Shown here in pieces: positions 1 to 64,000 of a DNA stretch of 64,000 bases. The DNA is taken from positions 44,055 through 108,054 of the forward strand of contig CADAFP010000003.1 in NCBI GenBank assembly GCA_902787185.1, in the 5' to 3' direction. The position numbers and the translations under genes were made by a program. Below the pieces are notes generated by a model, which saw nothing but the letters and a program-made list of their open reading frames with translations, was not told the origin of the DNA and did not search any database. Each line of letters begins with the position of its first letter. The stretch's first letter is position 1. This DNA is from an uncultured Bacteroidales bacterium. Lineage in GTDB: Bacteria > Bacteroidota > Bacteroidia > Bacteroidales > Muribaculaceae.

Positions 1-791
1 TGGGCGTGGGCTTCAAAGTCACGTCGGGCCCCGTGCTTGACAAGCCCGGTGACCTGGCAGGACTGCTGACGTCGCTCGACGAGAACGATGTGCTGTTCAT
101 CGACGAGATTCACCGCCTGAGCCCCATCGTAGAGGAGTACCTCTACAGCGCAATGGAGGACTACCGTATCGACATCATGATTGACAAGGGCCCCGGCGCC
201 CGCTCGGTGCAACTGACGCTTGCCCCGTTCACCCTCATCGGCGCCACCACCCGCAGCGGCCTGCTGACCTCGCCGCTGCGTGCCCGTTTCGGCATCAACT
301 GCCACCTGGAATACTATGACCACAAGGTGCTCGAGGGCATCATCCGCCGTTCAGCCCGCCTGCTGGCCGTTCCCATCGACGACAAAGCCGCCGTGGAGAT
401 TGCCCTGCGCAGCCGTGGCACGCCCCGTATCGCCAACTCGCTGCTGCGCCGCGTGCGCGACTTTGCCCAGGTCAAGGGCAGCGGCCGCATCGACCTCGAC
501 ATCGCTCGCTATGCCCTCGAGGCGCTGAACATCGACAAATACGGCCTTGACGAGATCGACAACAAGATTCTGCTGACCATCATTGACAAGTTTGGTGGCG
601 GTCCCGTGGGCCTGAACACCATCGCCACGGCCATGAACGAGGACGCCGGCACCATCGAGGAGGTCTATGAGCCCTACCTCATCAAGGAAGGCTTCATCAA
701 CCGCACCCCGCGCGGCCGCGAAGCCACCACGCTGGCCTACAATCACCTGAAACGTGAGCGCCCCGGCGAAGTGGGAAGCATTTTTAGTTAA
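1..791 (+). CDS. ruvB: Holliday junction branch migration helicase RuvB (5' end outside window)
   Basis: This is the C-terminal part, about 263 residues, of the RuvB AAA+ ATPase, which forms hexameric rings around DNA and drives branch migration with RuvA. The reading frame is open from base 1, so the Walker A region lies upstream of the window. Counting from the GTG at base 6, Walker B with its DEIH box is at about residues 33-36, the sensor 1 GATTR at 79-83, and the arginine-rich GTPRIAN motif at 138-144. The C-terminal winged helix follows and ends near the PRGR motif typical of RuvB. The TAA stop overlaps the first word of a 7-bp repeat array. The flippase gene follows on the same strand after that array. 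Confidence 0.97.
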
Positions 792-908
792 CAGTTAAAA
801 GTGAATAGTTAACAGTTGGCATCCGCACTCACTTGGTCAACCTCTCACTTTTAACTGTTCACTCTTAATTGTTTACTGTTCACTTTTAACTGTTCACTTT
901 TAACTGAG
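787..908. repeat. 7-bp word inverted array A with GTTGGCATCCGC core
   Basis: The ruvB-flippase spacer consists of 7-bp words. The left arm reads AGTTAAC, AGTTAAA, AGTGAAT, AGTTAAC. The right arm is made of the complementary words (ACTGTTC, ACTTTTA) repeated about nine times. The arms flank a core at 815-841 that starts GTTGGCATCCGC and ends TCAAC. The transcript could fold into a long imperfect hairpin with the core at its tip. The ruvB stop codon is inside the first word. Confidence 0.85.
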
Positions 909-911
909 ATA

Positions 912-2408
912 ATGGCTAACCTGAAATCACTGGCAAAAGACACCGCCATCTATGGCTTGAGCAGCATCATCGGGCGATTCCTCAATTACTTGTTGGTGCC
1001 CTTATACACCGCCAAATTGTCGGCCGCATCGGGCGGCTATGGCATCATCACCAACGTATATGCCTACACGGCATTGCTGCTGGTCATCCTCACCTACGGC
1101 ATGGAGACCACGTTCTTCCGCTATGCCAACAAGAGCGAGGAAAATCCCAATACCGTCTATAGCACGACGCTCATCAGCGTGGGCACCACGTCCTTGCTTT
1201 TTGTCCTGCTCGTGCTGGCATTCCTGCCCGGCATATCGGGATGGATGGGCTATGCGGCTCATCCCGAGTATGTGGGCGTGATGGCGACCGTCGTCGCGCT
1301 CGACGCATTCCAGTGCATCCCGTTCGCCTACCTGCGTTACCAGCGCCGACCCATCAAGTTTGCCGCGCTCAAGTTGCTGTTCATTTTCATGAACATCGGC
1401 TTGAACCTGCTCTACTTTGTCGCCCTGCCCGCCCTGTACAAGCACTATCCCGACGTTATCGGCACCATCTACAGCCCCAACGTGGGTGTGGGGTATGCCT
1501 TCTTCATCAACCTGTTCTGCACAGGCCTGGTGACCTTCTTCTTCTGGAAAGAGCTGTTGGGCATCAAGTATAAGTTTGACTGGTCGCTGCTCAAGCGCAT
1601 GCTCAAGTATGCCTGGCCCATTCTGGTGCTGGGTATTGCCGGCATCCTGAACCAGACCTTCGACAAGATGATGTTCCCCAAGATATACGGCGACCACGCC
1701 GACACGCAGTCGCAGTTGGGCATCTATGGTGCGGCGGTCAAGATTGCCATGATTATGGCACTGATTACCCAGGCCTTCCGCTACGCCTACGAGCCGTTTG
1801 TCTTCGGCAAGAGCCAGGACAAGGACAACCGCGAGACCTATGCCCAGGCGATGCGCTACTTCATCATCTTCACGCTGCTGGCCTTCCTGGCAGTGATGGC
1901 GTGGATTGATGTATTCAAGTATATCATTGCCCCCGACTACTGGTCGGGCCTCAAGGTCGTGCCTATCGTCATGGCCGCCGAAATCATGATGGGCATCTAC
2001 TTCAACCTGTCGTTCTGGTACAAGTTGATTGACAAGACCATCTGGGGCGCATGGTTCTCGGGCATTGGCTGCGCCGTGCTCATCCTTGTCAACGTTCTGT
2101 TCGTGCCCAAGTATGGCTACATGGCCTGTGCATGGGGAGGATTTGCTGGCTACTGCACTGCGATGGTGCTGAGTTACCTCGTGGGACAGAAGTACTACCC
2201 CATCCGCTACCCGCTGCGCGACATCGCGATGTACACCGTCGTGGCTGCCATCCTGTTTGCCGCCATGATGCTGCCCGTGGGCAACATGTGGCTCGCCCTG
2301 GCCTATCGCACGGTGCTGCTGTGCCTGTTTGTGGGCTTCATCTACCGCAAGGAGCACCTGGGCCCCATGCTGGCCAAATTGCCTGTCGTCGGGCGATTCT
2401 TCAAGTGA
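912..2408 (+). CDS. Polysaccharide/oligosaccharide flippase (Wzx-like, MATE/MOP superfamily)
   Basis: This 498-residue polytopic membrane protein has about 12-14 hydrophobic segments from residue 10 to the end. The N-terminal block (KDTAIYGLSSIIGRFLNYLL) is the typical start of lipopolysaccharide-biosynthesis flippases of the MOP superfamily, which move lipid-linked glycans across the inner membrane. Charged loops such as FGKSQDKDNRETYAQAMRYF (around 300) separate the two helix bundles, as in Wzx and MurJ-like proteins. The length fits the family. No glycosyltransferase gene is adjacent, so the transported glycan cannot be inferred. The ATG lies three bases after repeat array A, and no Shine-Dalgarno is visible. 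Confidence 0.85.
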   Translation: MANLKSLAKDTAIYGLSSIIGRFLNYLLVPLYTAKLSAASGGYGIITNVYAYTALLLVILTYGMETTFFRYANKSEENPNTVYSTTLISVGTTSLLFVLLVLAFLPGISGWMGYAAHPEYVGVMATVVALDAFQCIPFAYLRYQRRPIKFAALKLLFIFMNIGLNLLYFVALPALYKHYPDVIGTIYSPNVGVGYAFFINLFCTGLVTFFFWKELLGIKYKFDWSLLKRMLKYAWPILVLGIAGILNQTFDKMMFPKIYGDHADTQSQLGIYGAAVKIAMIMALITQAFRYAYEPFVFGKSQDKDNRETYAQAMRYFIIFTLLAFLAVMAWIDVFKYIIAPDYWSGLKVVPIVMAAEIMMGIYFNLSFWYKLIDKTIWGAWFSGIGCAVLILVNVLFVPKYGYMACAWGGFAGYCTAMVLSYLVGQKYYPIRYPLRDIAMYTVVAAILFAAMMLPVGNMWLALAYRTVLLCLFVGFIYRKEHLGPMLAKLPVVGRFFK

Positions 2409-2420
2409 CAATCTACTGTC

Positions 2421-2439
2421 GCCGTGGCTGAGCCACGGC
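2421..2439 (+). other. Perfect 8-bp hairpin downstream of the flippase
   Basis: GCCGTGGC and GCCACGGC pair around a TGA loop, 12 bases after the flippase stop. No T-run follows, so it may stabilise an mRNA end or act as an attenuator rather than an intrinsic terminator. The small gene starts 52 bases further on. Confidence 0.45.
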
Positions 2440-2491
2440 ACAGGGAACCGAACTGATAGTTTTTGTTTAATAACCATTAATCGTAACCATT

Positions 2492-2662
2492 ATGAAAGAG
2501 CAAGTATTACAAGCCATGCGCGATGCCGGAAAGCCCATGTCGGCTGGTGATGTTACTAAGGTGTTGGGCGCCGACCGCAAGGAAGTCGATAAGGCGTTTG
2601 CCGAGTTGAAAAAGGAGGGTGCCATCGTGTCGCCCGTGCGCTGCAAGTGGGCTCCCGCTTGA
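2492..2662 (+). CDS. Small winged-helix-like DNA-binding protein (56 aa)
   Basis: This 56-residue protein begins MKEQVLQAMRDAGKPMSAGD and ends VSPVRCKWAPA. The pattern is a helix, a turn with a short 'SAGDVTKVLGADRKEVDKAF' second and recognition helix, then KKEGAIVSPVRCKW as a beta wing. That is a minimal winged helix-turn-helix as in small transcriptional regulators. The coding potential is good (regular codon use, clean ATG and TGA), and a strong hairpin follows the stop. The DNA target is unknown. It could be a nucleoid-associated or regulatory protein; the fold assignment is by pattern only. Confidence 0.7.
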   Translation: MKEQVLQAMRDAGKPMSAGDVTKVLGADRKEVDKAFAELKKEGAIVSPVRCKWAPA

Positions 2663-2692
2663 CATCAAACAACACGTCAACCTGTAAACAAA

Positions 2693-2728
2693 GCGCCAGC
2701 GCATTGGGGACAGCCCCTGCGCTGGCGC
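2693..2728 (+). terminator. Strong hairpin after the small wHTH gene
   Basis: An 11-bp perfect stem (GCGCCAGCGCA paired with TGCGCTGGCGC) is extended inward by GGGG/CCCC. It is followed by an imperfect T-rich stretch. It sits between convergent genes and probably ends transcription from the left. Confidence 0.65.
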
Positions 2729-2747
2729 GATTTATGTTAGCCCTCTA

Positions 2748-5282
2748 TTAATTTCGCAAGATGATGCTAATCAGCTCGTTGAGGTCCGAAATGTTGACTG
2801 AGCCATCGTCGTTGATGTCAAATCGCTTCGCTGGATCCACCGGAACGGGAGGTCTGCCCGGAGTCGTTACACGAATGGGAAGCAACTCAAGTTCATTCCT
2901 GAACATGGTGAGAATGCCTTCCACATAGCAATTATCCCATGAATAATCGCCATTATTGGCCTTGAACATAGGTGAATAAGAATACTTGCCTGTCAAGATA
3001 TAATTGATGAGTGCATTGAGGTCGGAAATATCCACAATCCCGTCATCATTAAGATCATTCGGTTGACCAGTATATACTTTGACAGGAATCTGGATGCCAA
3101 ATTGGTTGTACATCTTCATTGTCTCGTACCCATCACTCATCGTGTAATAACGGTCATCGTCATCTTCCTCATCCTTGGTTACGGTCACGTCATCAAAACA
3201 TACATAATGATAAATCATATCGGCACTGACCTCCTCGATTGGGAATGGTCCCTCGGGGAGAACCTTAGGGCCATGGGCAACCAATTGCCAATCTCCTTCG
3301 CGGGTCAATTGCGGGATACCGTTGTATGTGGTCCAACTGGCGCATCCAATGATGGAGTCGCCGTTCACGAATGTGCCGCCCACGTTGCCGTATATGAGGG
3401 TATATTGGTCGCACTTGTCTTTCACATATAAATGATTGACTGACTGATATATCACAATGAGGGGGCACTCAAATTGCACGGCCAAACCTTTGGGCTTATC
3501 AAACAAGTCCTCGATGCAGCAAACTTGTCCAATAGGTTTTTGGGGCTCTATACGCAAGGGCAAAATCTGAATAATCAGGTCTCCTCCATTTCTACAATAA
3601 ACACCGACGATTCCATAGACGTCATAAAGCGCATCAGGGTCTTCATTGCCCGGTATCCAAACATTAAACCGGTTGTAATATGGGCATCCTTCACCCATCC
3701 CATCGGCGGGCACTATCCTGCCATCGTCCAATTTCACGCCACGGAGCACCACATAGTGTCCTCTCATAGCGACAGTCACACAATCCATGGTAATTTCTTC
3801 AGGCACCACATCAACTTTGCCAATCGGATCCTGAAGGCCTTGAGGATTATTCAACTCAGGTTGACAACTGAAGGTGGTTTTTGTGCCAGTAAAGCCCGCG
3901 GGAATCACATCACCCATCTCGTAAGTCTTATCAACTTGGCCGTAAATCAATCCGTAACCCGTGTCGTCAAAAGCATACAGATACCTACCGGCTTGAGCTA
4001 TAACTGTCGCATCATATTCCATGAACACCTCAGTATCATCTTCAATCTCCTCAAACCTTCCAAATCCAGTGTGAGGAATAAAATTGTTGTAGCATATGGG
4101 CAAGAGTTGATAAATGACACTGTCCCTGACATACGATCCCACGATACCGATGACTTCAGGATAGGTCGCTGATAAATCAATATTTGGCGACACGCCCATG
4201 AAGCCAAAATAAACGGAGCATTGGTTACCCAGAGCATCCGTAAGATAATAATTTCCATTATCAGTGGTGCTGAAGGTCACATCAGTGATCCTGACGTAAT
4301 GTGCAAACATTTCATGCCCCACCTGGTCGGCAGTTATCGTCTCGGGGTCGATGTGGATATTGGAAGTTGAGGACTGGAACCCACCGACAGCTCTCCATTC
4401 AGGCTCACCGTTATAGGTGATCTTGGACAACACAACGCCCGTGGGAATCACATCACCCAGGGTGTAAGTCTGGCCTGTAGGGCCATAGATTAAGGAATAT
4501 CCTGCACACTCATCCTTGACATAGAGGTAATTTTTGTTTTGTGCCAACGTGTAGAGCGGCCTCTGGAAACGCACCACTGTTTCGTCGGGCGTATCAAGCA
4601 GGTCCTCAAAGCAATGAACCTGTTGAGACTCGCCAAACACATACTCAGCGCTCACCACCCCGCTTATCTCGCCATCTCGCTCTGCGATAGCCTTGACAAC
4701 GGCATTGCTGCTCAGCGTGAAGGGCTCGGTATAGCGTGTCGAGGCGGTAGTGGGGTCTGTGCCATCAAGGGTGTAATAGACCTTTGCAACGGATGGCGAA
4801 CAGGTGATCGTGACCTCAATGGGAATGTAGTAGGTTCCTGAGGCAGGATGGATTTCGGGCGAATGCAAGACATTGTCATCGACGTAAACATCAATCCTGG
4901 TGGCACGCACCTGCTTGATGCCAGCAAAAAATTGCACCTCGGGGGCTCGACCCTCCCACACGCCATCATTTCCCTCAATTGTCATCTCGGGCTCACTAAA
5001 GCCTGTGGCGGGATTGCTATCGGTGCAATAGAATACAATCTTGATGATATCGCCGATTTCTGAAGATACCGTTGTGATTGAATTCTTGCCAAAACGATAT
5101 TGGGCTGCACCCAATGCACCATAAGATGTGCAAATCGTAACGCCATCTTTGCTCATGCAATCCTCACTCACCACAGTGGGTTGAATGCCAGAATCTTCTC
5201 CAGGAATAAAGGTGACCACAGTCACACCCCAGGCCATAGTCGTTATCAGACTCATCAACAGAAAAATAAGAAACTTGCGCAT
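2748..5282 (-). CDS. Secreted multidomain protein with chitobiase-type and dockerin-like modules (paralogue 1)
   Basis: The ATG at 5282 gives 844 residues starting MRKFLIFLLMSLITTMAWG, a clear signal peptide; an in-frame GTG 30 bases upstream would spoil it. After an N-terminal beta-sandwich (about 20-130) comes a chitobiase/hexosaminidase C-terminal-like module with the marker YYTLDGTDPTT. Three or more OB-like domains with 'YLYVKDE' and 'LIYG..G.TY..GDVIP' signatures follow. The protein ends in a dockerin-like half (DINDDGSVNISDLNELISII). A second half (DLNDDGIVDISDLNALINYI) lies inside the preceding domain. It is a paralogue of the next gene on the same strand. It is probably exported to the surface; the ligand is unknown and no catalytic motif was seen. 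Confidence 0.8.
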   Translation of the reverse strand: MRKFLIFLLMSLITTMAWGVTVVTFIPGEDSGIQPTVVSEDCMSKDGVTICTSYGALGAAQYRFGKNSITTVSSEIGDIIKIVFYCTDSNPATGFSEPEMTIEGNDGVWEGRAPEVQFFAGIKQVRATRIDVYVDDNVLHSPEIHPASGTYYIPIEVTITCSPSVAKVYYTLDGTDPTTASTRYTEPFTLSSNAVVKAIAERDGEISGVVSAEYVFGESQQVHCFEDLLDTPDETVVRFQRPLYTLAQNKNYLYVKDECAGYSLIYGPTGQTYTLGDVIPTGVVLSKITYNGEPEWRAVGGFQSSTSNIHIDPETITADQVGHEMFAHYVRITDVTFSTTDNGNYYLTDALGNQCSVYFGFMGVSPNIDLSATYPEVIGIVGSYVRDSVIYQLLPICYNNFIPHTGFGRFEEIEDDTEVFMEYDATVIAQAGRYLYAFDDTGYGLIYGQVDKTYEMGDVIPAGFTGTKTTFSCQPELNNPQGLQDPIGKVDVVPEEITMDCVTVAMRGHYVVLRGVKLDDGRIVPADGMGEGCPYYNRFNVWIPGNEDPDALYDVYGIVGVYCRNGGDLIIQILPLRIEPQKPIGQVCCIEDLFDKPKGLAVQFECPLIVIYQSVNHLYVKDKCDQYTLIYGNVGGTFVNGDSIIGCASWTTYNGIPQLTREGDWQLVAHGPKVLPEGPFPIEEVSADMIYHYVCFDDVTVTKDEEDDDDRYYTMSDGYETMKMYNQFGIQIPVKVYTGQPNDLNDDGIVDISDLNALINYILTGKYSYSPMFKANNGDYSWDNCYVEGILTMFRNELELLPIRVTTPGRPPVPVDPAKRFDINDDGSVNISDLNELISIILRN

Positions 5283-5505
5283 AGCGAAAAGAAATTGAAA
5301 TGAGTGAAACACAATATAATTAGGTGGATTGTCAGCACACTTGGGACAGCAATGAGCATGGGGAAATATGATGATGTGTGGCTCTCATGGCATGGAGAAG
5401 TATGACGCGCAACACTGTGTGGAGAGAATACTCCTAATGATGGCTTTTCTCCCTGTAAACTGCGGTAATTGTTGCTGCTGCCGCTCATTTGCATTGTTTT
5501 GCGCA

Positions 5506-5513
5506 CAAAATTA
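5506..5513 (-). promoter_or_regulatory. -7 box TAATTTTG, promoter of the 2748-5282 gene
   Basis: The TAnnTTTG box reads towards the gene. It would leave a leader of about 220 nt (5283-5505), in which I see no strong hairpin. The rest of the 5283-5610 interval holds only this leader and the terminator at 5547-5583. Confidence 0.5.
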
Positions 5514-5546
5514 ATACTTTTTCCCGAGCCATGCAATGATAAATAA

Positions 5547-5583
5547 AAAAATGTGGTTCCACACTTGGCAGAACCACATTTTT
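5547..5583 (-). terminator. Intrinsic terminator of the 5611-8091 gene
   Basis: A 13-bp perfect stem (AAAAATGTGGTTC / GAACCACATTTTT) with an 11-base loop is followed on the minus strand by a T-rich run. It lies 28 bases past the stop codon. Confidence 0.8.
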
Positions 5584-5610
5584 AGGATTATTATACTGTC
5601 AACCGACGTA

Positions 5611-8091
5611 TCACTTGAGGATGATGGCAATCACCTCGTTGATATCACTGATGTTCACAGTACCGTCACCGTTGATGTCACCGACAGCTTTGTAAGTGCC
5701 AGAGAGAATCATATCGATAACCAGGTTAACGTCGGCGATGTTTACGCTACCATCACCATTCACGTCACCCTTCAAGGGTTCAGGATCAACACCACCATGC
5801 TCTTTCACCTTGATGGGGAAGATCTCACGCTCGTTATTGTAAATGGTCAAGAAGCCCCATACGTCGTAGGTCTTGTTGGGGTCAAAGTCGGGCAGTGTGA
5901 GGTTAAACTGGTTGAAGAGCAGGATTTCCTCTTCGTCCTCATCTATCATGATGAACTTCGTAGCCTCGTCGGTAGGAGTAATCTGCAAGTTCTCGATGAA
6001 GAGGTAGGAATGAACGTCGTTCTGGGAAACGTCCTCAATCTTCTTGGTGATAGGCTCTACTTCAGCGGTCTTACCACCCTTCACAAACGTGCTGTCCACG
6101 GGAACCATCTGCTTGTAACCATTGGTCTTGGGATAGAGCGTCCACGTACCGGTAGCACCAATCTTGATGATATCACCATTCTCAAAATGCTCGGTCAATC
6201 TACCGTACACAAGCGTCATCTTGCCGTCAGCGTCCTTGACATACATGCGGCTACCATTCTGATAGATGGCGGTCAGCGGGGTAGTGAACTCACCATAGCC
6301 ACCCTCGGGAAGGTTATAGAGTTCAGCAATGTTCTTCACAGGCGTGGGCACAACTTTGATATCAAACCTGTAAGGCAGCAACTGGTAATTGGTCTTGTAG
6401 GAACCCACGATACCATAAACCCAGCAGAAGTCGTCGCCCTCGGCGGGATAAACGCAGTCAAACCTCTTGTAGTAACCAATGGTGTTACCCTTTTCATCAA
6501 CCAGGTTGGAACCACTGACTTTCACTTTAATCTTGACATACTTGCCCCAATTGTCATGGTTGACCTCATTGAGCGTGGCGATAGTCATGGCAACGGGCTC
6601 ACCGGTATTCTCGATGGCGTTCTCAAAGCCTGCCAGAGGAACTGCACCATTGTTGTCGGTCAACTCAGGCTCCATGTCATAGGTCTTCTTGAGTCCCATA
6701 TAGCCAGCGGGGATGACATCACCCTGCTTGTAGGTCTTACCAACGGTACCATAAACGAGACCAAAACCGGTCTCATCCATCAGATAGAGATACTTGCCAG
6801 ACTGGCCAATCACAGTGGCGTCATAGGTCAGGGTCACTTGGTTTTCCAAGTCGTCGGGCAAATCAGCCAAGTGTCCGAGTCCAAGATTGCCGGGGATGCG
6901 CTTTTTGCACTTGGTGGGCAGCAACTGATAAATGATCGCGTCACCTTTCTTGTAGGTGCCAACGACACCCTCAACGTCGTAGTCGGCGTTCAAATCATTG
7001 GGAGCTGAAACACCCATGTTGCCAAAGTAAACGGGGCACGTGTTACCATCCTGATCGGTCAACGTGTAGTTCTTGCCGTCGGCGTCCAGGCTAATGGTCA
7101 CACCACTCATCTTCACCAATTGGGCAAACCTGTCGTGGCCGACCTCATTGGCAGGAATCTCGGGAATATTAACCGTTACATTACCACTTGCCTCATTAAA
7201 GTTGTTGAGGTACTGCAACTCGGGCTCGCCAGCATAGGTCGTCTTGGTACCATAGAAACCAGCGGGAATGACATCACCCTTGCCGTAGGTCTGACCACAG
7301 TCACCATAGAACAGGGCGCATCCCGTGTTATCCATCACATAGAGGTATCCCTTGTTTTGGGCAGTGGCGGTCACGCTCTTGGTAAACTGAGCGGCAGTGC
7401 CGTCGGCCAAAGCAATGTACTCGGCGATACTATTCACCGGAACGGGAGTGGCAATGATATACTCAGCGCTTACGACATCGCTCACTTCACCATTCAGAGC
7501 CGAAATGGCTTTCAGCGTGGTGGTCTTGTTAATAGCAATGGGGGCCGAGTAGAGCGTCGAGGAGGTTGTGGGATCGTTACCGTCGGTGGTGTAATAGATC
7601 TTAGCACCGCTGGTACCACAAGTGATAGCTACATTGATGGGCTCGTAATAGGTGCGGCCAGGGAGGGAGAAGTTGGGCTTAGCCAAGCCATTCTCGGCAA
7701 CGGTGACAACAATCTTGGTTGCGCGAACCTGCTTGACACCAGCAACGAAGTCGACTGACGGAGCATTGCCTTCCCAAACACCGTCATCCATACCCGCGGG
7801 CTCAGAGAAACCCGAAGCGGGGTTTTCGGAAGTACACGTGAACTCGATCTTGGTGATGTTACCAATCGTAGAGGTGAACGTCGTGACCGAATTCTTTCCG
7901 AAACGGTACTGGGCTGCAGCAAAAGCACCGTAGGAAGTGTGAACCGTTACACCATCAAGGGTCATCTCGTCCTCGGTGGTAACAGAAGGTTGCTGGCCGA
8001 CAGTCTCACCTGGGATAAAAGTGATGACAGTCTCACCCCAAGCTGCAATCGCCAACAAACACATGGTGAATAAAGTAAATAATTTCCTCAT
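5611..8091 (-). CDS. Secreted multidomain protein with chitobiase-type and dockerin-like modules (paralogue 2)
   Basis: This protein has 826 residues from the ATG at 8091. An upstream in-frame TTG is rejected because the signal peptide MRKLFTLFTMCLLAIAAWGE starts here. The domain order matches its neighbour at 2748-5282: N-terminal beta-sandwich, chitobiase-type module (marker YYTTDGNDPTTSS), repeated OB-like domains with 'GDVIPAG' turns, then a complete dockerin-like pair (GDVNGDGSVNIADVNLVIDM and GDINGDGTVNISDINEVIAI). The two genes are a tandem duplication that has since diverged. The role is probably binding or scaffolding at the cell surface; no catalytic residues were recognised. It has its own promoter box at 8152-8159 and terminator at 5547-5583. 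Confidence 0.82.
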   Translation of the reverse strand: MRKLFTLFTMCLLAIAAWGETVITFIPGETVGQQPSVTTEDEMTLDGVTVHTSYGAFAAAQYRFGKNSVTTFTSTIGNITKIEFTCTSENPASGFSEPAGMDDGVWEGNAPSVDFVAGVKQVRATKIVVTVAENGLAKPNFSLPGRTYYEPINVAITCGTSGAKIYYTTDGNDPTTSSTLYSAPIAINKTTTLKAISALNGEVSDVVSAEYIIATPVPVNSIAEYIALADGTAAQFTKSVTATAQNKGYLYVMDNTGCALFYGDCGQTYGKGDVIPAGFYGTKTTYAGEPELQYLNNFNEASGNVTVNIPEIPANEVGHDRFAQLVKMSGVTISLDADGKNYTLTDQDGNTCPVYFGNMGVSAPNDLNADYDVEGVVGTYKKGDAIIYQLLPTKCKKRIPGNLGLGHLADLPDDLENQVTLTYDATVIGQSGKYLYLMDETGFGLVYGTVGKTYKQGDVIPAGYMGLKKTYDMEPELTDNNGAVPLAGFENAIENTGEPVAMTIATLNEVNHDNWGKYVKIKVKVSGSNLVDEKGNTIGYYKRFDCVYPAEGDDFCWVYGIVGSYKTNYQLLPYRFDIKVVPTPVKNIAELYNLPEGGYGEFTTPLTAIYQNGSRMYVKDADGKMTLVYGRLTEHFENGDIIKIGATGTWTLYPKTNGYKQMVPVDSTFVKGGKTAEVEPITKKIEDVSQNDVHSYLFIENLQITPTDEATKFIMIDEDEEEILLFNQFNLTLPDFDPNKTYDVWGFLTIYNNEREIFPIKVKEHGGVDPEPLKGDVNGDGSVNIADVNLVIDMILSGTYKAVGDINGDGTVNISDINEVIAIILK

Positions 8092-8151
8092 TGCAATGAA
8101 AGTTATTAAATGGTTAATAATGACAAGTTCTACAACATCTTTATAATTGGG

Positions 8152-8159
8152 CAAAGTTA
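8152..8159 (-). promoter_or_regulatory. -7 box TAACTTTG with -33 TTG, promoter of the 5611-8091 gene
   Basis: TAACTTTG is preceded, 19 bases upstream on the minus strand, by TTG. This is the Bacteroidota primary-sigma arrangement. The expected leader is about 60 nt. Confidence 0.7.
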
Positions 8160-8274
8160 CTATTATTTTTCCATTCATCAACCATTATGGCGCAAAAAAA
8201 TCCCATAAAAACTCAATTGGAGTTAAAACAAAAAAAACACGGGGTTAAGGGCATCGGTTTAAAAGATTAATGAT

Positions 8275-8282
8275 TACCTTTG
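8275..8282 (+). promoter_or_regulatory. -7 box TACCTTTG, promoter of the CotH-family gene
   Basis: The TACCTTTG match faces the gene at 8516 and would give a leader of about 230 nt, most of it occupied by structured repeats. Together with the box at 8152 it makes the 8092-8515 interval a divergent promoter region. Confidence 0.6.
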
Positions 8283-8308
8283 CAGGTTGTAATTAAATTC
8301 TCAAGTTT

Positions 8309-8475
8309 CTAAAGTGGCTTTGCCCCTTTAGGAAACTTGAAGATTAGGGATTAAAGATTAGGGATAGGCCCATAGGGTCGAAAACCCGCAAACTTTGAAA
8401 AGGTTTTCTTCACTAATCACTCATCACTAATCTTTAATCTTCAAGTTCTGAAGTGCTTAGCACTTTAGAAACTTG
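8309..8475 (+). repeat. 7-bp word inverted array H inside the CotH leader
   Basis: Two hairpins built on CAAGTTTCTAAAG (about 8311-8340 and 8442-8475) flank an inner pair of 7-bp arrays. The left inner array has GATTAGG and GATTAAA words (8341-8365). The right one has ACTAATC and ACTCATC words (8411-8440). The arms are largely complementary, so the whole leader can fold on itself. Confidence 0.75.
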
Positions 8476-8515
8476 AATTAAGTAAAGTCACCAATTTTCA
8501 AAGCTATAGAACATC

Positions 8516-10240
8516 ATGTCATTTTCCGCATCACGATTCATCATGGCCGCTCTCGCCATGACAACCGCATGCGTCGCATGGGCACAAGCCTTCTTCCTTG
8601 ACGGGCACAAAGCAGTACACGACAATCTCAACAACATCTGGCTGTGCAGCGTGCCGCAAGAGGTGTTCGGACACGAGTGGATGCCAGTAGTCACCATCGA
8701 CAGCACCATGACCGATGTCATCATCAACGGCACACAGGTGGCGAACGGTGACCAGGTGCTGCTGAATCAGATTGCAGGAGGCAGGCTATTCCCGTTCATG
8801 GCAAAGGTGGATGGGCGGATCATTGCCGGAAACATCACCTTCACGTGGCTGCCCGTGCTGGAACTGGAAGGTGAATTTGGCAACGAGTATGCGCCCGGAA
8901 CGGTTTCGCTCAATGCCCCCGATGGCAGTGGCAAGAGTGACATGATGGCCAAGCTCAAGTGGCGCGGCGGTGTCACCAACACCGGCGACAAGCACAAGCG
9001 CAACTATCACATCAAGTTTGTTGACAGCATCGGCGAGAAGAAGAACCGCCGCTTGCTGGACATGCGCAAGGACAACCACTGGAAACTTGATGCCGGACAG
9101 ATCGACCCGCTGCGCATACGCAACCGCGTGTGCAGCGACCTATGGCTCGACATGTCGCGCGACCCCTGGTTCAAGGCCCTCGACTCTACTGCTGTCAACG
9201 GCTCGCATGGCCGCGTCACCGAAGTCATCCTCAACGGTAAGTACCACGGCATCTACGGCCTCATCGAGCCCGTGGACCGCAAACAGTTGGGGCTGGTCAA
9301 GCATGACACGGTGGAAAACGTGTTTCATGGCCAAGAATGGGTGTCAAAACTGTGGGCTCCAACGTATTACCTGCCGCGTTACAACAACAGCAGCAACATG
9401 TGGAACCAGAACGAGGTGAATTACCCTGAATTTGAAGACGTTCATCCCACCGACTGGAGCACCCTGTATAAAGCGTTCGACTTTGCGAGACGCGTCGATG
9501 CGGCCGATGACTGGCAAACCTTGAGCGACTCGCTGGATTACTACTTTGACACGCCGGTGCTGGAAGATTATTTCATCCTTCTTGTCACCATTCAGGCCCT
9601 TGACAACGAGACCAAGAACATCTACTACAGCCTGTATGACAAGGCCACGGGCGACAAACGCCTCACCGTCACCCCTTGGGACCTGGACGTGTCGCTCGGC
9701 GCCAAGACCCTCACAGGGCTAACCGACGCTATGGTATCTCCCGAGCGGGAACTCAACTGGGTGACCAACCTGTATTTGATCGACATGTTCAACCACTCGG
9801 CGCCTCATCGCCAGCACATTATCGACCGCTACTGGCAGTTGAGGCAGACGTGGCTCAACACCGACAACCTGGTGGCCCGTTTCCAAGCCGCCGTCGATGA
9901 ACTGGAGAACAGCGGAGCGGCAGCACGCGAAGAAGCCCGATGGAGCCACGACAGTGACATCAATGGCCAGACGCTGGACATCAGTGCCGAGATGAACCGC
10001 GTGGAGCAATGGATCAGGCGACATATGGCTTACCTCGACGAGAACGTTTTCGTCCGCGCGGCGGGCATCCCGGGAGATGCCGACGGTGATGGGGAGGTCA
10101 GTATCGCCGACATCACCACCATCCTCGACTATATGCTTTCAGGCAAGCCCATCAACGAGCGGCAAGCCGACGTGGATAACGATGGCAGCATCAACATCGG
10201 GGATATCGTCATGCTCGTGGACATCATCCTCAACAAGTAG
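8516..10240 (+). CDS. CotH-family secreted protein (possible protein kinase fold) with dockerin-like C terminus
   Basis: This 574-residue protein has a signal peptide (MSFSASRFIMAALAMTTACV...WA). Residues of about 120-430 match the CotH family: 'AKLKWRGGVTN', 'KRNYHIKF', 'DNHWKLDA...RIRNR', 'VILNGKYHGIYGLIEPVDR' and a late 'TVTPWDLDVSLG'. CotH proteins have an atypical kinase fold and phosphorylate secreted proteins in spore formers; in Bacteroidota the substrate is unknown. The C terminus carries a dockerin-like pair (GDADGDGEVSIADITTILDY, then VDNDGSINIGDIVMLVDIIL). The long structured leader upstream could affect expression. No terminator was seen before the recA promoter. Confidence 0.85.
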   Translation: MSFSASRFIMAALAMTTACVAWAQAFFLDGHKAVHDNLNNIWLCSVPQEVFGHEWMPVVTIDSTMTDVIINGTQVANGDQVLLNQIAGGRLFPFMAKVDGRIIAGNITFTWLPVLELEGEFGNEYAPGTVSLNAPDGSGKSDMMAKLKWRGGVTNTGDKHKRNYHIKFVDSIGEKKNRRLLDMRKDNHWKLDAGQIDPLRIRNRVCSDLWLDMSRDPWFKALDSTAVNGSHGRVTEVILNGKYHGIYGLIEPVDRKQLGLVKHDTVENVFHGQEWVSKLWAPTYYLPRYNNSSNMWNQNEVNYPEFEDVHPTDWSTLYKAFDFARRVDAADDWQTLSDSLDYYFDTPVLEDYFILLVTIQALDNETKNIYYSLYDKATGDKRLTVTPWDLDVSLGAKTLTGLTDAMVSPERELNWVTNLYLIDMFNHSAPHRQHIIDRYWQLRQTWLNTDNLVARFQAAVDELENSGAAAREEARWSHDSDINGQTLDISAEMNRVEQWIRRHMAYLDENVFVRAAGIPGDADGDGEVSIADITTILDYMLSGKPINERQADVDNDGSINIGDIVMLVDIILNK

Positions 10241-10306
10241 CCTCAATATTCAGGCCGCTCACCTATTTTAACGGTCCTGCACGAGGCATAACCCGAAAAA
10301 AAAGAT

Positions 10307-10314
10307 TATCTTTG
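10307..10314 (+). promoter_or_regulatory. -7 box TATCTTTG, recA promoter
   Basis: TATCTTTG sits 45 bases before the recA ATG, after an A-rich stretch. No LexA-like palindrome was seen nearby. Confidence 0.7.
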
Positions 10315-10359
10315 CATCTTTCAAAATAAGAACATCAACATCATAATTATAATCATATC

Positions 10360-11406
10360 ATGGCAGAAGAAATTATCAATCAAGAGGAAATGAGCAACCA
10401 GCCGCAGCGCAAGGAGGTTTCTCCCGAGAAACTCAAGGCCTTGCAAGTGGCAATGGATAAGATAGGCAAGACCTTTGGCAGCGGAACCATCATGAAGTTG
10501 GGCGATGACCACATCGAGGACATCGAGGTGATTCCCTCTGGCTCCATCGGTCTGGACAACGCGCTGGGCGTGGGAGGCTATCCCCGCGGCCGCATCATCG
10601 AGATTTACGGTCCCGAGTCGTCGGGCAAGACCACCCTGGCAATCCATGCCATCGCCGAGGCACAGAAGGCAGGCGGCATCGCTGCCATCATCGATGCCGA
10701 GCACGCCTTTGACCGCTTCTATGCCGAATCGCTGGGCGTAGACGTGAATAACCTGTGGATTGCACAACCCGACAGTGGCGAGCAGGCCCTGGAGATTGCC
10801 GACCAACTCATCCGCAGCAGCGCCATCGACATCATCGTCATCGACAGTGTCGCTGCCCTAACCCCCAAGGCCGAAATTGAAGGCGAAATGGGCGAGAGCA
10901 AGATGGGCCTGCAGGCACGCCTGATGAGCCAAGCACTGAGGAAACTCACCGCCACCATCAGCCGCACCAACACTTGCTGCATCTTCATCAACCAGCTGCG
11001 CGAAAAGTTGGGCGTGATGTTTGGCAATCCCGAGACCACTACGGGCGGTAACGCTTTGAAGTTCTACAGCAGCGTGCGTCTGGACATCCGCCGCATCGGC
11101 CAGATCAAGGACGGTGACCAGGTGACCGGCAACCTCACCCGCGTGAAGGTGGTGAAGAACAAGGTGGCGCCCCCCTTCCGCAAAGCCGAATTTGAGATCC
11201 GCTTTGGCGAGGGCATCAGCAAGATAGGCGAAATCATTGACCTGGGTGTCGAGTTCGGCATCGTCAAGAAGAGTGGCGCATGGTTCTCCTATGAGGGCAC
11301 CAAATTAGGTCAGGGCCGCGACGCCGCCAAGCAGATGGTGGCCGACAACCCCGAGCTCGCCGAGGAACTCGAAGCCAAAATCAAGGAGGCCATGAAGGCC
11401 AAGTAA
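10360..11406 (+). CDS. recA: Recombinase RecA
   Basis: This 348-residue protein is full length for RecA, the ATP-dependent strand-exchange protein of homologous recombination and SOS induction. Walker A GPESSGKT is at 84-91, Walker B (IDIIVIDSV) at about 156-163, and the DNA-binding L2 loop ([19 protein letters not shown]) at 222-240. The polymerisation segment and acidic-lysine C-terminal tail are normal. The N terminus is about 20 residues longer than E. coli RecA, which is common in Bacteroidota. It has its own promoter and converges with metK across a hairpin. Confidence 0.99.
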
Positions 11407-11437
11407 ACCGCCTTTCAAACGGCCACACACACTACAC

Positions 11438-11470
11438 AACGAGCCGCCCCATATCGCAGGGCGGCTCGTT
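11438..11470. terminator. Bidirectional hairpin between recA and metK
   Basis: A 12-bp perfect stem (AACGAGCCGCCC / GGGCGGCTCGTT) with a 9-base loop lies between the two convergent genes. T-runs on either side are weak. Confidence 0.65.
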
Positions 11471-11491
11471 GTGTTCCAGTGCCTGTGGTAT

Positions 11492-11531
11492 CTATAGCAT
11501 CTATAGTCTCTATAGCTTCTATAGCGGCTAT
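11492..11531. repeat. 9-bp word array K between recA and metK
   Basis: Four 9-bp words starting CTATAG (CTATAGCAT, CTATAGTCT, CTATAGCTT, CTATAGCGG) and a partial fifth stand just past the metK stop. The same word recurs in array L at 32471-32514. Confidence 0.85.
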
Positions 11532-11536
11532 TTCCC

Positions 11537-12805
11537 TCACGAGAGGCCGAAGGCTGCACGCAGCATTTCGGTGCGGTTGAGCTTCTCCCACGTGAACAGC
11601 TCGACCTCGACTTCCCTAGTCTGGTTGTAGAGGGATTCAAACTTTTTCACCTTCAACTCATACTTGCGGCCCATGTGGCCATAGGCGGCCGTCTCGGTAT
11701 AGATGGGATTGAGCAGTTTCAAGTCCCTGATGATGGCGGCAGGACGCAGGTCGAACATTTCCTTGAGGATGTCGGCAATCTCGGCGTCGCTCTTGTTCAC
11801 ATGGCTGGTGCCGTAGGTGTTGATGTAGAAGCTGACGGGTTCGGCACGGCCGATGGCATAGGCCACCTGCACCAATACCTCGTCGGCAATGCCTGCGGCA
11901 ACCACATTTTTAGCGATGTGACGGCAGGCATAGGCGGCACTGCGGTCCACCTTGCTGGGATCCTTGCCCGAGAAGGCGCCACCGCCGTGAGCGCCGCGAC
12001 CGCCGTAGGTGTCCACGATGATTTTGCGGCCCGTGAGACCCGTGTCACCATGAGGTCCACCGATGACAAACTTGCCCGTGGGATTGACAAACTCCTCGGT
12101 CTTGCCGTCATACAGCGCCTTGATGTCGTCGCTGTAGTGGGCCAGAGTCCTGGGAATCAGTATCTCGTGAACGTCGCGGGCGATGCGCTTCTGGTCCACA
12201 TCCTCGTCGTGCTGGGTGCTCACCACGATGGTGTGGATGTGCACGGGACGGCGGGTGTCGCCGTCATACTCGACCGTCACCTGAGCCTTGGCGTCGGGAC
12301 GCAGGTAAGGCATCAGTTCCAGGTGGTTGTGACGGATGTCGGCCAGTTCACGCATGAGGGCATGCGCCAAATCAAGCGTCAACGGCATGTAGTTGGGCGT
12401 CTCGTTGCAGGCGTAGCCAAACATCATGCCCTGGTCGCCAGCACCTTGGTCCTCGCGGTTATCCTCGGCGTTGTCAACACCCTGCTTGATGTCGCCACTC
12501 TGCTCATGGACGCTGTTGAGGATGCCGCATGAACTGCCGTCAAACTGATATTCACTCTTGGTGTAACCAATCTTGTTGATCACCTCGCGCGCGGTGCGCT
12601 GCAGGTCGATATAAACGTTGGTGGTCACCTCGCCCGAGATAACTACCTGGCCCGTGGTCACCAGCGTCTCGCATGCCACGTGGGCATGGGGGTCAAAAGC
12701 CAAAAACTTGTCAAGGATGGCGTCGCTAATCTGGTCAGCGACCTTGTCGGGGTGCCCTTCAGACACGCTCTCGGACGTGAATAGATAATTGTTCTTACTG
12801 TTCAT
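11537..12805 (-). CDS. metK: S-adenosylmethionine synthetase MetK
   Basis: This 422-residue enzyme makes S-adenosylmethionine from methionine and ATP. The three characteristic regions are visible: [20 protein letters not shown] near the N terminus, [12 protein letters not shown] at about 120-131 (methionine/ATP site), and the glycine-rich [20 protein letters not shown] (P-loop-like) at about 270-289. It is slightly longer than the E. coli enzyme (384), as in other Bacteroidota. The 5' leader of about 145 nt carries a candidate SAM-II aptamer at 12878-12924, so feedback control by its own product is likely. Confidence 0.98.
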
Positions 12806-12877
12806 TGTTACAAAAAACCGTTATTTTTGTGGAACATGAACGCTAAAAAAGAATCAAGAATAAGACTGTTGATGATT

Positions 12878-12924
12878 GCATTTTAGCATTTTTTCAAGTG
12901 GTTGCAAGCAGCCCAAATTCCACT
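12878..12924 (-). promoter_or_regulatory. Candidate SAM-II riboswitch aptamer upstream of metK
   Basis: Read on the minus strand, a 5-bp stem (AGUGG at 12924-12920 with CCACU at 12901-12897) encloses AAUUUGGGCUGCUUGCAA. It is followed by UUGAAAAAAUGCUAAAAUGC. The order stem, AUUU, UUGCA, stem, UGA-AAA, GCUAAAA matches the SAM-II pseudoknot, in which AUUU pairs with AAAU downstream and GCUAAAA lines the ligand pocket. The second pseudoknot helix is short (GC with GC). It starts about 25 nt after the predicted transcription start and ends 72 nt before the metK ATG. The assignment is by eye. Confidence 0.62.
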
Positions 12925-12955
12925 GTTAATAATATGTTGTTTCAAAAATTGGCTG

Positions 12956-12963
12956 CAAAGGTA
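12956..12963 (-). promoter_or_regulatory. -7 box TACCTTTG, metK promoter
   Basis: The box faces metK, about 150 bases upstream of its ATG, and places the candidate riboswitch inside the transcribed leader. Confidence 0.7.
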
Positions 12964-13029
12964 GTAATATTTTTCCATTACCAACCTATGCACCATCGCT
13001 TTTTTCTAAAAAACACCGATTGATAAGCC

Positions 13030-14151
13030 CTAACGCGTAAAACCGTCAATCTTCATTTCTTTTCCAACCACTTCACTCAGCATGTCAAGCACTTTGCGCT
13101 TCACACCGATTTTCAACGGCGACTGCATGACATCAAAATCGGGACGATTGTTGGCCTCGATAAACTCGAGAGTGCCCTTATCGGTGATGATGACATCCCA
13201 TCCGCTGACCGTGTTCTTGGTCTGGCGGGCCGCGCTGACGCAAAAGTCAACGACCTCGTTCCACCGCGGAATCTGTGCGCCCTTAATCAGCATATTGGTG
13301 TCAGGGTGCCTCTCCACCCTCAGCCCCTCGGTAGTAATGCCCTCGCTCTCTATCACACCGGTTTCCATATTGATTTGGGCGAACAGTCCGCCAGCATGGG
13401 CATTGTCGATGATCATGTCACCGATTCCCATGCGCAGGAACGCGCCAAACGGGAACGCCTTGCCGCGGAAGGCCACCGTGACAAAACGTATCGTGTTGAG
13501 CGACTGGGGATGAAAGGCTTGGATGGCATCACAGCCATGCAGGCACTCCTCAATGATCATAGAACCCTGTACACACTTGTCGTACAGCGACTTGATTTGC
13601 ACGGGATCGGTTTGTGCTGGTACCTTCTTCACCCCGAAGCCCAGACTGCCGTCATGAGGCTTGATGACGCACTCTGTCGAACTCAGCAGGTCGGCAAACT
13701 GCTCATAGGTGCACTGTGGGGTGTATAGCCACCGGCGCTTGCAAAAACCCAAAGCGGTGAAGCGTGCAAGGAACTTGTCCTTCTGCAATGGCAGGCCGTG
13801 GAAATCGTTGGGATATTTCATGCGCAGCTTGCAGGATACAGCGCGCATCAATGAGCGGGAGATGAACTCGTCACGTTCCTCCTCGGTCAACCGGTAAAAC
13901 TCGTACTGGTGCAGGTACTCCGAAATGGAGACATAGTGCTTGTTCATGGCCTGGTAAAAGTCCTCACGCGATGCGCCCTCGGGCAACGGTGCTCCCGATG
14001 CAAAGAACTTGTCAGCCTCCTTGCGGATAGCGGCCAACTCCTTGCGCAAGAGGTAACGGGCAGCCAAATCAGGGTACAACCTGAACACTACTCCGTATGC
14101 AACTGGACGGACGATGTATCTACGCACTATTTTTTTCCAATTCTTAGCCAT
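13030..14151 (-). CDS. Sugar-transfer-associated ATP-grasp protein
   Basis: This 373-residue protein resembles the ATP-grasp family found in capsule and exopolysaccharide clusters. Supporting segments are 'CVIKPHDGSLGFGVKKV' (lysine and glycine loop for ATP, about 165-181), 'GSMIIEECLHGCD' (about 205-217), 'LNTIRFVTVAF', and 'WDVIITDKGTLEFIEANNRP' near the C terminus, which provides the metal-binding E and N residues of ATP-grasp folds. It probably ligates a carboxylate to an amino or hydroxyl group of a glycan or peptide. The substrate is unknown. It is monocistronic here, with a plain 14152-14358 upstream interval. Confidence 0.75.
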   Translation of the reverse strand: MAKNWKKIVRRYIVRPVAYGVVFRLYPDLAARYLLRKELAAIRKEADKFFASGAPLPEGASREDFYQAMNKHYVSISEYLHQYEFYRLTEEERDEFISRSLMRAVSCKLRMKYPNDFHGLPLQKDKFLARFTALGFCKRRWLYTPQCTYEQFADLLSSTECVIKPHDGSLGFGVKKVPAQTDPVQIKSLYDKCVQGSMIIEECLHGCDAIQAFHPQSLNTIRFVTVAFRGKAFPFGAFLRMGIGDMIIDNAHAGGLFAQINMETGVIESEGITTEGLRVERHPDTNMLIKGAQIPRWNEVVDFCVSAARQTKNTVSGWDVIITDKGTLEFIEANNRPDFDVMQSPLKIGVKRKVLDMLSEVVGKEMKIDGFTR

Positions 14152-14358
14152 GACGAGTAAACTATAACTGTTACAATGTATAAGAGCATCGGTAAACGTG
14201 GCAAAGTTATCACTAAAAATTGAAAACGCAATAAGACAAAGATGTTTTTCGGCCCAAAAGGGTGATAAAACCCAAGTCTATTTTTGGGGACTATGGACGA
14301 GGGGGAAGGAAATTGCAGTTAAAACTTGAGCGGGAGGCGCGATACTAAAAAATTTTAT

Positions 14359-14366
14359 TACCTTTG
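14359..14366 (+). promoter_or_regulatory. -7 box TACCTTTG, promoter of the lolD-like operon
   Basis: The box is 24 bases before the ATG at 14391, giving a leader of roughly 20 nt. Confidence 0.7.
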
Positions 14367-14390
14367 CATTTCGATTGAAATGTCACAACG

Positions 14391-15065
14391 ATGATTGAGG
14401 CAAGGAACATAGTGAAACGGTATGGCGACCTGGAGGTGCTGCGGGGTGTGGACCTCGACATCGCCCAGGGCGAGATTGTGTCGATTGTGGGTCCCAGCGG
14501 GGCCGGCAAGACAACGTTGTTGCAAATCATCGGCACGCTTGACATGCCACAGCAGGGCGAGGTGCGCTACGAGGGCAAGAACGTGCTCGCGATGAAGGAT
14601 CGAGAGTTGGCACACTTCCGCAACCGCAACATCGGCTTCGTGTTCCAGTTCCACCAGCTGCTGCCCGAGTTCACCATGCTCGAGAATGTCGCCATCCCCG
14701 CATTGCTGGGCGGTGACAACCGCAGCGATGCCATGGACCGCGCGCGACGCCTGTTGGAGCGTATGCACCTGTCAGACCGTCTGTCCCACAAGCCGTCGCA
14801 ACTGAGTGGCGGCGAGTGCCAGCGTGTGGCAGTGGCCCGAGCACTCATCAACAGTCCCAAGGTCATCCTTGCCGACGAGCCGTCGGGTAGCCTCGACAGC
14901 CAGAACAAACAGGAACTGCACCGCCTATTCTTTGAGTTGCGCGATGAGTTGAACCAGACATTTATTATTGTGACACATGACGAGGGCCTCGCCGCACAGG
15001 CCGACCGCACGCTACACATGCGCGACGGCATGATTGTTGACCAGACCACCCGCACCGCACAATGA
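14391..15065 (+). CDS. lolD: ABC transporter ATPase, LolD/MacB-like
   Basis: This 224-residue nucleotide-binding subunit has Walker A GPSGAGKT at 34-41, signature LSGGECQR at 138-145, Walker B VILADEP at 158-164 and switch histidine H196. The '[18 protein letters not shown]' Q-loop region is typical of LolD, which powers release of outer-membrane lipoproteins to LolA. No permease gene (LolC/E) is next to it, which is usual in Bacteroidota. The stop overlaps the next start by four bases (ATGA), so it is co-translated with a lipoprotein gene. A MacB- or FtsE-type role cannot be excluded. Confidence 0.85.
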
Positions 15066-15730
15066 GACGACTGCCGCAACTGTCCATATTGCTCATCGCC
15101 GCCCTGATGGCTCTGGCATCCTGCGACAAGCAGGAGGACATCGACCGTGCCTATACCGACTACCGCTACGACATCGTGACCTACTTGGGCCAAAACGCGA
15201 CGGGGGCGGTCTTTGAGTACCTGGGGCACGGCGACTCGGCAGCCATTAGGCTGCAGTCGGTCGTGGACATCAGCCAGGATGCCAAAACGCACCAGCGCGT
15301 GCTGCTGCGCTACGACTTCGCCGACAAGAAGGCCAGCGACCAGCGCGACATCAACGTGTACAACTGCTACACCATCATCAGCGACTCGATACGCATGACG
15401 ATGGACAGTCCCGACAGCCTGCCGCAACACGAGGTGAAGTTGCGCAGCCTGTGGCGCACCGGCGAGTTCATCAACCTGCACTGCCAGGTGGAATACACGG
15501 GCAAGAACCGCACCTTTATGCTCGTTGCCGACGGTAACACCCTCAAGGACGACACCGTGCACTGCTATCTGGCTCACGGGCTGCGTGGCGAGCAGGGCAC
15601 CTTCTGGCGCGACTGCTATGCGTCGTTCAACGTGGGGGCGCTATGGAAACGCCCGTCGTTCCACTGCTTGAGGATTCACCTCAACGACCTGACATTTCCT
15701 GACACAGAGTATTACGATTTTACTAAATAA
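15062..15730 (+). CDS. NigD-like lipoprotein
   Basis: This 222-residue protein has a lipoprotein signal peptide ending LMALASC, with the lipidated cysteine at 21. The mature part is a beta-rich sequence with features of the NigD-like family of Bacteroidales, including 'LRYDFADKK' near the middle and the C-terminal '[19 protein letters not shown]'. It is probably attached to the outer membrane and its function is unknown. It overlaps the preceding ATPase gene by four bases, which suggests that the lipoprotein and the ATPase act together or are at least made in a fixed ratio. Confidence 0.7.
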
Positions 15731-15765
15731 ATTATTCATTTAAACACATTCATAATTCAAACATT

Positions 15766-16089
15766 ATGGCAAACGAAAATCAGAACCAACAGCAGATTAA
15801 GATTGAAATTCCTAAGGAAGAGTTGCAGGGCCGCTATGCCAACATGGCAATGATTGCCCATGGTCCCAATGATTTCTTCATCGATATGATCCTGCGCGGC
15901 CCCAACATGCCGCAGGCCCGCGTTCAGAGCCGCATCATCATGGCCCCGCAGCATGCCAAGGAGCTGATGCTCGCCCTCCAGGATAACATCCACCGCTATG
16001 AGAGCAACTTCGGCGAAATCAAGATCAACCGTCCCGCTGGTGCCAACAGCAACATTATGGACTTCCCCCTGCCCAAGGGACAGGCGTAA
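15766..16089 (+). CDS. DUF3467 family protein
   Basis: This 107-residue acidic soluble protein begins MANENQNQQQ and contains 'YANMAMIAHGPNDFFIDMIL', 'QSRIIMAPQHAKELMLAL' and 'NIHRYESNFGEI', which match the small DUF3467 family. Members are conserved in many Bacteroidota without a defined role. It starts 35 bases after the lipoprotein gene and is probably part of the same transcript. Its TAA is directly followed by a 7-bp repeat array. Confidence 0.85.
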   Translation: MANENQNQQQIKIEIPKEELQGRYANMAMIAHGPNDFFIDMILRGPNMPQARVQSRIIMAPQHAKELMLALQDNIHRYESNFGEIKINRPAGANSNIMDFPLPKGQA

Positions 16090-16150
16090 ACAGTTAACAG
16101 TTGACAGTTAACAGTTAATAGTTAATAGTTGACATCAAATTTTTTTTGAC
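16089..16150 (+). repeat. 7-bp word half-array G before cysS
   Basis: Words of the CAGTTAA type (CAGTTAA, CAGTTGA, TAGTTAA) repeat about six times directly after the DUF3467 stop. They end in GTTGACATC, a T-run and GAC, which resembles the core of array A. There is no right arm; cysS starts ten bases later. Confidence 0.75.
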
Positions 16151-16159
16151 GCATTTCAG

Positions 16160-17635
16160 ATGGAACATCCATTGTTCATATACAACACCCTCACCAGGCG
16201 CAAGGAGCACTTCGTGCCGCTGAACGAGCCGATGGTGGGCATGTATGTGTGCGGCCCCACGGTCTATGGCGACCCTCATCTGGGCCACACCCGCCCCGCC
16301 ATCACGTTTGACGTGCTGTTCCGCTACTTGCAGCAGCTGGGCTACAAGGTGCGCTATGTGCGCAACATCACCGATGTGGGCCACCTGGAACATGATGCCG
16401 ACGAGGGCGAAGACAAGATTGCCAAAAAGGCGCGCCTCGAGCAACTCGAGCCCATGGAAGTGGCCCAGTACTACACCAACCGCTACCATGCTGCCATGCA
16501 GGCGCTCAACGTGCTGCCTCCCAGCATCGAGCCCCATGCCACGGGACACATCATCGAGCAGGAGGAACTGGTCAAGCAGATCATGGCCAACGGCTATGCC
16601 TATGAGACAAACGGCAGCGTGTATTTTGACATCGAAGCCTTTAACCGCGACCACCGCTACGGTGTGCTGTCGGGACGCAACCTCGATGACATCCTGAACG
16701 CCAGCCGCGAGCTCGAGGGTGTGGGCGAAAAGCGCAACCAGGCCGATTTCGCCTTGTGGAAGAAGGCCCAGCCCGAGCACATCATGCGCTGGCCGTCGCC
16801 CTGGAGCGACGGTTTCCCCGGATGGCACTGCGAGTGCACGGCCATGGGACGCAAGTACCTGGGTCAGCACTTCGACATCCACGGTGGCGGCATGGACCTC
16901 GTGTTCCCGCACCATGAGTGCGAAATTGCGCAGGCTGTGGCCAGTCAGGGTGATCAGATGGTGCGCTACTGGATGCACAACAACATGATCACCATCAACG
17001 GTCAGAAGATGGGCAAATCGCTGGGCAACTTCATCACCCTGGAGCAGTTCTTCACGGGCGACCACCCGGCGTTAACCCAGGCCTACACGCCCATGACCAT
17101 CCGTTTCTTCATCCTTCAGGCCCATTACCGCGGCACTGTGGACTTCAGCAACGAGGCCCTTCAGGCTGCCGAGAAAGCCCTGGAGCGCATACTGGACGGT
17201 TGGCATCGCCTGAACGCCCTCACCGCCGCACCGCAGTCCTCGCTCACGCTCGACAATTACCGTCAGCGCTGTGCCGACGCGATGAACGACGACCTGAACA
17301 CGCCGACGGTCATCGCCACCCTGTTTGACGCCTGCAAGGTCATCAATCAGGCCAACGACGGCAATGCCAGCCTGAGTCAGGCCGATATCGACGAGTTGAA
17401 GCGCGTCTTCCAGACCTACCTGTTCGACGTGCTGGGCATCCGCGACGATGCCGCTGGCGGCGACAGCGTGAATCTGGAGCCTTACCGTCAGGCCGTTGAC
17501 CTGCTGCTGGAGATGCGCCGCAACGCCAAGGCTGCCAAAGATTGGGCAACCAGCGACCTCATCCGCGACAAGCTCGCCGAGTTTGGCTTTGAGGTCAAGG
17601 ACACCAAGGACGGCTTTGAGTGGAAAGTGAAATAA
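16160..17635 (+). CDS. cysS: Cysteine-tRNA ligase
   Basis: This 491-residue class I synthetase attaches cysteine to tRNA-Cys. The zinc cysteine in [15 protein letters not shown] (C31) and the HIGH-type HLGH at 40-43 are present. Further zinc ligands lie in 'WHCECTAMG' and 'HHECEIAQ', and the KMSKS motif appears as KMGKS at 283-287. The C-terminal DALR-like anticodon domain ends [13 protein letters not shown]. The length is normal. It lies between arrays G and B. Confidence 0.98.
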
Positions 17636-17640
17636 TTTTA

Positions 17641-17749
17641 GTGATAAGATAATAGATAAGAGATAATAGATAATGGTTGAAAATCAGTAGAATACCATCC
17701 GTTATCTATTATCTATTATCTTTTATCTATTATCTATTATCTTTTATCT
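17641..17749. repeat. 7-bp word inverted array B between cysS and the glycosyltransferase
   Basis: The left arm has AATAGAT and AAGAGAT words (17641-17674). The right arm has the complementary ATCTATT and ATCTTTT words about seven times (17698-17747). The unique centre runs from GGTTGAAAATC to ACCATCCG. The right arm ends directly at the next start codon. Confidence 0.9.
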
Positions 17750-17751
17750 GA

Positions 17752-18732
17752 ATGATTAGGGAGCCGCTGATATCGGTCATCGTGCCCGCTTATAACGCGG
17801 AGGCTTTTCTGGGCCAGTGCATCGAGAGCATTGTCGCCCAGAGCTATCCTCATCTCGAAATCCTCGTGGTGGACGATGGCAGCACCGATGGCACGGGACA
17901 GATGGCCGACCGCTGGGCCGACCGTGACCCGCGCATCCGCGTCATCCACCAGCCCAACGGCGGCCATTCGGCCGCGCGCAACGCCGCCCTCGACACGATG
18001 AAGGGCGAACTGGTCATCATGGTGGACAGCGACGACATCCTTCATCCCGAGTTTGCCGCCACGCTGCTCGATGCCATGCGTCAGACCGATGCCGACATCG
18101 CAGTGGGTGGCTATATCCCTTTCTATAACGACGCTCCCGATTTTCCAGCAGCAATGCCGACAGGCGCCATGAGGCGCTTTAACCAGCAAGAGGCGATATT
18201 GGCCTGCCTCTATCAGCAGGGGCTGACCCATTCGCCGTGGGGGCGCCTGTTCAAGGCATCACTTTTTGACGGCATCCGTTTCCCGCTGGGCATCATCTAT
18301 GAGGACTTGGCCATCATTTATCCCCTGTTGCGCCGATGCAGGCTCGTGGTCAGCATTAATCAAACCCTATACGGCTACCGTCAGCACGAGAACAACAGCA
18401 TGAGGGTGTTCTCGCCACGCCGCACAGCGGTGCTCGACGTGTGCGAGCAATTGGAGCGGCAGATGCAACAAGACGACCCACAATACCTGAAGGCTGCCCG
18501 CAGCCGCCTGCTGAGCGCCTATTTCAACATCCTGTTGCTCAGCCACCAGGACAAATCAGGGAATTACCGGGAACTCCAGGACCGCTGTTGGGCAGGCATC
18601 AAGCGCCTGCGCAATCAGTGCCTGCTTGACCCGAAAGTGCGCTCCAAGAACAAGCTGGGCATCCTTGCCTCCTATTTGGGCCGGAACATCCTGTGTTCGG
18701 TCATCGGGCGCAATTACCAACCCCAACCTTAA
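17752..18732 (+). CDS. Family 2 glycosyltransferase
   Basis: This 326-residue GT-A fold protein has the N-terminal 'PLISVIVPAYNAEAFLGQCI', then 'LVVDDGSTDGT' (nucleotide-binding aspartates) and 'MVDSDD', the metal-binding DXD-type motif at about 86-91. This is the GT2 signature for transfer from a UDP- or dTDP-sugar. The C-terminal half (150-326) is alpha-helical and basic. The acceptor is unknown. It lies downstream of cysS across array B and ends before an intrinsic terminator, so it may be read through from cysS. Confidence 0.88.
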   Translation: MIREPLISVIVPAYNAEAFLGQCIESIVAQSYPHLEILVVDDGSTDGTGQMADRWADRDPRIRVIHQPNGGHSAARNAALDTMKGELVIMVDSDDILHPEFAATLLDAMRQTDADIAVGGYIPFYNDAPDFPAAMPTGAMRRFNQQEAILACLYQQGLTHSPWGRLFKASLFDGIRFPLGIIYEDLAIIYPLLRRCRLVVSINQTLYGYRQHENNSMRVFSPRRTAVLDVCEQLERQMQQDDPQYLKAARSRLLSAYFNILLLSHQDKSGNYRELQDRCWAGIKRLRNQCLLDPKVRSKNKLGILASYLGRNILCSVIGRNYQPQP

Positions 18733-18957
18733 TCTTTTGACATATTCAATCTCATTACCGAAAACAGTATAAAAATCCCTTTTCACTGAAAAAAAGCATG
18801 CATTAGTAGATTTTATTTGACTTATAGCATTCTAATGCTTTTCTTTGTGAATCAAAATAAACACAATAATGTTTTTTAGGCTTGTTAATAAAGAATCTAA
18901 ACCATGAACATTTGGGTTTAATTAAAGTTTTTTTAGGCTTCAGAACACTAAAACAGG

Positions 18958-18992
18958 AAAGGCAGGATGTGAACCCCGCCTTTTCTTTTTTT
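18958..18992 (+). terminator. Intrinsic terminator downstream of the glycosyltransferase
   Basis: The stem AAAGGC/GCCTTT, with an inner GG/CC extension, is followed by TCTTTTTTTT. The region between (18733-18957) is AT-rich and holds one further hairpin (GCATTAG at 18800, CTAATGC at 18832) but no gene. Confidence 0.75.
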
Positions 18993-19005
18993 TATGCCCA
19001 TTACC

Positions 19006-19989
19006 TCAAGACCGTTCCCGATATCGGGAGAACAACAGTCTGCCTATCAGCGACTTGAAATAATAGAAAACCATAGCGAGCAGAATCGTCGCCAACAACA
19101 CGGCAAAGGGACGCAACCAACACTCGAGGTAGCCCTGATTCTCGCGCAACTGGTTATAGACGAAGCCCACCAGAGGATGAACGATATAGATGAAGAAAGC
19201 GTAGGTGCTACCCCAACGGCACACGATGTTGTACCGCATTCCGCATCCGCCGAACAGCAGGAACAATGAGGGTGCGAGCAGCATATTGCCCAAGTGCCAC
19301 CACTGCGTGCCGATGTAACGCGCCACCAGGTTGTTTACGATGGCGACCAGACACAGAAAAAGCAGCGTGCGGCGGCTCAAAGTGTTTTGCAGCTTATCCT
19401 CGTGCTCACGGACCAGCTCGCCCAAGACAAAGAACGGAATACCCCACAACCATGGGTTGAAAAGCGGGAAATCCAAGATGCTGCCGACCGGGGGCAAAAT
19501 CACAATGACGGCGGCAATGAAACCCAAGTAGCCCAAATAACGGAACCATTTGCCCAACAGCAGTTTCATCGCATAGCACATCAGCAGCGAAATCAGGAAC
19601 CATGCCACAGGGCAAATCTTGGATTGAGAAAAGATGAGCGTCTTCAACAGGTGCTGCGGCGTTAACACCTGTTGGACCAGGAAATCGCCCATCACCTTGA
19701 AATCCATGCCGTTGACAATCAGCATCCTGAAGAGATACAGAAAATAGGCGACAAGCAGATAAAGGGCAGTGCGCTTGAGGGCATGCAACAGTTTTTCCCG
19801 TGAAGCGCCTAACGAGAAATAGCCCGATGTCATGAAGAAGATCGACACACCACAGGAGGCCACGTAGGCAAAGAAGCCACCGTAAGGCCATGGGAACGAC
19901 ATGTGGGCAAGCACAAGCCCGCAAGCAGCGATTCCCTTGAGGAAATCCAAGCCATGATTGCGTGAATGACTATACCCTGTGATGCCCAT
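19006..19989 (-). CDS. Acyltransferase 3 family membrane protein
   Basis: This 327-residue protein has about ten membrane helices. The N-terminal 'RNHGLDFLKGIAACGLVLAH' contains the D, K and H positions typical of acyltransferase 3 (OafA/WecH) proteins, which O-acetylate surface glycans using cytoplasmic acyl donors. 'SCGVSIFFMTSGYFS' around 48-62 is the second family block. The 'IVHPLVGF' motif near the C terminus is also usual. The gene is monocistronic and converges with the glycosyltransferase, so modification of the same glycan is possible but unproven. Confidence 0.8.
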   Translation of the reverse strand: MGITGYSHSRNHGLDFLKGIAACGLVLAHMSFPWPYGGFFAYVASCGVSIFFMTSGYFSLGASREKLLHALKRTALYLLVAYFLYLFRMLIVNGMDFKVMGDFLVQQVLTPQHLLKTLIFSQSKICPVAWFLISLLMCYAMKLLLGKWFRYLGYLGFIAAVIVILPPVGSILDFPLFNPWLWGIPFFVLGELVREHEDKLQNTLSRRTLLFLCLVAIVNNLVARYIGTQWWHLGNMLLAPSLFLLFGGCGMRYNIVCRWGSTYAFFIYIVHPLVGFVYNQLRENQGYLECWLRPFAVLLATILLAMVFYYFKSLIGRLLFSRYRERS

Positions 19990-20059
19990 AAGTGATTTTG
20001 GTTACTGTGTGGCGGCCCTTTTCTTCATCCTTGTCTCCAGGCCATTATCCATTGAACGA

Positions 20060-21271
20060 TTATCGCAGCATATCGGCAACACGTCGCGTGGCGGCGATAA
20101 AGCGGTCCACCTCGTCGAGGGTGTTATAGACGGCGAACGATGCCCTCACCATGCCAGTCACGCCATAGCGCGCCATCAGCGGTTGGGCACAATGGTGGCC
20201 TGTGCGCACGGCTATGCCTAATTTATCGAGCAGCAATCCCATGTCATAGCTGCTGATGTTGCCCACGAGGAACGACACCACGCCGCTCTTGCCAGGAGCA
20301 GTGCCAAACAGGCGTATGCCGTCGATGCCCTGCAACCCCTCGACAGCCGCCGTGAGCAGCTCATGCTCATGGGCGGCAATGGTTTCCAGACCGATCCCTT
20401 GAATATAGTCGATGGCAGCCCCAAAGGCGGCGATATCTACAAAGTCGGGGGTGCCAGCCTCGAACTTGAATGGCAGTTCGGCAAAGGTGGTGCGCTCAAA
20501 CGTCACCTGGCCAATCATCTCTCCCCCACCCTGATAAGGAGGCATCTTCTCCAGCCAATAACGTTTGCCATAAAGGATGCCGACCCCTGCAGGGCCGTAC
20601 ATCTTGTGGCTCGAGAAGGCATAGAAGTCACAGTCCAAATCCTGAACATCCACCTTGACGTGGGGAGCCGCCTGGGCGCCGTCGATGAGCACGGGCACAC
20701 CGTGGCGATGGGCGATGGCAATCATCTCCTTGACAGGATTGACCGTTCCCAGCACGTTGGACACATGGGCCAGTGCGACGAAGCGTGTGCTGTCGCTGAA
20801 CAGGTCCTCATAGGCCTGCATATCCACTTGACCGCTGTCGTCGATGGGCACGACACGCAGGGTGACGCGCTTGCGCTGGCCGATGAGTTGCCAGGGCACG
20901 ATGTTGCTGTGATGCTCCATCACGGTGACAATGATTTCATCACCATTCTCGAGCATCTGCCCGAAGGACGAAGCCACGAGGTTGATGCCCTCGGTCGTGC
21001 CACGGGTGAAAATCACTTCCTGCACGCTACCGGCATTGATGAAGGCACGCACCTTCTCGCGCGTCTGCTCCACCAGGTCGGTCGCCTCCTGCGACAGGGT
21101 ATGCACACCGCGGTGCACATTAGCCTTGTAGCGATAGTACATCTGGTCAATGGCCTCTACCACTTGGCGGGGCGTCTGGGATGTCGCGGCGTTGTCCAGA
21201 TAGACGAGCGGCCGTCCCTCAATCTGGCGTTGCAGGATGGGATATTCCTCACGTATCTTGTTGATGTCCAT
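20060..21271 (-). CDS. sufS: Cysteine desulfurase SufS
   Basis: This 403-residue PLP enzyme takes sulfur from cysteine for Fe-S cluster assembly. The PLP lysine is K223 in SSHKMYGP. The catalytic cysteine is C361 in RTGHHCAQP. The N-terminal VYLDNAATSQTP and the RGTTEGIN block are as in group II desulfurases. It is last in the sufB-sufC-sufD-sufS order. No SufE or SufU gene is seen next to it. Array I separates it from sufD. Confidence 0.97.
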   Translation of the reverse strand: MDINKIREEYPILQRQIEGRPLVYLDNAATSQTPRQVVEAIDQMYYRYKANVHRGVHTLSQEATDLVEQTREKVRAFINAGSVQEVIFTRGTTEGINLVASSFGQMLENGDEIIVTVMEHHSNIVPWQLIGQRKRVTLRVVPIDDSGQVDMQAYEDLFSDSTRFVALAHVSNVLGTVNPVKEMIAIAHRHGVPVLIDGAQAAPHVKVDVQDLDCDFYAFSSHKMYGPAGVGILYGKRYWLEKMPPYQGGGEMIGQVTFERTTFAELPFKFEAGTPDFVDIAAFGAAIDYIQGIGLETIAAHEHELLTAAVEGLQGIDGIRLFGTAPGKSGVVSFLVGNISSYDMGLLLDKLGIAVRTGHHCAQPLMARYGVTGMVRASFAVYNTLDEVDRFIAATRRVADMLR

Positions 21272-21275
21272 TTAT

Positions 21276-21310
21276 TTAGGCGTTAGGCTTTAGTTGTTAG
21301 GCTTTAGTTT
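21276..21310. repeat. 7-bp word array I between sufD and sufS
   Basis: Five perfect-period words occur: TTAGGCG, TTAGGCT, TTAGTTG, TTAGGCT, TTAGTTT. The array lies inside the suf operon and so would be transcribed. Confidence 0.85.
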
Positions 21311-21319
21311 GGCCTATTG

Positions 21320-22669
21320 TTAGTTCTTTTTGCAGGCAGCCACGCAGCCGGCGCAGTTACTCAAAGTGCCCGCAAAGCGTTTCTCGACAAGATAATGCAG
21401 GCGGTCCTTGAGGGCCTCCATGCGTACACCGTCGATGACGTCGGCGACAAAGGCCTGCATCAATAGGCGGCGCGCCTCGTCGATGCCAATGCCGCGCGTG
21501 CGCATGTAGAACAAGGCATCCTCGTCAAGCTGCCCGACAGCCGAACCGTGGGAGCACATCACGTCATCGGTATAAATCTCGAGTTGAGGCTTGGTGTACA
21601 TTTTGGCAGTGGGAGCGCCACACAGGTTGCGGTTGCCTTGATAGGCCTCAACACGGGGGCAATCGGGCTTCACCAGAATCTTGCCGGCGAAAGCGCCAAC
21701 GGCCTTGTCGTTGAGCACATACTTGAACATCTCGTTGCTGTTGCAACGGGGTGCATTGTGGCTGATGAAGGTGTGGCTATCCACATGCTGCTCGCCACTG
21801 GCGATGGTCATTCCCAGCAGGTGGGTCTCGGCGTGTTCGCCGTTGACCTCGACGTGGTAATTGTTGCGGGTGAAGCCGTTGATGAGTGTGATGCCGTCGA
21901 TGAGCACATTGCTGCCCTCATGCTGGTCCACATAGATGGATGATACACGGCTGGTCAACGGGGTGCTCTCCTCCATGTCATAATAGTCCACCTGGCTGCC
22001 CTGCATGGCGACGATTTCCACGACCTGGTTGTTCAGATAGCGGTAATCGGGGCTCTGGGTGTGGTCACACGCCAGCAGCTTGATGGAGGCATTCTTACCC
22101 ACGACGATGAGCAGACGACGCTGCACCATCATGTCGAGGGCGGCATTGAAGATGTTGACCAGCTGGATGGGACGCTCGGCAACGACACCGTCAGGCACAT
22201 AGATGAACAGGCCATCCTGCACCAGCAGGCTGTTGAGCGCCACGGTAGCATCATCCAAACGAGCCAAGCGGCCATAATGGGCCGACATCAGCTCGGGATA
22301 ATCCACTGCTGCCATGCTGAAGGGCTCGACCACCACCTTGCCGATATTACGCTCGGCAGTGGCACTGCTGTGGAAGGCATCGTTGCTGCTGTAGTACAGA
22401 CAGGTGCTCATGTTGGGAACGTCGCAGTGGAAAGTCTCGCCAGGATCGGCCTCAAAGGGCAGACGGTTCACGTTCACCCCATAGTCATGGGCGAACACCG
22501 CCTCGAGGTCACTCGCCTCGTAGTCCTCGCTACCCTTGCGCGGCAGGCGCGCCGTTTCCAGCCGTTCACGGGCACTCAGGCGCAGCGTGTTCAGCAGGGC
22601 GGGCGATTGCTGCTCAATCAGGGTGCTGTTCTCATCAAACAGGTCGATATATTGTTGGAGTGCGTTCAT
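21320..22669 (-). CDS. sufD: Fe-S assembly scaffold subunit SufD
   Basis: This 449-residue right-handed beta-helix protein pairs with SufB in the SufBC2D scaffold. 'GSQVDYYDMEES', 'HTFISHNAPRCNSNEMFKYV', 'LVKPDCPRVEAYQGNRNL' and 'DDVMCSHGSAVGQLDEDALF' are diagnostic; the last contains the SufD histidine region. The protein ends in a cysteine-rich tail (NCAGCVAACKKN), which is not part of the E. coli core fold. It begins six bases after the sufC stop, so the pair is tightly coupled. Confidence 0.96.
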   Translation of the reverse strand: MNALQQYIDLFDENSTLIEQQSPALLNTLRLSARERLETARLPRKGSEDYEASDLEAVFAHDYGVNVNRLPFEADPGETFHCDVPNMSTCLYYSSNDAFHSSATAERNIGKVVVEPFSMAAVDYPELMSAHYGRLARLDDATVALNSLLVQDGLFIYVPDGVVAERPIQLVNIFNAALDMMVQRRLLIVVGKNASIKLLACDHTQSPDYRYLNNQVVEIVAMQGSQVDYYDMEESTPLTSRVSSIYVDQHEGSNVLIDGITLINGFTRNNYHVEVNGEHAETHLLGMTIASGEQHVDSHTFISHNAPRCNSNEMFKYVLNDKAVGAFAGKILVKPDCPRVEAYQGNRNLCGAPTAKMYTKPQLEIYTDDVMCSHGSAVGQLDEDALFYMRTRGIGIDEARRLLMQAFVADVIDGVRMEALKDRLHYLVEKRFAGTLSNCAGCVAACKKN

Positions 22670-22675
22670 CTGTCC

Positions 22676-23434
22676 TTATTGCTGAGAATCGACTTGTTCC
22701 TTAATCCAGTCATAACCCTTGTCCTCCAGCTCGAGGGCCAGCTCGGGACCGGCGCTCATGACGATGCGGCCCTTGTAGAGCACATGTACAAAGTCGGGCT
22801 TGATGTAATCCAGCAGACGCTGGTAGTGGGTAATGACGATAGTGGCATTCTCCTTGCTCTTGAGTGTGTTCACACCGCTGGCGACGATGCGCAGGGCGTC
22901 GATGTCAAGGCCGCTATCGGTCTCGTCGAGGATACTCAACTTGGGCTCGAGCATCGCCATCTGGAAAATCTCGTTACGCTTTTTCTCACCGCCCGAGAAG
23001 CCCTCGTTGACAGCACGCGAGGCCAGCTTGTTGTCGAGTTGCACGATGCTGCGCTTCTCGCGCATGATTTTCAGGAAGTCGGCGGCACTCAGCGGCTCCT
23101 GGCCGAAGTATTTGCGCTTCTCGTTCAAGGCTGTGCGCATGAAGTTCACCATCGATACGCCGGGAATCTCCACCGGGTACTGGAAACTCAGGAACAGTCC
23201 CTCGTGGGCGCGGTCCTCAGGAGAGAGCGCCAGCAGGTCCTTTCCGTAAAACTCCACACTGCCACCTGTCACGGTATAGGCGGGGTTGCCCGTGAGCACG
23301 GCGCTCAAGGTACTCTTGCCCGAGCCATTGGGGCCCATAATGGCATGTACCTCACCAGGCTTAACCGTCAGGTTAATACCCTTCAATATCTGCTTTCCCT
23401 CAATCGAAGCCTGTAAATCCTTAATTACTAACAT
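22676..23434 (-). CDS. sufC: Fe-S assembly ATPase SufC
   Basis: This 252-residue ABC-type ATPase belongs to the SufBCD complex. Walker A GPNGSGKS is at 34-41, the SufC-type signature FSGGEKKR at 146-153, and Walker B LSILDETDSGLD at about 167-178. Here the ATPase has no membrane partner; it drives conformational change of the SufB-SufD heterodimer. It lies between array J and sufD. Confidence 0.98.
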   Translation of the reverse strand: MLVIKDLQASIEGKQILKGINLTVKPGEVHAIMGPNGSGKSTLSAVLTGNPAYTVTGGSVEFYGKDLLALSPEDRAHEGLFLSFQYPVEIPGVSMVNFMRTALNEKRKYFGQEPLSAADFLKIMREKRSIVQLDNKLASRAVNEGFSGGEKKRNEIFQMAMLEPKLSILDETDSGLDIDALRIVASGVNTLKSKENATIVITHYQRLLDYIKPDFVHVLYKGRIVMSAGPELALELEDKGYDWIKEQVDSQQ

Positions 23435-23441
23435 ATCTTGG

Positions 23442-23508
23442 TTTTCAGTTGTCAGTTATTTGTTGTCAGCAACTATTATCTAATATCTGATATCTATTAT
23501 CTAAAAAT
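23442..23508. repeat. 7-bp word array J between sufB and sufC
   Basis: TTTTCAG, TTGTCAG, TTATTTG, TTGTCAG and CAACTAT are followed by TATCTAA, TATCTGA, TATCTAT, TATCTAA. The second word family is the one used in arrays B and D. The array lies within the suf operon. Confidence 0.85.
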
Positions 23509-23514
23509 CTTGTC

Positions 23515-24978
23515 TTACCCGACGGCGCCCTCGAGGGAGACACTGAGGAGTTTCTGAGCCTCGACGGCAAACTCCATCGGCAACTTGGCCATCACCTCCT
23601 TGGCATAGCCGTTGACAATGAGGCCCACGGCATCCTCGGTCGAGATTCCGCGTTGGTTGCAGTAGAAGATCTGGTCCTCGTTGATTTTGCTCGTCGTCGC
23701 CTCGTGCTCGACCACCGACGTGTCGTTACCCACCTCGATAACGGGGAAGGTGTGGGCTCCGCTGGTGTCGCTCAGCAGCAGGCTGTCGCACTGGGTGAAG
23801 TTGCGGCATCCGGTCGCCTTGGGGGCAATACGGACCATACCGCGGTAGCTGTTCTGGCTGTGACCGGCGCTGATGCCCTTGCTCACGATGGTGCTGGTGC
23901 TGTTCTTGCCCAGGTGTATCATCTTGGTGCCCGTGTCGGCCTCCTGCCAGTTGTTGGTCAAAGCCACACTGTAGAACTCGCCCACCGAGTGGTCGCCCTT
24001 GAGCACACAACTCGGGTATTTCCAGGTGATGGCGCTACCTGTCTCGACCTGAGTCCATGACAACTTGCTGTGGTCGCCACGGCACAGTCCGCGCTTGGTC
24101 ACCAGGTTGTAAATACCGCCCTTGCCATCCTTGTCGCCGGGGTACCAGTTTTGGACGGTGCTATACTTGACCTCGGCACGGTCCTCGACGATAATCTCGA
24201 CGATGGCGGCGTGCAGTTGGTTCTCGTCACGCATCGGGGCGGTGCAGCCCTCCAGGTAGGAGACGTAGGCATCATCATCGGCCACGATGAGCGTGCGCTC
24301 AAACTGTCCCGTCTGAGCCGCGTTGATGCGGAAATAGGTGGACAGCTCCATCGGGCAGCGTACGCCCTTGGGGATATACACAAACGAACCGTCGCTGAAT
24401 ACCGCCGAATTCAAGGCGGCATAGAAGTTGTCGGTATAGGGCACCACCTTGCCCAAATACTTGCGCACCAGGTCGGGGTAGTCCTTCACTGCCTCGCTGA
24501 TGGAGCAGAAGATGACGCCCAGCTCGGCCAGACGCTCGCGATAGGTCGTCTTCACGCTCACGCTGTCCATGACGGCATCAACGGCCATACCGCTCAGGCG
24601 CAGTTGCTCCTCCAGGGGAATACCCAACTTGTCGAAGGTCTTCTTCAACTCGGGGTCAATCTCCTTGGGCTTGTCACCGTCCTTGCGTTGACGCGGCGCG
24701 GCATAGTAGCTGATGGCCTGGTAGTCGATTTCAGGCACATGCACGTGGCCCCACGTGGGAGCCTTCAAGGTCAGCCAGTGGCGGTAAGCCTTCAAGCGGA
24801 ACTCCAGCAGCCACTCAGGCTCACCCTTGAGAGCCGAGATGCGGCGCACCACATCCTCGTCCAAGCCCTTAGGGATGACCTCCGTCTCAATGTCGGTCAC
24901 AAAGCCGTACTTGTACTCGGCTTGTGCCGCTTCCTCTATAATCTGATTCCCTTTTTCAGGTTTTTCGGTCTCTTTCAT
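23515..24978 (-). CDS. sufB: Fe-S assembly scaffold SufB
   Basis: This 487-residue protein is the main scaffold on which the cluster is built. '[20 protein letters not shown]', '[15 protein letters not shown]', '[20 protein letters not shown]' and the C-terminal '[20 protein letters not shown]' are diagnostic of SufB; the last holds the conserved glutamate/histidine block. It is first in the operon and has its own promoter box at 25013-25020. Confidence 0.98.
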
Positions 24979-25012
24979 TAGTCTAAAAAATACCTCTTTC
25001 TAAAAAGCGGCA

Positions 25013-25020
25013 CAAAGTTA
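25013..25020 (-). promoter_or_regulatory. -7 box TAACTTTG, suf operon promoter
   Basis: The box faces sufB, 35 bases before its ATG. No obvious Fur or IscR-like palindrome was seen beside it. Confidence 0.65.
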
Positions 25021-25102
25021 CTGCAAAAATCTGACTTAGTGGATACCATAAGAGGCAATTCTCACAATTATCACTGTAGCGCCTGTAGTTTTTGTCTAAA
25101 TT

Positions 25103-25136
25103 AAGTGCAGGGACCAATCGCTTGCCCCCTGCACTT
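25103..25136 (-). terminator. Terminator of the C10 peptidase gene
   Basis: A 10-bp perfect stem (AAGTGCAGGG / CCCTGCACTT) lies 29 bases past the stop. The downstream run on the minus strand is AATTTAG, a weak T tract. Confidence 0.65.
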
Positions 25137-25164
25137 TAAGATATTAACTTGTCCTGTCAGCCGA

Positions 25165-26556
25165 TTACCACTCTTGGCTCAGGATGTAGTCAACCAGAGT
25201 GGTCACGTCGTTAATACCAATCTCGGAATTCAGGTCACAGTCGGCAGCGTCAAGGTCAAGACCCGTGTCATCGTGTGAAAGGATATAGTCCACCAGGGCA
25301 GTAACGTCGCCAATGCCGACGATGCCATCCTTGTTCACGTCACCACGCTCAGCACTGGGATTGTAGCCCTCGGGATAGAGATTGATGATCATCTCGTTGG
25401 CGTCACCAGTGAAGTTCCAGACCTCGTCATCATCATAGGGGTGGAAGGAGAGAGCAGTCAGCTCAAACCAGCCATTGAACTTCTCATAGTATCCCCAGTT
25501 CATGTGCAGCAGACCATCGGCATCAATGCCGTCGAGCACCCATGCATGACCGTCAATGAAGTCAACATTGTGATAAGGGATGGGGCGTCCTGCCTTGAGT
25601 TCGGTGCAAATCAGTTCCAGCCATTCCTCGTTGGTGTATTTGTGACCGAAGTTGTCGCAGTAATAGGAAGGATCAATACCAATCAACTGGGCATCCTGAT
25701 TATAGCCAAAGAACTTAAAGGCTGCCAACTGGTCATAGGAGTAAGAGCCCGTTGAAGTGCCTGCATTACCATAGCGCGCATTGCAAGCCTGACCGCAGTA
25801 GCGGCACAACTTGGCAACAGCCTCGGCCTGCTCGTCAGTATAGGTTCCCAGTTTCACGCCACCCGTGGCAGGGTTATAGATGGTATAGGAGTCCAGCATC
25901 AAGTCATAATCAAACGTGGTTGCCTCAAGGTTAGAAAGAGAACCAACTTCCATCGAAACATAGTAGCCAAGGATGCGATCGCAGCCAGCAGGATACTTCC
26001 AGAAGTACACGATTTGGGCCATAGCCAGAGGTCCGCAACCAACGGCAGTGCGGCTGCTACCCTTCATGGGGCACCAGCGGTCCATGGGCTCGTTCTGTCC
26101 CCATGTGATTGTGGTCAGCGGGTCGACAGCTTCGATACGCCTTGGGGCTTTATAGGCCTCAAGACGTCCTTTATAGCTCTGCAGCGCCTCAATCTGGTTT
26201 TTGTACAAGTCCAGCTGTCCTTTCATGCTGGCGGGCATGTTGGCCATGTCGATATTGCCCTTGTCGCCATAGGCCAACACCTGCTTGGCGCGGTCTTCGC
26301 CGGCGATGATGACCCAGCCGCCACCCTCGATGTTGAACACGTAGTAAGCGTTACCGCTCACCTTCGAAGCCTCGGCATGAGACAGTTTGAGGGCTGATGT
26401 CGGGGCGCCCTTGAACATGGCTGATGACTTCTGCTGCAGGAATCGGCTTGCCGCAGCACGTGCCGCGGTTGCATCGATGTTACCTGCATTAACACTAAAT
26501 GACGTTACAGCCAACGCGGCAAGTAATGTCTTACCCACAAGTTTAGTGATTTTCAT
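25165..26556 (-). CDS. C10-family (streptopain-like) cysteine peptidase with dockerin-like C terminus
   Basis: This 463-residue secreted protease has a signal peptide at 1-24 and an inhibitory propeptide at about 25-140 with the 'IEGGGWVIIAGEDRA' block typical of C10 peptidases. In the catalytic domain C174 (TAVGCGPLAMAQ) is the nucleophile and H337 (IDGHAWVLDG) the base; HMNWGYY supplies the conserved Trp. The C terminus has a dockerin-like pair of the GIGDVTALVDYIL type, the same subtype as in the protein at 44608-46725. The family includes SpeB of streptococci and proteases of Bacteroides and Prevotella that cut host proteins. A promoter and terminator flank it. Confidence 0.92.
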   Translation of the reverse strand: MKITKLVGKTLLAALAVTSFSVNAGNIDATAARAAASRFLQQKSSAMFKGAPTSALKLSHAEASKVSGNAYYVFNIEGGGWVIIAGEDRAKQVLAYGDKGNIDMANMPASMKGQLDLYKNQIEALQSYKGRLEAYKAPRRIEAVDPLTTITWGQNEPMDRWCPMKGSSRTAVGCGPLAMAQIVYFWKYPAGCDRILGYYVSMEVGSLSNLEATTFDYDLMLDSYTIYNPATGGVKLGTYTDEQAEAVAKLCRYCGQACNARYGNAGTSTGSYSYDQLAAFKFFGYNQDAQLIGIDPSYYCDNFGHKYTNEEWLELICTELKAGRPIPYHNVDFIDGHAWVLDGIDADGLLHMNWGYYEKFNGWFELTALSFHPYDDDEVWNFTGDANEMIINLYPEGYNPSAERGDVNKDGIVGIGDVTALVDYILSHDDTGLDLDAADCDLNSEIGINDVTTLVDYILSQEW

Positions 26557-26624
26557 AAACTGAAAGATGTTAATGGTTAATAAAATCTCTTTTTAGAGAA
26601 TGAGTTACATTTTCTTATCGGGGA

Positions 26625-26632
26625 CAAAATTA
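26625..26632 (-). promoter_or_regulatory. -7 box TAATTTTG, C10 peptidase promoter
   Basis: The box faces the peptidase gene and leaves a leader of about 65 nt. Confidence 0.6.
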
Positions 26633-26720
26633 CGGATTAATTTTTAATATCCATCAGCAAAAAACAAATAATCAAACCATTTGCCGCATAAAAAGCTGAA
26701 AATGCCTCATGGTGACGCCG

Positions 26721-29180
26721 TCAGCCCTTCAGGATAATGCTGATGATGAGGTTGATGTCGGCGATATTGACCACGCCGTCGCGGTTGACGTCGGCCACAG
26801 CAAGCCCGGCGGGTGAACCCGAGAGGATGATGCCGATGACGACATTGATGTCGGCAATGTTCACCGTGCCGTCGCCATTCACATCGCCAGTGAGGCCCTG
26901 CGGCGCACTGGTGTTGGGATAGTGGCAGTAGAAGGACTTCAAGGCGAGTGTATGGTCTCCTGCCGGCGCATTCTTGTCAAGGGTAAATTTGATGGACTTG
27001 AGCGACACAGGGAAAGTTCCCACGTTATCGGCTCCGCCCAGGGCATCCAGATCAATCAGGAGGGTGTGATCCACACTAGGAGCAAACTCCTCGGCCCCGA
27101 CGGGGTCGATTCTGAGGTAGTTGGAAGTGGTGTGGTAACGGTTGCGTGCGTCAACCTGCACATAGCAGATGGGCATGGTGCTATTGAACACCAGTGCCAC
27201 AGTATCGGGCAGGCTGTAGAGGGTCAGGTCCTTGGACATCAGCAGATAGGGGGCGCGGTTGGTGCTGTAGGAATAGGTGACAATGCCTGTTGCCTCGTCG
27301 ATGACGATGTCCTTGGCACCCGTTCCCTTGAAGGTCCATCCCGCCCAGTCTTGATACAGATAGGGTGAGGGGCTGATTTCCACCATCACCGTCGTGCTGT
27401 CGGCAAACTCCCCTACCCTGCACGCCAAGCCTGTCTCACCATTGGCGACACCACGCAGCACGCCATCGCTCACGGTGGCGACACTGCTGTCGTCAACGTC
27501 CCACTCCAGGGTTGCAGGGTCATAGAAATAGGTGTTGGTGTTCACCGTGGCGGTGACCTCGATGGGATAGTCTCGGTTGTCGATGACGATGGGGTGCAGG
27601 GCGATGGCGGGCTGCACGTCCATGACGCGCACCGTAACCGTTGCCGTCATCCCGTCCAGCGTTGCCGTGAGCGTGCCCGTCGTTGAGGGGCCACCGGCCC
27701 TATAGGTGTCCCCGCTGGTCGTGCCCAGCGTCTCATCACACGAGAGCGTCACGCCCTGGACGTCCTCGTTAACCAGTTCGCCAATGCTGTTGTAGCCCAA
27801 AATGCGCGGCTTGATGGTCGAGTAGCTGGGGACATCCAGACGGTGCTGGTCAAAGGCGATGCTCGCCACCACATTGTCCTCCTCGCCCACGGCTTCGACA
27901 AGCCATCCGCAAGCGACGGCTCGAGGGGTGCCCTCGGTAGTGGTATTGATGACCTTGCCAAACAGCATCATCTCGGCCGAGCCGCCAGCGTCCATATTGA
28001 CGATTTCGGTGACATCGGGGCACATCTGCTTCAAGATTTGGCAGGCCACTGCCGTGGGGCAGCCAGCCGACATGCCGTAGAGCGGACTCGTCGATTTATC
28101 GATAACCAGCAGATAGAGGTGTTTGCCGTCGGCACTGGATCCGTAGCAAGTGCGGGAATAGACCTGGCTATTGTAGGTCTCGTCATAGTTGCGGCCCAGC
28201 AGTTCGCCATTGTGCATAATGGGTGCGTTACCCCACACCAAATTCTCGATGTCGGGGCGCTGGCCCTGATTTTCGGCCTCAAGCACGGTCCACCCCGAGG
28301 TGATTTCCAGCACATCGCCCTCGGCAAGGGCAGCCATCGCCGCCTTGTTGGCATCGCCGGTAACGGTCAGGCAGGCGTCATAGTCGCCCAGCGTCTGTCG
28401 GTCGGCATCCCGCACAATGCGGGTGATGGTGAAGGCCATCGGTGCATTATTCTTCCACCCGCTCCCCTCGACAAAGGTGAGGTAGTAGTTGTCGGTGTGG
28501 TTATTGCCGCGCTCGTTGAAGCCCGTCCAGTCGTCCTCAAATTCGCGTGTGCGGGTGTAATTGGGCCCCCACAAGCAGATGTCACCGGCCACAGCACGAC
28601 GGTTCACGTTGTGATAGACCAACGGCTGTGCCAATTTTTCGGCAGTGATGGTGCCGTCCCATTGCAAGCGTCCCAGCACCAATGTCTTGTCGTGGGTGAT
28701 GGCAGCAGCTGCCGAGCGTGTAGGCCCGCCGTTCCACCAGTCCCAAGTGGTGTTGTCGTTGACCAGCGTGGTATCGTTGCGCACTACGCCGCCCAACGGG
28801 GTGCCCAACTGGAAAGAACTCCAGGGCGCGCCATTGCCCGAAACGACCCAGAAGTTGGCGTTACAGCCCACCACGGGACGCTTGGTAGCCGTGCGGTTGC
28901 GGGTATAGGCATTGGCAAGGGCCTCGGTGCGGCCCACGGTGTTGTAGCCGATGGTCGTCTCCACGCTATTGTTCGGATTATTCAGGTCCACCTCGGTCAC
29001 ATAGACGTTAAGCGGATAATCGGGAATCCGCACTATCGTATTGACCATACCCGGCCCCACCTGGCGGTGAACCAGCGTGTCGGCCCGATAGGTTTGATCA
29101 TTAATCACAAAGTCGGCACGCGCGGCACCCGTGACAAAAGCCACAACAGCAAGCAACAAGAGGAAAGGTCTATACATCAT
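26721..29180 (-). CDS. Secreted phosphodiester glycosidase (NAGPA) domain protein with Ig-like and dockerin-like modules
   Basis: This 819-residue protein has a signal peptide (MMYRPFLLLLAVVAFVTGAA). Residues of about 80-430 form a NAGPA-type domain: 'VVGCNANFW', 'APIMHNGELLG', 'SRTCYGSSADGKHLYLLVID', and 'VNMDAGGSAEMMLFG', where the D and glycine-rich motif form the active-site region. The family includes the human enzyme that uncovers mannose-6-phosphate and bacterial exopolysaccharide proteins. An Ig-like (BIG_2) segment with 'SSVATVSDGVLRGVANGETG' follows at about 580-610, then a beta-sandwich. A dockerin-like pair of the VNIADINVVIGIIL type closes the protein. It may remove terminal sugars linked through phosphodiesters. 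Confidence 0.82.
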   Translation of the reverse strand: MMYRPFLLLLAVVAFVTGAARADFVINDQTYRADTLVHRQVGPGMVNTIVRIPDYPLNVYVTEVDLNNPNNSVETTIGYNTVGRTEALANAYTRNRTATKRPVVGCNANFWVVSGNGAPWSSFQLGTPLGGVVRNDTTLVNDNTTWDWWNGGPTRSAAAAITHDKTLVLGRLQWDGTITAEKLAQPLVYHNVNRRAVAGDICLWGPNYTRTREFEDDWTGFNERGNNHTDNYYLTFVEGSGWKNNAPMAFTITRIVRDADRQTLGDYDACLTVTGDANKAAMAALAEGDVLEITSGWTVLEAENQGQRPDIENLVWGNAPIMHNGELLGRNYDETYNSQVYSRTCYGSSADGKHLYLLVIDKSTSPLYGMSAGCPTAVACQILKQMCPDVTEIVNMDAGGSAEMMLFGKVINTTTEGTPRAVACGWLVEAVGEEDNVVASIAFDQHRLDVPSYSTIKPRILGYNSIGELVNEDVQGVTLSCDETLGTTSGDTYRAGGPSTTGTLTATLDGMTATVTVRVMDVQPAIALHPIVIDNRDYPIEVTATVNTNTYFYDPATLEWDVDDSSVATVSDGVLRGVANGETGLACRVGEFADSTTVMVEISPSPYLYQDWAGWTFKGTGAKDIVIDEATGIVTYSYSTNRAPYLLMSKDLTLYSLPDTVALVFNSTMPICYVQVDARNRYHTTSNYLRIDPVGAEEFAPSVDHTLLIDLDALGGADNVGTFPVSLKSIKFTLDKNAPAGDHTLALKSFYCHYPNTSAPQGLTGDVNGDGTVNIADINVVIGIILSGSPAGLAVADVNRDGVVNIADINLIISIILKG

Positions 29181-29212
29181 AATACCATCGTTTTTTTAAG
29201 GTTATCACCATG

Positions 29213-29220
29213 CAAAGATA
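29213..29220 (-). promoter_or_regulatory. -7 box TATCTTTG with -33 TTTG, promoter of the NAGPA gene
   Basis: TATCTTTG is preceded by TTTG 19 bases upstream, a good match to the Bacteroidota primary promoter. The leader is about 30 nt. Confidence 0.7.
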
Positions 29221-29418
29221 ACCCAAATCGAGATATTTCCAAATAGAAATGACTGATGATTTCAAACTATTTACAATCCAAGCAAACCATAAAACCATAT
29301 TACTATCAACTAAAATCAGTCAATAAGCGATAATTCAGAAAAAAGATGCTATTATCTGCTGTGCTAAATGCCAACAAATCTTTACTTGCTTCACCTATTA
29401 CCCCCCAAAAAACCAAGA

Positions 29419-29473
29419 TTTTTCTGACGGTTCACAAGTTTGTGGTCCACAAATTTGTGAACCATCAGAAAAA
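29419..29473. promoter_or_regulatory. 55-bp palindrome upstream of the AAA ATPase
   Basis: The inner 35 bp (29429-29463) is a palindrome with 17-bp arms, GGTTCACAAGTTTGTGG and CCACAAATTTGTGAACC, around a central T, with one mismatch. Outer 9-bp arms (TTTTTCTGA at 29419 and TCAGAAAAA at 29465) extend it. It sits where the -33 element of the ATPase promoter should be, so it could be an operator. An almost identical 35-bp copy lies downstream of the gene. Confidence 0.85.
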
Positions 29474-29477
29474 ATAC

Positions 29478-29485
29478 TATATTTG
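29478..29485 (+). promoter_or_regulatory. -7 box TATATTTG, AAA ATPase promoter
   Basis: The box directly follows the palindrome and is 20 bases before the ATG. Confidence 0.6.
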
Positions 29486-29505
29486 CGGTCTTAATACGCA
29501 AAGCT

Positions 29506-30633
29506 ATGATGGAGAAACCTTTTGTATATGGGATGTCGGTAGAAGGCAAAAATTTCACCGACAGAGTTAAAGAGACGGCAAGATTAAAAAAAGATTTTCA
29601 GCATGGCATTAATGTCATACTGATTTCGCCACGTCGAATTGGCAAAACATCGCTTGTGAAAAAAGTTCGCTCCGAGATTACCGACCCTCTCATCATGGTA
29701 GTGATTATGGACATATATGATTGCCGTAGCGAATATGACTTCTACAATCGCTTTGCAACTGCGATACTCAAACAAACCGCAACCAAATCAGAGCAAGTTT
29801 TGGACTATTTGAAGAAATTCTTGGTCAGACTAACGCCCAAATTTTCTTTCAGTCCTGAAGCCAACTCTGATTTTTCATTGTCCCTTGGCATCACACCCAA
29901 AGAATACTCACCTGAAGAAATTCTCAATCTACCAGAAAAGATAGCACAAGATCGAGGGATACATATTGTAGTCTGCATTGATGAATTCCAACAGATTGGT
30001 GAATTTTCCGACTCATTAAGTGTACAAAAACGTTTGCGAGGTGCATGGCAACATCATCAACATGTGTCCTATTGCCTTTTTGGAAGTAAGAAACACTTAA
30101 TGACACAATTATTCCAAAACCGTAGCATGCCATTCTACCAGTTCGGTGAAATGATTGAACTCAAGCGCATTCCTTCTGAAGAATGGGTTCCGTTTATCAT
30201 CGATCGTTTCGCCGACAATGGCCAAACCATTTCAAGAGAGTTAGCTGAACAAATCTGCAAGAAAGTGGATAACTACTCTTCTTATGTACAGCAATTAGCA
30301 TGGAACGTAATGGCCGAGGCTGGAGATATCGTCAATGAACAGGACGTTGCCAATGGCATTGAAACGCTACTTGCACAAAACTCTAGTTTTTTTGTAGAGC
30401 AAATACGAGGATTGAGCACTTACCAGCTTAATTTCATCAAGGCTATATGCATGGAACATCACAAGGGACTGGCCTCTAAAAAAATAGCTGAAGAGTTCCC
30501 CATGGGCACCAAGTCCAACATCTCCCGCATCAAAGCAGCATTACTAGACCGGGAAATCATTGATGAGGACCACGAAGGTGTTTTCTTACCTGATTGTGTC
30601 TTTAGACTATGGTTCATGAAAGAGTATATGTAA
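29506..30633 (+). CDS. Orphan AAA ATPase (archaeal-type ATPase family, STAND-like)
   Basis: This 375-residue cytoplasmic protein is clearly more AT-rich than its surroundings. Walker A (SPRRIGKTS) is at 41-49, Walker B (VVCIDEF) at 155-161, and a sensor-like 'LFGSKKHLM' at about 191-199. The C-terminal 310-375 looks like a winged helix ('GLASKKIAEEFPMGTKSNIS', 'LLDREIIDED'). This architecture fits the archaeal-ATPase/DUF234-type family, abundant in Bacteroidota and archaea, with unknown substrates. A second ATG-like start at M2 is possible. The gene stands alone, between two 35-bp palindromes, and may be a recent arrival. The role could be regulatory, defence-related or selfish; the sequence does not decide. 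Confidence 0.8.
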   Translation: MMEKPFVYGMSVEGKNFTDRVKETARLKKDFQHGINVILISPRRIGKTSLVKKVRSEITDPLIMVVIMDIYDCRSEYDFYNRFATAILKQTATKSEQVLDYLKKFLVRLTPKFSFSPEANSDFSLSLGITPKEYSPEEILNLPEKIAQDRGIHIVVCIDEFQQIGEFSDSLSVQKRLRGAWQHHQHVSYCLFGSKKHLMTQLFQNRSMPFYQFGEMIELKRIPSEEWVPFIIDRFADNGQTISRELAEQICKKVDNYSSYVQQLAWNVMAEAGDIVNEQDVANGIETLLAQNSSFFVEQIRGLSTYQLNFIKAICMEHHKGLASKKIAEEFPMGTKSNISRIKAALLDREIIDEDHEGVFLPDCVFRLWFMKEYM

Positions 30634-30674
30634 TCTGCTGATTCTTCAGACATTTTCATACGAATCTATCACCT

Positions 30675-30709
30675 GGTTCACAAGTTTGTGGTCCACAAAC
30701 TTGTGAACC
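30675..30709. repeat. Second 35-bp palindrome, downstream of the AAA ATPase
   Basis: GGTTCACAAGTTTGTGG and CCACAAACTTGTGAACC form a perfect 17-bp inverted repeat around a central T. It differs from the upstream copy at a single base. It begins 41 bases after the ATPase stop. It could also work as a terminator, but no T-run follows. Confidence 0.85.
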
Positions 30710-30791
30710 CAATCTTTCTCTCTATGCATCAGCGGGTTATAGAATGATTACGGGGGAGTATTCCTATTTTTTCCGCACCTAAAAGAAGGAG

Positions 30792-31862
30792 TTACTTGCC
30801 GACGAGGTAGCGGCGCAGGGGGGTCATCCTGAGCAGGAGGACGAGGAGCCAGCAGACAATGAAGGCGATGAGTGCGCTCACGAGGCTATCGACGACCCAA
30901 TGGGTGCGGGCGAGCCACGGCGTGAGGGGCCACACGACTTGGCGCAGGATAAACATCTGGCTGAGGTAGATGCCGAAGGTGCACTTGCTCAACAGGGGCC
31001 ACCAGGTGGCAGTGGCGGGATGGTCCTTGCGGTCATAGCGACGCGGGGCAAAACGCTGCACGAGCAGGAACAGCAAGGTCGCCAGGGCGATATTGTTCGC
31101 GCTGATGTCACAGGTGATGGTGTCGATGTGCTCTTGCCAGGTGATGTTGAAATTTCCCTGCACCAGGAACTCGAACAGGGGCATCGCCACGATGCCGAAG
31201 GCCAAGAGCAGGCCCCACTTCCAACCCTTGTCAAGGGTGAAAAGCGGCAATCCATAACGGTGCAGGTAATAACCTAACAGAACGTAACCGTAGTAGTTGG
31301 CAAAGGCGCCGAACATGTTGTGGCTGTACTGTGACGCCTCCATGAACACGCCGTGCTGGTAAGGGATGAACGACGAGAGCACCCACAGCACTAGAACCAC
31401 CTCCACGCCTCGCTTCCCTATCGCGGCGATGCACTTGCTCACCAACGGCAAGGTCACATAGATCACCGCCAACACATACACATACCACAGCAATCCCTCG
31501 ACGGGATGGAAGAGGATGGACGTGAGCAGGCGGGGCGTGAAGTTGTGTAGCAGATAGGCATGCTCAAGCAGATAGACCACGGTCCAGAGCACCAGCGGCG
31601 GCAACACCACACGCAGGCGGCGCTTGACAAAACGGCTGCCGGGCATCGTCACTGGCAGCAGCAATGCGCCCGTAATCATAAAGAACAGGTTGCAGTTCAC
31701 GGCCACCAGCACGGTATAGACCGCACCAGCAATGGACGGGGTATTGTAATAGATGTCGTATTGACGTATGGGGGTATGGATGAGGAGAACCAGCAGGCAA
31801 GCGATGACACGCAGGATGTCAAGGTAAGGAATTCGCCGCTGTAGTTTGGCCTCGCTCAACAT
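30792..31862 (-). CDS. Acyltransferase 3 family membrane protein (WecH/OafA-like)
   Basis: The ATG at 31862 gives 356 residues with about ten membrane helices. The N terminus 'RRIPYLDILRVIACLLVLLI' followed by HTP carries the R...D...R...H pattern of acyltransferase 3 proteins, and 'VNCNLFFMITGALLLP' is the second block. 'CTFGIYLSQMFIL' near residue 290 is the usual late motif. It would O-acetylate a surface polysaccharide. It follows ispF on the same strand across repeat array E. Confidence 0.8.
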   Translation of the reverse strand: MLSEAKLQRRIPYLDILRVIACLLVLLIHTPIRQYDIYYNTPSIAGAVYTVLVAVNCNLFFMITGALLLPVTMPGSRFVKRRLRVVLPPLVLWTVVYLLEHAYLLHNFTPRLLTSILFHPVEGLLWYVYVLAVIYVTLPLVSKCIAAIGKRGVEVVLVLWVLSSFIPYQHGVFMEASQYSHNMFGAFANYYGYVLLGYYLHRYGLPLFTLDKGWKWGLLLAFGIVAMPLFEFLVQGNFNITWQEHIDTITCDISANNIALATLLFLLVQRFAPRRYDRKDHPATATWWPLLSKCTFGIYLSQMFILRQVVWPLTPWLARTHWVVDSLVSALIAFIVCWLLVLLLRMTPLRRYLVGK

Positions 31863-31865
31863 AAT

Positions 31866-31985
31866 CAATTAGGAATGAGGAATGAGAAATTAGAAATTAG
31901 AAATTAGGAGTTAGGAATGAGGAGTTAGGAGTTAGCCACTCAATATCTGTTAACTATTCACTGTTCACTGTTCACTGTTCACTGT
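31866..31985. repeat. 7-bp word array E between ispF and the acyltransferase
   Basis: Ten words of the ATTAGGA/GTTAGGA type (31867-31936) meet a second array of TGTTCAC words (about 31950-31985) at a centre near 31931-31954. The second array runs into ispF: the final residues and TGA stop of IspF are encoded by it. Confidence 0.88.
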
Positions 31986-32460
31986 TCCCTGTTATCAGCG
32001 CTACGGCATAGGCGGCAATGCCCTCGCCACGGCCTGTGTAGCCTAATTTCTCGGTGGTGGTCGCCTTGATAGACACCTGGTCTGGATTGCAGCCCATGCA
32101 AGCCGCCAGTTCCTGCTGCATGGCAGGGATGTGGGGATTGAGTTTGGGCTGCTCGGCACAGATGGTGATGTCACAGTTACCCAAGCGGTAACCCTTGCTG
32201 TCGAGCAGCTCCATCACATGGCGCAGCAACAGGCGGCTATCGATGCCCTTGTAGCGGGGGTTGGTGTCGGGGAAGTGGTAGCCGATGTCACGCAGTGCGG
32301 CGGCTCCCAACAGGGCATCGCACAGTGCATGGATGGCCACATCGGCATCGCTGTGCCCCAGCAGGCCCTTTTCCCAGGGAATATTGACACCGCCCAGCCA
32401 GAGCTCGCGGCCCTCGACCAGGCGATGAACGTCAAATCCCATTCCTATGCGCATCATCAT
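31972..32460 (-). CDS. ispF: 2-C-methyl-D-erythritol 2,4-cyclodiphosphate synthase IspF
   Basis: This 162-residue enzyme forms the cyclodiphosphate of the non-mevalonate isoprenoid pathway. 'MGFDVHRL' gives the metal ligands D10 and H12. '[19 protein letters not shown]' and '[10 protein letters not shown]' form the substrate pocket, and '[20 protein letters not shown]' the CDP site. The last four residues, NSEQ, and the stop are spelled by the neighbouring 7-bp array, so the tail was probably created by repeat growth. The start is one of three consecutive ATGs. Confidence 0.97.
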
Positions 32461-32470
32461 TATCGCTAAT

Positions 32471-32514
32471 CTATCTAAATCCTATAGCTTCTATAATTCC
32501 TATAGCTTCTATCG
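32471..32514. repeat. 9-bp word array L between porV and ispF
   Basis: CTATAGCTT, CTATAATTC and CTATAGCTT follow each other, with partial words on each side. The word is the same as in array K at 11492. Confidence 0.85.
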
Positions 32515-32515
32515 T

Positions 32516-33691
32516 TTAGTTGCGGCCAAACAGGTCACGGATGCCATCCATGTCAAATGACAGGGTGAAACGCAGCGTCTGGTCGAGCGGGCTGTCTTGT
32601 GCCGTGGCAATCATGTAGCTGGCGTCAATCTTGATGACGTTGAGCGAGAAGCCGGCACCCATACCGAAGTACTGGCGGTTGCCCGCAAACTTGCTCTCGT
32701 AGTAGTAACCGCCACGCAGGAAGAACTGCTGGTTGTAGGCATACTCGGCACCTACCGAATAGGTGATGCGCTTGGCAAAGTTGTCCTTGAAGCTGTCAAA
32801 GATACCCGTGATGCTGGACTTGTCTTTCCAATCCTGCAGGGCATCCTCATAGTCCAAGTTGTTCTCAAAGTCGGTCGAACGGGGCTTGGCGGGCACCAGC
32901 AGGTGGTTGGCATCAAGACCGATGGTCAAGTTGTTGTAGTCGGCAAGCGGGAAGGTGAAAGCGGTACCAATCTTGAGGTTGGCAGGCAGATAGGCAGGGT
33001 CGTTGCCCTTGTTGTAGGACACCTTGGAACCGATGTTGGACACGTTGAAACCCAGCGACCACTGGCACTCGTTGCGTCCGATAACGGGGAAGGTGGTATA
33101 GTAGCCCGACAGGTCGGCCGAGAATGCCGACGCACTCGACGTCAGCTCACCAGTGCTCATGTCACCCAGTCCCAGGTCGCTGTAGATGTAACGCAACACA
33201 ACGCCCATCGAGAACTTCTCGCTCAGTTTGCGGCTATAGCCCAAATCCACCGAGAGCTCAAACGGGTTGATGGTTGCTGCCGTTGCGCCACCAGCGTCGG
33301 TAGCACTCACCTCACCCAGCGAGAAGTAGCGCAACGAAGCACTCACCGCCTGGTTGTCGCCGCTACCTATCTTATAGAAACCCGAGAGGTTAGCCAGATA
33401 GATGTCGTTGACAATCTTGCGCAGCCACGGAGTGTAGGACAGCGAAACGCCAGCCTTGCTGTAGGCAAAGGCATACTTCGACGGGTTCCAGAACTGTGAG
33501 TTCACGTCGGCCTCGGTAGCGGCACCCAGGTCACCCATCGACGCGCCACGTGCGTCGGGGGCGATGCCCAACGAGGTAACACCCGTGGTCACGGGATTAA
33601 ACTGGGTGTCCTTAATGTCGCCCTCCTGGGCCCATGCCGTCAGGAAACTGGCCATTAATGCGATAGCGAATATCGATTTCTTGAATTTCAT
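32516..33691 (-). CDS. porV: Type IX secretion outer-membrane protein PorV
   Basis: This 391-residue beta-barrel protein has a signal peptide (MKFKKSIFAIALMASFLTAWA). The mature start 'TGVTSLGIAPDARGASMGDL' followed by GAAT is the typical PorV/PorQ entry block. The barrel strands end in 'TLRFTLSFDMDGIRDLFGRN'. PorV binds cargo leaving the SprA translocon and delivers it to the attachment complex that removes the C-terminal signal. Its presence indicates a T9SS and fits the cargo-like C terminus of the protein at 35995-38598. The gene follows the C69 peptidase across array F. Confidence 0.9.
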   Translation of the reverse strand: MKFKKSIFAIALMASFLTAWAQEGDIKDTQFNPVTTGVTSLGIAPDARGASMGDLGAATEADVNSQFWNPSKYAFAYSKAGVSLSYTPWLRKIVNDIYLANLSGFYKIGSGDNQAVSASLRYFSLGEVSATDAGGATAATINPFELSVDLGYSRKLSEKFSMGVVLRYIYSDLGLGDMSTGELTSSASAFSADLSGYYTTFPVIGRNECQWSLGFNVSNIGSKVSYNKGNDPAYLPANLKIGTAFTFPLADYNNLTIGLDANHLLVPAKPRSTDFENNLDYEDALQDWKDKSSITGIFDSFKDNFAKRITYSVGAEYAYNQQFFLRGGYYYESKFAGNRQYFGMGAGFSLNVIKIDASYMIATAQDSPLDQTLRFTLSFDMDGIRDLFGRN

Positions 33692-33779
33692 TTCTTTAAT
33701 CAGATAAATTGGTTTGTCATTTACCTAATTAACTAAGAAAACCGCCTTTTATTGTATCACAGCCCCATCTTTTGGAGTT

Positions 33780-33886
33780 TAGTCCGTAGTCGTCAGTCCT
33801 TAGTCCTTAGTCGTTAGTCCCTAGTCCTTAGTCCTTAGTCCTTAGTCGTTAGTCCAACTGTTAACTGTTCACTGTTCACTGTTAAA
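33780..33886. repeat. 7-bp word array F between the C69 peptidase and porV
   Basis: About ten TAGTCCT/TAGTCGT words (33780-33856) are followed by four ACTGTTA/ACTGTTC words (33857-33884). The TAA stop of the C69 peptidase gene lies in the last word. Confidence 0.9.
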
Positions 33887-35492
33887 ACCCTTTCCAGGAT
33901 TGGAGCCAGAAGTCGTGGGCCAGTTGTTGCCAGCGATAGGCGGCGGCGCCCAGGGCGTCGGCGGTATAGTCGTTGAGGTACTGGGCAGCCTTGTCCTTGT
34001 CGGTGGCGTTGAGTTCCTGCCAGGTGCGCTCTACCATGGGCAGCTCGCGCAAGCCCTTCTCGAGGAAGTGGTTGCGGGCGGGCTCCAGCGTCTTACGGTA
34101 GATGCCCCAGCGCAGCGAGGCAAGGCGGTTGGCCTTGCGGAACTGCCACAGGGCGGTCTCGTCGTTCTCGGCGCTGTGGCCGCACAGTTTCATCGATGCG
34201 GGCAGATCGGTGTTACCGCAGAAAACGGGGAACCTGGGGCTCTGTCCGGGGTTATCAAAGGCTATCCATGCCACGCCGCCCACCTCGTCGGGGAGCCAAT
34301 CACGCAGCTGGATGACGGTGCTGTAGGAACACCAGGGGACGCTCACGGTGCGGGTCCACTTCATCGCCGAGTCGCCCATGGCATAGAACATCGCGAGTTG
34401 CTCGTTGGTAATCCAGGGGTTGGCGACTGGCGAGACGATGCTGTCGGGCTCGTTCTCGACAAGGTTGCCCTCCTTGTCCTTGCGCTTGGGGTTGGGAATC
34501 TTGTGGCGTGCGCTCAGGTCGAGCGGTGTGCCCTCATAGTAGCTGCCCAGCAGGCGCGACACGTCCTCGACGCTCACCTTCTTGTCGGGCTTAACACTCA
34601 CGGGCAGGTTCTCGATGCTGTCGGTGAGGTTGAGCGACGGTGCCAGCTGCTGCATGATGTACAGTTCGCGCAGGCTGTAGTTTTTCACCTCGTGGAGGTA
34701 ATTGCCGCCACTGTAAGCCTTCCAGAAACAGAACGGCTCCTTGCCGTCCCACAATTTCAGCTTCTTGGCGACGTCAAACACATTGTCCGACGCCATATAG
34801 TGGTCAGGGTCACTCAAGTCGAGCGTGCCGATGCGCGAGATGTTGGCCGACACGGCAATTTCATCATCAGGGATACGCACTGCAGCCCACACGGCGCCCA
34901 CCCGCTTGGGACCCTCGCCAAAGATCTCAAACAGCCACACCTCGTTCTTGTCGGCGATGGTGAGGCACTCGCCACTGTCACCATAGCCGTACTTCTTAGC
35001 CAGCTCGCCCATCAGGCGGATGGCATCGCGGGCCGTGCTGCAACGCTCCAGCGCGATGCGCGCCAGCTCCTCAATCATGAAGATGCCTTTCTCGTTGCGC
35101 AGCGTGTCAAGTCCGCTGATGGTCGTCTCGCCCATCGCCAGCTGCTTCTCGTTCAGGCACGGATAGGCGGTGTCGAGAAAACGGTAGGTGTGGCGCACCT
35201 GGGGAATGACGCCCAGACGCGGCATGCGCGTGCTGTCACTTGCGCTCTGGGTGTGGAAACGGTCCTTGTAAACGGCAGTGACCGTGTCGCGCTCGTAGTC
35301 GCGCGCAGGCACTATTTCCATCCATGTGCGGTAACGCGCGTCACAGGTGTGTGAGGTGATGACCGACCCGTCGGCACTTGCGCGCTTGCCCACCATGATG
35401 CTGGTACACGATTCTGTCATGCGTTCAACGCTCTGGGCGTTGATGGCAATGGTCAATGCCATCATGATGATGGCGACAAAGGATTTCTTCAT
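33882..35492 (-). CDS. C69 family dipeptidase (PepD-like)
   Basis: This 536-residue secreted peptidase has a signal peptide to about residue 20. C29 in 'ESCTSIMVGKRASADGS' is the N-terminal nucleophile exposed after processing, as in lactobacillar PepD. 'GYGDSGECLTIADKNEVWLFE' and 'VRIPDDEIAVSANISRIGTL' are family blocks. It probably cleaves dipeptides in the periplasm or outside. It has its own promoter box at 35528. The C-terminal stop lies in array F. Confidence 0.9.
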   Translation of the reverse strand: MKKSFVAIIMMALTIAINAQSVERMTESCTSIMVGKRASADGSVITSHTCDARYRTWMEIVPARDYERDTVTAVYKDRFHTQSASDSTRMPRLGVIPQVRHTYRFLDTAYPCLNEKQLAMGETTISGLDTLRNEKGIFMIEELARIALERCSTARDAIRLMGELAKKYGYGDSGECLTIADKNEVWLFEIFGEGPKRVGAVWAAVRIPDDEIAVSANISRIGTLDLSDPDHYMASDNVFDVAKKLKLWDGKEPFCFWKAYSGGNYLHEVKNYSLRELYIMQQLAPSLNLTDSIENLPVSVKPDKKVSVEDVSRLLGSYYEGTPLDLSARHKIPNPKRKDKEGNLVENEPDSIVSPVANPWITNEQLAMFYAMGDSAMKWTRTVSVPWCSYSTVIQLRDWLPDEVGGVAWIAFDNPGQSPRFPVFCGNTDLPASMKLCGHSAENDETALWQFRKANRLASLRWGIYRKTLEPARNHFLEKGLRELPMVERTWQELNATDKDKAAQYLNDYTADALGAAAYRWQQLAHDFWLQSWKGF

Positions 35493-35527
35493 ATTTCTTA
35501 TCTATCTGTTGTTAATGGTCAAGACTG

Positions 35528-35535
35528 CAAAGGTA
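35528..35535 (-). promoter_or_regulatory. -7 box TACCTTTG, C69 peptidase promoter
   Basis: The box faces the C69 gene, 36 bases before its ATG. Confidence 0.65.
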
Positions 35536-35579
35536 GTCATTTTTTTAGACTCGAGGGCATCAGGCATGAGAAAAGGCTA

Positions 35580-35902
35580 CCGCACCAAAATGTGTCGCAA
35601 AAAACACCCGTAGGGTGGCCTCTGAGTAACCCCTGGTAACGCTATTCACTGAGCGATAGCGAAGTGGATTGCGTTACCAGGGGATAAGCATGAACAATCC
35701 ATGTCGCTGGAGGCGACCCCTTACTTGTCATCGACATTGGGGTCGCCTTCAGCGACCCGAGGATATGCCCTCTATACCCCCAGTGAATCAGGTGCCCTCG
35801 CTCACGCTCGGTCGCCTGAATTACTGGGGGTTATTCAATGGGCCGCCCTTTGGGCGTCGGACACACAGCATGACTTGTCGCGCACAACCGATTTTGGTGC
35901 GG
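35580..35902. mobile_element. 323-bp MITE-like element with three hairpins
   Basis: The ends are 12-bp perfect inverted repeats, CCGCACCAAAAT (35580-35591) and ATTTTGGTGCGG (35891-35902). Inside are three long hairpins: CCCCTGGTAACGC (35630) with its complement at 35671; an 18-bp arm at 35703 with 35739; and a 19-bp arm at 35776 with 35813 (three mismatches). A 14-bp direct repeat GAGAAAAGGCTACC stands at 35568 and 35912, overlapping or just outside the ends. No credible gene is inside. Confidence 0.65.
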
Positions 35903-35915
35903 TTGCCCTAAGAGA

Positions 35916-35951
35916 AAAGGCTACCCTGCGTGTGGTAGCAGGGCAGCCTTT
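35916..35951 (-). terminator. Terminator of the MBG-repeat gene
   Basis: A 14-bp stem with one mismatch (AAAGGCTACCCTGC / GCAGGGCAGCCTTT) is followed on the minus strand by TTTTCTC. It lies about 44 bases past the stop. Confidence 0.75.
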
Positions 35952-35994
35952 ATCAGTTAGTTAAAGCGTGTCGCCGAAGCGAACTACTTCAGAA

Positions 35995-38598
35995 TTACTT
36001 CACATAGTACTTCTTACCGTTGTGGATGTAGATGCCACGCTCGGTGGGAGCAGCAACACGGCGACCGTCGATGGTGTACCATGCGCCATTGTCCTCGGTG
36101 CCAATGGTCAACTCGTTAACAGCTGACGGATTCTCAGCGTAGATCTCATACTGCCATACGATAATAGGCTCATCCAGACCATAGTAGTACTCACCCGAGT
36201 CGTCAACGTAGAAGACGATGAGGTACTTGCCTACAGCACTGGGAGCACCAGGCAGCAGCACGGGATTGGCGGGATCACCGGTGATGTCATAATAAGTGAT
36301 GGTGTAGTCACCACTGCCCTCGGGAAGGGTTGCGGTTGCACCATAGGTCTTACCCTCTTCAAACTTGTTGCGGGCCTCGGGCAAGTCGAGTACATACTCG
36401 CAAGGACGGCGGTCAATGGTGAATTCACCGTACTTGGTGTTCTCGATGCCATTGAAGTAGTCACCCTCGGTTACCTCAACGAATACCTCATAGGTACCGG
36501 GCTCGGTGGGAGCATCGGTTGAAGCAACACCAGTCTCGTCAACGTAGGTTACAATCACGTCACCGTCACCATTATAGTTAACGGTTGCAGCATGTTCGTT
36601 ACCGTCATATACGCAGTCCTCGGGAACGATTACAACAAGTTCAGCCTGCTTCTTGCTGATGGTGAACTCACCGTATTTGGTGTTCTCGATGCCATAGTAG
36701 TGATCAGTCTCGGCTACAGCAACGTAAACCTCATAGGTGCCGGGCTCAACGGGAGCCTCGGTCGAAATATTACCCTCGGCATCCTTGTAGGTTACAGTCA
36801 CCTCACCGTCGCCATCAACCACGGTCACGGTTGCGGCATGCTCGTTACCATCATAGATGCAGTCCTCGGGAACGTCCACATCAATATCAGTCTGCCTCTT
36901 GTCGATGGTGAACGAGCCGTAGCTGGCGTTCTCGATGCCATCAGTCGTCTCGCCATCGGTTACCTCAACAAATACCTCATAGGTGCCGGGCTCAACGGGA
37001 GCGTCGGTTGAAACATTACCCTCGCTGTCCTTGTAAGTGATAATCACGGTACCGTCACCGTCACAGGTTGCGGTTGCGGGATGCTCATTACCGTCATATA
37101 CACAATCCTCAGGAACCTGTACATTAAGTCCAGCCTGGCGCCTTACGATTGAGAACTCAATGGTATTGACACCGATGGTGCCCATATCGTAATCACCATA
37201 GATGCTGAAGTCATAGGTGCCGGGCTCGGTGTACTCAAACGGATAGTCGAATACGCCACCAACACTTACCACGAAGGACTTGGGTGTGCCATCGTAATAA
37301 TGAGTCTCAGGATCGACGGTCAGGGGGATAGTGCGGATATCTTCCCACTCCTGGTCCAATTCGGTCAGGTATGTGTCGTTACCCTGATTATCGACGATAC
37401 GAAGCTTCAAGGTGTGGATGTCGGCAACGTCGGGATTGAAGTTCAAGTTGAACGGCAGGTCGAATTCCGAATTCGGAGTCAGTTCGCCAGGGATGGCGGT
37501 CCATTCACCGGTACCACGGTCACCATCTACCATATACTCCATGTGGCCAGTCCAGTCAAACGGGTGCTTATAGTAACCCCAAACATGAGCGGGATGGTCA
37601 GCAGCAAGGTCATTCCATGCCTCGGTGTTATAAACCTCAACATGATATTCAGCCTCGGGATCGGGCTCAGGCTCGTCAATATCAATTTCACTGACGCTCA
37701 CCAAGAAAGACAACTCGACAGATTCGCCGGCTGAGAGGGTTATATTCTTCCAGCAGAAACCCATACCGCTGTCGTAGCTGCCGCCTTCTTCCTTGTAGTG
37801 TTCATCTTCTTCAGTGCCAGCTACCCATTGGTTACCGGTATAGACATCGGGCACATTGTTATAATCACCTACGATATTTGCAGCCTTGTAGTTGTTAGTG
37901 TACTGACCAAACCACCAATCATCGACAGGAGTCACACCTGAACCTGCACCGAAAATTGCGGTGAACACGGGAACTTTTTCACCAGGTTGGGCATCTTCAT
38001 CTCTTTTGTACTTCATGTCCAAACCGTAAACCTTGCCCTGATCATTGCGCAGGCAGTAAACGGCAGCACTGTCATTATCACCAATCATGATGTCGGCATA
38101 CACACCCAGAGATACGGTCCTTGATGTGAGCCAGGCGTTATTGGTCAACGTATAGACAATCCTGGCTGCGTATTCGCCCGCACGTTCCACGCGCGCAGAG
38201 AAATTCACACTATTGCTGGAAGTTCCAGTCTGGCAATTACAGATGACAGGGCTAGTGAGGATGCCATCGACAGACATAGCAGCGATAAAGCCAGCACCGG
38301 GATTAGAATAGATACCATCAGATTCATTGTCGAGTTTGGCATAGGTTGACGAGTAATATTTACCTTCAACTTCGCCAATAATGCTGAGGCCGTTAACGTA
38401 GCCGACAGGAATACCGTGTTGCTCTTGAGTACTGTAATAGAGGTGGTTAGGATTGTCATACGTCCCCAATGCTATAAAGTTAGGGGGAAGAGCAGGATAA
38501 ATAGCCGACCTCGCAGGGCCCTTAGCGAGCTGTGCGCTCGCTTGCATGCCGCATAAGGCGGCAGCCATCACAATTAAGAAAAATGTAATCTTCTTCAT
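35995..38598 (-). CDS. Secreted T9SS cargo protein with MBG-type repeats
   Basis: The ATG at 38598 gives 867 residues with a signal peptide (MKKITFFLIVMAAALCGMQA). The N-terminal half (about 25-310) is a beta-rich domain of unknown kind. Around 440-800 lie three near-identical repeats of about 82 residues, each opening VPEDC(V/I)YDGNEH, of the MBG/Ig-like surface type. The DNA copies are also very similar, so the number may change by recombination. The end 'WYTIDGRRVAAPTERGIYIH', closing in KKYYVK, is a T9SS type A-like sorting domain. It is probably anchored or released at the surface as an adhesin or binding protein. Confidence 0.83.
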   Translation of the reverse strand: MKKITFFLIVMAAALCGMQASAQLAKGPARSAIYPALPPNFIALGTYDNPNHLYYSTQEQHGIPVGYVNGLSIIGEVEGKYYSSTYAKLDNESDGIYSNPGAGFIAAMSVDGILTSPVICNCQTGTSSNSVNFSARVERAGEYAARIVYTLTNNAWLTSRTVSLGVYADIMIGDNDSAAVYCLRNDQGKVYGLDMKYKRDEDAQPGEKVPVFTAIFGAGSGVTPVDDWWFGQYTNNYKAANIVGDYNNVPDVYTGNQWVAGTEEDEHYKEEGGSYDSGMGFCWKNITLSAGESVELSFLVSVSEIDIDEPEPDPEAEYHVEVYNTEAWNDLAADHPAHVWGYYKHPFDWTGHMEYMVDGDRGTGEWTAIPGELTPNSEFDLPFNLNFNPDVADIHTLKLRIVDNQGNDTYLTELDQEWEDIRTIPLTVDPETHYYDGTPKSFVVSVGGVFDYPFEYTEPGTYDFSIYGDYDMGTIGVNTIEFSIVRRQAGLNVQVPEDCVYDGNEHPATATCDGDGTVIITYKDSEGNVSTDAPVEPGTYEVFVEVTDGETTDGIENASYGSFTIDKRQTDIDVDVPEDCIYDGNEHAATVTVVDGDGEVTVTYKDAEGNISTEAPVEPGTYEVYVAVAETDHYYGIENTKYGEFTISKKQAELVVIVPEDCVYDGNEHAATVNYNGDGDVIVTYVDETGVASTDAPTEPGTYEVFVEVTEGDYFNGIENTKYGEFTIDRRPCEYVLDLPEARNKFEEGKTYGATATLPEGSGDYTITYYDITGDPANPVLLPGAPSAVGKYLIVFYVDDSGEYYYGLDEPIIVWQYEIYAENPSAVNELTIGTEDNGAWYTIDGRRVAAPTERGIYIHNGKKYYVK

Positions 38599-38716
38599 AA
38601 TAAACACAAATTTGTTAGAATATTAATAATATGATGAATTTTTCTTTTATTAAATGCTTTTAGGCGCTTACAGACTCTATCGTCTATGAAGCTAAAAGTT
38701 AAATGAAATGTTGTCG

Positions 38717-38724
38717 CAAAATTA
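38717..38724 (-). promoter_or_regulatory. -7 box TAATTTTG, promoter of the MBG-repeat gene
   Basis: The box lies about 119 bases before the ATG. The leader is AT-rich with no strong hairpin. Confidence 0.5.
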
Positions 38725-38789
38725 CTGCTATTGGTGATAATCTGACAATATTTTATGTTAATAATAATTAAAATGATTAGGCACCGACA

Positions 38790-40118
38790 TCAATAGCTTG
38801 ATACAACATGGCTTAAGGTGACTTCGAGTATCGTGTCAATGCCTGAGGGAACCTCGGGCAGCTGGATGGTGATGCCATTGCCCGTGGAGGTGTAACGCAA
38901 CTTGCTCTTGCCGCTGAACATGCGCACCTGCTTCACCTGCTTGCCGCTCAACGGCAGGTACAGGGCGTCATCCTTGAGGTTGAGGATGTGGACATACAAG
39001 GTGTTGCCGCGCTGGGTGGTCACGCCCCAGTCATGCGGCGGGATGATGCCGCCACGGGTGCCGTAGATGCTCTCGCCGTTGACGCGCATCCACTCGCCCA
39101 GCTGGTGCAGGCGCTCGACAGCCTCGGTGGGGAGGCAGCCGTCGGGGCGCGGTCCCACGTTGATGAGCAGGTTGCCGTTACGTCCGGCGGCACGCACCAG
39201 TGTGCGGATAATCTGGTCGCCGCTCTTGTAGTTCTTGTCGGTGATGCGGTAGCCCCAGGTGTTGTTCATCGTCATGCAGGTCTCCAAGGGCAGCTGGCTG
39301 ATGCCGTTCTCGCCCGAGTAGCCCGCGGTGTTCTCGCCGGGCACGTCCTGCTCAAAAATCTGGATATCCTCACCAGGGAAGGGCACCTCGTGATGGTTGT
39401 TGCCGATAAGGCACGAAGGCTGCAGGCGGTGGATGAGGGCGTACTGCTCATCGAACTGCCAGTCGAAGGGGACCGTGTCGGCATCGTGCTCCCACTTGCC
39501 GTCAAACCAGATGGCGCCGATGGGGCCGTAGTTGGTCAGCAACTCGGTCAACTGGTCGTTCATGAACTTGTAATACTGGGGCCAGTTGGTGGTCGAGGGG
39601 TCGTGAGGCAAATCGTTCTTGTGACGGCTCAAGGGATAGTCCAGGCGGTGCCAATCCAGATGGGAATAGTAGAAGTGCAGCTTGATGCCATGACGCTGGC
39701 AAGCATCGGCGAGCTCCTTCAACACATCGCGCTTGAAGGGGGTGGCATCGACGATGTTGTAGTCGCTGACATTGCTCTTGAACATCGAGAAACCGTCGTG
39801 ATGGCGCGAGGTGATGCAGATGTAGCGGGCACCGGCATCCTTGATGGTGCGCACCCACTCGTCGGCGTCAAATCGCGACGGGTAGAAGCCCGCGGGCAAC
39901 TGGGCATACTCGTCACGGTCGATTCTCTTGTTGTGCATCACCCACTCGCCATCGGCAAGCATGGAATAGACGCCCCAATGGATAAAGACACCGAGTTTGT
40001 TGTCCTGAAATTCCTGGCGGGCACGCAGGTTGGCCTCGGTGGGCGTGTAAACGGACTGTTGGGCCAGCACACTCAGGCTGAGTGCAGCCAGCGCGAAAGC
40101 AAATACTAATTTCTTCAT
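38790..40118 (-). CDS. Alpha-L-fucosidase (GH29)
   Basis: This 442-residue secreted hydrolase has a signal peptide to about residue 19 (SVLAQ). 'LGVFIHWGVYSM' at 42-53, 'YICITSRHHDGFSMF' at 99-113 and 'GAIWFDGKW' at 201-209 are GH29 blocks; D206 is the expected nucleophile. The C-terminal region includes 'NGNLLINVGPRPDG', also usual. It would release fucose from host or dietary glycans, consistent with a gut organism. It starts 10 bases after the esterase stop, so the two form an operon. Confidence 0.93.
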   Translation of the reverse strand: MKKLVFAFALAALSLSVLAQQSVYTPTEANLRARQEFQDNKLGVFIHWGVYSMLADGEWVMHNKRIDRDEYAQLPAGFYPSRFDADEWVRTIKDAGARYICITSRHHDGFSMFKSNVSDYNIVDATPFKRDVLKELADACQRHGIKLHFYYSHLDWHRLDYPLSRHKNDLPHDPSTTNWPQYYKFMNDQLTELLTNYGPIGAIWFDGKWEHDADTVPFDWQFDEQYALIHRLQPSCLIGNNHHEVPFPGEDIQIFEQDVPGENTAGYSGENGISQLPLETCMTMNNTWGYRITDKNYKSGDQIIRTLVRAAGRNGNLLINVGPRPDGCLPTEAVERLHQLGEWMRVNGESIYGTRGGIIPPHDWGVTTQRGNTLYVHILNLKDDALYLPLSGKQVKQVRMFSGKSKLRYTSTGNGITIQLPEVPSGIDTILEVTLSHVVSSY

Positions 40119-40128
40119 ATTCTTATCG

Positions 40129-41880
40129 TTATTTAGTGGTTTTCTTGAAATGGCGGCGAATCTTCACAATCATCCACGTGAGCAGCAGCAAGACGATGAC
40201 AAGGACACCAAGGGCTGCCGCGCCATACCATGGGGCCTTATCAAGCAGGTCGCTGAACACGGGGGAAATATACTCGGGGATGAGGGGGGCAATGAGTTGG
40301 CGCTGCTGCCCCAGCAGGTCATTGGCCAACGTGATGGAGTCGCCCAGCACCATCGTGGCACGTTGAGCACTCTCATAGGCGGGCCAGTAATGGGACGGTG
40401 TGCTGGGATTGCCGGTCCTGGCAAAATTCAGCCACATCTGCTGCACCTCGGCGGCAAGGGCGGGATTGTGCTGGTCGCCGTTCTTGATCTGACGGCCGGT
40501 GTTGAGCACATAAGATACCTCGGTGCCATGACAGGCGCCATAGATGGGGTCAGACAACGCTTTGTTCCAATAGTACATATAGGTCCTGCCGCCCGAGGCC
40601 ACATGACGCTGTGCCATCTCGATAGCGGGTCCGCGGAACATCAGGTCGTTGAGCAACTCGGCGACAGGCCACGGGTTGTCTTCGGGGACGATATCGAGAA
40701 AGCGGCTGGCACTCTCGCGCTGGGAGTCATCAAGCGACATGGAGAGATAGCGGTACCACAACTGCACAGCGAGGCCGAAATCCTCCTCACCGCCCATCGC
40801 ATCAATCCAGTAGCGCGCCTCGTCGGCGTTGGAGCCGATGAGCATGTCAATGCCCGAGTTGAAGCCGTCAAAGCGGCCGTAGGGGTCCTCGGGAATCAGC
40901 AAGCCGTCGCGCTCGGGGAAGCGGTAAAACGCTCCCACCTCGTCGTTGAGGGCGATGATTTCGTCCTGAGACAAGGCTTGAAGGTCGGCGACGGTCTTGG
41001 CACCCGTGGCATCGAGCACGCGCTTGGTCAATTTCAGGCAATCCTCGCGGCTGCTGGTGAGCGCCACGCTGCCACTCTGCATGATGGCCCGACGGAAAAG
41101 GCCTTGTGCCTCGTCGATGCTGGAGAGAATCGACACGCTGCCCGCTCCCGCCGAGTGGCCCACGATGGTCACCAGGTTGGGGTCACCGCCAAAGGCGGCG
41201 ATGTTGCGTTTCACCCACCGCAACGCCTCCACCTGGTCCAGGATGCCCAGGTTACCGCTGCGCGAATATTCCTTGCCGTCGGGCAACGAGGAGAGGTCGA
41301 GGAAACCCAACAGGCCTAAACGGTAGTTGATTGAGACCCAAACGACCTCGGGATGGGCTTTGACAAAACTGTCGCCCCAATCACGCGGATTGGCAGTGCC
41401 GTTGCACACGTAGGAACCGCCGTGAATCCACACCATCACGGGGCGGCGCGCCGTGCGCATCCCGTCGGCTGCCGTCCACACGTTGAGCGTCAGGCAGTCC
41501 TCGCCCTGCGGGTAGAGCGAGGCGGCATTGTGCTGGCTACGGCCCTGTATCGAGGTGTGGCCGAAGTATTTCGCTTCGCGCACGAGGCGGCTGTCGGGCT
41601 CGGGCTTGGCGACCTGCCAGCGGCGGTCACCCGTGGGCTGGAGGGCATAAGGGATGCCCTTAAAAGCCAACAAGCCACCCTCGCGCTGCCCCACAAAGAT
41701 GCCATTGGCGGTCTCTACCGCCAGCGAGTCGGGGTAGTCGCCCTCGATGACCTTGTTCTCGCCGTAGAGCGCCGTCATCTCCTGCTCCAACTCCGAGGGG
41801 CCTTGAGAGGGCGCCTCCTGCTTGGAAGAGCAAGCCGCCAGCAAGAGTAATATCCAATAAAAACAGACGATTCTTTTCAT
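40129..41880 (-). CDS. Type B carboxylesterase, lipoprotein with C-terminal membrane helix
   Basis: This 583-residue alpha/beta hydrolase has a lipobox LLAAC with the cysteine at 17. 'EDCLTLNVW' and 'VMVWIHGGSY' form the oxyanion region, and the nucleophile S243 lies in GHSAGA, the carboxylesterase type B motif. The last 35 residues contain a hydrophobic helix (GAAALGVLVIVLLLLTWMIV) and a basic tail, which is odd for a lipoprotein. It may deacetylate glycans before the fucosidase acts on them; the two genes are 10 bases apart. Start and operon promoter (41906) are clear. Confidence 0.87.
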   Translation of the reverse strand: MKRIVCFYWILLLLAACSSKQEAPSQGPSELEQEMTALYGENKVIEGDYPDSLAVETANGIFVGQREGGLLAFKGIPYALQPTGDRRWQVAKPEPDSRLVREAKYFGHTSIQGRSQHNAASLYPQGEDCLTLNVWTAADGMRTARRPVMVWIHGGSYVCNGTANPRDWGDSFVKAHPEVVWVSINYRLGLLGFLDLSSLPDGKEYSRSGNLGILDQVEALRWVKRNIAAFGGDPNLVTIVGHSAGAGSVSILSSIDEAQGLFRRAIMQSGSVALTSSREDCLKLTKRVLDATGAKTVADLQALSQDEIIALNDEVGAFYRFPERDGLLIPEDPYGRFDGFNSGIDMLIGSNADEARYWIDAMGGEEDFGLAVQLWYRYLSMSLDDSQRESASRFLDIVPEDNPWPVAELLNDLMFRGPAIEMAQRHVASGGRTYMYYWNKALSDPIYGACHGTEVSYVLNTGRQIKNGDQHNPALAAEVQQMWLNFARTGNPSTPSHYWPAYESAQRATMVLGDSITLANDLLGQQRQLIAPLIPEYISPVFSDLLDKAPWYGAAALGVLVIVLLLLTWMIVKIRRHFKKTTK

Positions 41881-41905
41881 ACCATTAAACGCATTATAAA
41901 GAGCG

Positions 41906-41913
41906 CAAAGTTA
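41906..41913 (-). promoter_or_regulatory. -7 box TAACTTTG, esterase-fucosidase operon promoter
   Basis: The box lies 25 bases before the esterase ATG and is divergent to the ftsY promoter. Confidence 0.65.
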
Positions 41914-41976
41914 GTGAAAGGTGAGCACAATAGCAAAAAAAACAGCACACACATCGGTTAACCGCAATAAAATGTG

Positions 41977-41984
41977 TACCTTTG
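41977..41984 (+). promoter_or_regulatory. -7 box TACCTTTG, ftsY promoter
   Basis: The box lies 28 bases before the ATG at 42012; an in-frame TTG overlaps the box itself, which argues against that upstream start. Confidence 0.7.
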
Positions 41985-42011
41985 CATCCAAATATCATAA
42001 AACGAACGATT

Positions 42012-42977
42012 ATGGGACTGTTCAAGAAATTATTCTCGCGCGAGAAGAAAGAAACGCTCGATAAGGGCCTGGAGAAAACCAAACAGGGCGTGTTTGAGAA
42101 AATCAAACATGCCGTAGCAGGAAAATCGACCGTTGACGACGATGTGCTCGACAACCTCGAGGAGGTGTTCGTCACCAGTGACGTGGGTGTGGAAACCACG
42201 GTCAAGATCATCGACCGCCTGCAGGAGCGTGTGGCACGCGACAAATATGTGGGTACCGAAGAATTGAACGAGCTGCTGTGTGACGAAATCTCGCAGATGC
42301 TTGCCGACAACAATAACGCCGAGCTCGAGGACTTCACCGTGCCCGAGAACAACAAGCCCTACGTCATCATGGTCGTGGGCGTGAACGGTGTGGGCAAGAC
42401 CACCACCATCGGCAAACTCGCCTACCAGTTCAAGCAGGCGGGCAACAAGGTGGTGCTGGGCGCTGCCGACACCTACCGTGCCGCTGCCGACGAGCAACTG
42501 GAAATCTGGGGCAACCGCGTGGGCGTTCCCGTCATCAAGCACAAGATGGGCACCGACCCCGCCGCTGTGGCCTATGACGCCGTACAGAGCGCCGTGGCAC
42601 AAAATGCCGACGTGGTCATCATCGACACCGCCGGCCGCCTGCACAACAACGTGAGCCTGATGAACCAGTTGACCAAGATCAAGAACACCATGCGCAAGGT
42701 GCTGCCCGAGGCCCCGCAAGAGGTGCTGCTCGTGCTCGACGGCTCGACAGGCCAGAATGCCTTTGAGCAGGCCAAGCAGTTCTCGGCAGCTACCGAGGTC
42801 AACGCCCTCGCCATCACCAAACTCGACGGCACCGCCAAGGGCGGCGTGGTCATCGGCGTGAGCGACCAGTTCCAGATTCCCGTCAAGTACATCGGTCTGG
42901 GTGAGCAGATGACCGACCTGCAGATTTTCAACAAGCGTGAGTTTGTGAAATCGCTGTTCGGTGTCAACAAGGATTAA
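42012..42977 (+). CDS. ftsY: Signal recognition particle receptor FtsY
   Basis: The ATG at 42012 gives 321 residues. It is the SRP-GTPase that docks ribosomes carrying membrane proteins. G1 (GVNGVGKT) is at 123-130, DTAGR at 205-209, and TKLDGTAKGG at about 269-278. The N-terminal acidic A domain of E. coli FtsY is absent and only a short basic-amphipathic MGLFKKLFSR start remains, as in many Gram-negatives with short FtsY. rimO follows on the same strand across array M. Confidence 0.96.
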   Translation: MGLFKKLFSREKKETLDKGLEKTKQGVFEKIKHAVAGKSTVDDDVLDNLEEVFVTSDVGVETTVKIIDRLQERVARDKYVGTEELNELLCDEISQMLADNNNAELEDFTVPENNKPYVIMVVGVNGVGKTTTIGKLAYQFKQAGNKVVLGAADTYRAAADEQLEIWGNRVGVPVIKHKMGTDPAAVAYDAVQSAVAQNADVVIIDTAGRLHNNVSLMNQLTKIKNTMRKVLPEAPQEVLLVLDGSTGQNAFEQAKQFSAATEVNALAITKLDGTAKGGVVIGVSDQFQIPVKYIGLGEQMTDLQIFNKREFVKSLFGVNKD

Positions 42978-42998
42978 TCAATCAGAGACCGTGGAGCC

Positions 42999-43061
42999 CT
43001 CCGAGAACTCCGAGAACTCCGAGAGCTCTGAGAGCTCCGAGATCTCCGAGATCTCCGAGAA
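42999..43061. repeat. 9-bp word array M between ftsY and rimO
   Basis: Seven consecutive 9-bp words of the CTCCGAGAA type occur. AATCAATCA stands on both sides (42975 and 43060), and the second copy runs into the rimO ATG. Confidence 0.92.
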
Positions 43062-43067
43062 TCAATC

Positions 43068-44363
43068 ATGAGGAAAAACAAAATCGACATCATCTCGCTG
43101 GGCTGTTCCAAGAACCTTGTGGACAGCGAGCACCTCATGCGCCAGTTACAGGCGGCAGGCTACAGCATTGCCCACAACAGCGACCGCGTTGACGGCGAGA
43201 CCGTTGTGGTCAACACCTGCGGCTTCATCGCCGACGCCCAGCAGGAGTCGATCGACACCATCCTGCGCCTAGGCGAAGCCAAGCGTCAGGGCAAGATACG
43301 CAACCTGTTTGTGATGGGGTGCCTGTCGGAACGTTTCCGCGCCGACCTGATTGACGCCCTGCCCGAGGTGGACCGCTTCTATGGCAAGTTTGACTGGAAA
43401 GGGATGCTCAATGACCTGGGGCACGCCTACCGCGACGACCTGTCCCACGAACGGCACCTGACCACCCCACCCCACTATTGCTACCTGAAGATTTCGGAAG
43501 GCTGCAACCGCTTCTGCGCCTTCTGCGCCATCCCGCTCATCACGGGGCGCCACACGTCGGTGCCCATGCCGCAGCTGCTCGACGAGGTGCGTCGCCTTGC
43601 CGAGAGCGGTGTGAAGGAGTTCAACGTCATCGCCCAGGACCTGTCGTCCTACGGCATGGACCTGGAGGGGCGCATGATGCTGCCCGAACTCGTTGACCGC
43701 ATGGCCGACATCGACGGCGTGGAGTGGATACGCCTCCACTATGCCTACCCCACCCAATTCCCCTACGACATCCTGCCTGTGATGGCAAGTCGTGACAACG
43801 TGTGCAGTTACCTCGACATCGCCCTGCAGCACATCAGCGACAAGGTGCTGACCAACATGCGCCGCCACATCGGCCGCCAGGAGACGCTCGACCTGCTGGC
43901 ACGCCTGCGCCGTGAGGTGCCGGGTATCCACATCCGCACCACCCTGATGGTGGGATTCCCTGGAGAAGGAGAGCAGGAATTCAATGAACTGATGGACTTT
44001 ACCCGTGAGGCAAGGTTTGAGCGCATGGGCGCCTTTGCCTACAGCGAGGAGGCCGGCACCTGGGCCGCCGAGCACCTGAGCGATGACATCCCGCAGGAGG
44101 TCAAGCAGGACCGCCTGCAGCAACTCATGGCCCTCCAGGAAGATATTTCGCTTGACATCCAGGAGCAGAAGGTGGGCAAGACCCTTCCCGTCATCATTGA
44201 CCGCGAGGAGGAAGATTACTACATCGGGCGAACCGAGTGGGACAGCCCCGAGGTGGATCCCGAAGTCCTCATCACCAAAGAAAAGCCGCTCGCCATCGGT
44301 GAGTTTGCCCAAGTGAGTGTCACCCAAGCCCTCCCCTTTGAGCTGATAGCCCATCCCTGCTGA
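43068..44363 (+). CDS. rimO: Ribosomal protein S12 methylthiotransferase RimO
   Basis: This 431-residue radical-SAM enzyme adds a methylthio group to an aspartate of ribosomal protein S12. The N-terminal cluster cysteines are C13, C51 and C85. The radical-SAM triad is C146, C150, C153 in GCNRFCAFCAIP. The C-terminal TRAM domain (about 375-431) binds the substrate. 'ISEGCNRFC' and 'TLMVGFPGEG' are RimO/MiaB family blocks; the length and TRAM sequence favour RimO over MiaB. Confidence 0.95.
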   Translation: MRKNKIDIISLGCSKNLVDSEHLMRQLQAAGYSIAHNSDRVDGETVVVNTCGFIADAQQESIDTILRLGEAKRQGKIRNLFVMGCLSERFRADLIDALPEVDRFYGKFDWKGMLNDLGHAYRDDLSHERHLTTPPHYCYLKISEGCNRFCAFCAIPLITGRHTSVPMPQLLDEVRRLAESGVKEFNVIAQDLSSYGMDLEGRMMLPELVDRMADIDGVEWIRLHYAYPTQFPYDILPVMASRDNVCSYLDIALQHISDKVLTNMRRHIGRQETLDLLARLRREVPGIHIRTTLMVGFPGEGEQEFNELMDFTREARFERMGAFAYSEEAGTWAAEHLSDDIPQEVKQDRLQQLMALQEDISLDIQEQKVGKTLPVIIDREEEDYYIGRTEWDSPEVDPEVLITKEKPLAIGEFAQVSVTQALPFELIAHPC

Positions 44364-44440
44364 CAGGACGCGACTCCAGCACAATGACGTGGTCTGAGTC
44401 ATCATTTTACCAACGCAAAAAACCTTACTATTTTTAGTTA

Positions 44441-44494
44441 ACTGACAATGATTGTCAGTGCAAACGATTGCGCAATTATTTGATAAATAATTGC
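44441..44494. promoter_or_regulatory. Two stacked palindromes upstream of the glycan-binding gene
   Basis: ACTGACAAT-G-ATTGTCAGT (44441-44459) is a perfect palindrome. GCAATTATTT-GAT-AAATAATTGC (44472-44494) is a second perfect one. They lie just upstream of the -33 position of the promoter at 44526 and could be operators for regulator dimers. The first could alternatively be a rimO terminator. Confidence 0.6.
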
Positions 44495-44525
44495 CACTTT
44501 TGCCATTTATTATTAAAATAATGTG

Positions 44526-44533
44526 TAACTTTG
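44526..44533 (+). promoter_or_regulatory. -7 box TAACTTTG, promoter of the glycan-binding protein gene
   Basis: The box is 75 bases before the ATG at 44608. Confidence 0.65.
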
Positions 44534-44607
44534 AGACACTCAAAAAAGCGCATGTGATTAGTACAAACCATCTTTTTTGTTTAACTTATAATAACCATAT
44601 TACTTGT

Positions 44608-46725
44608 ATGAAGAAATTAACATTAGTTTTCTCATTGTTGATTGCTCTCATTGGCTTTAACGCCAATGCGGCAATGTACATTGTGGGTAACAACCCATTC
44701 GGTAATTGGCACACCTATGCTGGTGTGGAGATGACCGATAATGGGAACGGTGTTTACACCTATGTTACCGACCAGATTGGCGGCACCGTTTGGTTCGTAT
44801 TTGCCGATGCTCTGACCTCTGGACCCAACGATGACTGGAACACGTTCAACGGCAATTACCGTTATGGTCCCCTCACTTCGGGTCAACAAGTGAGCCCTGG
44901 CGTTGAGTACACCACTCAGAAATCGACCAACGGTAATGTATCCTACAGTTTTGCTGGCACCCTTGGTGAACCCTACCAGTTTACCTTCGACACCAACACC
45001 ATGACGTTCAAGGTGGAGGGTTATGTGGCTCCCGTTATCTTGACCGAGTACAGCGTTGCTGGCACCCCGGCTTCGATCTTCGGCGCGGAGTGGAGCGACA
45101 CCAACACCGAGACCGACATGACGCTGGTTAACGGTCTGTACACCTGGGTTAAGAATGGTGTAGAGTTGACCAACGGCACCACGATTGCCTTCAAGATTGT
45201 GGGTAACCACGACTGGGGCTATGCTTGGCCTGAGGATAATTACATCTATGACGTCACCGAGAGCGGCACCTACAACTTGACCTTCACCTTCAACGCTGAC
45301 ACCCATGAGGTTGGCTTCAATGCCGAGAAGATTCAGGATGGTCCCGAAGTTGATCCCATCACTGGCGATCTCTTTATCCTGGGTCAGGTGAACGGTAACA
45401 ACTGGAACCCCTCGACCGGTATCGAGATGGCAACTGTCGATGAGGATGTTTACACCCTGACCGACGCTACCTTCAGCGACAGCGGTGACGGCTATGCTTG
45501 GTTCAGCTTCACCTCCAAGTTGGGTGAGAATGCCGACGACTGGGGCTTCGCACCCTATCGTCGTGGCGCTATGGAAGACGGTACCCTCGTAGAGGATGGC
45601 GTGAACGCCGTGCTCAATGAGTGGGGCACCGACTATGCTTTCAAGGTTCTCCCCGGCACCTATGATGTTGAGGTTGGCCTGAGCAGCGACTATGTAAAGC
45701 TGACCTTGAAGGAGACTCCCGAACCCGTAGTTGACGACATCTACGTATTTGGTGACCTGAACAACTATGCTTGGGATCCCACCCAGGGCTTGCAGATGAC
45801 CTACAACGAGGGCATCTACACCGCCGAGGTAAACGCTACCATGCGTGAGGGTGTTGATAAGGCCTACATCGGCTTCACCAAGAAGCTTGCTGATCCCGAG
45901 AGCGAGACTCCTTGGGATGACATCGCTGCTTTCCGCTTTGGTCCCGTGAGCGAAGGCGCCTTCGAGATGACCGAGGAACTCCTTGGCGTTGAGTGCGACC
46001 TTGCTACCGACGGCAGCTACGAGTCCATCGCTCTGCCCGAGGGTACCTGGACTGTTACCGTTGACATGGTTAACCACAAGTTCACTGTTAACGGCACTTG
46101 GCCCACCGACACCGTTACTCCCGAGCCCTACACTGGTGATGTTTACATCCTGGGTGAGGTTAACGACAACGGTGGTTGGTTCCCCAACATCGGTGCCAAG
46201 ATGACCCGTGACGAGGAGAACAACGTTTACACCCTGCGCATCACCACTGCTGGTGAGAACGTTAACGAGGGTGAGGAGATTGGCTACAGCTACTTCAGCT
46301 TCACCAAGCAGCTCGCTGAGAACGACTGGGAGAACGGCGGTTGGGATGAGATCACCGGTTACCGCTTCGGTGCCGTTACCGATGGCAACCCGTTCGACGT
46401 TACCGAGGAGATGCTCGGCACCGAGCTGAGCCTCGTGATGGCTGCCGAGCCTATGGCATTCAAGATTCCCGCCGGCACTTGGGATCTGACCCTGAGTGTT
46501 GACAACATGAAGCTCGTCATCAACAAGGTTAACTTCATGCGTGGTGATGTTGACATGGACGGTGTTGTCGGTATCTCTGACGTTACCCGTCTGGTTGACT
46601 ACATCCTGAGCAAGGATGCAACCGATATGAGCCTTGAGGCTGCTGACGCCGACATGGATGGTGAAATCGGTATCGCCGATGTAACCAAGCTGGTTGACTT
46701 CATCTTGAGCAAGTCTTGGGACTAA
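44608..46725 (+). CDS. Secreted protein with repeated carbohydrate-binding-like modules and dockerin-like C terminus
   Basis: The ATG at 44608 gives 705 residues with a signal peptide (MKKLTLVFSLLIALIGFNAN). About five beta-sandwich modules follow. The first opens MYIVGNNPFGNW; later ones carry LFILGQVNGNNWNP, IYVFGDLNNYAWDP and VYILGEVNDNGGWF, a pattern like the starch-binding modules of SusE/SusF. Aromatic residues in each could stack on sugars. It ends with a dockerin-like pair of the GISDVTRLVDYIL subtype, as in the C10 peptidase. It is probably a surface glycan-binding protein. It has its own promoter with two palindromes, and a strong terminator. Confidence 0.78.
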   Translation: MKKLTLVFSLLIALIGFNANAAMYIVGNNPFGNWHTYAGVEMTDNGNGVYTYVTDQIGGTVWFVFADALTSGPNDDWNTFNGNYRYGPLTSGQQVSPGVEYTTQKSTNGNVSYSFAGTLGEPYQFTFDTNTMTFKVEGYVAPVILTEYSVAGTPASIFGAEWSDTNTETDMTLVNGLYTWVKNGVELTNGTTIAFKIVGNHDWGYAWPEDNYIYDVTESGTYNLTFTFNADTHEVGFNAEKIQDGPEVDPITGDLFILGQVNGNNWNPSTGIEMATVDEDVYTLTDATFSDSGDGYAWFSFTSKLGENADDWGFAPYRRGAMEDGTLVEDGVNAVLNEWGTDYAFKVLPGTYDVEVGLSSDYVKLTLKETPEPVVDDIYVFGDLNNYAWDPTQGLQMTYNEGIYTAEVNATMREGVDKAYIGFTKKLADPESETPWDDIAAFRFGPVSEGAFEMTEELLGVECDLATDGSYESIALPEGTWTVTVDMVNHKFTVNGTWPTDTVTPEPYTGDVYILGEVNDNGGWFPNIGAKMTRDEENNVYTLRITTAGENVNEGEEIGYSYFSFTKQLAENDWENGGWDEITGYRFGAVTDGNPFDVTEEMLGTELSLVMAAEPMAFKIPAGTWDLTLSVDNMKLVINKVNFMRGDVDMDGVVGISDVTRLVDYILSKDATDMSLEAADADMDGEIGIADVTKLVDFILSKSWD

Positions 46726-46751
46726 TTCCCAATTCTTGACTGACCTTTAAT

Positions 46752-46783
46752 AAAAGGCAGGGCTCTACGGAACCCTGCCTTTT
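46752..46783 (+). terminator. Terminator of the glycan-binding protein gene
   Basis: A perfect 11-bp stem (AAAAGGCAGGG / CCCTGCCTTTT) with a 10-base loop ends in a T-run. Confidence 0.88.
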
Positions 46784-46836
46784 TTAATGATGCGACTATC
46801 ACAATGCGGGAGGTAAAAAAGGTCACACCATTATAT

Positions 46837-46876
46837 GACAAAGGCAGCCTGCCGTGCTGGGCAAGCTGCCATTGTC
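46837..46876 (-). terminator. Terminator of the zinc-ribbon gene
   Basis: A 17-bp stem with two mismatches (GACAAAGGCAGCCTGCC / GGCAAGCTGCCATTGTC) lies 28 bases past the stop codon, without a strong T-run. Confidence 0.6.
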
Positions 46877-46903
46877 ATTCCTTGAAATACCGTAAGGCTT
46901 GAA

Positions 46904-47674
46904 TTACTTGTTCTTTGCCTCCTCGGGGGCGATGCCCACCAGTTCGGGATCGATGAGGATGCGGCCGCAGTATTCACACACGATGACCTTCTTGTGCATC
47001 TTGATTTCCATCTGGCGCTGAGCGGGGATGCGGTTGAAGCATCCACCACAGGCGTTGCGCTGTACCACTACAATGCCCAGGCCGTTGCGGGTGTTCTTGC
47101 GGATGCGCTTGAAAGCGGTCAACAGGCGTTCCTCAATCTTGTTCTCCTGCTTCTTGGCTTTCTCGCGAAGGGTTTCCTCCTTCTGCTTGTTCTCGGAGAC
47201 AATCTCGTTGAGCTCGCTCTTTTTCTCCTCCAGAGCGTGCTCACGGTCGGTGAACATCTCTTTGGCCTTCTCAATCTCGGCACGCAGGGCCTCGATGCGA
47301 CGGCTGGCCTCGTTCATCTTCTTCTCTGCGAGTTCGATGTTCAAGGTCTGGTATTCAATTTCCTTGGTCAGGTAATCATACTCACGGTTGTTGCGCACGT
47401 TATCCTGGTCGGCGGTGTATTTGTCAATCAGTTCCTCGGCCTTAGCCTTGATGTCCCTGTTGCTTGCCAGTTCACCCTGCTGGATTGTCACCTCATCTTC
47501 AAACTTGGACACCCTGGTGTGGAGGCCGGCAATCTCGTCTTCCAGGTCTTGCACTTCTTGAGGCAATTCACCCCTCAACGTCTTGATGGCATCAATCTCT
47601 GAGAGTTTCTGCTGCAAGTCGTAGAGCGCTTTGAGTTTTTCTTCAACGGTGAGTTCTTTCTTCTGTGTTGCCAT
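46904..47674 (-). CDS. Coiled-coil C4 zinc-ribbon protein
   Basis: This 256-residue protein has a long coiled coil (about 10-190, with heptads of charged and Leu residues), followed by a zinc ribbon with ligands C209, C212, C233 and C236 (CGGCF and CEYCG). This matches the C4-type zinc-ribbon family (DUF164-like), a conserved bacterial family of uncertain function often linked with Nif3-like proteins. The gene lies 11 bases after the nif3-like gene and shares its transcript, though an internal promoter box at 47733 may add its own. Confidence 0.85.
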   Translation of the reverse strand: MATQKKELTVEEKLKALYDLQQKLSEIDAIKTLRGELPQEVQDLEDEIAGLHTRVSKFEDEVTIQQGELASNRDIKAKAEELIDKYTADQDNVRNNREYDYLTKEIEYQTLNIELAEKKMNEASRRIEALRAEIEKAKEMFTDREHALEEKKSELNEIVSENKQKEETLREKAKKQENKIEERLLTAFKRIRKNTRNGLGIVVVQRNACGGCFNRIPAQRQMEIKMHKKVIVCEYCGRILIDPELVGIAPEEAKNK

Positions 47675-47685
47675 AACCTTGTGAT

Positions 47686-48486
47686 TTATAAATAATTTAC
47701 TTGATTAATCTCATTTTTCGCAAAAGCGACTGCAAAGGTAGGACTTTTTTTCTGAATAATCTCTAAAAAAATCTCTTTTGTGAAATGTTCGCTCTCGTAA
47801 TGCCCTATGTCGGCGACCACAATGCGCTGGTTATTGTCCAGAAAATCGTGGTAACGCATGTCGGCGGTGACATAGAGCTGGGCACCCATCGCGACAGCCT
47901 TGTCGAGCAAGAATCCGCCGGCGCCGCCACACAGTGCCACGCGGGAGACCATGCAATCACCGTCGCCGCTGTAGCGCATGGCACCCACCTCAAAGGCAGC
48001 TTTGACGCGCTGGAGCACCTCGCGGGCTGGCATCGGCTCGATGCCACCGATGACACCGCATCCCGCCACCTCGCAGTGCGGTTCGCCGTAGGGTGCCACC
48101 TGGTTGTCGTCCAGGAACTGCACGTTGGTCATCCCAATCTTATCAGCCATGCGGAAGGAGACACCCTGCCAGGCGCTATCCATATTGGTGTGCGCGCTGT
48201 AGATGGTGATGTCGTGCTTGATGGCCATGGCCACAGTGCGCTCCACTGGCGTGCGGCCCATGATCTTCTTGAGACCACGAAAGATGAGAGGATGATGCGA
48301 GATGACCAGGTTGTAACCGCGCTCAATGGCCTCGGCGACAACGGCCTCGGTGGCGTCGGTGCACAACAGCACGCCGGTGATGGGAGCCTCGGGGTCACCC
48401 ACCTGGATGCCCGCATTGTCCCACTCCTCCTGAAGGCGCAGCGGGGCATATTGCTCAATGGCGTCGCAGATTTCTTTTATCTTCAT
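47686..48486 (-). CDS. Nif3-like dinuclear metal centre protein
   Basis: This 266-residue protein belongs to the Nif3/YbgI family. Metal ligands are visible in 'VISHHPLIF' (H64, H65), 'IYSAHTNMDS' (H99, D103) and the late 'ADIGHYESEH'. Members form toroidal hexamers with a GTP cyclohydrolase-like metal site; the biochemical role is not settled. This is the short form without the central PII-like insertion. It is the first gene of a pair with the zinc-ribbon protein, downstream of aspS and array C. Confidence 0.9.
   Translation of the reverse strand: MKIKEICDAIEQYAPLRLQEEWDNAGIQVGDPEAPITGVLLCTDATEAVVAEAIERGYNLVISHHPLIFRGLKKIMGRTPVERTVAMAIKHDITIYSAHTNMDSAWQGVSFRMADKIGMTNVQFLDDNQVAPYGEPHCEVAGCGVIGGIEPMPAREVLQRVKAAFEVGAMRYSGDGDCMVSRVALCGGAGGFLLDKAVAMGAQLYVTADMRYHDFLDNNQRIVVADIGHYESEHFTKEIFLEIIQKKSPTFAVAFAKNEINQVNYL
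47733..47740 (-). promoter_or_regulatory. -7 box TACCTTTG inside the 3' end of the nif3-like gene
   Basis: The box lies within the last codons of the Nif3-like gene, 58 bases before the zinc-ribbon ATG, and would be an internal promoter. Confidence 0.5.
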
Positions 48487-48488
48487 TG

Positions 48489-48574
48489 TTAGCTACTAGT
48501 TTCCAGTCCCTAGTTTCCAGTTCTTTGACAGCGGATGCCAACTAGGGACTAGAAACTAAGGACTAGGGACTACT
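48489..48574. repeat. 7-bp word inverted array C with GTTGGCATCCGC core
   Basis: The left arm words are CTAGTTT and CCAGTCC; the right arm words ACTAGGG, ACTAGAA, ACTAAGG. They flank a core at 48520-48542 that on the minus strand reads GTTGGCATCCGCTGTC and ends GAAC. Its first 12 bases are identical to the core of array A. Confidence 0.88.
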
Positions 48575-48577
48575 ATA

Positions 48578-50359
48578 TTAAATCTTACCTTCGGCCTGCA
48601 AGCGCTGGCGGTCCACGTCGATGTAGAGCTCGTCGAGCTGGCTCTGGTCAACGGGGCTGGGAGCGTCAAGCATCACGTCACGGCCACTGTTGTTCTTGGG
48701 GAAGGCGATGCAGTCACGGATGCTGTCCAATCCAGCCATAATCGAGACAAAGCGGTCGAAACCGAATGCCAGGCCAGCGTGGGGAGGTGCACCGTACTTG
48801 AAGGCGTTGATCAGGAAGCCGAACTGTGCCATGGCACGCTCGGGGGTGAAGCCCAAGATGTCAAACATCTTGGCCTGCAGCTTGCCGTCGTGAATACGCA
48901 GGCTACCGCCACCCACCTCGATACCGTTGCACACAAAGTCGTAGGCCTTGGCGCGAACCCTCTCGGGATGCTCGTCGAGCAGGGGGATATCGTCGGGATT
49001 GGGCATGGTGAACGGGTGGTGCGTCGCCATCAGGCGCTGCTCCTCATCGCTCCACTCAAACAGGGGGAAGTCGATAATCCACAGGCACTCAAACTTGTTC
49101 TTATCCCTCAAGCCCAGGCGCTCGCCCATCTCCAGGCGCAGGGTGCACAGCTGCACGCGCGTCTTGTTGGCGTTGTCACCGCTCATGATGAGCACGAGGT
49201 CGCCGTCGTTGGCGCCCATCTTCTCCTTGAGTCGCTGCCAAACCTCGGGCTCGTAGAACTTGTCGATGCTGCTCTTGACGGTGCCGTCGGCATTGAACTT
49301 GACATATACCAAGCCCTTAGCACCCACCTGCGGACGCTTGACGAAGTCCACCAGGCCGTCGAGCTGCTTGCGCGTGTAGTCGGCACAGCCGGGAGCACAG
49401 ATGGCACCGATGTAGTTAGCCTCGTTGAACACGGGGAAGGTGCCGGTGCCCTTGAGCACGTCCTCGACCTCGACAAAGGTCATGCCGAAGCGGCGGTCGG
49501 GCTTGTCGCTACCGTACAGGCGCATCGCGTCGTGCCAGGTCATCTGCTCGAGCTTCTCGGGCAGGTCAACGTTGCGCACCTTCTTGAACAGGTGACGTGC
49601 CAGGCCCTCAAAGACGTCGATAACGTCCTCCTGGTCCACAAAGCTCATCTCGCAGTCAATCTGGGTAAACTCGGGCTGACGGTCAGCGCGCAGGTCCTCG
49701 TCACGGAAGCACTTGGCAATCTGGAAGTAGCGGTCAAAGCCAGCCACCATCAGCAGCTGCTTGAGCGTCTGCGGGCTCTGAGGCAGCGCGTAGAACTGGC
49801 CCGGGTTCATGCGCGAGGGCACGATGAAGTCGCGTGCGCCCTCGGGCGTCGAACCAATGAGGATGGGCGTCTCCACCTCCAGGAAACCCTTGTCATCAAG
49901 GTAGTTGCGGATAAGGATGGCCATATCGTGGCGCAACTCGAGGTTGCGGCGCACGGCATTGCGGCGCAGGTCCAGATAACGGTATTTCATCCTCAAGTCG
50001 TCACCACCGTCGGTATTGTCCTCGATGGTGAACGGCGGGGTGATGCTCTCGCTCAGGATATTCAGTTTGTTGGCGATGATTTCGATGTCACCAGTGGGGA
50101 TGTTGGCATTCTTGCTCGAGCGCTCAGCCACAGTGCCCTCGATTTGGATGACATATTCACGGCCCAGGTGGTTAGCCTGCTCGCACAGGTCTGCGTCCAC
50201 CTCGTTGTTAAACACGATTTGAGTGATGCCATAGCGGTCACGCAGGTCAACAAAGGTCATGCCACCCATCTTGCGGGTGCGCTGTACCCAGCCTGCCAGT
50301 GTGACGACTTCGCCCACATTGGCAAGACGAAGTTCGCCGTTAGTTTTGGTTCTATACAT
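48578..50359 (-). CDS. aspS: Aspartate-tRNA ligase
   Basis: This 593-residue class II synthetase has the normal bacterial length with an OB-fold anticodon domain at the N terminus ('[20 protein letters not shown]'), motif 2 ('[20 protein letters not shown]') and motif 3 ('[14 protein letters not shown]'). The GAD domain typical of the bacterial type lies in between. It is transcribed with the Nif3-like and zinc-ribbon genes. A promoter box at 50414 gives a leader of about 50 nt. Confidence 0.98.
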
Positions 50360-50413
50360 TGGTAAATCTTGTATTGATATGGTTGTTGGGTTGTTATTGT
50401 CGTTTTAAACATA

Positions 50414-50421
50414 CAAAGTTA
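50414..50421 (-). promoter_or_regulatory. -7 box TAACTTTG, aspS promoter
   Basis: The box faces aspS, 54 bases before its ATG. Confidence 0.65.
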
Positions 50422-50504
50422 CTACATTCTTGGCACAAATGAGCACCACGAAACAAAAAAATATTCATTAATCCAATTTTTTCATGACCACTCCTGTCGT
50501 ATCT

Positions 50505-50835
50505 GAACACGAATGGCCAGGAATTCCCACGAATATCCATTAATAAAAAATTAATTGATGACCATTCATGGACATTAATGGACATTCATGTTTCAAAAAA
50601 ATACTCTATGGATATTTAAGAACACGAATGGCCATGAATTCCCACAAATATCCATTAATAAAAAATTAATTTATGACCATTCATGGACATTGATGAACAT
50701 TCATGTTTCAAAAAAATGCTCTATGGCTATTCCTGAACACGAATGGCCATGAATCCCCACGAATATCCATTAAAAAAAAATTAATTTATGACCATTCATG
50801 GACATTGATGAACATTCATGTTTCAAAAAAAATCC
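50505..50835. repeat. Three tandem copies of a 115-bp hairpin unit
   Basis: Units start at 50505, 50620 and 50735, each with GAACACGAATGGCCA on the left and words such as CATGGACATT, GATGAACATT on the right. Within a unit the period is about 10 bp and the two halves are imperfect complements, so each unit is a hairpin. A partial copy may precede it at 50460. No gene is present. Confidence 0.88.
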
Positions 50836-50953
50836 ATTTTTGTTTGGCACTCCGCTCAACTTGCACCCGTTGCCTTTCGGCGAAGGTAGGCAGCGTTTCG
50901 GGATTGCAAACAAAAAAAATCCATTTTTGTTTGGCACTCCGCTCAACTTGCAC
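50824..50953 (+). repeat. Duplicated promoter cassette before tRNA-Pro
   Basis: AAATCCATTTTTGTTTGGCA and the following CTCCGCTCAACTTGCAC occur twice, 87 bp apart (TTTGGCAC at 50843 and 50930). The first copy ends in a broken -7 box; the second continues into TACCTTTG and serves the tRNA. The linking sequence (CGGCGAAGGTAGGCAGCGT) is related to the cassette at 57526-57675. Confidence 0.82.
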
Positions 50954-50961
50954 TACCTTTG
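50954..50961 (+). promoter_or_regulatory. -7 box TACCTTTG, tRNA-Pro promoter
   Basis: TACCTTTG is preceded by TTTG 20 bases upstream. The tRNA starts 20 bases downstream. Confidence 0.8.
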
Positions 50962-50981
50962 CACCGCTTTTAGCGAGAGTG

Positions 50982-51056
50982 CGGGGTGTAGCGCAGTCCG
51001 GTTAGCGCGCCTGCTTTGGGAGCAGGAGGTCCCTGGTTCGAATCCAGGTACCCCGA
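50982..51056 (+). tRNA. tRNA-Pro (anticodon UGG)
   Basis: The acceptor arm CGGGGTG pairs with TACCCCG, discriminator base A. The D arm is GCGC...GCGC, the anticodon arm CCTGC-TTTGGGA-GCAGG with anticodon TGG at 51017-51019, and the T arm carries GTTCGAATC. A CCA end is not encoded. UGG reads all proline codons with modification. Confidence 0.96.
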
Positions 51057-51153
51057 CTTTACCTAAAACACACACTCACATCAAATGATTACGGGAGCAA
51101 CCGCCATTGTCATCAGGCTTGTTCCCGTTGTTTTTTATTTAATTATTTCTTTA

Positions 51154-51410
51154 GATTTCTCGTGCGATAGCACGATCATTATTGAGGGCACAGACTACAA
51201 TCAGACGACATTTATTATCGCCCTGCGGGCGAGAAATCAAAAATGGCTTAAAAAATTTTTCTTTGATTTCTCGTGCGACAGCACGATCATTGTTGAGGGC
51301 ACAGACTACAATCAGACGACATTTATTATCGCCCTGCGGGCGAGAAATCAAAAAACGACTTAAGAAAATTTTTCTTTGATTTCTCGTGCGACAGCACGAT
51401 CATTATTGAG
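51154..51410. repeat. Tandem palindromic repeats (85-bp units, GATTTCTCG ends)
   Basis: Units at 51154-51238 and 51265-51349 start GATTTCTCG and end with the complement CGAGAAATC. A third, truncated unit (51378-51410) abuts the rnhB stop. Each unit has a hairpin with TCGTGC / GCACGA at its left end and CGCCC / GGGCG at its right end. A related single hairpin lies at 53483. The 51057-51413 interval contains nothing else. Confidence 0.85.
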
Positions 51411-51413
51411 GTC

Positions 51414-52022
51414 TTAAAAGTCCATGCCGTCGAACAACGTGGGTTGCGGCAGCAGCTGGAAGGTGTGACGGTGATGGGGCGTGGCGCCATACTGGGCGAT
51501 GGCGGCACGATGGTCGGGCGTAGGATATCCCTTGTTGCGCGCCCAGCCATACTGTGGGAACTCCTTGTCGAGCTGGCGCATGAACTCGTCACGGTGCGTC
51601 TTGGCCAGGATAGATGCGGCGGCAATGCTGAGCATCTTGCCGTCACCCTTGACGATTGTGGTGTGGGGAATGTCCTGATAAGGGAAAAAGCGGTTGCCGT
51701 CAACGAGGATGCCCTCGGGACGCACCTGCAGCTGGTCCAGGGCGCGGTGCATGGCCGTGATTGAGGCCCGCAGGATGTTGATGCGGTCAATCTCTTGGGG
51801 CGAGACCATCGCCACCGCCCAAGCCACCGCCTCACGCTCGATGATGGGACGCAGCTGCTCACGCTGACGCTCGGAGAGCTGCTTACTGTCATTAATCAAG
51901 TCGTTGTGAAAATCCGGGGGCAGAATCACCGCCGCAGCCGTCACCGGCCCGGCAAGGCATCCGCGGCCCGCCTCGTCACAGCCCGCCTCAACGCGTCCCG
52001 CTATGAGAAACGGCTGGAGCAT
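51414..52022 (-). CDS. rnhB: Ribonuclease HII
   Basis: The ATG at 52022 gives 202 residues. The enzyme cuts RNA of RNA-DNA hybrids and removes misincorporated ribonucleotides. '[14 protein letters not shown]' provides D16 and E17; '[12 protein letters not shown]' is the family's second block, and 'DGNRFFPY' and 'AKTHRDEFM' complete the site. It starts two bases after the stop of the polyprenyl synthase, so the two are co-transcribed and probably translationally coupled. Confidence 0.96.
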
Positions 52023-52024
52023 GG

Positions 52025-53002
52025 TCACAGTTTACGTTCGATGACGTAGTCAAAGATTTCGCGCAGCTGGTCAACCGTCTCGTGGGGGGAATAGGGCGAG
52101 AGCACAGCATTGGCCTCGTCACGCAAGCGGTTCATCGTCTCATAGGCATAGTCGATGCCGCCGGCACGCTTGGCAAAGTCTATCAAGCGGTCGATGTCCT
52201 CACTGCTGGGGCAGTCCTTGTTCACGAGGCGCAGCATCTCGTCGCGCTCGGGAAGGTCGTCACGGCGCAGGGCGTAGATGAGCGGCAAGGTGACCTTGCC
52301 CTCACGCAGGTCGTTGCCCGTGGGCTTGCCGATGATGGGATCGTTGTAGTAGTCGAACGTGTCGTCCTTGATCTGGAAGCAGATGCCGAGCAGACGGGCA
52401 AAGCGGCGCAACTCGTCGATAGCGGTCTGCGGCGCATTGTTGGCATAACCGCCCACCTCGGCACAGCACTCAAACAGCGATGCCGTCTTGGCGCGGATGA
52501 TACTCATGTAGGTCTCCTCGTCAATGTTGTGGTTGCGCGCGATGTCCACCTGGTCAATCTCGCCGAGCGACAGGTCACGGCCCATATCAGCGAGCGCGCT
52601 CAGGATGCGACCGTCGCCAGTCGCCACGCCGCAACGCAGGGCGCCGGTGACGAAGAAGTCGCCCACGAGCACCGCCACATGGTTGCTCCACACATTGTTG
52701 ATGGTGGGCAGGCCACGACGCTCGGTCGCCTCGTCGATGACGTCATCATGGATCAGCGAGGCATTGTGCAGCATCTCGAGGGCAGCAGCACCCTGCAATG
52801 CCTTCTCGTTAATGCCACCAAAAAACTTGGCACTCAACAACGTGACGATAGGTCGCAACATCTTACCCTTGTTCTTGAGATAAGTGGTCACGATACTGTT
52901 GGTGAGTTCACTGCCACTGGTCAGAGTGGTCACAATGATGTCATTGAGGGCGTCCAGCTCAGGCCTCAGTTGCTCCTGGATATGTTTCAACGATATTGCC
53001 AT
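52025..53002 (-). CDS. Long-chain polyprenyl diphosphate synthase (IspB-like)
   Basis: The ATG at 53002 gives 325 residues. This E-type prenyltransferase elongates farnesyl diphosphate with isopentenyl units. The first aspartate-rich motif ([12 protein letters not shown]) starts at 86, the second (DDTFDYY) at 213. The residues before the first motif are small, which allows long chains, so an octaprenyl or solanesyl product (for quinones) fits best. The promoter box at 53009 is so close to the ATG that the transcript would be almost leaderless. Confidence 0.92.
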
Positions 53003-53008
53003 AGCCTG

Positions 53009-53016
53009 CAAAGGTA
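53009..53016 (-). promoter_or_regulatory. -7 box TACCTTTG, promoter of the polyprenyl synthase-rnhB operon
   Basis: TACCTTTG ends seven bases before the ATG at 53002, so transcription should start at or within a few bases of the start codon. Confidence 0.65.
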
Positions 53017-53161
53017 GCAATAATTCCTGGGAGCGCCACCATTTTTAAGAGTAATTTTAAAAAAATCCCTCTTTTGCAACAATAGAAATTTCCCATCAAC
53101 TGATTATTATTAAAAACAACTGATTATTCTGACCTTCCTGACAGCATCCTTATACCTTTGG

Positions 53162-53541
53162 CCCCACGCCAAGGCGCCAAGCCGCTAAGACATTAATTTC
53201 CAACGACATCAACCTTCACAGCACAGTTGCCATCGCCCAAGACGCCCCACGAGAGCACGGGTGCCATCGGCTGGGACGTGTTCTTTTGATAGCCAAAGCG
53301 AAGCGACGCCATCAACAAGAACCGTCCCAACGATGCACCAACCCCGTTGCCATCACCATCCCCCTAAAAACTACATCAAAAGAACCGTCCCTTTTTTACT
53401 ATATCAAACAACAAGGACAGTCAAACAACTGGGATATGTCAAACAACATGAACTACGATGAACAACTTCAACAACTTTTTTTGATTTCTCGGCCGACAGG
53501 CCGATAAAAAAATCTTAGCGGCTTTGCGCCTTGGCGTGGGG
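53162..53541. repeat. 380-bp nested inverted-repeat island upstream of polA
   Basis: The outer arms are 29 bp with one mismatch: 53162-53190 (CCCCACGCCAAGGCGCC...) and 53513-53541. An inner pair, GGGACGTGTTCTTTTGAT (53273-53290) and ATCAAAAGAACCGTCCC (53375-53391), faces the centre. AAGAACCGTCCC occurs twice (53317 and 53380). A covarying hairpin (GATTTCTCGGCCGACAGGCC at 53483) sits just inside the right arm. No gene was recognised in the 53017-53605 stretch. Confidence 0.72.
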
Positions 53542-53605
53542 GGTGGCTTTGGGGGTTGGGAAGGGGTCGAGGGAGAGAATTTTTGGCGGGTGGGGAAAAA
53601 ATGAT

Positions 53606-53613
53606 TAACTTTG
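53606..53613 (+). promoter_or_regulatory. -7 box TAACTTTG, polA promoter
   Basis: The box is 25 bases before the polA ATG. Confidence 0.7.
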
Positions 53614-53637
53614 AACCCTTAATCAAACTGACCTGAT

Positions 53638-56496
53638 ATGGAAAACTCAAAGAAACTGCTGTTACTTGACGCATACGCCCTTATCTTCAGGGCTTTCTAT
53701 GCGATGATTCGCAATCCGCGCGTCACCTCGACGGGCATCGACACCTCGGCGGTGTTCGGTTTTGTCAACACCCTGCAGGACCTGCTCAAACGCGAGCAGC
53801 CCTCACACATCGCCGTGTGCTTTGACCCGCCAGGAGGCAAAACCTTCCGCCACGAGAGCTACGAACCCTATAAGGCCAACCGCGACAAGACGCCCGAGGG
53901 CATCCTCGCTGCCGTGCCCTACATCAAACGCATCCTGCAGGCTTACCGTATCCCCATCTTTGAGGTTGAGGGCTTTGAGGCCGACGATGTTATCGGCACC
54001 CTCTCCCATCAGGCCGAGCAGCAGGGATTCTTCACCTATATGGTCACCGGCGACAAGGATTTTGGCCAACTGGTGACGCCCAACATCAAGGTCTATGACC
54101 CGCTCAAGAAGGAAATCCTGGGTGTCGAAGAGGTTAACGCCAAATACGGCATCAACGTTCCCACCCAACTGATTGACATCCTGGGACTCATGGGCGACAG
54201 CGCCGACAACATCCCCGGCTGCCCCGGCGTGGGCCCCAAAACCGCCGAGAAACTCATCCAACAATTTGGCTCCATCGAGAACCTGCTGGAGCATACCGAC
54301 GAACTCAAGGGCGCTCAGCAGCAAAAGGTGCGTGACAATGCCGAGCTGATACGCATGTCCAAATGGCTGGCGACCATCATCACCGACGTGCCCATCACCC
54401 TTGAGGCCGACGCCTTGAAGCGCAAACCCACCGACATGGAGGCCCTGCGCACCATTTTCAACGAATTGGAATTCCGCACGCTCACCAGTCGACTCATCGA
54501 CGGCGGCGAGGCCAATGCGGGCCTTGACGACATACCCGATGTGGAAACGCCACAGCCTGCGCCTACCGCCGCAGCGAGCGTTCCGCCTGTAGAGAAACAG
54601 GCTCCCGCGTCACCCGCCCGCAAGCCCGCATCGGGGCAGCAGCTCTCACTGTTTGACATCGAAGAGCCCGCCCAAGAGGCCAAAGCCGAGACGCCCGCTT
54701 ACAAATCCATCAATGATATCGCCCATGACTATCGACTGATCACGTCACCCATTGAGGTGGCGACTGTGGTGAGCGACCTGCAGGACAAGCCGCGCGTCGC
54801 CGTGAGCATGGCGGGCACTGGAGACAACGCGATGCGCTTCAACATCATGAGCATCGCCCTGTGCGCCGAGCCCCACAAGGCCGTTTGCATCAAGTGTGAC
54901 AACCGGCAAGACATGCTGGCGGCACTGGCTCCGCTATTTGCAGGCAAAGCATGCATCGTCGGCAGTGATATCAAGCGGCTGATGGTTGTCTTGGATCAAC
55001 ACCGCATCCCGTTCACGGCGCCCTATTACGACACGGCGATTGCCCACTACCTGCTACAACCCGAGCGGGGACACAGCACCGCCGAGGTGGCCTACGAACT
55101 GCTCCATTACACAGCCATCACCCTCGAGAGCCTGTTAGGTCCCAAGGGGCGCAACCAGCTCAAGCCGCAACAACTGTCGCCCGAAGCCATCAAGCGTTGG
55201 GCATGCGAGAATGCCGATCTCACCCTGCAACTCCCCGACGTGCTTGACAACGCCTTGAAGGAACAGGGCCTGCATCAGCTGTTGACCGACATCGAATTGC
55301 CGCTGGTACAGGTGCTCGCAAGCATGGAACTCGCCGGAGCACGCATCGACGTCAAGGCGCTCAAAGACTATTCTGTCACCTTGACCGAGCAGATGAACCG
55401 CCTTGAACTGGAGTGCCACCAACTGGCAGGTGTGCCCTTTAACACGGCATCACCAGCGCAGGTGGGAGAAGTGCTTTTTGACCACCTGAAAATCGACCCT
55501 AAGGCGAAGAAAACCAAGACGGGCCAATACAGCACCACCGAGGACATCCTGCTCAAGTTGCGCGACCGCCACCCGCTTATCGATAAGATTTTGGAACTGA
55601 GGGGAATACGCAAGCTCCTATCCACCTATGTCAATGCCCTGCCAGCGCTCATCAATCCGCAGACGGGGCGCATCCACACGACCTATAACCAGACGGTCAC
55701 CGCCACGGGACGCCTGTCATCGACCAATCCCAACCTGCAGAACATCCCCGTGCGCACCGACGACGGCAAGGAAATACGCCGCGCCTTCATCCCCGCCGAG
55801 GGCAATGTGTTCTTCAGCGCCGACTATTCCCAGATAGAATTGCGTCTGGTGGCCGACATGAGCCACGACAAGACAATGCTCGACGCCTTTGCCCACGACC
55901 ACGACATCCATGCCATCACCGCGGCACGCATCTACCACAAGCCACTGGAACAGGTCACCAGCGACGAACGCCGCAAGGCAAAAACCGCCAACTTCGGCAT
56001 CCTGTACGGCATCAGCGCCTTCGGCCTCGCCCAGCGGCTGAACATTCCCCGCGATGAGGCCAAAATGCTCATCGACGGCTACTACACCACTTTCCCGCAG
56101 GTGCGCGACTACATCGACCGCTGCATCGCCCAAGCGCGAGAGAAGGGCTATGTGACAACGCTCTACGGACGCCGCCGTATGCTGCCCGACATCAATTCAC
56201 GCAATGCCGTGGTGAGGGGATTCAGCGAGCGCAACGCCATCAACGCGCCCATCCAGGGCACCGCAGCCGACGTCATCAAACTCGCCATGGTGCGCATCTT
56301 CAAGCGGTTCCAGGACGAGGATATCCAGTCCAAAATGATTCTTCAGGTGCATGACGAACTCAATTTTGACGTCATTCCCAGCGAACTGGAAACGGTGCAG
56401 CGCATCGTCGTCGAGGAAATGGAAGGCGTCTATAAGGGAGACGTGCGCCTCACGGCCTCCCACGGTACCGCCAGCAACTGGCTCGACGCACACTAA
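53638..56496 (+). CDS. polA: DNA polymerase I
   Basis: This 952-residue three-domain polymerase has the 5'-3' nuclease with 'LLLLDAYALIFRAFYAM', 'VEGFEADDVIGTL' and 'GDSADNIPGCPGVGPKTA' (to about 290). A proline/alanine-rich linker follows at 290-355, then a 3'-5' exonuclease-like domain (about 365-560). The polymerase has motif A (DYSQIELRL), motif B (KAKTANFGILYGISAFG) and motif C (QVHDELNFD). In the middle domain the four proofreading carboxylates appear replaced: S390, A392, a leucine at the D424 position and N at the D501 position of E. coli. It therefore should lack proofreading but keep gap filling. Confidence 0.96.
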   Translation: MENSKKLLLLDAYALIFRAFYAMIRNPRVTSTGIDTSAVFGFVNTLQDLLKREQPSHIAVCFDPPGGKTFRHESYEPYKANRDKTPEGILAAVPYIKRILQAYRIPIFEVEGFEADDVIGTLSHQAEQQGFFTYMVTGDKDFGQLVTPNIKVYDPLKKEILGVEEVNAKYGINVPTQLIDILGLMGDSADNIPGCPGVGPKTAEKLIQQFGSIENLLEHTDELKGAQQQKVRDNAELIRMSKWLATIITDVPITLEADALKRKPTDMEALRTIFNELEFRTLTSRLIDGGEANAGLDDIPDVETPQPAPTAAASVPPVEKQAPASPARKPASGQQLSLFDIEEPAQEAKAETPAYKSINDIAHDYRLITSPIEVATVVSDLQDKPRVAVSMAGTGDNAMRFNIMSIALCAEPHKAVCIKCDNRQDMLAALAPLFAGKACIVGSDIKRLMVVLDQHRIPFTAPYYDTAIAHYLLQPERGHSTAEVAYELLHYTAITLESLLGPKGRNQLKPQQLSPEAIKRWACENADLTLQLPDVLDNALKEQGLHQLLTDIELPLVQVLASMELAGARIDVKALKDYSVTLTEQMNRLELECHQLAGVPFNTASPAQVGEVLFDHLKIDPKAKKTKTGQYSTTEDILLKLRDRHPLIDKILELRGIRKLLSTYVNALPALINPQTGRIHTTYNQTVTATGRLSSTNPNLQNIPVRTDDGKEIRRAFIPAEGNVFFSADYSQIELRLVADMSHDKTMLDAFAHDHDIHAITAARIYHKPLEQVTSDERRKAKTANFGILYGISAFGLAQRLNIPRDEAKMLIDGYYTTFPQVRDYIDRCIAQAREKGYVTTLYGRRRMLPDINSRNAVVRGFSERNAINAPIQGTAADVIKLAMVRIFKRFQDEDIQSKMILQVHDELNFDVIPSELETVQRIVVEEMEGVYKGDVRLTASHGTASNWLDAH

Positions 56497-56506
56497 TTTT
56501 TAATTA

Positions 56507-56697
56507 GGAATGAGGAATTAGAAATTAGGAGTTAGAAGTTAGGAGTTAGGAGTTAGGAGTTAGAAGTTGGCAGCGGGATTCGCTATCAACTGTCAATATC
56601 TGATATCTGATATCTCTTATCTAATATCTAATATCTCTTATCTGATATCTAATATCTGATATCTATTATCTGATATCTGATATCTATTATCTAAATC
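56507..56697. repeat. 7-bp word double array D between polA and the 56700 gene
   Basis: Ten ATTAGGA/GTTAGGA words (56508-56569) meet a core at 56566-56590 (GTTGGCAGCGGGATTCGC... ending ATCAAC). About 14 TATCTGA/TATCTAA/TATCTAT words follow (56597-56696), up to the stop codon of the opposite gene. It is the longest array in the window. Confidence 0.92.
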
Positions 56698-56699
56698 TT

Positions 56700-57443
56700 T
56701 TACTCTTCTCCTTCGATGATGAGGCGCAGCCACTGCGCTATCGTCAAGGGGATGGGGCCGACCGGCATGGTGGACATCAACCTGTCATTCATATCTTGCA
56801 GCAGGGGGCGCGCATCGGTCTCGCCGGCCCGCCGGATGATTTCATGAGCCTGGGGCATGGCACGCTCCATCACCTGCTGTGACGAGGGCCGCAACAGGAA
56901 ACTGCGCCAATAGAGCCAATAGGCGTAGTCATAGATGCTTTGGGCATCAGCAGGGTTGTCCAAATCCACACGGCGGGCGATGCAGAACTGCTCGGGCACG
57001 GGAGCCTGCTCGTATTCCTCATCAAGGACCATGTGAAATGCTGTAGCCAGGGCATCCAGACTGGCATCGTGAGGGTCAAGGGCATCAACGCCACGCTCAC
57101 CAGCGATGGTCCACCATATCACATAACGCACGTCATCAAGATTGAGTTCGTACTCCACATACTCATCGAGATTCACGACATGAGGCAAATACTGGCCACA
57201 CCGCTTGTTGTGCAGACTGATGAACGAGCGCCACAAACCGGCATCGGCGACAATGTCCTGATAATACCCTGTCACCGCCAGCACAACATCGCGGCGCACC
57301 GCATCATCCAAATCACGCAGCCAGGGCGACTCGTCCCACACCTTAGCTAAGCGCAGGGCAATCCACAGGTAGAACTGGTCGGTCACCTCTACCTTGGGAT
57401 TGGAGGGCTGACGCTCCATATAGTCTTTTATACTGATTTCCAT
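56700..57443 (-). CDS. Conserved hypothetical protein (possible DUF3843-like)
   Basis: This 247-residue soluble, acidic protein has no signal peptide. It begins MEISIKDYMERQPSNPKVEV with a following TDQFYLWIALRLAKVW, which recalls the start of DUF3843 proteins, but it is shorter than usual and I could not confirm this. Helical segments predominate; no catalytic motif was recognised. The gene converges with polA across array D and has no clear promoter box. The function is unknown. Confidence 0.7.
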   Translation of the reverse strand: MEISIKDYMERQPSNPKVEVTDQFYLWIALRLAKVWDESPWLRDLDDAVRRDVVLAVTGYYQDIVADAGLWRSFISLHNKRCGQYLPHVVNLDEYVEYELNLDDVRYVIWWTIAGERGVDALDPHDASLDALATAFHMVLDEEYEQAPVPEQFCIARRVDLDNPADAQSIYDYAYWLYWRSFLLRPSSQQVMERAMPQAHEIIRRAGETDARPLLQDMNDRLMSTMPVGPIPLTIAQWLRLIIEGEE

Positions 57444-57525
57444 CTTCTCAAAATTGATTTCTTGCCGTAAAAGTACTCATAATTTTTCATTTTCGGCAGC
57501 CTCTTCCAAACAAAAGCACTATCTT

Positions 57526-57675
57526 TGCCTTGCGGCGAAGATAGGCGGCGTCTTAGAAATGCTCAAATATATTTGGCATTTCGTTCGACTTGCACTACTC
57601 TGCCTTGCGGCTAAGATAGGCGGCGTCTTAGAAATGCTCAAATATATTTGGCATTTCGTTCGACTTGCACTATCT
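57526..57675 (+). repeat. Tandem 75-bp promoter cassette before the S9A peptidase
   Basis: Two copies (57526-57600 and 57601-57675) share GGCGGCGTCTTAGAAATGCT and TTTGGCATTTCGTTCGACTT. A partial third copy precedes them, ending GCACTATCTTTG at 57516-57527. The first full copy ends in a damaged box (TACTCTGC) and the second in an intact TATCTTTG. Confidence 0.85.
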
Positions 57676-57678
57676 TTG
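57671..57678 (+). promoter_or_regulatory. -7 box TATCTTTG, S9A peptidase promoter
   Basis: TATCTTTG has TTTG 20 bases upstream and lies 41 bases before the ATG. Confidence 0.75.
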
Positions 57679-57718
57679 CATCTATCAAAAAAATATCAAC
57701 CTAACATAAACGAAACAA

Positions 57719-59836
57719 ATGAGAAAAAAAAGTATTCTATTCATGAGTGCATTGATCGCAGCGTCGGCTGTGACGACGCAGGCTCGCATCAACTATCCTG
57801 ACACGCGACGCGTGGACACGGTGGACACTTACTTCGGCACCCAGGTGCCCGACCCTTACCGCTGGCTCGAGGATGACCGCAGCGCCGAAACCGAAGCGTG
57901 GGTCAACGCCCAAAACAAGGTCACCCAAAACTACCTGAGCAAAATCCCGTTCCGCAAGGACGTTAAAAAGCGCATCACCGAACTCGCCAACTACGAGAAG
58001 ATGGGTGCCCCCTTCAAGATAAAAGACAAATTCTATTTCTTCAAGAACGACGGTCTGCAGAACCAGAGCGTACTCTACGAGTATGACAAGAACGGCAACC
58101 ACAAGATGGTGCTTGACCCCAACACGCTGAGCGAGGACGGTACCGTGGCCCTGCAGCAGCTGAATTTCTCCAATGATGGCCGTTACCTGGCCTATATCAT
58201 CACCCGCAGCGGCAGTGACTGGAATGAGATATTTGTGAAAGACCTCAAGGAGGACCGTGTGCTTGACGACCACATCGTTTGGGCCAAGTTTACCGATGCC
58301 CAGTGGCTGGGCGATGGCTTCTTCTATAGCGGCTATGACGCCCCCGAGGATGCCAAGTCTTCCAAGAATGAGTTCCAAAAGGTATATTACCACAAACTGG
58401 GAACGCCTCAAAGCGAGGACTACATCGAATATCAGGACAAGAGCGAACCCCTCCACTTCCATCAGGTGAGCGTTAGCGAGGACGAGCGTTACGTCATGCT
58501 GTGGAAGAGCGATGCCGAGGGCAACGACATCTACGTCAAGGACCTCAAGGACCGCAATCCCCACTACGTGCAGCTCATCGGCGGCATGAAGTATGAACGC
58601 GGCGTCATCGGCATCGACAACGGCAAGATTTATGTGATGACCAATGAGAATGCCCCCAAGGGCAAGATTGTCACCTACAATGCCGAGACCTTGTCTCCCG
58701 CCAGCTGCGCCGAGTTCATCCCCGAGCAGGAATCAGTGTTGACGGGTGCCGCTATGGCCGACCACAAGTTCATCCTCACCTATGACAAGGACGCTTCAAG
58801 CCATCCCTACCTCTATGACCTGAACGGCCGCCTCATCCGTGAGATTGAGTTGCCCACCTACGGCTCGGTTGGCTTCTCCTGCAAGAAGACCGCCAAGGAG
58901 GTATTCTACAGCTTCACCAGCTACACCTTCCCCGGAGCCATCTACAAGTATGACCTCGAGACGGGCAAGAGCGAACTCTTCTTCCAGCCCAAGGTGAACC
59001 TCAAGAGCGAGGATTACGTGACCGAGCAGGTCTTCTACAACAGCAAGGACGGCGCCCGCATCCCCATGTTCCTGGTCTATAAGAAAGGCCTGAAGCGTGA
59101 CGGACAGCGTCCCACCTTCCTGTACGGTTACGGTGGCTTTAACGTGAGCCTCAACCCCGGTTTCACCTACACCCGCACACTGTTTGCCATGCTGGACTGC
59201 GGCGGCATTTGCGCCTATGCCAACCTGCGTGGTGGTGGCGAGTATGGCGAGGAGTGGCACCAGGCCGGCACCAAGATGAACAAGCAGAACGTGTTTGACG
59301 ACTTCATCGCTGCCGCCGAGTGGCTCATCGAGAACAACTACACCAACCCCAAGAAACTCGCCTGCAACGGTGCCAGCAACGGCGGTCTGCTCGTCGGCGC
59401 AGTGGTCAACCAGCGTCCCGACCTGTTTGCCTGTGCCGTGCCTCAGGTGGGTGTGATGGACATGCTGCGTTACCACGAGTTCACCATCGGCTGGAACTGG
59501 GCTCCTGACTACGGCCGCAGCGATGACAGCCCCGAAATGTTCCGTTACCTGCGCGGCTACTCGCCCCTGCACAACATCAAGAACGACGGCACTCACTATC
59601 CTGCCATCATGGTGACCACCGGTGACCACGACGACCGCGTCGTGCCTGCTCACAGCTTCAAGTATGCCGCCGAGCTGCAGCACTGCAACACCGGCGACCA
59701 GCCCAAACTCATCCGCATCGACAGCAAGGCTGGCCACGGCCACAGCAAGCCCATCAGCAAGATTATTGACGAATATACCGACATCCAGTCCTTCATCATG
59801 TACAACCTGGGCGTCAAGTACAAATACAAAAAGTAA
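57719..59836 (+). CDS. Prolyl oligopeptidase family serine peptidase (S9A)
   Basis: This 705-residue secreted peptidase has a signal peptide to about residue 22 (TTQA). The beta-propeller follows at about 70-400 and the alpha/beta hydrolase at 420-705. The catalytic triad is S553 (NGASNGGLL), D638 (GDHDDRVVP) and H673 (AGHGHSKP), as in prolyl oligopeptidase. The entry sequence 'DTYFGTQVPDPYRWLEDDRS' is family-typical. It cleaves short proline-containing peptides, probably in the periplasm. Promoter cassettes precede it. Confidence 0.96.
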   Translation: MRKKSILFMSALIAASAVTTQARINYPDTRRVDTVDTYFGTQVPDPYRWLEDDRSAETEAWVNAQNKVTQNYLSKIPFRKDVKKRITELANYEKMGAPFKIKDKFYFFKNDGLQNQSVLYEYDKNGNHKMVLDPNTLSEDGTVALQQLNFSNDGRYLAYIITRSGSDWNEIFVKDLKEDRVLDDHIVWAKFTDAQWLGDGFFYSGYDAPEDAKSSKNEFQKVYYHKLGTPQSEDYIEYQDKSEPLHFHQVSVSEDERYVMLWKSDAEGNDIYVKDLKDRNPHYVQLIGGMKYERGVIGIDNGKIYVMTNENAPKGKIVTYNAETLSPASCAEFIPEQESVLTGAAMADHKFILTYDKDASSHPYLYDLNGRLIREIELPTYGSVGFSCKKTAKEVFYSFTSYTFPGAIYKYDLETGKSELFFQPKVNLKSEDYVTEQVFYNSKDGARIPMFLVYKKGLKRDGQRPTFLYGYGGFNVSLNPGFTYTRTLFAMLDCGGICAYANLRGGGEYGEEWHQAGTKMNKQNVFDDFIAAAEWLIENNYTNPKKLACNGASNGGLLVGAVVNQRPDLFACAVPQVGVMDMLRYHEFTIGWNWAPDYGRSDDSPEMFRYLRGYSPLHNIKNDGTHYPAIMVTTGDHDDRVVPAHSFKYAAELQHCNTGDQPKLIRIDSKAGHGHSKPISKIIDEYTDIQSFIMYNLGVKYKYKK

Positions 59837-59870
59837 TCCCTTTGTGACCAAACGCCGCAAGTGTTAAATA

Positions 59871-59948
59871 CGAATTACGCGAACTGATTCCAATTGCGCG
59901 AAACCAACAATCTGAGATTCGTGAAATTCGATTCATTCGCGTAATTCG
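59871..59948. repeat. 9-bp word inverted array between the S9A gene and a membrane-protein gene
   Basis: CGAATTACGCGAA (59871) is the exact complement of TTCGCGTAATTCG (59936). The interior is made of ATTCG-containing 9-bp words (GATTCGTGA, AATTCGATT, CATTCGCGT). A T-run follows (59949), so the hairpin may also terminate the S9A transcript. Confidence 0.78.
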
Positions 59949-59988
59949 CTTTTTTCTCATCAACGAGGAAAACATCATCGCACAGTCA

Positions 59989-61284
59989 ATGGATTCAAGC
60001 CGCCGACACATCGACCGATGCCGTGGAGAGATCATCTCGTCATGGCTGGTCCTGCTACTATTCGCTGTCTCAATCGTCATCGGGTGCATCAAACACCTGA
60101 AGCCGTCCCTTGAGGGCTTCCAGTCTTGGGGAATCAGCGATTGGCTTATCAACTATGAGGGGGGCTTTGTCAGGCGTGGACTCCTGGGACAACTGCTGAT
60201 AGAGTTGGAGAAGATACACCTCTATGACGTGCGAATAGCCATCACGTTGATATGTGTCGTGTTCTCCTTGGTGATTCTTTTCATTCTCTTGCAGGTATTC
60301 AAAAAACAGGGATGGTCACTGTTGATTATCCCCACGGGACTGTGCTTGGGATTTATCTTCATGAATTACTGGGGACGGCGCGATATGCTGTCATTGACCA
60401 TGACCTTCGTCATCTTCTACATATACAAGATGGCGGTCTCCCGACCTCGGGGATGGCTACCCTGGGGGACATTTCACCTACTGTCGGTGCTCCAGATTCT
60501 CATACATGAAGCTTCATTCTTCTACACTTTCCCCATCCTGATGCTCCATAACTTCTACAGGCTGCGGTCCCAACACCACACAGTCGGTGCAAGTACGGGC
60601 TGGTGTCTGCTCCATTTCATGCCCGTTTTGATGACGATGGGGCTTGTGTGCCTGTTCAAGGGAGACCAGCAGATGGCCGAGAGCGTCTGGGCTTCATGGG
60701 CCGCCGTATTTAACACTTACCAACCCAAGGCCTCGGCAGAAATCGGCCTCAGCGTGAAAGCATTGGGATGGGATGCCATGGAGACGTTCTACAACCATTT
60801 CTACACGGGTTATATTGGTTGCCACGCGCCCCGTTTGTGGCGCATACCTTTAGCGCTGCTCAACCTGCCCATCACCTACCTTCTGGTCACCCGTCTAAAC
60901 AGTGTCAAGACAGGCATTTACCCACAGCGTGCCATGAACCACACCGCCATGAGCGATATCGTTCTGGTACAATTCTTTGCCCTGTTACCCATGTACACTG
61001 TACTGTCCTGTGACTGGGGCCGCACGTTGCCCTACCTGGTAATCTCGTCGGTGTTCTTCTTCCATCTCTTCAATCAGGAACGGCCGCTGTTTTCCCGCCG
61101 CCTGTCCAGGGTGTCTGCCAGATTGCAGGACGGCATCTCTGCCATCAAGCCAAAACACCTGGCGATAGCATATATCCTGCTGGTACTGTTAGCCCCCATA
61201 CCGCGCTATTATGCGCCGCTTGACACCACCAACACGTTCCAGCAGAGGTTCCAAGTCGAGTTACTACGCCTCATCAATCATTAA
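59989..61284 (+). CDS. Polytopic membrane protein of unknown function
   Basis: This 431-residue protein has about ten membrane helices and a conserved-looking loop NYEGGFVRRGLLGQ at about 56-69. This motif occurs in bacterial integral membrane proteins encoded near lipid-sugar synthesis genes. The C terminus is basic. The stop overlaps the next start by one base (TAATG), so it is translationally coupled to the prenyltransferase. It could handle the polyprenyl-linked sugar made by that protein; no transferase motif was recognised. Confidence 0.7.
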   Translation: MDSSRRHIDRCRGEIISSWLVLLLFAVSIVIGCIKHLKPSLEGFQSWGISDWLINYEGGFVRRGLLGQLLIELEKIHLYDVRIAITLICVVFSLVILFILLQVFKKQGWSLLIIPTGLCLGFIFMNYWGRRDMLSLTMTFVIFYIYKMAVSRPRGWLPWGTFHLLSVLQILIHEASFFYTFPILMLHNFYRLRSQHHTVGASTGWCLLHFMPVLMTMGLVCLFKGDQQMAESVWASWAAVFNTYQPKASAEIGLSVKALGWDAMETFYNHFYTGYIGCHAPRLWRIPLALLNLPITYLLVTRLNSVKTGIYPQRAMNHTAMSDIVLVQFFALLPMYTVLSCDWGRTLPYLVISSVFFFHLFNQERPLFSRRLSRVSARLQDGISAIKPKHLAIAYILLVLLAPIPRYYAPLDTTNTFQQRFQVELLRLINH

Positions 61285-62189
61285 TGACGACAATGAATGG
61301 TATCCAACATATCGTGAAACTCCTTCGCCCGAAGCAATGGGTGAAAAACCTGTTTGTCTTCTTGCCTTTGTTCTTTGACAAGCGCTTGTTTGAGATGGAT
61401 GGCCTGCTGCCGTGTGTGCTCATGTTTTTCGCCTTCAGCTTCGCGTCAAGCGGCATCTACTGCTTCAATGACATCAACGACGTGGAGGCCGACAGGAAGC
61501 ACCACGAGAAACGCAACAGGCCCATCGCCAGCGGTGCCGTGAGCATCAGGGCAGGTTACGTCCTGATGATTATATGTCTCCTCGTTGCTGCAATGTTCCT
61601 GTGGGCGATCACATGGTTCAATGCGGGTGCTGCCAGTGCCGTTTTCCTGATTGTGGGGCTGTATGTCGTGATGAACATCGCCTACTCGCTCAAACTCAAG
61701 CAACTTGCCATCATCGACGTGTTCATCATCGCCATCGGTTTTGTGCTCAGGGTGTTTGCGGGCGGCATGGCTGCTGGCGCAGGCCTCTCCCACTGGATTG
61801 TGCTCATGACCTTCCTGCTCACGCTGTTTCTCGCCTTCGCCAAGCGTCGCGACGACGTGGTTGTCTATGAAAACAGCGGCGTCGAGGTGCGCAAGAGTGT
61901 GAGCAACTACAATATTTCCTTCCTGAACACAGCCATCAGCGTTGTCGCCAGCATCACGATGGTGTGCTACATCATGTACACGGTCTCGCCTAACGTTGTC
62001 TCAAGGTTCAACAGTTCATACGTCTATCTCACTTCGGTATTCGTTCTCGCCGGCATCATCCGCTACCTGCAGATTACCATCGTCGAGACGCGCAGCGGCA
62101 GTCCAACAAAGGTGCTGCTCCACGATCACTTCATCCATGGGTGCATCCTGTGTTGGCTCATCGCCTTCACGTTAATCCTGTATCTGTAA
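61284..62189 (+). CDS. UbiA-family prenyltransferase, decaprenyl-phosphate phosphoribosyltransferase-like
   Basis: This 301-residue membrane enzyme has about nine helices. The opening 'LRPKQWVKNLFVFLPLFF' is characteristic of the subfamily that joins phosphoribosyl diphosphate to polyprenyl phosphate. The first aspartate motif NDINDVEAD is at 62-70, followed by the charged 'RKHHEKRNRPIASG'. A late 'AFAKRRDDVV' segment carries basic residues for phosphate binding. In mycobacteria this is the first step of decaprenylphosphoryl arabinose synthesis. No DprE1/E2-like genes are near. The start overlaps the upstream stop; an ATG nine bases later is possible. Confidence 0.85.
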   Translation: MTTMNGIQHIVKLLRPKQWVKNLFVFLPLFFDKRLFEMDGLLPCVLMFFAFSFASSGIYCFNDINDVEADRKHHEKRNRPIASGAVSIRAGYVLMIICLLVAAMFLWAITWFNAGAASAVFLIVGLYVVMNIAYSLKLKQLAIIDVFIIAIGFVLRVFAGGMAAGAGLSHWIVLMTFLLTLFLAFAKRRDDVVVYENSGVEVRKSVSNYNISFLNTAISVVASITMVCYIMYTVSPNVVSRFNSSYVYLTSVFVLAGIIRYLQITIVETRSGSPTKVLLHDHFIHGCILCWLIAFTLILYL

Positions 62190-62198
62190 AAATCCTGC

Positions 62199-62426
62199 TT
62201 AGTCTTTAACGAGGCGCACATAGCCATAAACGCCCGCACCGCGGTCAATGACGCTATAGTGCTCCGGCTCATCGATGACCTCACAGCCAGCGACATCAAC
62301 GGCATGAACGAGGCTATCCCGCAATTCCTCAAACTTGTCAAGGGCAGTTTGCTCGTCCTTGCAATTATACACGTCGCTCATTGCCGAGTCCTCACTCTGG
62401 AACTCAAAAACCACACGATATTTCAT
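62199..62426 (-). CDS. Small hypothetical protein (75 aa)
   Basis: This 75-residue acidic protein begins MKYRVVFEFQSEDSAMSDVY and ends in 'GVYGYVRLVKD'. The alternating pattern suggests a small alpha/beta (ferredoxin-like) fold. It converges with the UbiA gene at 9 bases distance and is 23 bases downstream of rfbB on the same strand, so it is probably the last gene of the rfbB transcript. The function is unknown. Confidence 0.65.
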   Translation of the reverse strand: MKYRVVFEFQSEDSAMSDVYNCKDEQTALDKFEELRDSLVHAVDVAGCEVIDEPEHYSVIDRGAGVYGYVRLVKD

Positions 62427-62449
62427 ACATTATATTTGTCTGTCAACGG

Positions 62450-63649
62450 TCAGCGGTTGCCGTACATCTCCTCGTAGTAGCGCTGGTAGTCGCCGCTGGT
62501 GACGCTGTTGACCCATGCCTGGTGGTCGAGGTTCCAACGGATGGTCTTCTCGATGCCCTCGGTGAAGGGGGTCTCGGGATACCAGCCGAGTTCGCGGGCA
62601 ATCTTGCTGGGATCGATAGCATAGCGCATGTCATGGCCAGGGCGGTCGGTGACAAACTCGATGAGGCCGTCGTTGATGACGTCGAGGTCGCACTTGAGCA
62701 ACTGCTGGTATTCGGGCTCCTCATGCATGATGCGGGCAATGATGGCAATTACCTGCTTAACAATGTTGATGTTGCTCTCCTCGTTGAAGCCGCCGATGTT
62801 ATACACCTCGCCGACGGTGCCTTGGCGCAATACCAAGTCGATGCCCTTGCAATGGTCCTCCACATAGAGCCAGTCGCGCACATTCTCACCCTTGCCATAC
62901 ACGGGCAGTTTCTTACCCTCAAGGATATTCTTGATAATGAGCGGAATAAGCTTCTCGGGGAAATGATAGGGACCGTAATTGTTGCTGCAGCGGGTGATGT
63001 TGACGGGCAGGCCGTAGGTCTCGTGATAGGCCATCGTGATGAGGTCGGCACTGGTCTTGCTGGCCGAATAGGGCGAGCGGGGAGCCAGCGGTGTCTCCTC
63101 GGTGAAGAAACGGCGGCCGTAGGTCTTGAGGTCGGTGCGGCCCTGGATGACCTCACGCACATCGTCGCTCACCTCCAGCGGCTGCGGCTCGTCAAAGTCC
63201 TTGCTCAGCGAGCCATAAACCTCGTCGGTCGAAATCTGAAGGTACTTCTTGCCAGGGGCATAGGTATTGTGTCCCTGGGCGTCCTTACCCGTTAACCATG
63301 CCTCACGGGCACAGTCAAGCATATTCTGGGTGCCCAGGATATTGGTCTCGAGGAACAGGCGCGGATTGGTGATGCTGCGGTCCACATGGCTCTCGGCAGC
63401 AAAGTTGACGATGTAGTCCACATCGTTGTCGCGCATGATTTCCTGCACCAGTTCGCGGTCACCCACGTCACCGCGGATGAAAGTCACATTGGGCAACTCA
63501 ATCTCACGCTTGATAGAGGCAAGGTTTCCAGCATAGGTCAAGGCGTCGAGAATGATGACCTCGATGTTGTCGCCATACTTGTCAAGGATATATTTCACAA
63601 AATTTGAGCCGATAAAACCGGCGGCTCCCGTAACAAGATAAGTCTTCAT
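62450..63649 (-). CDS. rfbB: dTDP-glucose 4,6-dehydratase
   Basis: This 399-residue extended short-chain dehydrogenase makes dTDP-4-keto-6-deoxyglucose for rhamnose and other deoxysugars. The NAD-binding glycine motif GAAGFIG is at 8-14, the catalytic STDE region (ISTDEVYG) at 139-146, and the YSASK motif with Y194 and K198. An insertion of about 35 residues after 'TDEVYGSLSKDFDEPQ' makes it longer than the E. coli enzyme (about 360). rfbA, C and D are not in the window. It has its own promoter at 63677. Confidence 0.96.
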   Translation of the reverse strand: MKTYLVTGAAGFIGSNFVKYILDKYGDNIEVIILDALTYAGNLASIKREIELPNVTFIRGDVGDRELVQEIMRDNDVDYIVNFAAESHVDRSITNPRLFLETNILGTQNMLDCAREAWLTGKDAQGHNTYAPGKKYLQISTDEVYGSLSKDFDEPQPLEVSDDVREVIQGRTDLKTYGRRFFTEETPLAPRSPYSASKTSADLITMAYHETYGLPVNITRCSNNYGPYHFPEKLIPLIIKNILEGKKLPVYGKGENVRDWLYVEDHCKGIDLVLRQGTVGEVYNIGGFNEESNINIVKQVIAIIARIMHEEPEYQQLLKCDLDVINDGLIEFVTDRPGHDMRYAIDPSKIARELGWYPETPFTEGIEKTIRWNLDHQAWVNSVTSGDYQRYYEEMYGNR

Positions 63650-63676
63650 TGTTCAGTAGAGGTTTGGTTCAACTCA

Positions 63677-63684
63677 CAAAGGTA
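63677..63684 (-). promoter_or_regulatory. -7 box TACCTTTG, rfbB promoter
   Basis: The box is 27 bases before the rfbB ATG. Confidence 0.65.
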
Positions 63685-63788
63685 ACAATATTTTTTAATG
63701 CCACCAACCATCCTCCACCAAAATGTGCATGAGCACCACTCGTCGGCAACCATTGTACGCCTCCAATGAATCGCCCCGAATGCAACGA

Positions 63789-63814
63789 GTGCCGGCAGCT
63801 TTCACTACCGGCAC
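63789..63814 (-). terminator. Hairpin downstream of tsf
   Basis: GTGCCGG and CCGGCAC form a 7-bp stem with a 12-base loop, 30 bases past the stop. The T-run is poor, so termination is only probable. Confidence 0.5.
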
Positions 63815-63844
63815 CCGCCATGTCGTTATCTCTCGATTGAGAAA

Positions 63845-64000
63845 TTAGTCAACGTTGAGGTTGACACGCTTCAGGTCGATGGCCTTGAGGTCCTTGTCGG
63901 CAGCAGCGAGGAACTGTGCAACAGTCTCCTTGTTCTCGCCAGCCTCGTAAACCTGCTCCATCAGGACGTTCTCCTGATAGAACTTGTTCAGGCGACCCTG
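63845..64000 (-). CDS. tsf: Elongation factor Ts, C-terminal end (rest outside window)
   Basis: The last 51 residues are visible, from QGRLNKFYQENVLMEQVYEA to the end 'DLKRVNLNVD'. The pattern 'GRLNKFYQENVLMEQ...TVAQFLAA' matches the C-terminal core of EF-Ts, the nucleotide exchange factor of EF-Tu. The remainder lies beyond base 64000. rpsB is expected upstream, but this cannot be seen. Confidence 0.75.
   Translation of the reverse strand, partial: QGRLNKFYQENVLMEQVYEAGENKETVAQFLAAADKDLKAIDLKRVNLNVD

Follow-up and report, generated by a model that had tools for sequence, protein, structure and literature searches.

What kind of sequence fills the intergenic spacers of this Muribaculaceae genome with short tandem words, and how does it arise? 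The 64,000-nucleotide stretch analysed here (the window) comes from the genome of an uncultured gut bacterium that probably belongs to the Candidatus Sodaliphilus group, and an initial annotation had described ten of its spacers as degenerate arrays of 7-bp words. Using Tandem Repeats Finder (TRF) and a lag-matching scan, we found period-7 arrays at the positions it named. In nine of these ten spacers none of 1000 dinucleotide shuffles reached the observed lag-7 score; the margin is narrow at 8065-8542 (18 against a shuffle maximum of 17), and in the shortest, 21272-21319 (48 nt), 5 of 1000 shuffles reached it. When all 38 window spacers of at least 30 nt were compared with 300 shuffles each, ten gave p<0.01 for period 7, precisely the ten originally singled out. 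Among lags 2-15 only 14 approaches lag 7 in the window spacers, confirming the constant period. Rfam at gathering score has no match at any array in the window, only a tRNA and a SAM-II riboswitch elsewhere.

The arrays are a feature of spacers, as the initial annotation held, and of the genus. Over 463 kb of the same genome, 45 period-7 arrays lie in 63.9 kb of intergenic DNA and 2 in 398.9 kb of coding DNA; a single Markov-1 shuffle of the intergenic part yields 0. The pattern (TTAGNNN)x4 is present in 81 of the 101 genomes of the genus, and in the source genome gives 469 hits against 32 for the reversed pattern; hits here are overlapping windows of single arrays, and reversed-pattern controls are unclean nulls because GATT-core arrays occur in some genomes. 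Placement mainly between co-directional genes had been proposed. Arrays do occur there (87 of 732 spacers) and within the suf operon (sufB-sufC and sufD-sufS, genes identified by Pfam), but they are not confined to such pairs, since 13 of 143 convergent and 7 of 131 divergent spacers also carry them (spacers of 30-600 nt in eight genus genomes, excluding G043 and G104). Position between co-directional genes suggests that such spacers may be transcribed. Gene calls come from a simple codon-usage caller, and gene starts are therefore approximate.

Heptad arrays, cores and the palindromic element in the window
Feature	Position	Strand	Method or remark
Heptad arm AGTTAAC/AGTGAAT, outward from ruvB stop, starting within last codons	786..817	+	TRF, array scan
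Core GGCATCCGC between the two arms of the ruvB-side spacer	818..826	+	
Second heptad arm, inverted, outward from start of gene at 912	840..905	-	
Palindromic element, about 190 bp	8286..8479	.	BLASTN
Heptad arm GATTAGG within the ~190-bp element	8342..8365	+	weak, score 9
Inverted heptad arm TCACTAA/TAATCTT within the ~190-bp element	8410..8444	-	
Single heptad arm AGTTAAC/AGTTAAT after DUF3467 gene	16086..16130	+	
Heptad arm AGATAAT after cysS	17647..17674	+	
Inverted heptad arm TTATCTA before glycosyltransferase gene	17697..17749	-	
Heptad arm TTAGGCN/TTAGTTG, sufD-sufS spacer, outward from sufS start; weakest of the ten	21276..21307	+	
Short heptad arm TCAGTTN, sufB-sufC spacer, outward from sufC start	23441..23464	+	
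Heptad arm AGATAAT/AGATATC, outward from sufB stop	23473..23503	-	
Heptad arm AATTAGG/AATGAGG, outward from acyltransferase gene start	31867..31935	+	
Heptad arm AGTGAAC, outward from ispF-type (YgbB) gene, reaching into gene end	31944..31993	-	
Heptad arm TTAGTCC, second arm of pair, about 90 nt from porV-type start	33780..33854	+	
Heptad arm AGTGAAC/AGTTAAC, outward from C69 peptidase stop	33856..33885	-	
Heptad arm CTAGTTT/CCAGTCC, outward from NIF3-type gene start	48490..48522	+	weak, score 8
Core GCGGATGCC between arms of the NIF3-side spacer	48531..48539	+	
Heptad arm CCTTAGT, outward from class II (D, K, N type) tRNA synthetase stop	48541..48572	-	
Heptad arm TTAGGAG, outward from polA stop	56504..56568	+	TRF
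Heptad arm AGATATC/AGATAAT, outward from DUF3843 gene stop	56595..56698	-	TRF

The arrays have a direction. Words had been noted to differ between loci and to recur as families, and both statements hold; the words are not unrelated, however, because most are variants of one core, TTAR or TGAR, when read outward from the flanking gene (consensus TTARNNN, with TGAR, ATAA and TCAG as variants). Among 136 arrays lying no more than 25 nt from the end of a gene, 97 run outward, 6 inward and 33 are undecided, polarity being scored as TTAG against CTAA and the 33 ties judged by eye. Two oppositely oriented arrays are present in eight of the ten window spacers (a low-threshold scan shows seven of these, two TRF rows the one at 56507). 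Wherever orientation changes within one spacer the arrays stand head-to-head, in 33 of 33 polarity changes, and in 294 other Bacteroidales genomes head-to-head and tail-to-tail hits, again overlapping windows of single arrays, number 138 and 5. Spacers containing N were left out of the polarity, head-to-head and centre-motif counts; stretches of one genome, G289, have runs that score at every period and are probably N. No known repeat-making process obviously yields this layout.

The arrays also change quickly. Sister species carry differing words in the same spacers although SufC is 97-100% and CysS 94-100% identical (in the sufD-sufS comparison 5 of 30 spacers were unread). At one orthologous spacer, the stop codon lies 24, 31 or 38 nt from a common centre in all six species having that centre; every distance is 3 modulo 7, and length thus moves in 7-nt steps. 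We expected a genome-specific lexicon, yet words are weakly specific to their genome (0.198 versus 0.171 after stops, reached by 157 of 1000 permutations; 0.302 versus 0.189 before starts, reached by 14 of 1000), and concerted spread within a genome is therefore not clearly shown.

Some pairs surround a recurring sequence. In 10 of 35 pairs, from four species and with differing arm words, both GGCATC and ATCCGC lie between the arms. The sequence TTGGCATCCGCCAA has 18 copies in the source genome and is present in 24 of the 101 genus genomes, across all of which its reversed control occurs once. The ~190-bp element with internal arms is found three times in the sampled 463 kb, the two further copies being 92-93% identical over 196-200 bp; by eye, its flanks show a clean 7-bp repeat at one copy and none clean at the other two. 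Outward polarity, head-to-head pairing, the common word core, the recurring hairpin core and word turnover all go beyond the initial annotation.

We tentatively favour, at somewhat short of even chances, the view that the arrays are slippage-driven, inverted, extragenic heptanucleotide satellite elements, some of them built on a dispersed hairpin core. Each unit would comprise a single array, or two, built from a degenerate 7-bp word; paired arrays would be inverted, head-to-head and partly arranged around a small hairpin core (GGCGGATGCC / GGCATCCGCC), with arms and core perhaps spreading as one element. Replication slippage or unequal recombination would add and remove whole heptads, and words would be replaced fast between species. 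Arrays would gather in spacers because selection removes them inside genes, and their transcripts may form stem-loops, near-neutral by-products that are tolerated or mildly useful. The intergenic excess, the 7-nt steps, the differing words of sister species, the head-to-head rule, the recurring core, the three copies of the ~190-bp element and the predicted folding of paired arms all speak for this account. Against it, slippage alone gives no polarity, 21 of the 35 pairs have neither recurring centre, one of the three ~190-bp copies has a clean flanking repeat and two do not, arms of one spacer pair no better than swapped ones, words are weakly genome-specific and the relation to a REP-type transposase is weak. 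A transposase origin and end joining were considered and not retained: Y1_Tnp, the REP-type transposase, occurs in 92 of 101 genus genomes, array hits track its number weakly (Spearman 0.20, p 0.04, uncorrected for kinship), and Ku is absent.

A second possibility, which we consider unlikely, is that polymerase slippage produced plain long simple-sequence repeats, with no element involved, and that selection on mRNA leaders (A-rich, G-poor) and trailers oriented them. The 7-nt steps at the orthologous spacer agree with it. So do the words, which differ by gene side (read outward, TTAGGAG after genes, TCAGTTT and TTAAGTT before them), the mild lean of array-free spacers toward sense CTAA before starts (326 versus 220), and the looser polarity of single arrays classed by spacer half alone (88 outward, 19 inward, 5 undecided). 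After stops, however, array-free spacers show no TTAG preference (209 TTAG, 274 CTAA), yet arrays run 72 outward to 3 inward. Moreover, inversion persists where the second arm is over 60 nt away from the following start, as in 7 of 26 co-directional pairs, and one core recurs between differing arms.

We find it improbable that the arrays serve as cis-regulatory or protective sites, whether tandem stop codons, RNA-binding sites of the kind MacGregor proposed for TAACTGA repeats (PMC4679880), or 3'-end hairpins. After stop codons, 97% of 390 heptads between co-directional genes and 100% of 55 between convergent genes contain a sense stop, against 80% and 78% with an antisense stop; 27 arrays favour sense stops and 3 antisense; and single-change variants keep the sense stop 29 to 5 (20.2 kept expected). 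The antisense stop is likewise kept there, however, 34 to 7 (23.2 expected), and before starts variants retain it 21 to 1, with no such retention of the sense stop (9 to 8). TCAGTTT, which has no sense stop, is also found after genes. On all these grounds stop-codon arrays were rejected. An excess of arrays in register with the stop (36 of 85) failed too: 25 of the 85 have their start within the gene and are therefore able to supply its stop, and 54 separately selected arrays beginning past the stop have no register (phases 10, 10, 4, 8, 10, 8, 4). As for hairpins, they replace arrays at some orthologous sites, and folding is predicted for paired arms between co-directional genes (z<-2 in 13 of 16). 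In contrast, predicted folding of single-armed spacers is no stronger than that of a sample of array-free spacers (mean z -2.0 versus -1.9). In 20 pairs, moreover, an arm's own partner gave no better pairing than one taken from another spacer of that genome (p 0.11), which argues against selected RNA pairing. No support was found for explanations by translation stop, arm pairing, stop seeding or Ku.

Quite improbable, finally, is an opened spacer whose two DNA ends are lengthened outward by heptad words and then fused, the words coming from template switching to other arrays or from telomere-like addition. Such a process would explain why both sides read outward however the genes are oriented, why the words of the two arms are independent, why arrays abut the ends of genes and why arms can meet directly, as at 33855. 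Against it, Ku is absent from 101 of 101 genus genomes (the control was found in B. subtilis), there is no decay gradient from gene end to centre (p 0.23, 0.35 and 0.72 at three length cut-offs), the recurring core is unpredicted and no candidate enzyme emerged. Its telomere-fashion form, in which polarity-fixed repeat addition extends both 3' ends and their fusion leaves (TTARNNN)n-(NNNYTAA)n, is just as doubtful. Growth from the spacer centre was rejected on the same missing gradient.

Heptanucleotide repeats have been seen in scattered bacteria, and to our knowledge there is no consensus on how they arise or what they do. One such host, Paludibacter propionicigenes, belongs to the order Bacteroidales. 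Together with Beggiatoaceae, Cyanobacteria and other Bacteroidetes (five in all), it carries TAACTGA heptamers (MacGregor 2015, PMC4679880), so the suggestion that nothing had been described for this group calls for qualification; for Sodaliphilus and Muribaculaceae we found no account of heptad arrays in the open-access literature. In the portions of that paper available to us, TAACTGA repeats resemble ours as intergenic 7-nt arrays beside gene ends, with related 7-mers interleaved and 7-nt-increment indels between related strains. They use one fixed word where ours use many, and no head-to-head rule appears in those portions. Their sets lie mostly forward just upstream of starts, with single cases reversed beside an upstream stop (PMC4679880); read outward, this placement gives TCAGTTA, which by our own reading would fit the outward rule. 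Exact TAACTGA pairs number 0 in samples of 13 genomes, and the window has a single copy, which carries one mismatch.

Heptanucleotide long simple sequence repeats (LSSRs) or STRRs are described in cyanobacteria and Xanthomonas (Rehm 2015, PMC4692102; also Mrazek 2007), and the cyanobacterial likeness drawn initially is apt: from what we could consult of the former, period 7, intergenic excess and variable copy number are common to both. Our arrays likewise consist of tandem 7-nt units above chance, with whole-unit copy change at one orthologous spacer. The LSSR/STRR words are G-rich and may form quadruplexes, whereas ours have a TTAR core, outward polarity and inverted pairs; one inverted heptanucleotide case is given for Xanthomonas (PMC4692102). 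In 150 kb of a Trichormus plasmid we found only two strong period-7 arrays, both CAATTCG in sense just past a stop codon, a number too small for a comparison. REP/BIME sequences are dispersed extragenic palindromes with inverted partners, associated with Y1 transposases; our arrays are similarly dispersed, extragenic and inverted, but have no fixed palindrome, heptad arrays as arms and a weak relation to Y1_Tnp. The BrickBuilt MITE of Porphyromonas gingivalis, as far as the excerpted account goes (PMC4596501), is also an intergenic Bacteroidales repeat with tandem units and inverted ends, but its units are 23 nt, fixed in sequence and inside a MITE, unlike arms of changing 7-nt units.

Any model must meet a hard constraint, the outward, head-to-head polarity: it does not follow from plain slippage, from arrays of stop codons or from RNA-binding sites on the sense strand. 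As the arrays lie in a genus with 101 genomes, their birth, re-wording and loss can be traced at orthologous spacers. Were repeat addition at DNA ends the true origin, Bacteroidales would possess a hitherto undescribed means to write new intergenic DNA, and the process may be common to the cyanobacterial and Beggiatoaceae heptamers. If polarity stems from how the repeats are written, these spacers would expose a bacterial route to new intergenic DNA.

The initial annotation described ten window spacers as built from tandem 7-bp words, and Tandem Repeats Finder together with a lag-matching scan confirmed that period-7 arrays are present there. The lag-7 score of each spacer was compared with 1000 dinucleotide shuffles: no shuffle reached it in nine of the ten, and five did in the shortest. 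Period 7 was significant at p<0.01 in exactly these ten among the 38 window spacers of at least 30 nt, so that at this threshold the list proves both complete and accurate. A 463 kb sample of the host genome (a 3.22-Mb draft in 102 contigs) contained 45 intergenic arrays (63.9 kb of such DNA) and two coding ones (398.9 kb), with none in a Markov-1 shuffle of the intergenic DNA. Arrays take up about 4.2% of the intergenic part of this sample.

The nearest named relatives of the host CysS belong to uncultured rumen and gut MAGs labelled Prevotellaceae (97 and 96% identity), followed by Candidatus Sodaliphilus fimicaballi (86%) and then Muribaculaceae bacteria; we infer that the host genus is Sodaliphilus. 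Presence in relatives was likewise upheld: (TTAGNNN)x4 matched in 81 of the 101 genomes of the genus sample, with 0 to 469 matches each, and in 104 of 295 Bacteroidales genomes, representing 81 of the 184 genera drawn from the order. Matches, here and in the head-to-head survey below, are counts of overlapping windows, several of which may fall in one array. The reversed-pattern control also matched in several genomes with GATT-core arrays and is therefore not a clean null. The many control matches in four order genomes (G350, G356, G252 and G292) are heptad arrays with a GATT core. Eight of ten sampled genus genomes have intergenic arrays; none was found in G043 (200 kb sampled, 0 of 26 kb of intergenic DNA inside arrays) or G104 (20 kb sampled).

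Read outward, away from the flanking gene, the words have a common core, TTAG or TTAA, with variants TGAR, ATAA and TCAG. In 570 units aligned on this core, an alignment itself biased toward it, slots 1 to 3 were T (0.89), T (0.86) and A (0.97), slot 4 was G (0.82) or A (0.18), and slots 5-7 were variable. Single-change variants are strand-asymmetric, with 32 outward T-to-G changes (19 after genes and 13 before genes, there as sense A-to-C) versus 3 outward A-to-C changes.

A gene end lies within 25 nt of 136 arrays; 97 of these point outward and 6 inward (72 vs 3 after stops, 25 vs 3 before starts), 33 not being scorable by TTAG versus CTAA. Five of the six inward arrays occupy spacers under 40 nt nearly filled by one array. 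On the outward strand of array-free spacers, TTAG and CTAA numbered 209 vs 274 after stops and 326 vs 220 before starts. Assigning single arrays by spacer half alone gave a looser result (88 outward, 19 inward, 5 undecided). Polarity changes in 33 of the 34 spacers with at least two arrays, and every one of these 33 changes is head-to-head (26 co-directional, 7 convergent). Two arms are present in eight of the ten window spacers, head-to-head in all eight. Across the 295 order genomes, the head-to-head pattern gave 266 matches in 14 genomes (13 genomes with 138 matches once the host is set aside), and the matching tail-to-tail pattern 5 matches in 3 genomes, two of which, G224 (3) and G339 (1), are also among the 14. 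The reversed control of this survey, head-to-head GATT arms, matched in a number of genomes, G252 and G356 not among them.

The closest published account of such repeats, as far as its available text goes, is MacGregor 2015 (PMC4679880). The repeats described there are mostly forward and just upstream of starts, with single cases reversed beside the upstream stop, a placement that fits the outward rule. However, 13 sets overlap the end of the upstream gene and are forward relative to the next gene, which does not fit that rule for the upstream gene. The heptamers in the available text of Rehm 2015 (PMC4692102) are G-rich. In our search of the open-access literature, neither a head-to-head rule nor a description for the host genus came up.

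Coordinates of repeat and RNA features in the window
Feature	Window position	Description
Dispersed palindromic element, ~190 bp	8286-8479	also at two places in sampled host genome; terminal hairpins, internal head-to-head GATTAGG arms
Period-9 intergenic arrays	11490-11525, 32476-32512	recur in other species at the DUF3467-cysS and cysS spacers
SAM-II riboswitch (Rfam RF01726, 46.1 bits)	12873-12929	minus strand; upstream of gene 11537-12805
246-bp unit x3	36416-37137	within large gene 35995-38598
Longer tandem repeats	50505-50831, 51141-51411, 57516-57679	units 115, 111 and 75 bp (Tandem Repeats Finder)

Of 35 arm pairs, 10 (from four species, with differing arm words) enclose both GGCATC and ATCCGC, 1 has GGCATC without ATCCGC, 3 have a second segment of the GGCGAYAGTAATC type, and 21 have neither of these centres. 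TTGGC[AG]TCCGC was found at 14 intergenic and 0 coding sites in the host sample; the shorter GGC[AG]TCCGC also lies within window genes (17435, 51956). TTGGCATCCGCCAA has 18 copies in the host genome and occurs in 24/101 genus genomes, its reversed control giving 1 match. The spacer at 8309 is unlike the others, its arms being part of the ~190-bp element, which has two further copies at 92-93% identity and a 7-bp flanking direct repeat at one copy. Period-9 arrays form a smaller class (8 intergenic and 4 coding in the host sample), whose unit combines a 6-bp palindrome (CTATAG or TCTAGA) with three variable bases; TCTAGANNN and CTATAGNNN are examples at orthologous spacers.

At four orthologous spacers, sister species have differing heptad words, 9-nt arrays, hairpins or almost no spacer. 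We compared sufB-sufC (30 loci), sufD-sufS (25 of 30 readable), DUF3467-cysS (30; period 7 in 18, period 9 in 3, neither in 9) and cysS-glycosyltransferase (30; 6, 2 and 22, respectively). Some species carry a period-9 array where others have heptads. In spacers of G088 and G006, a perfect hairpin, GAGACGCAAAATTTTGCGTCTC, recurs between genes. At one orthologous spacer where species have a centre in common, it lies 24, 31 or 38 nt from the stop codon, 3 modulo 7 in 6/6 species; length shifted by whole heptads, and words were swapped with the ends retained.

One alternative is that two 3' ends were extended toward each other and then fused, which would leave an identical layout, as in telomere fusion, but this gained no support from a search for Ku, absent from all 101 genus genomes, or from a test for a decay gradient, which showed none. 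As for hairpins, paired arms between co-directional genes have predicted folding z<-2 in 13/16; mean z is -2.0 for 66 single-armed spacers and -1.9 for 46 sampled array-free spacers. Arms exchanged between spacers pair nearly as well as true partners, and pairing may therefore stem from opposite polarity and the common core. A role as stop codons was rejected: antisense stops are kept too, some post-gene words have no sense stop, and arrays that begin beyond the stop show no register with it. We favour the account in which the arrays would be slippage-driven inverted satellite elements, tolerated in the spacers.
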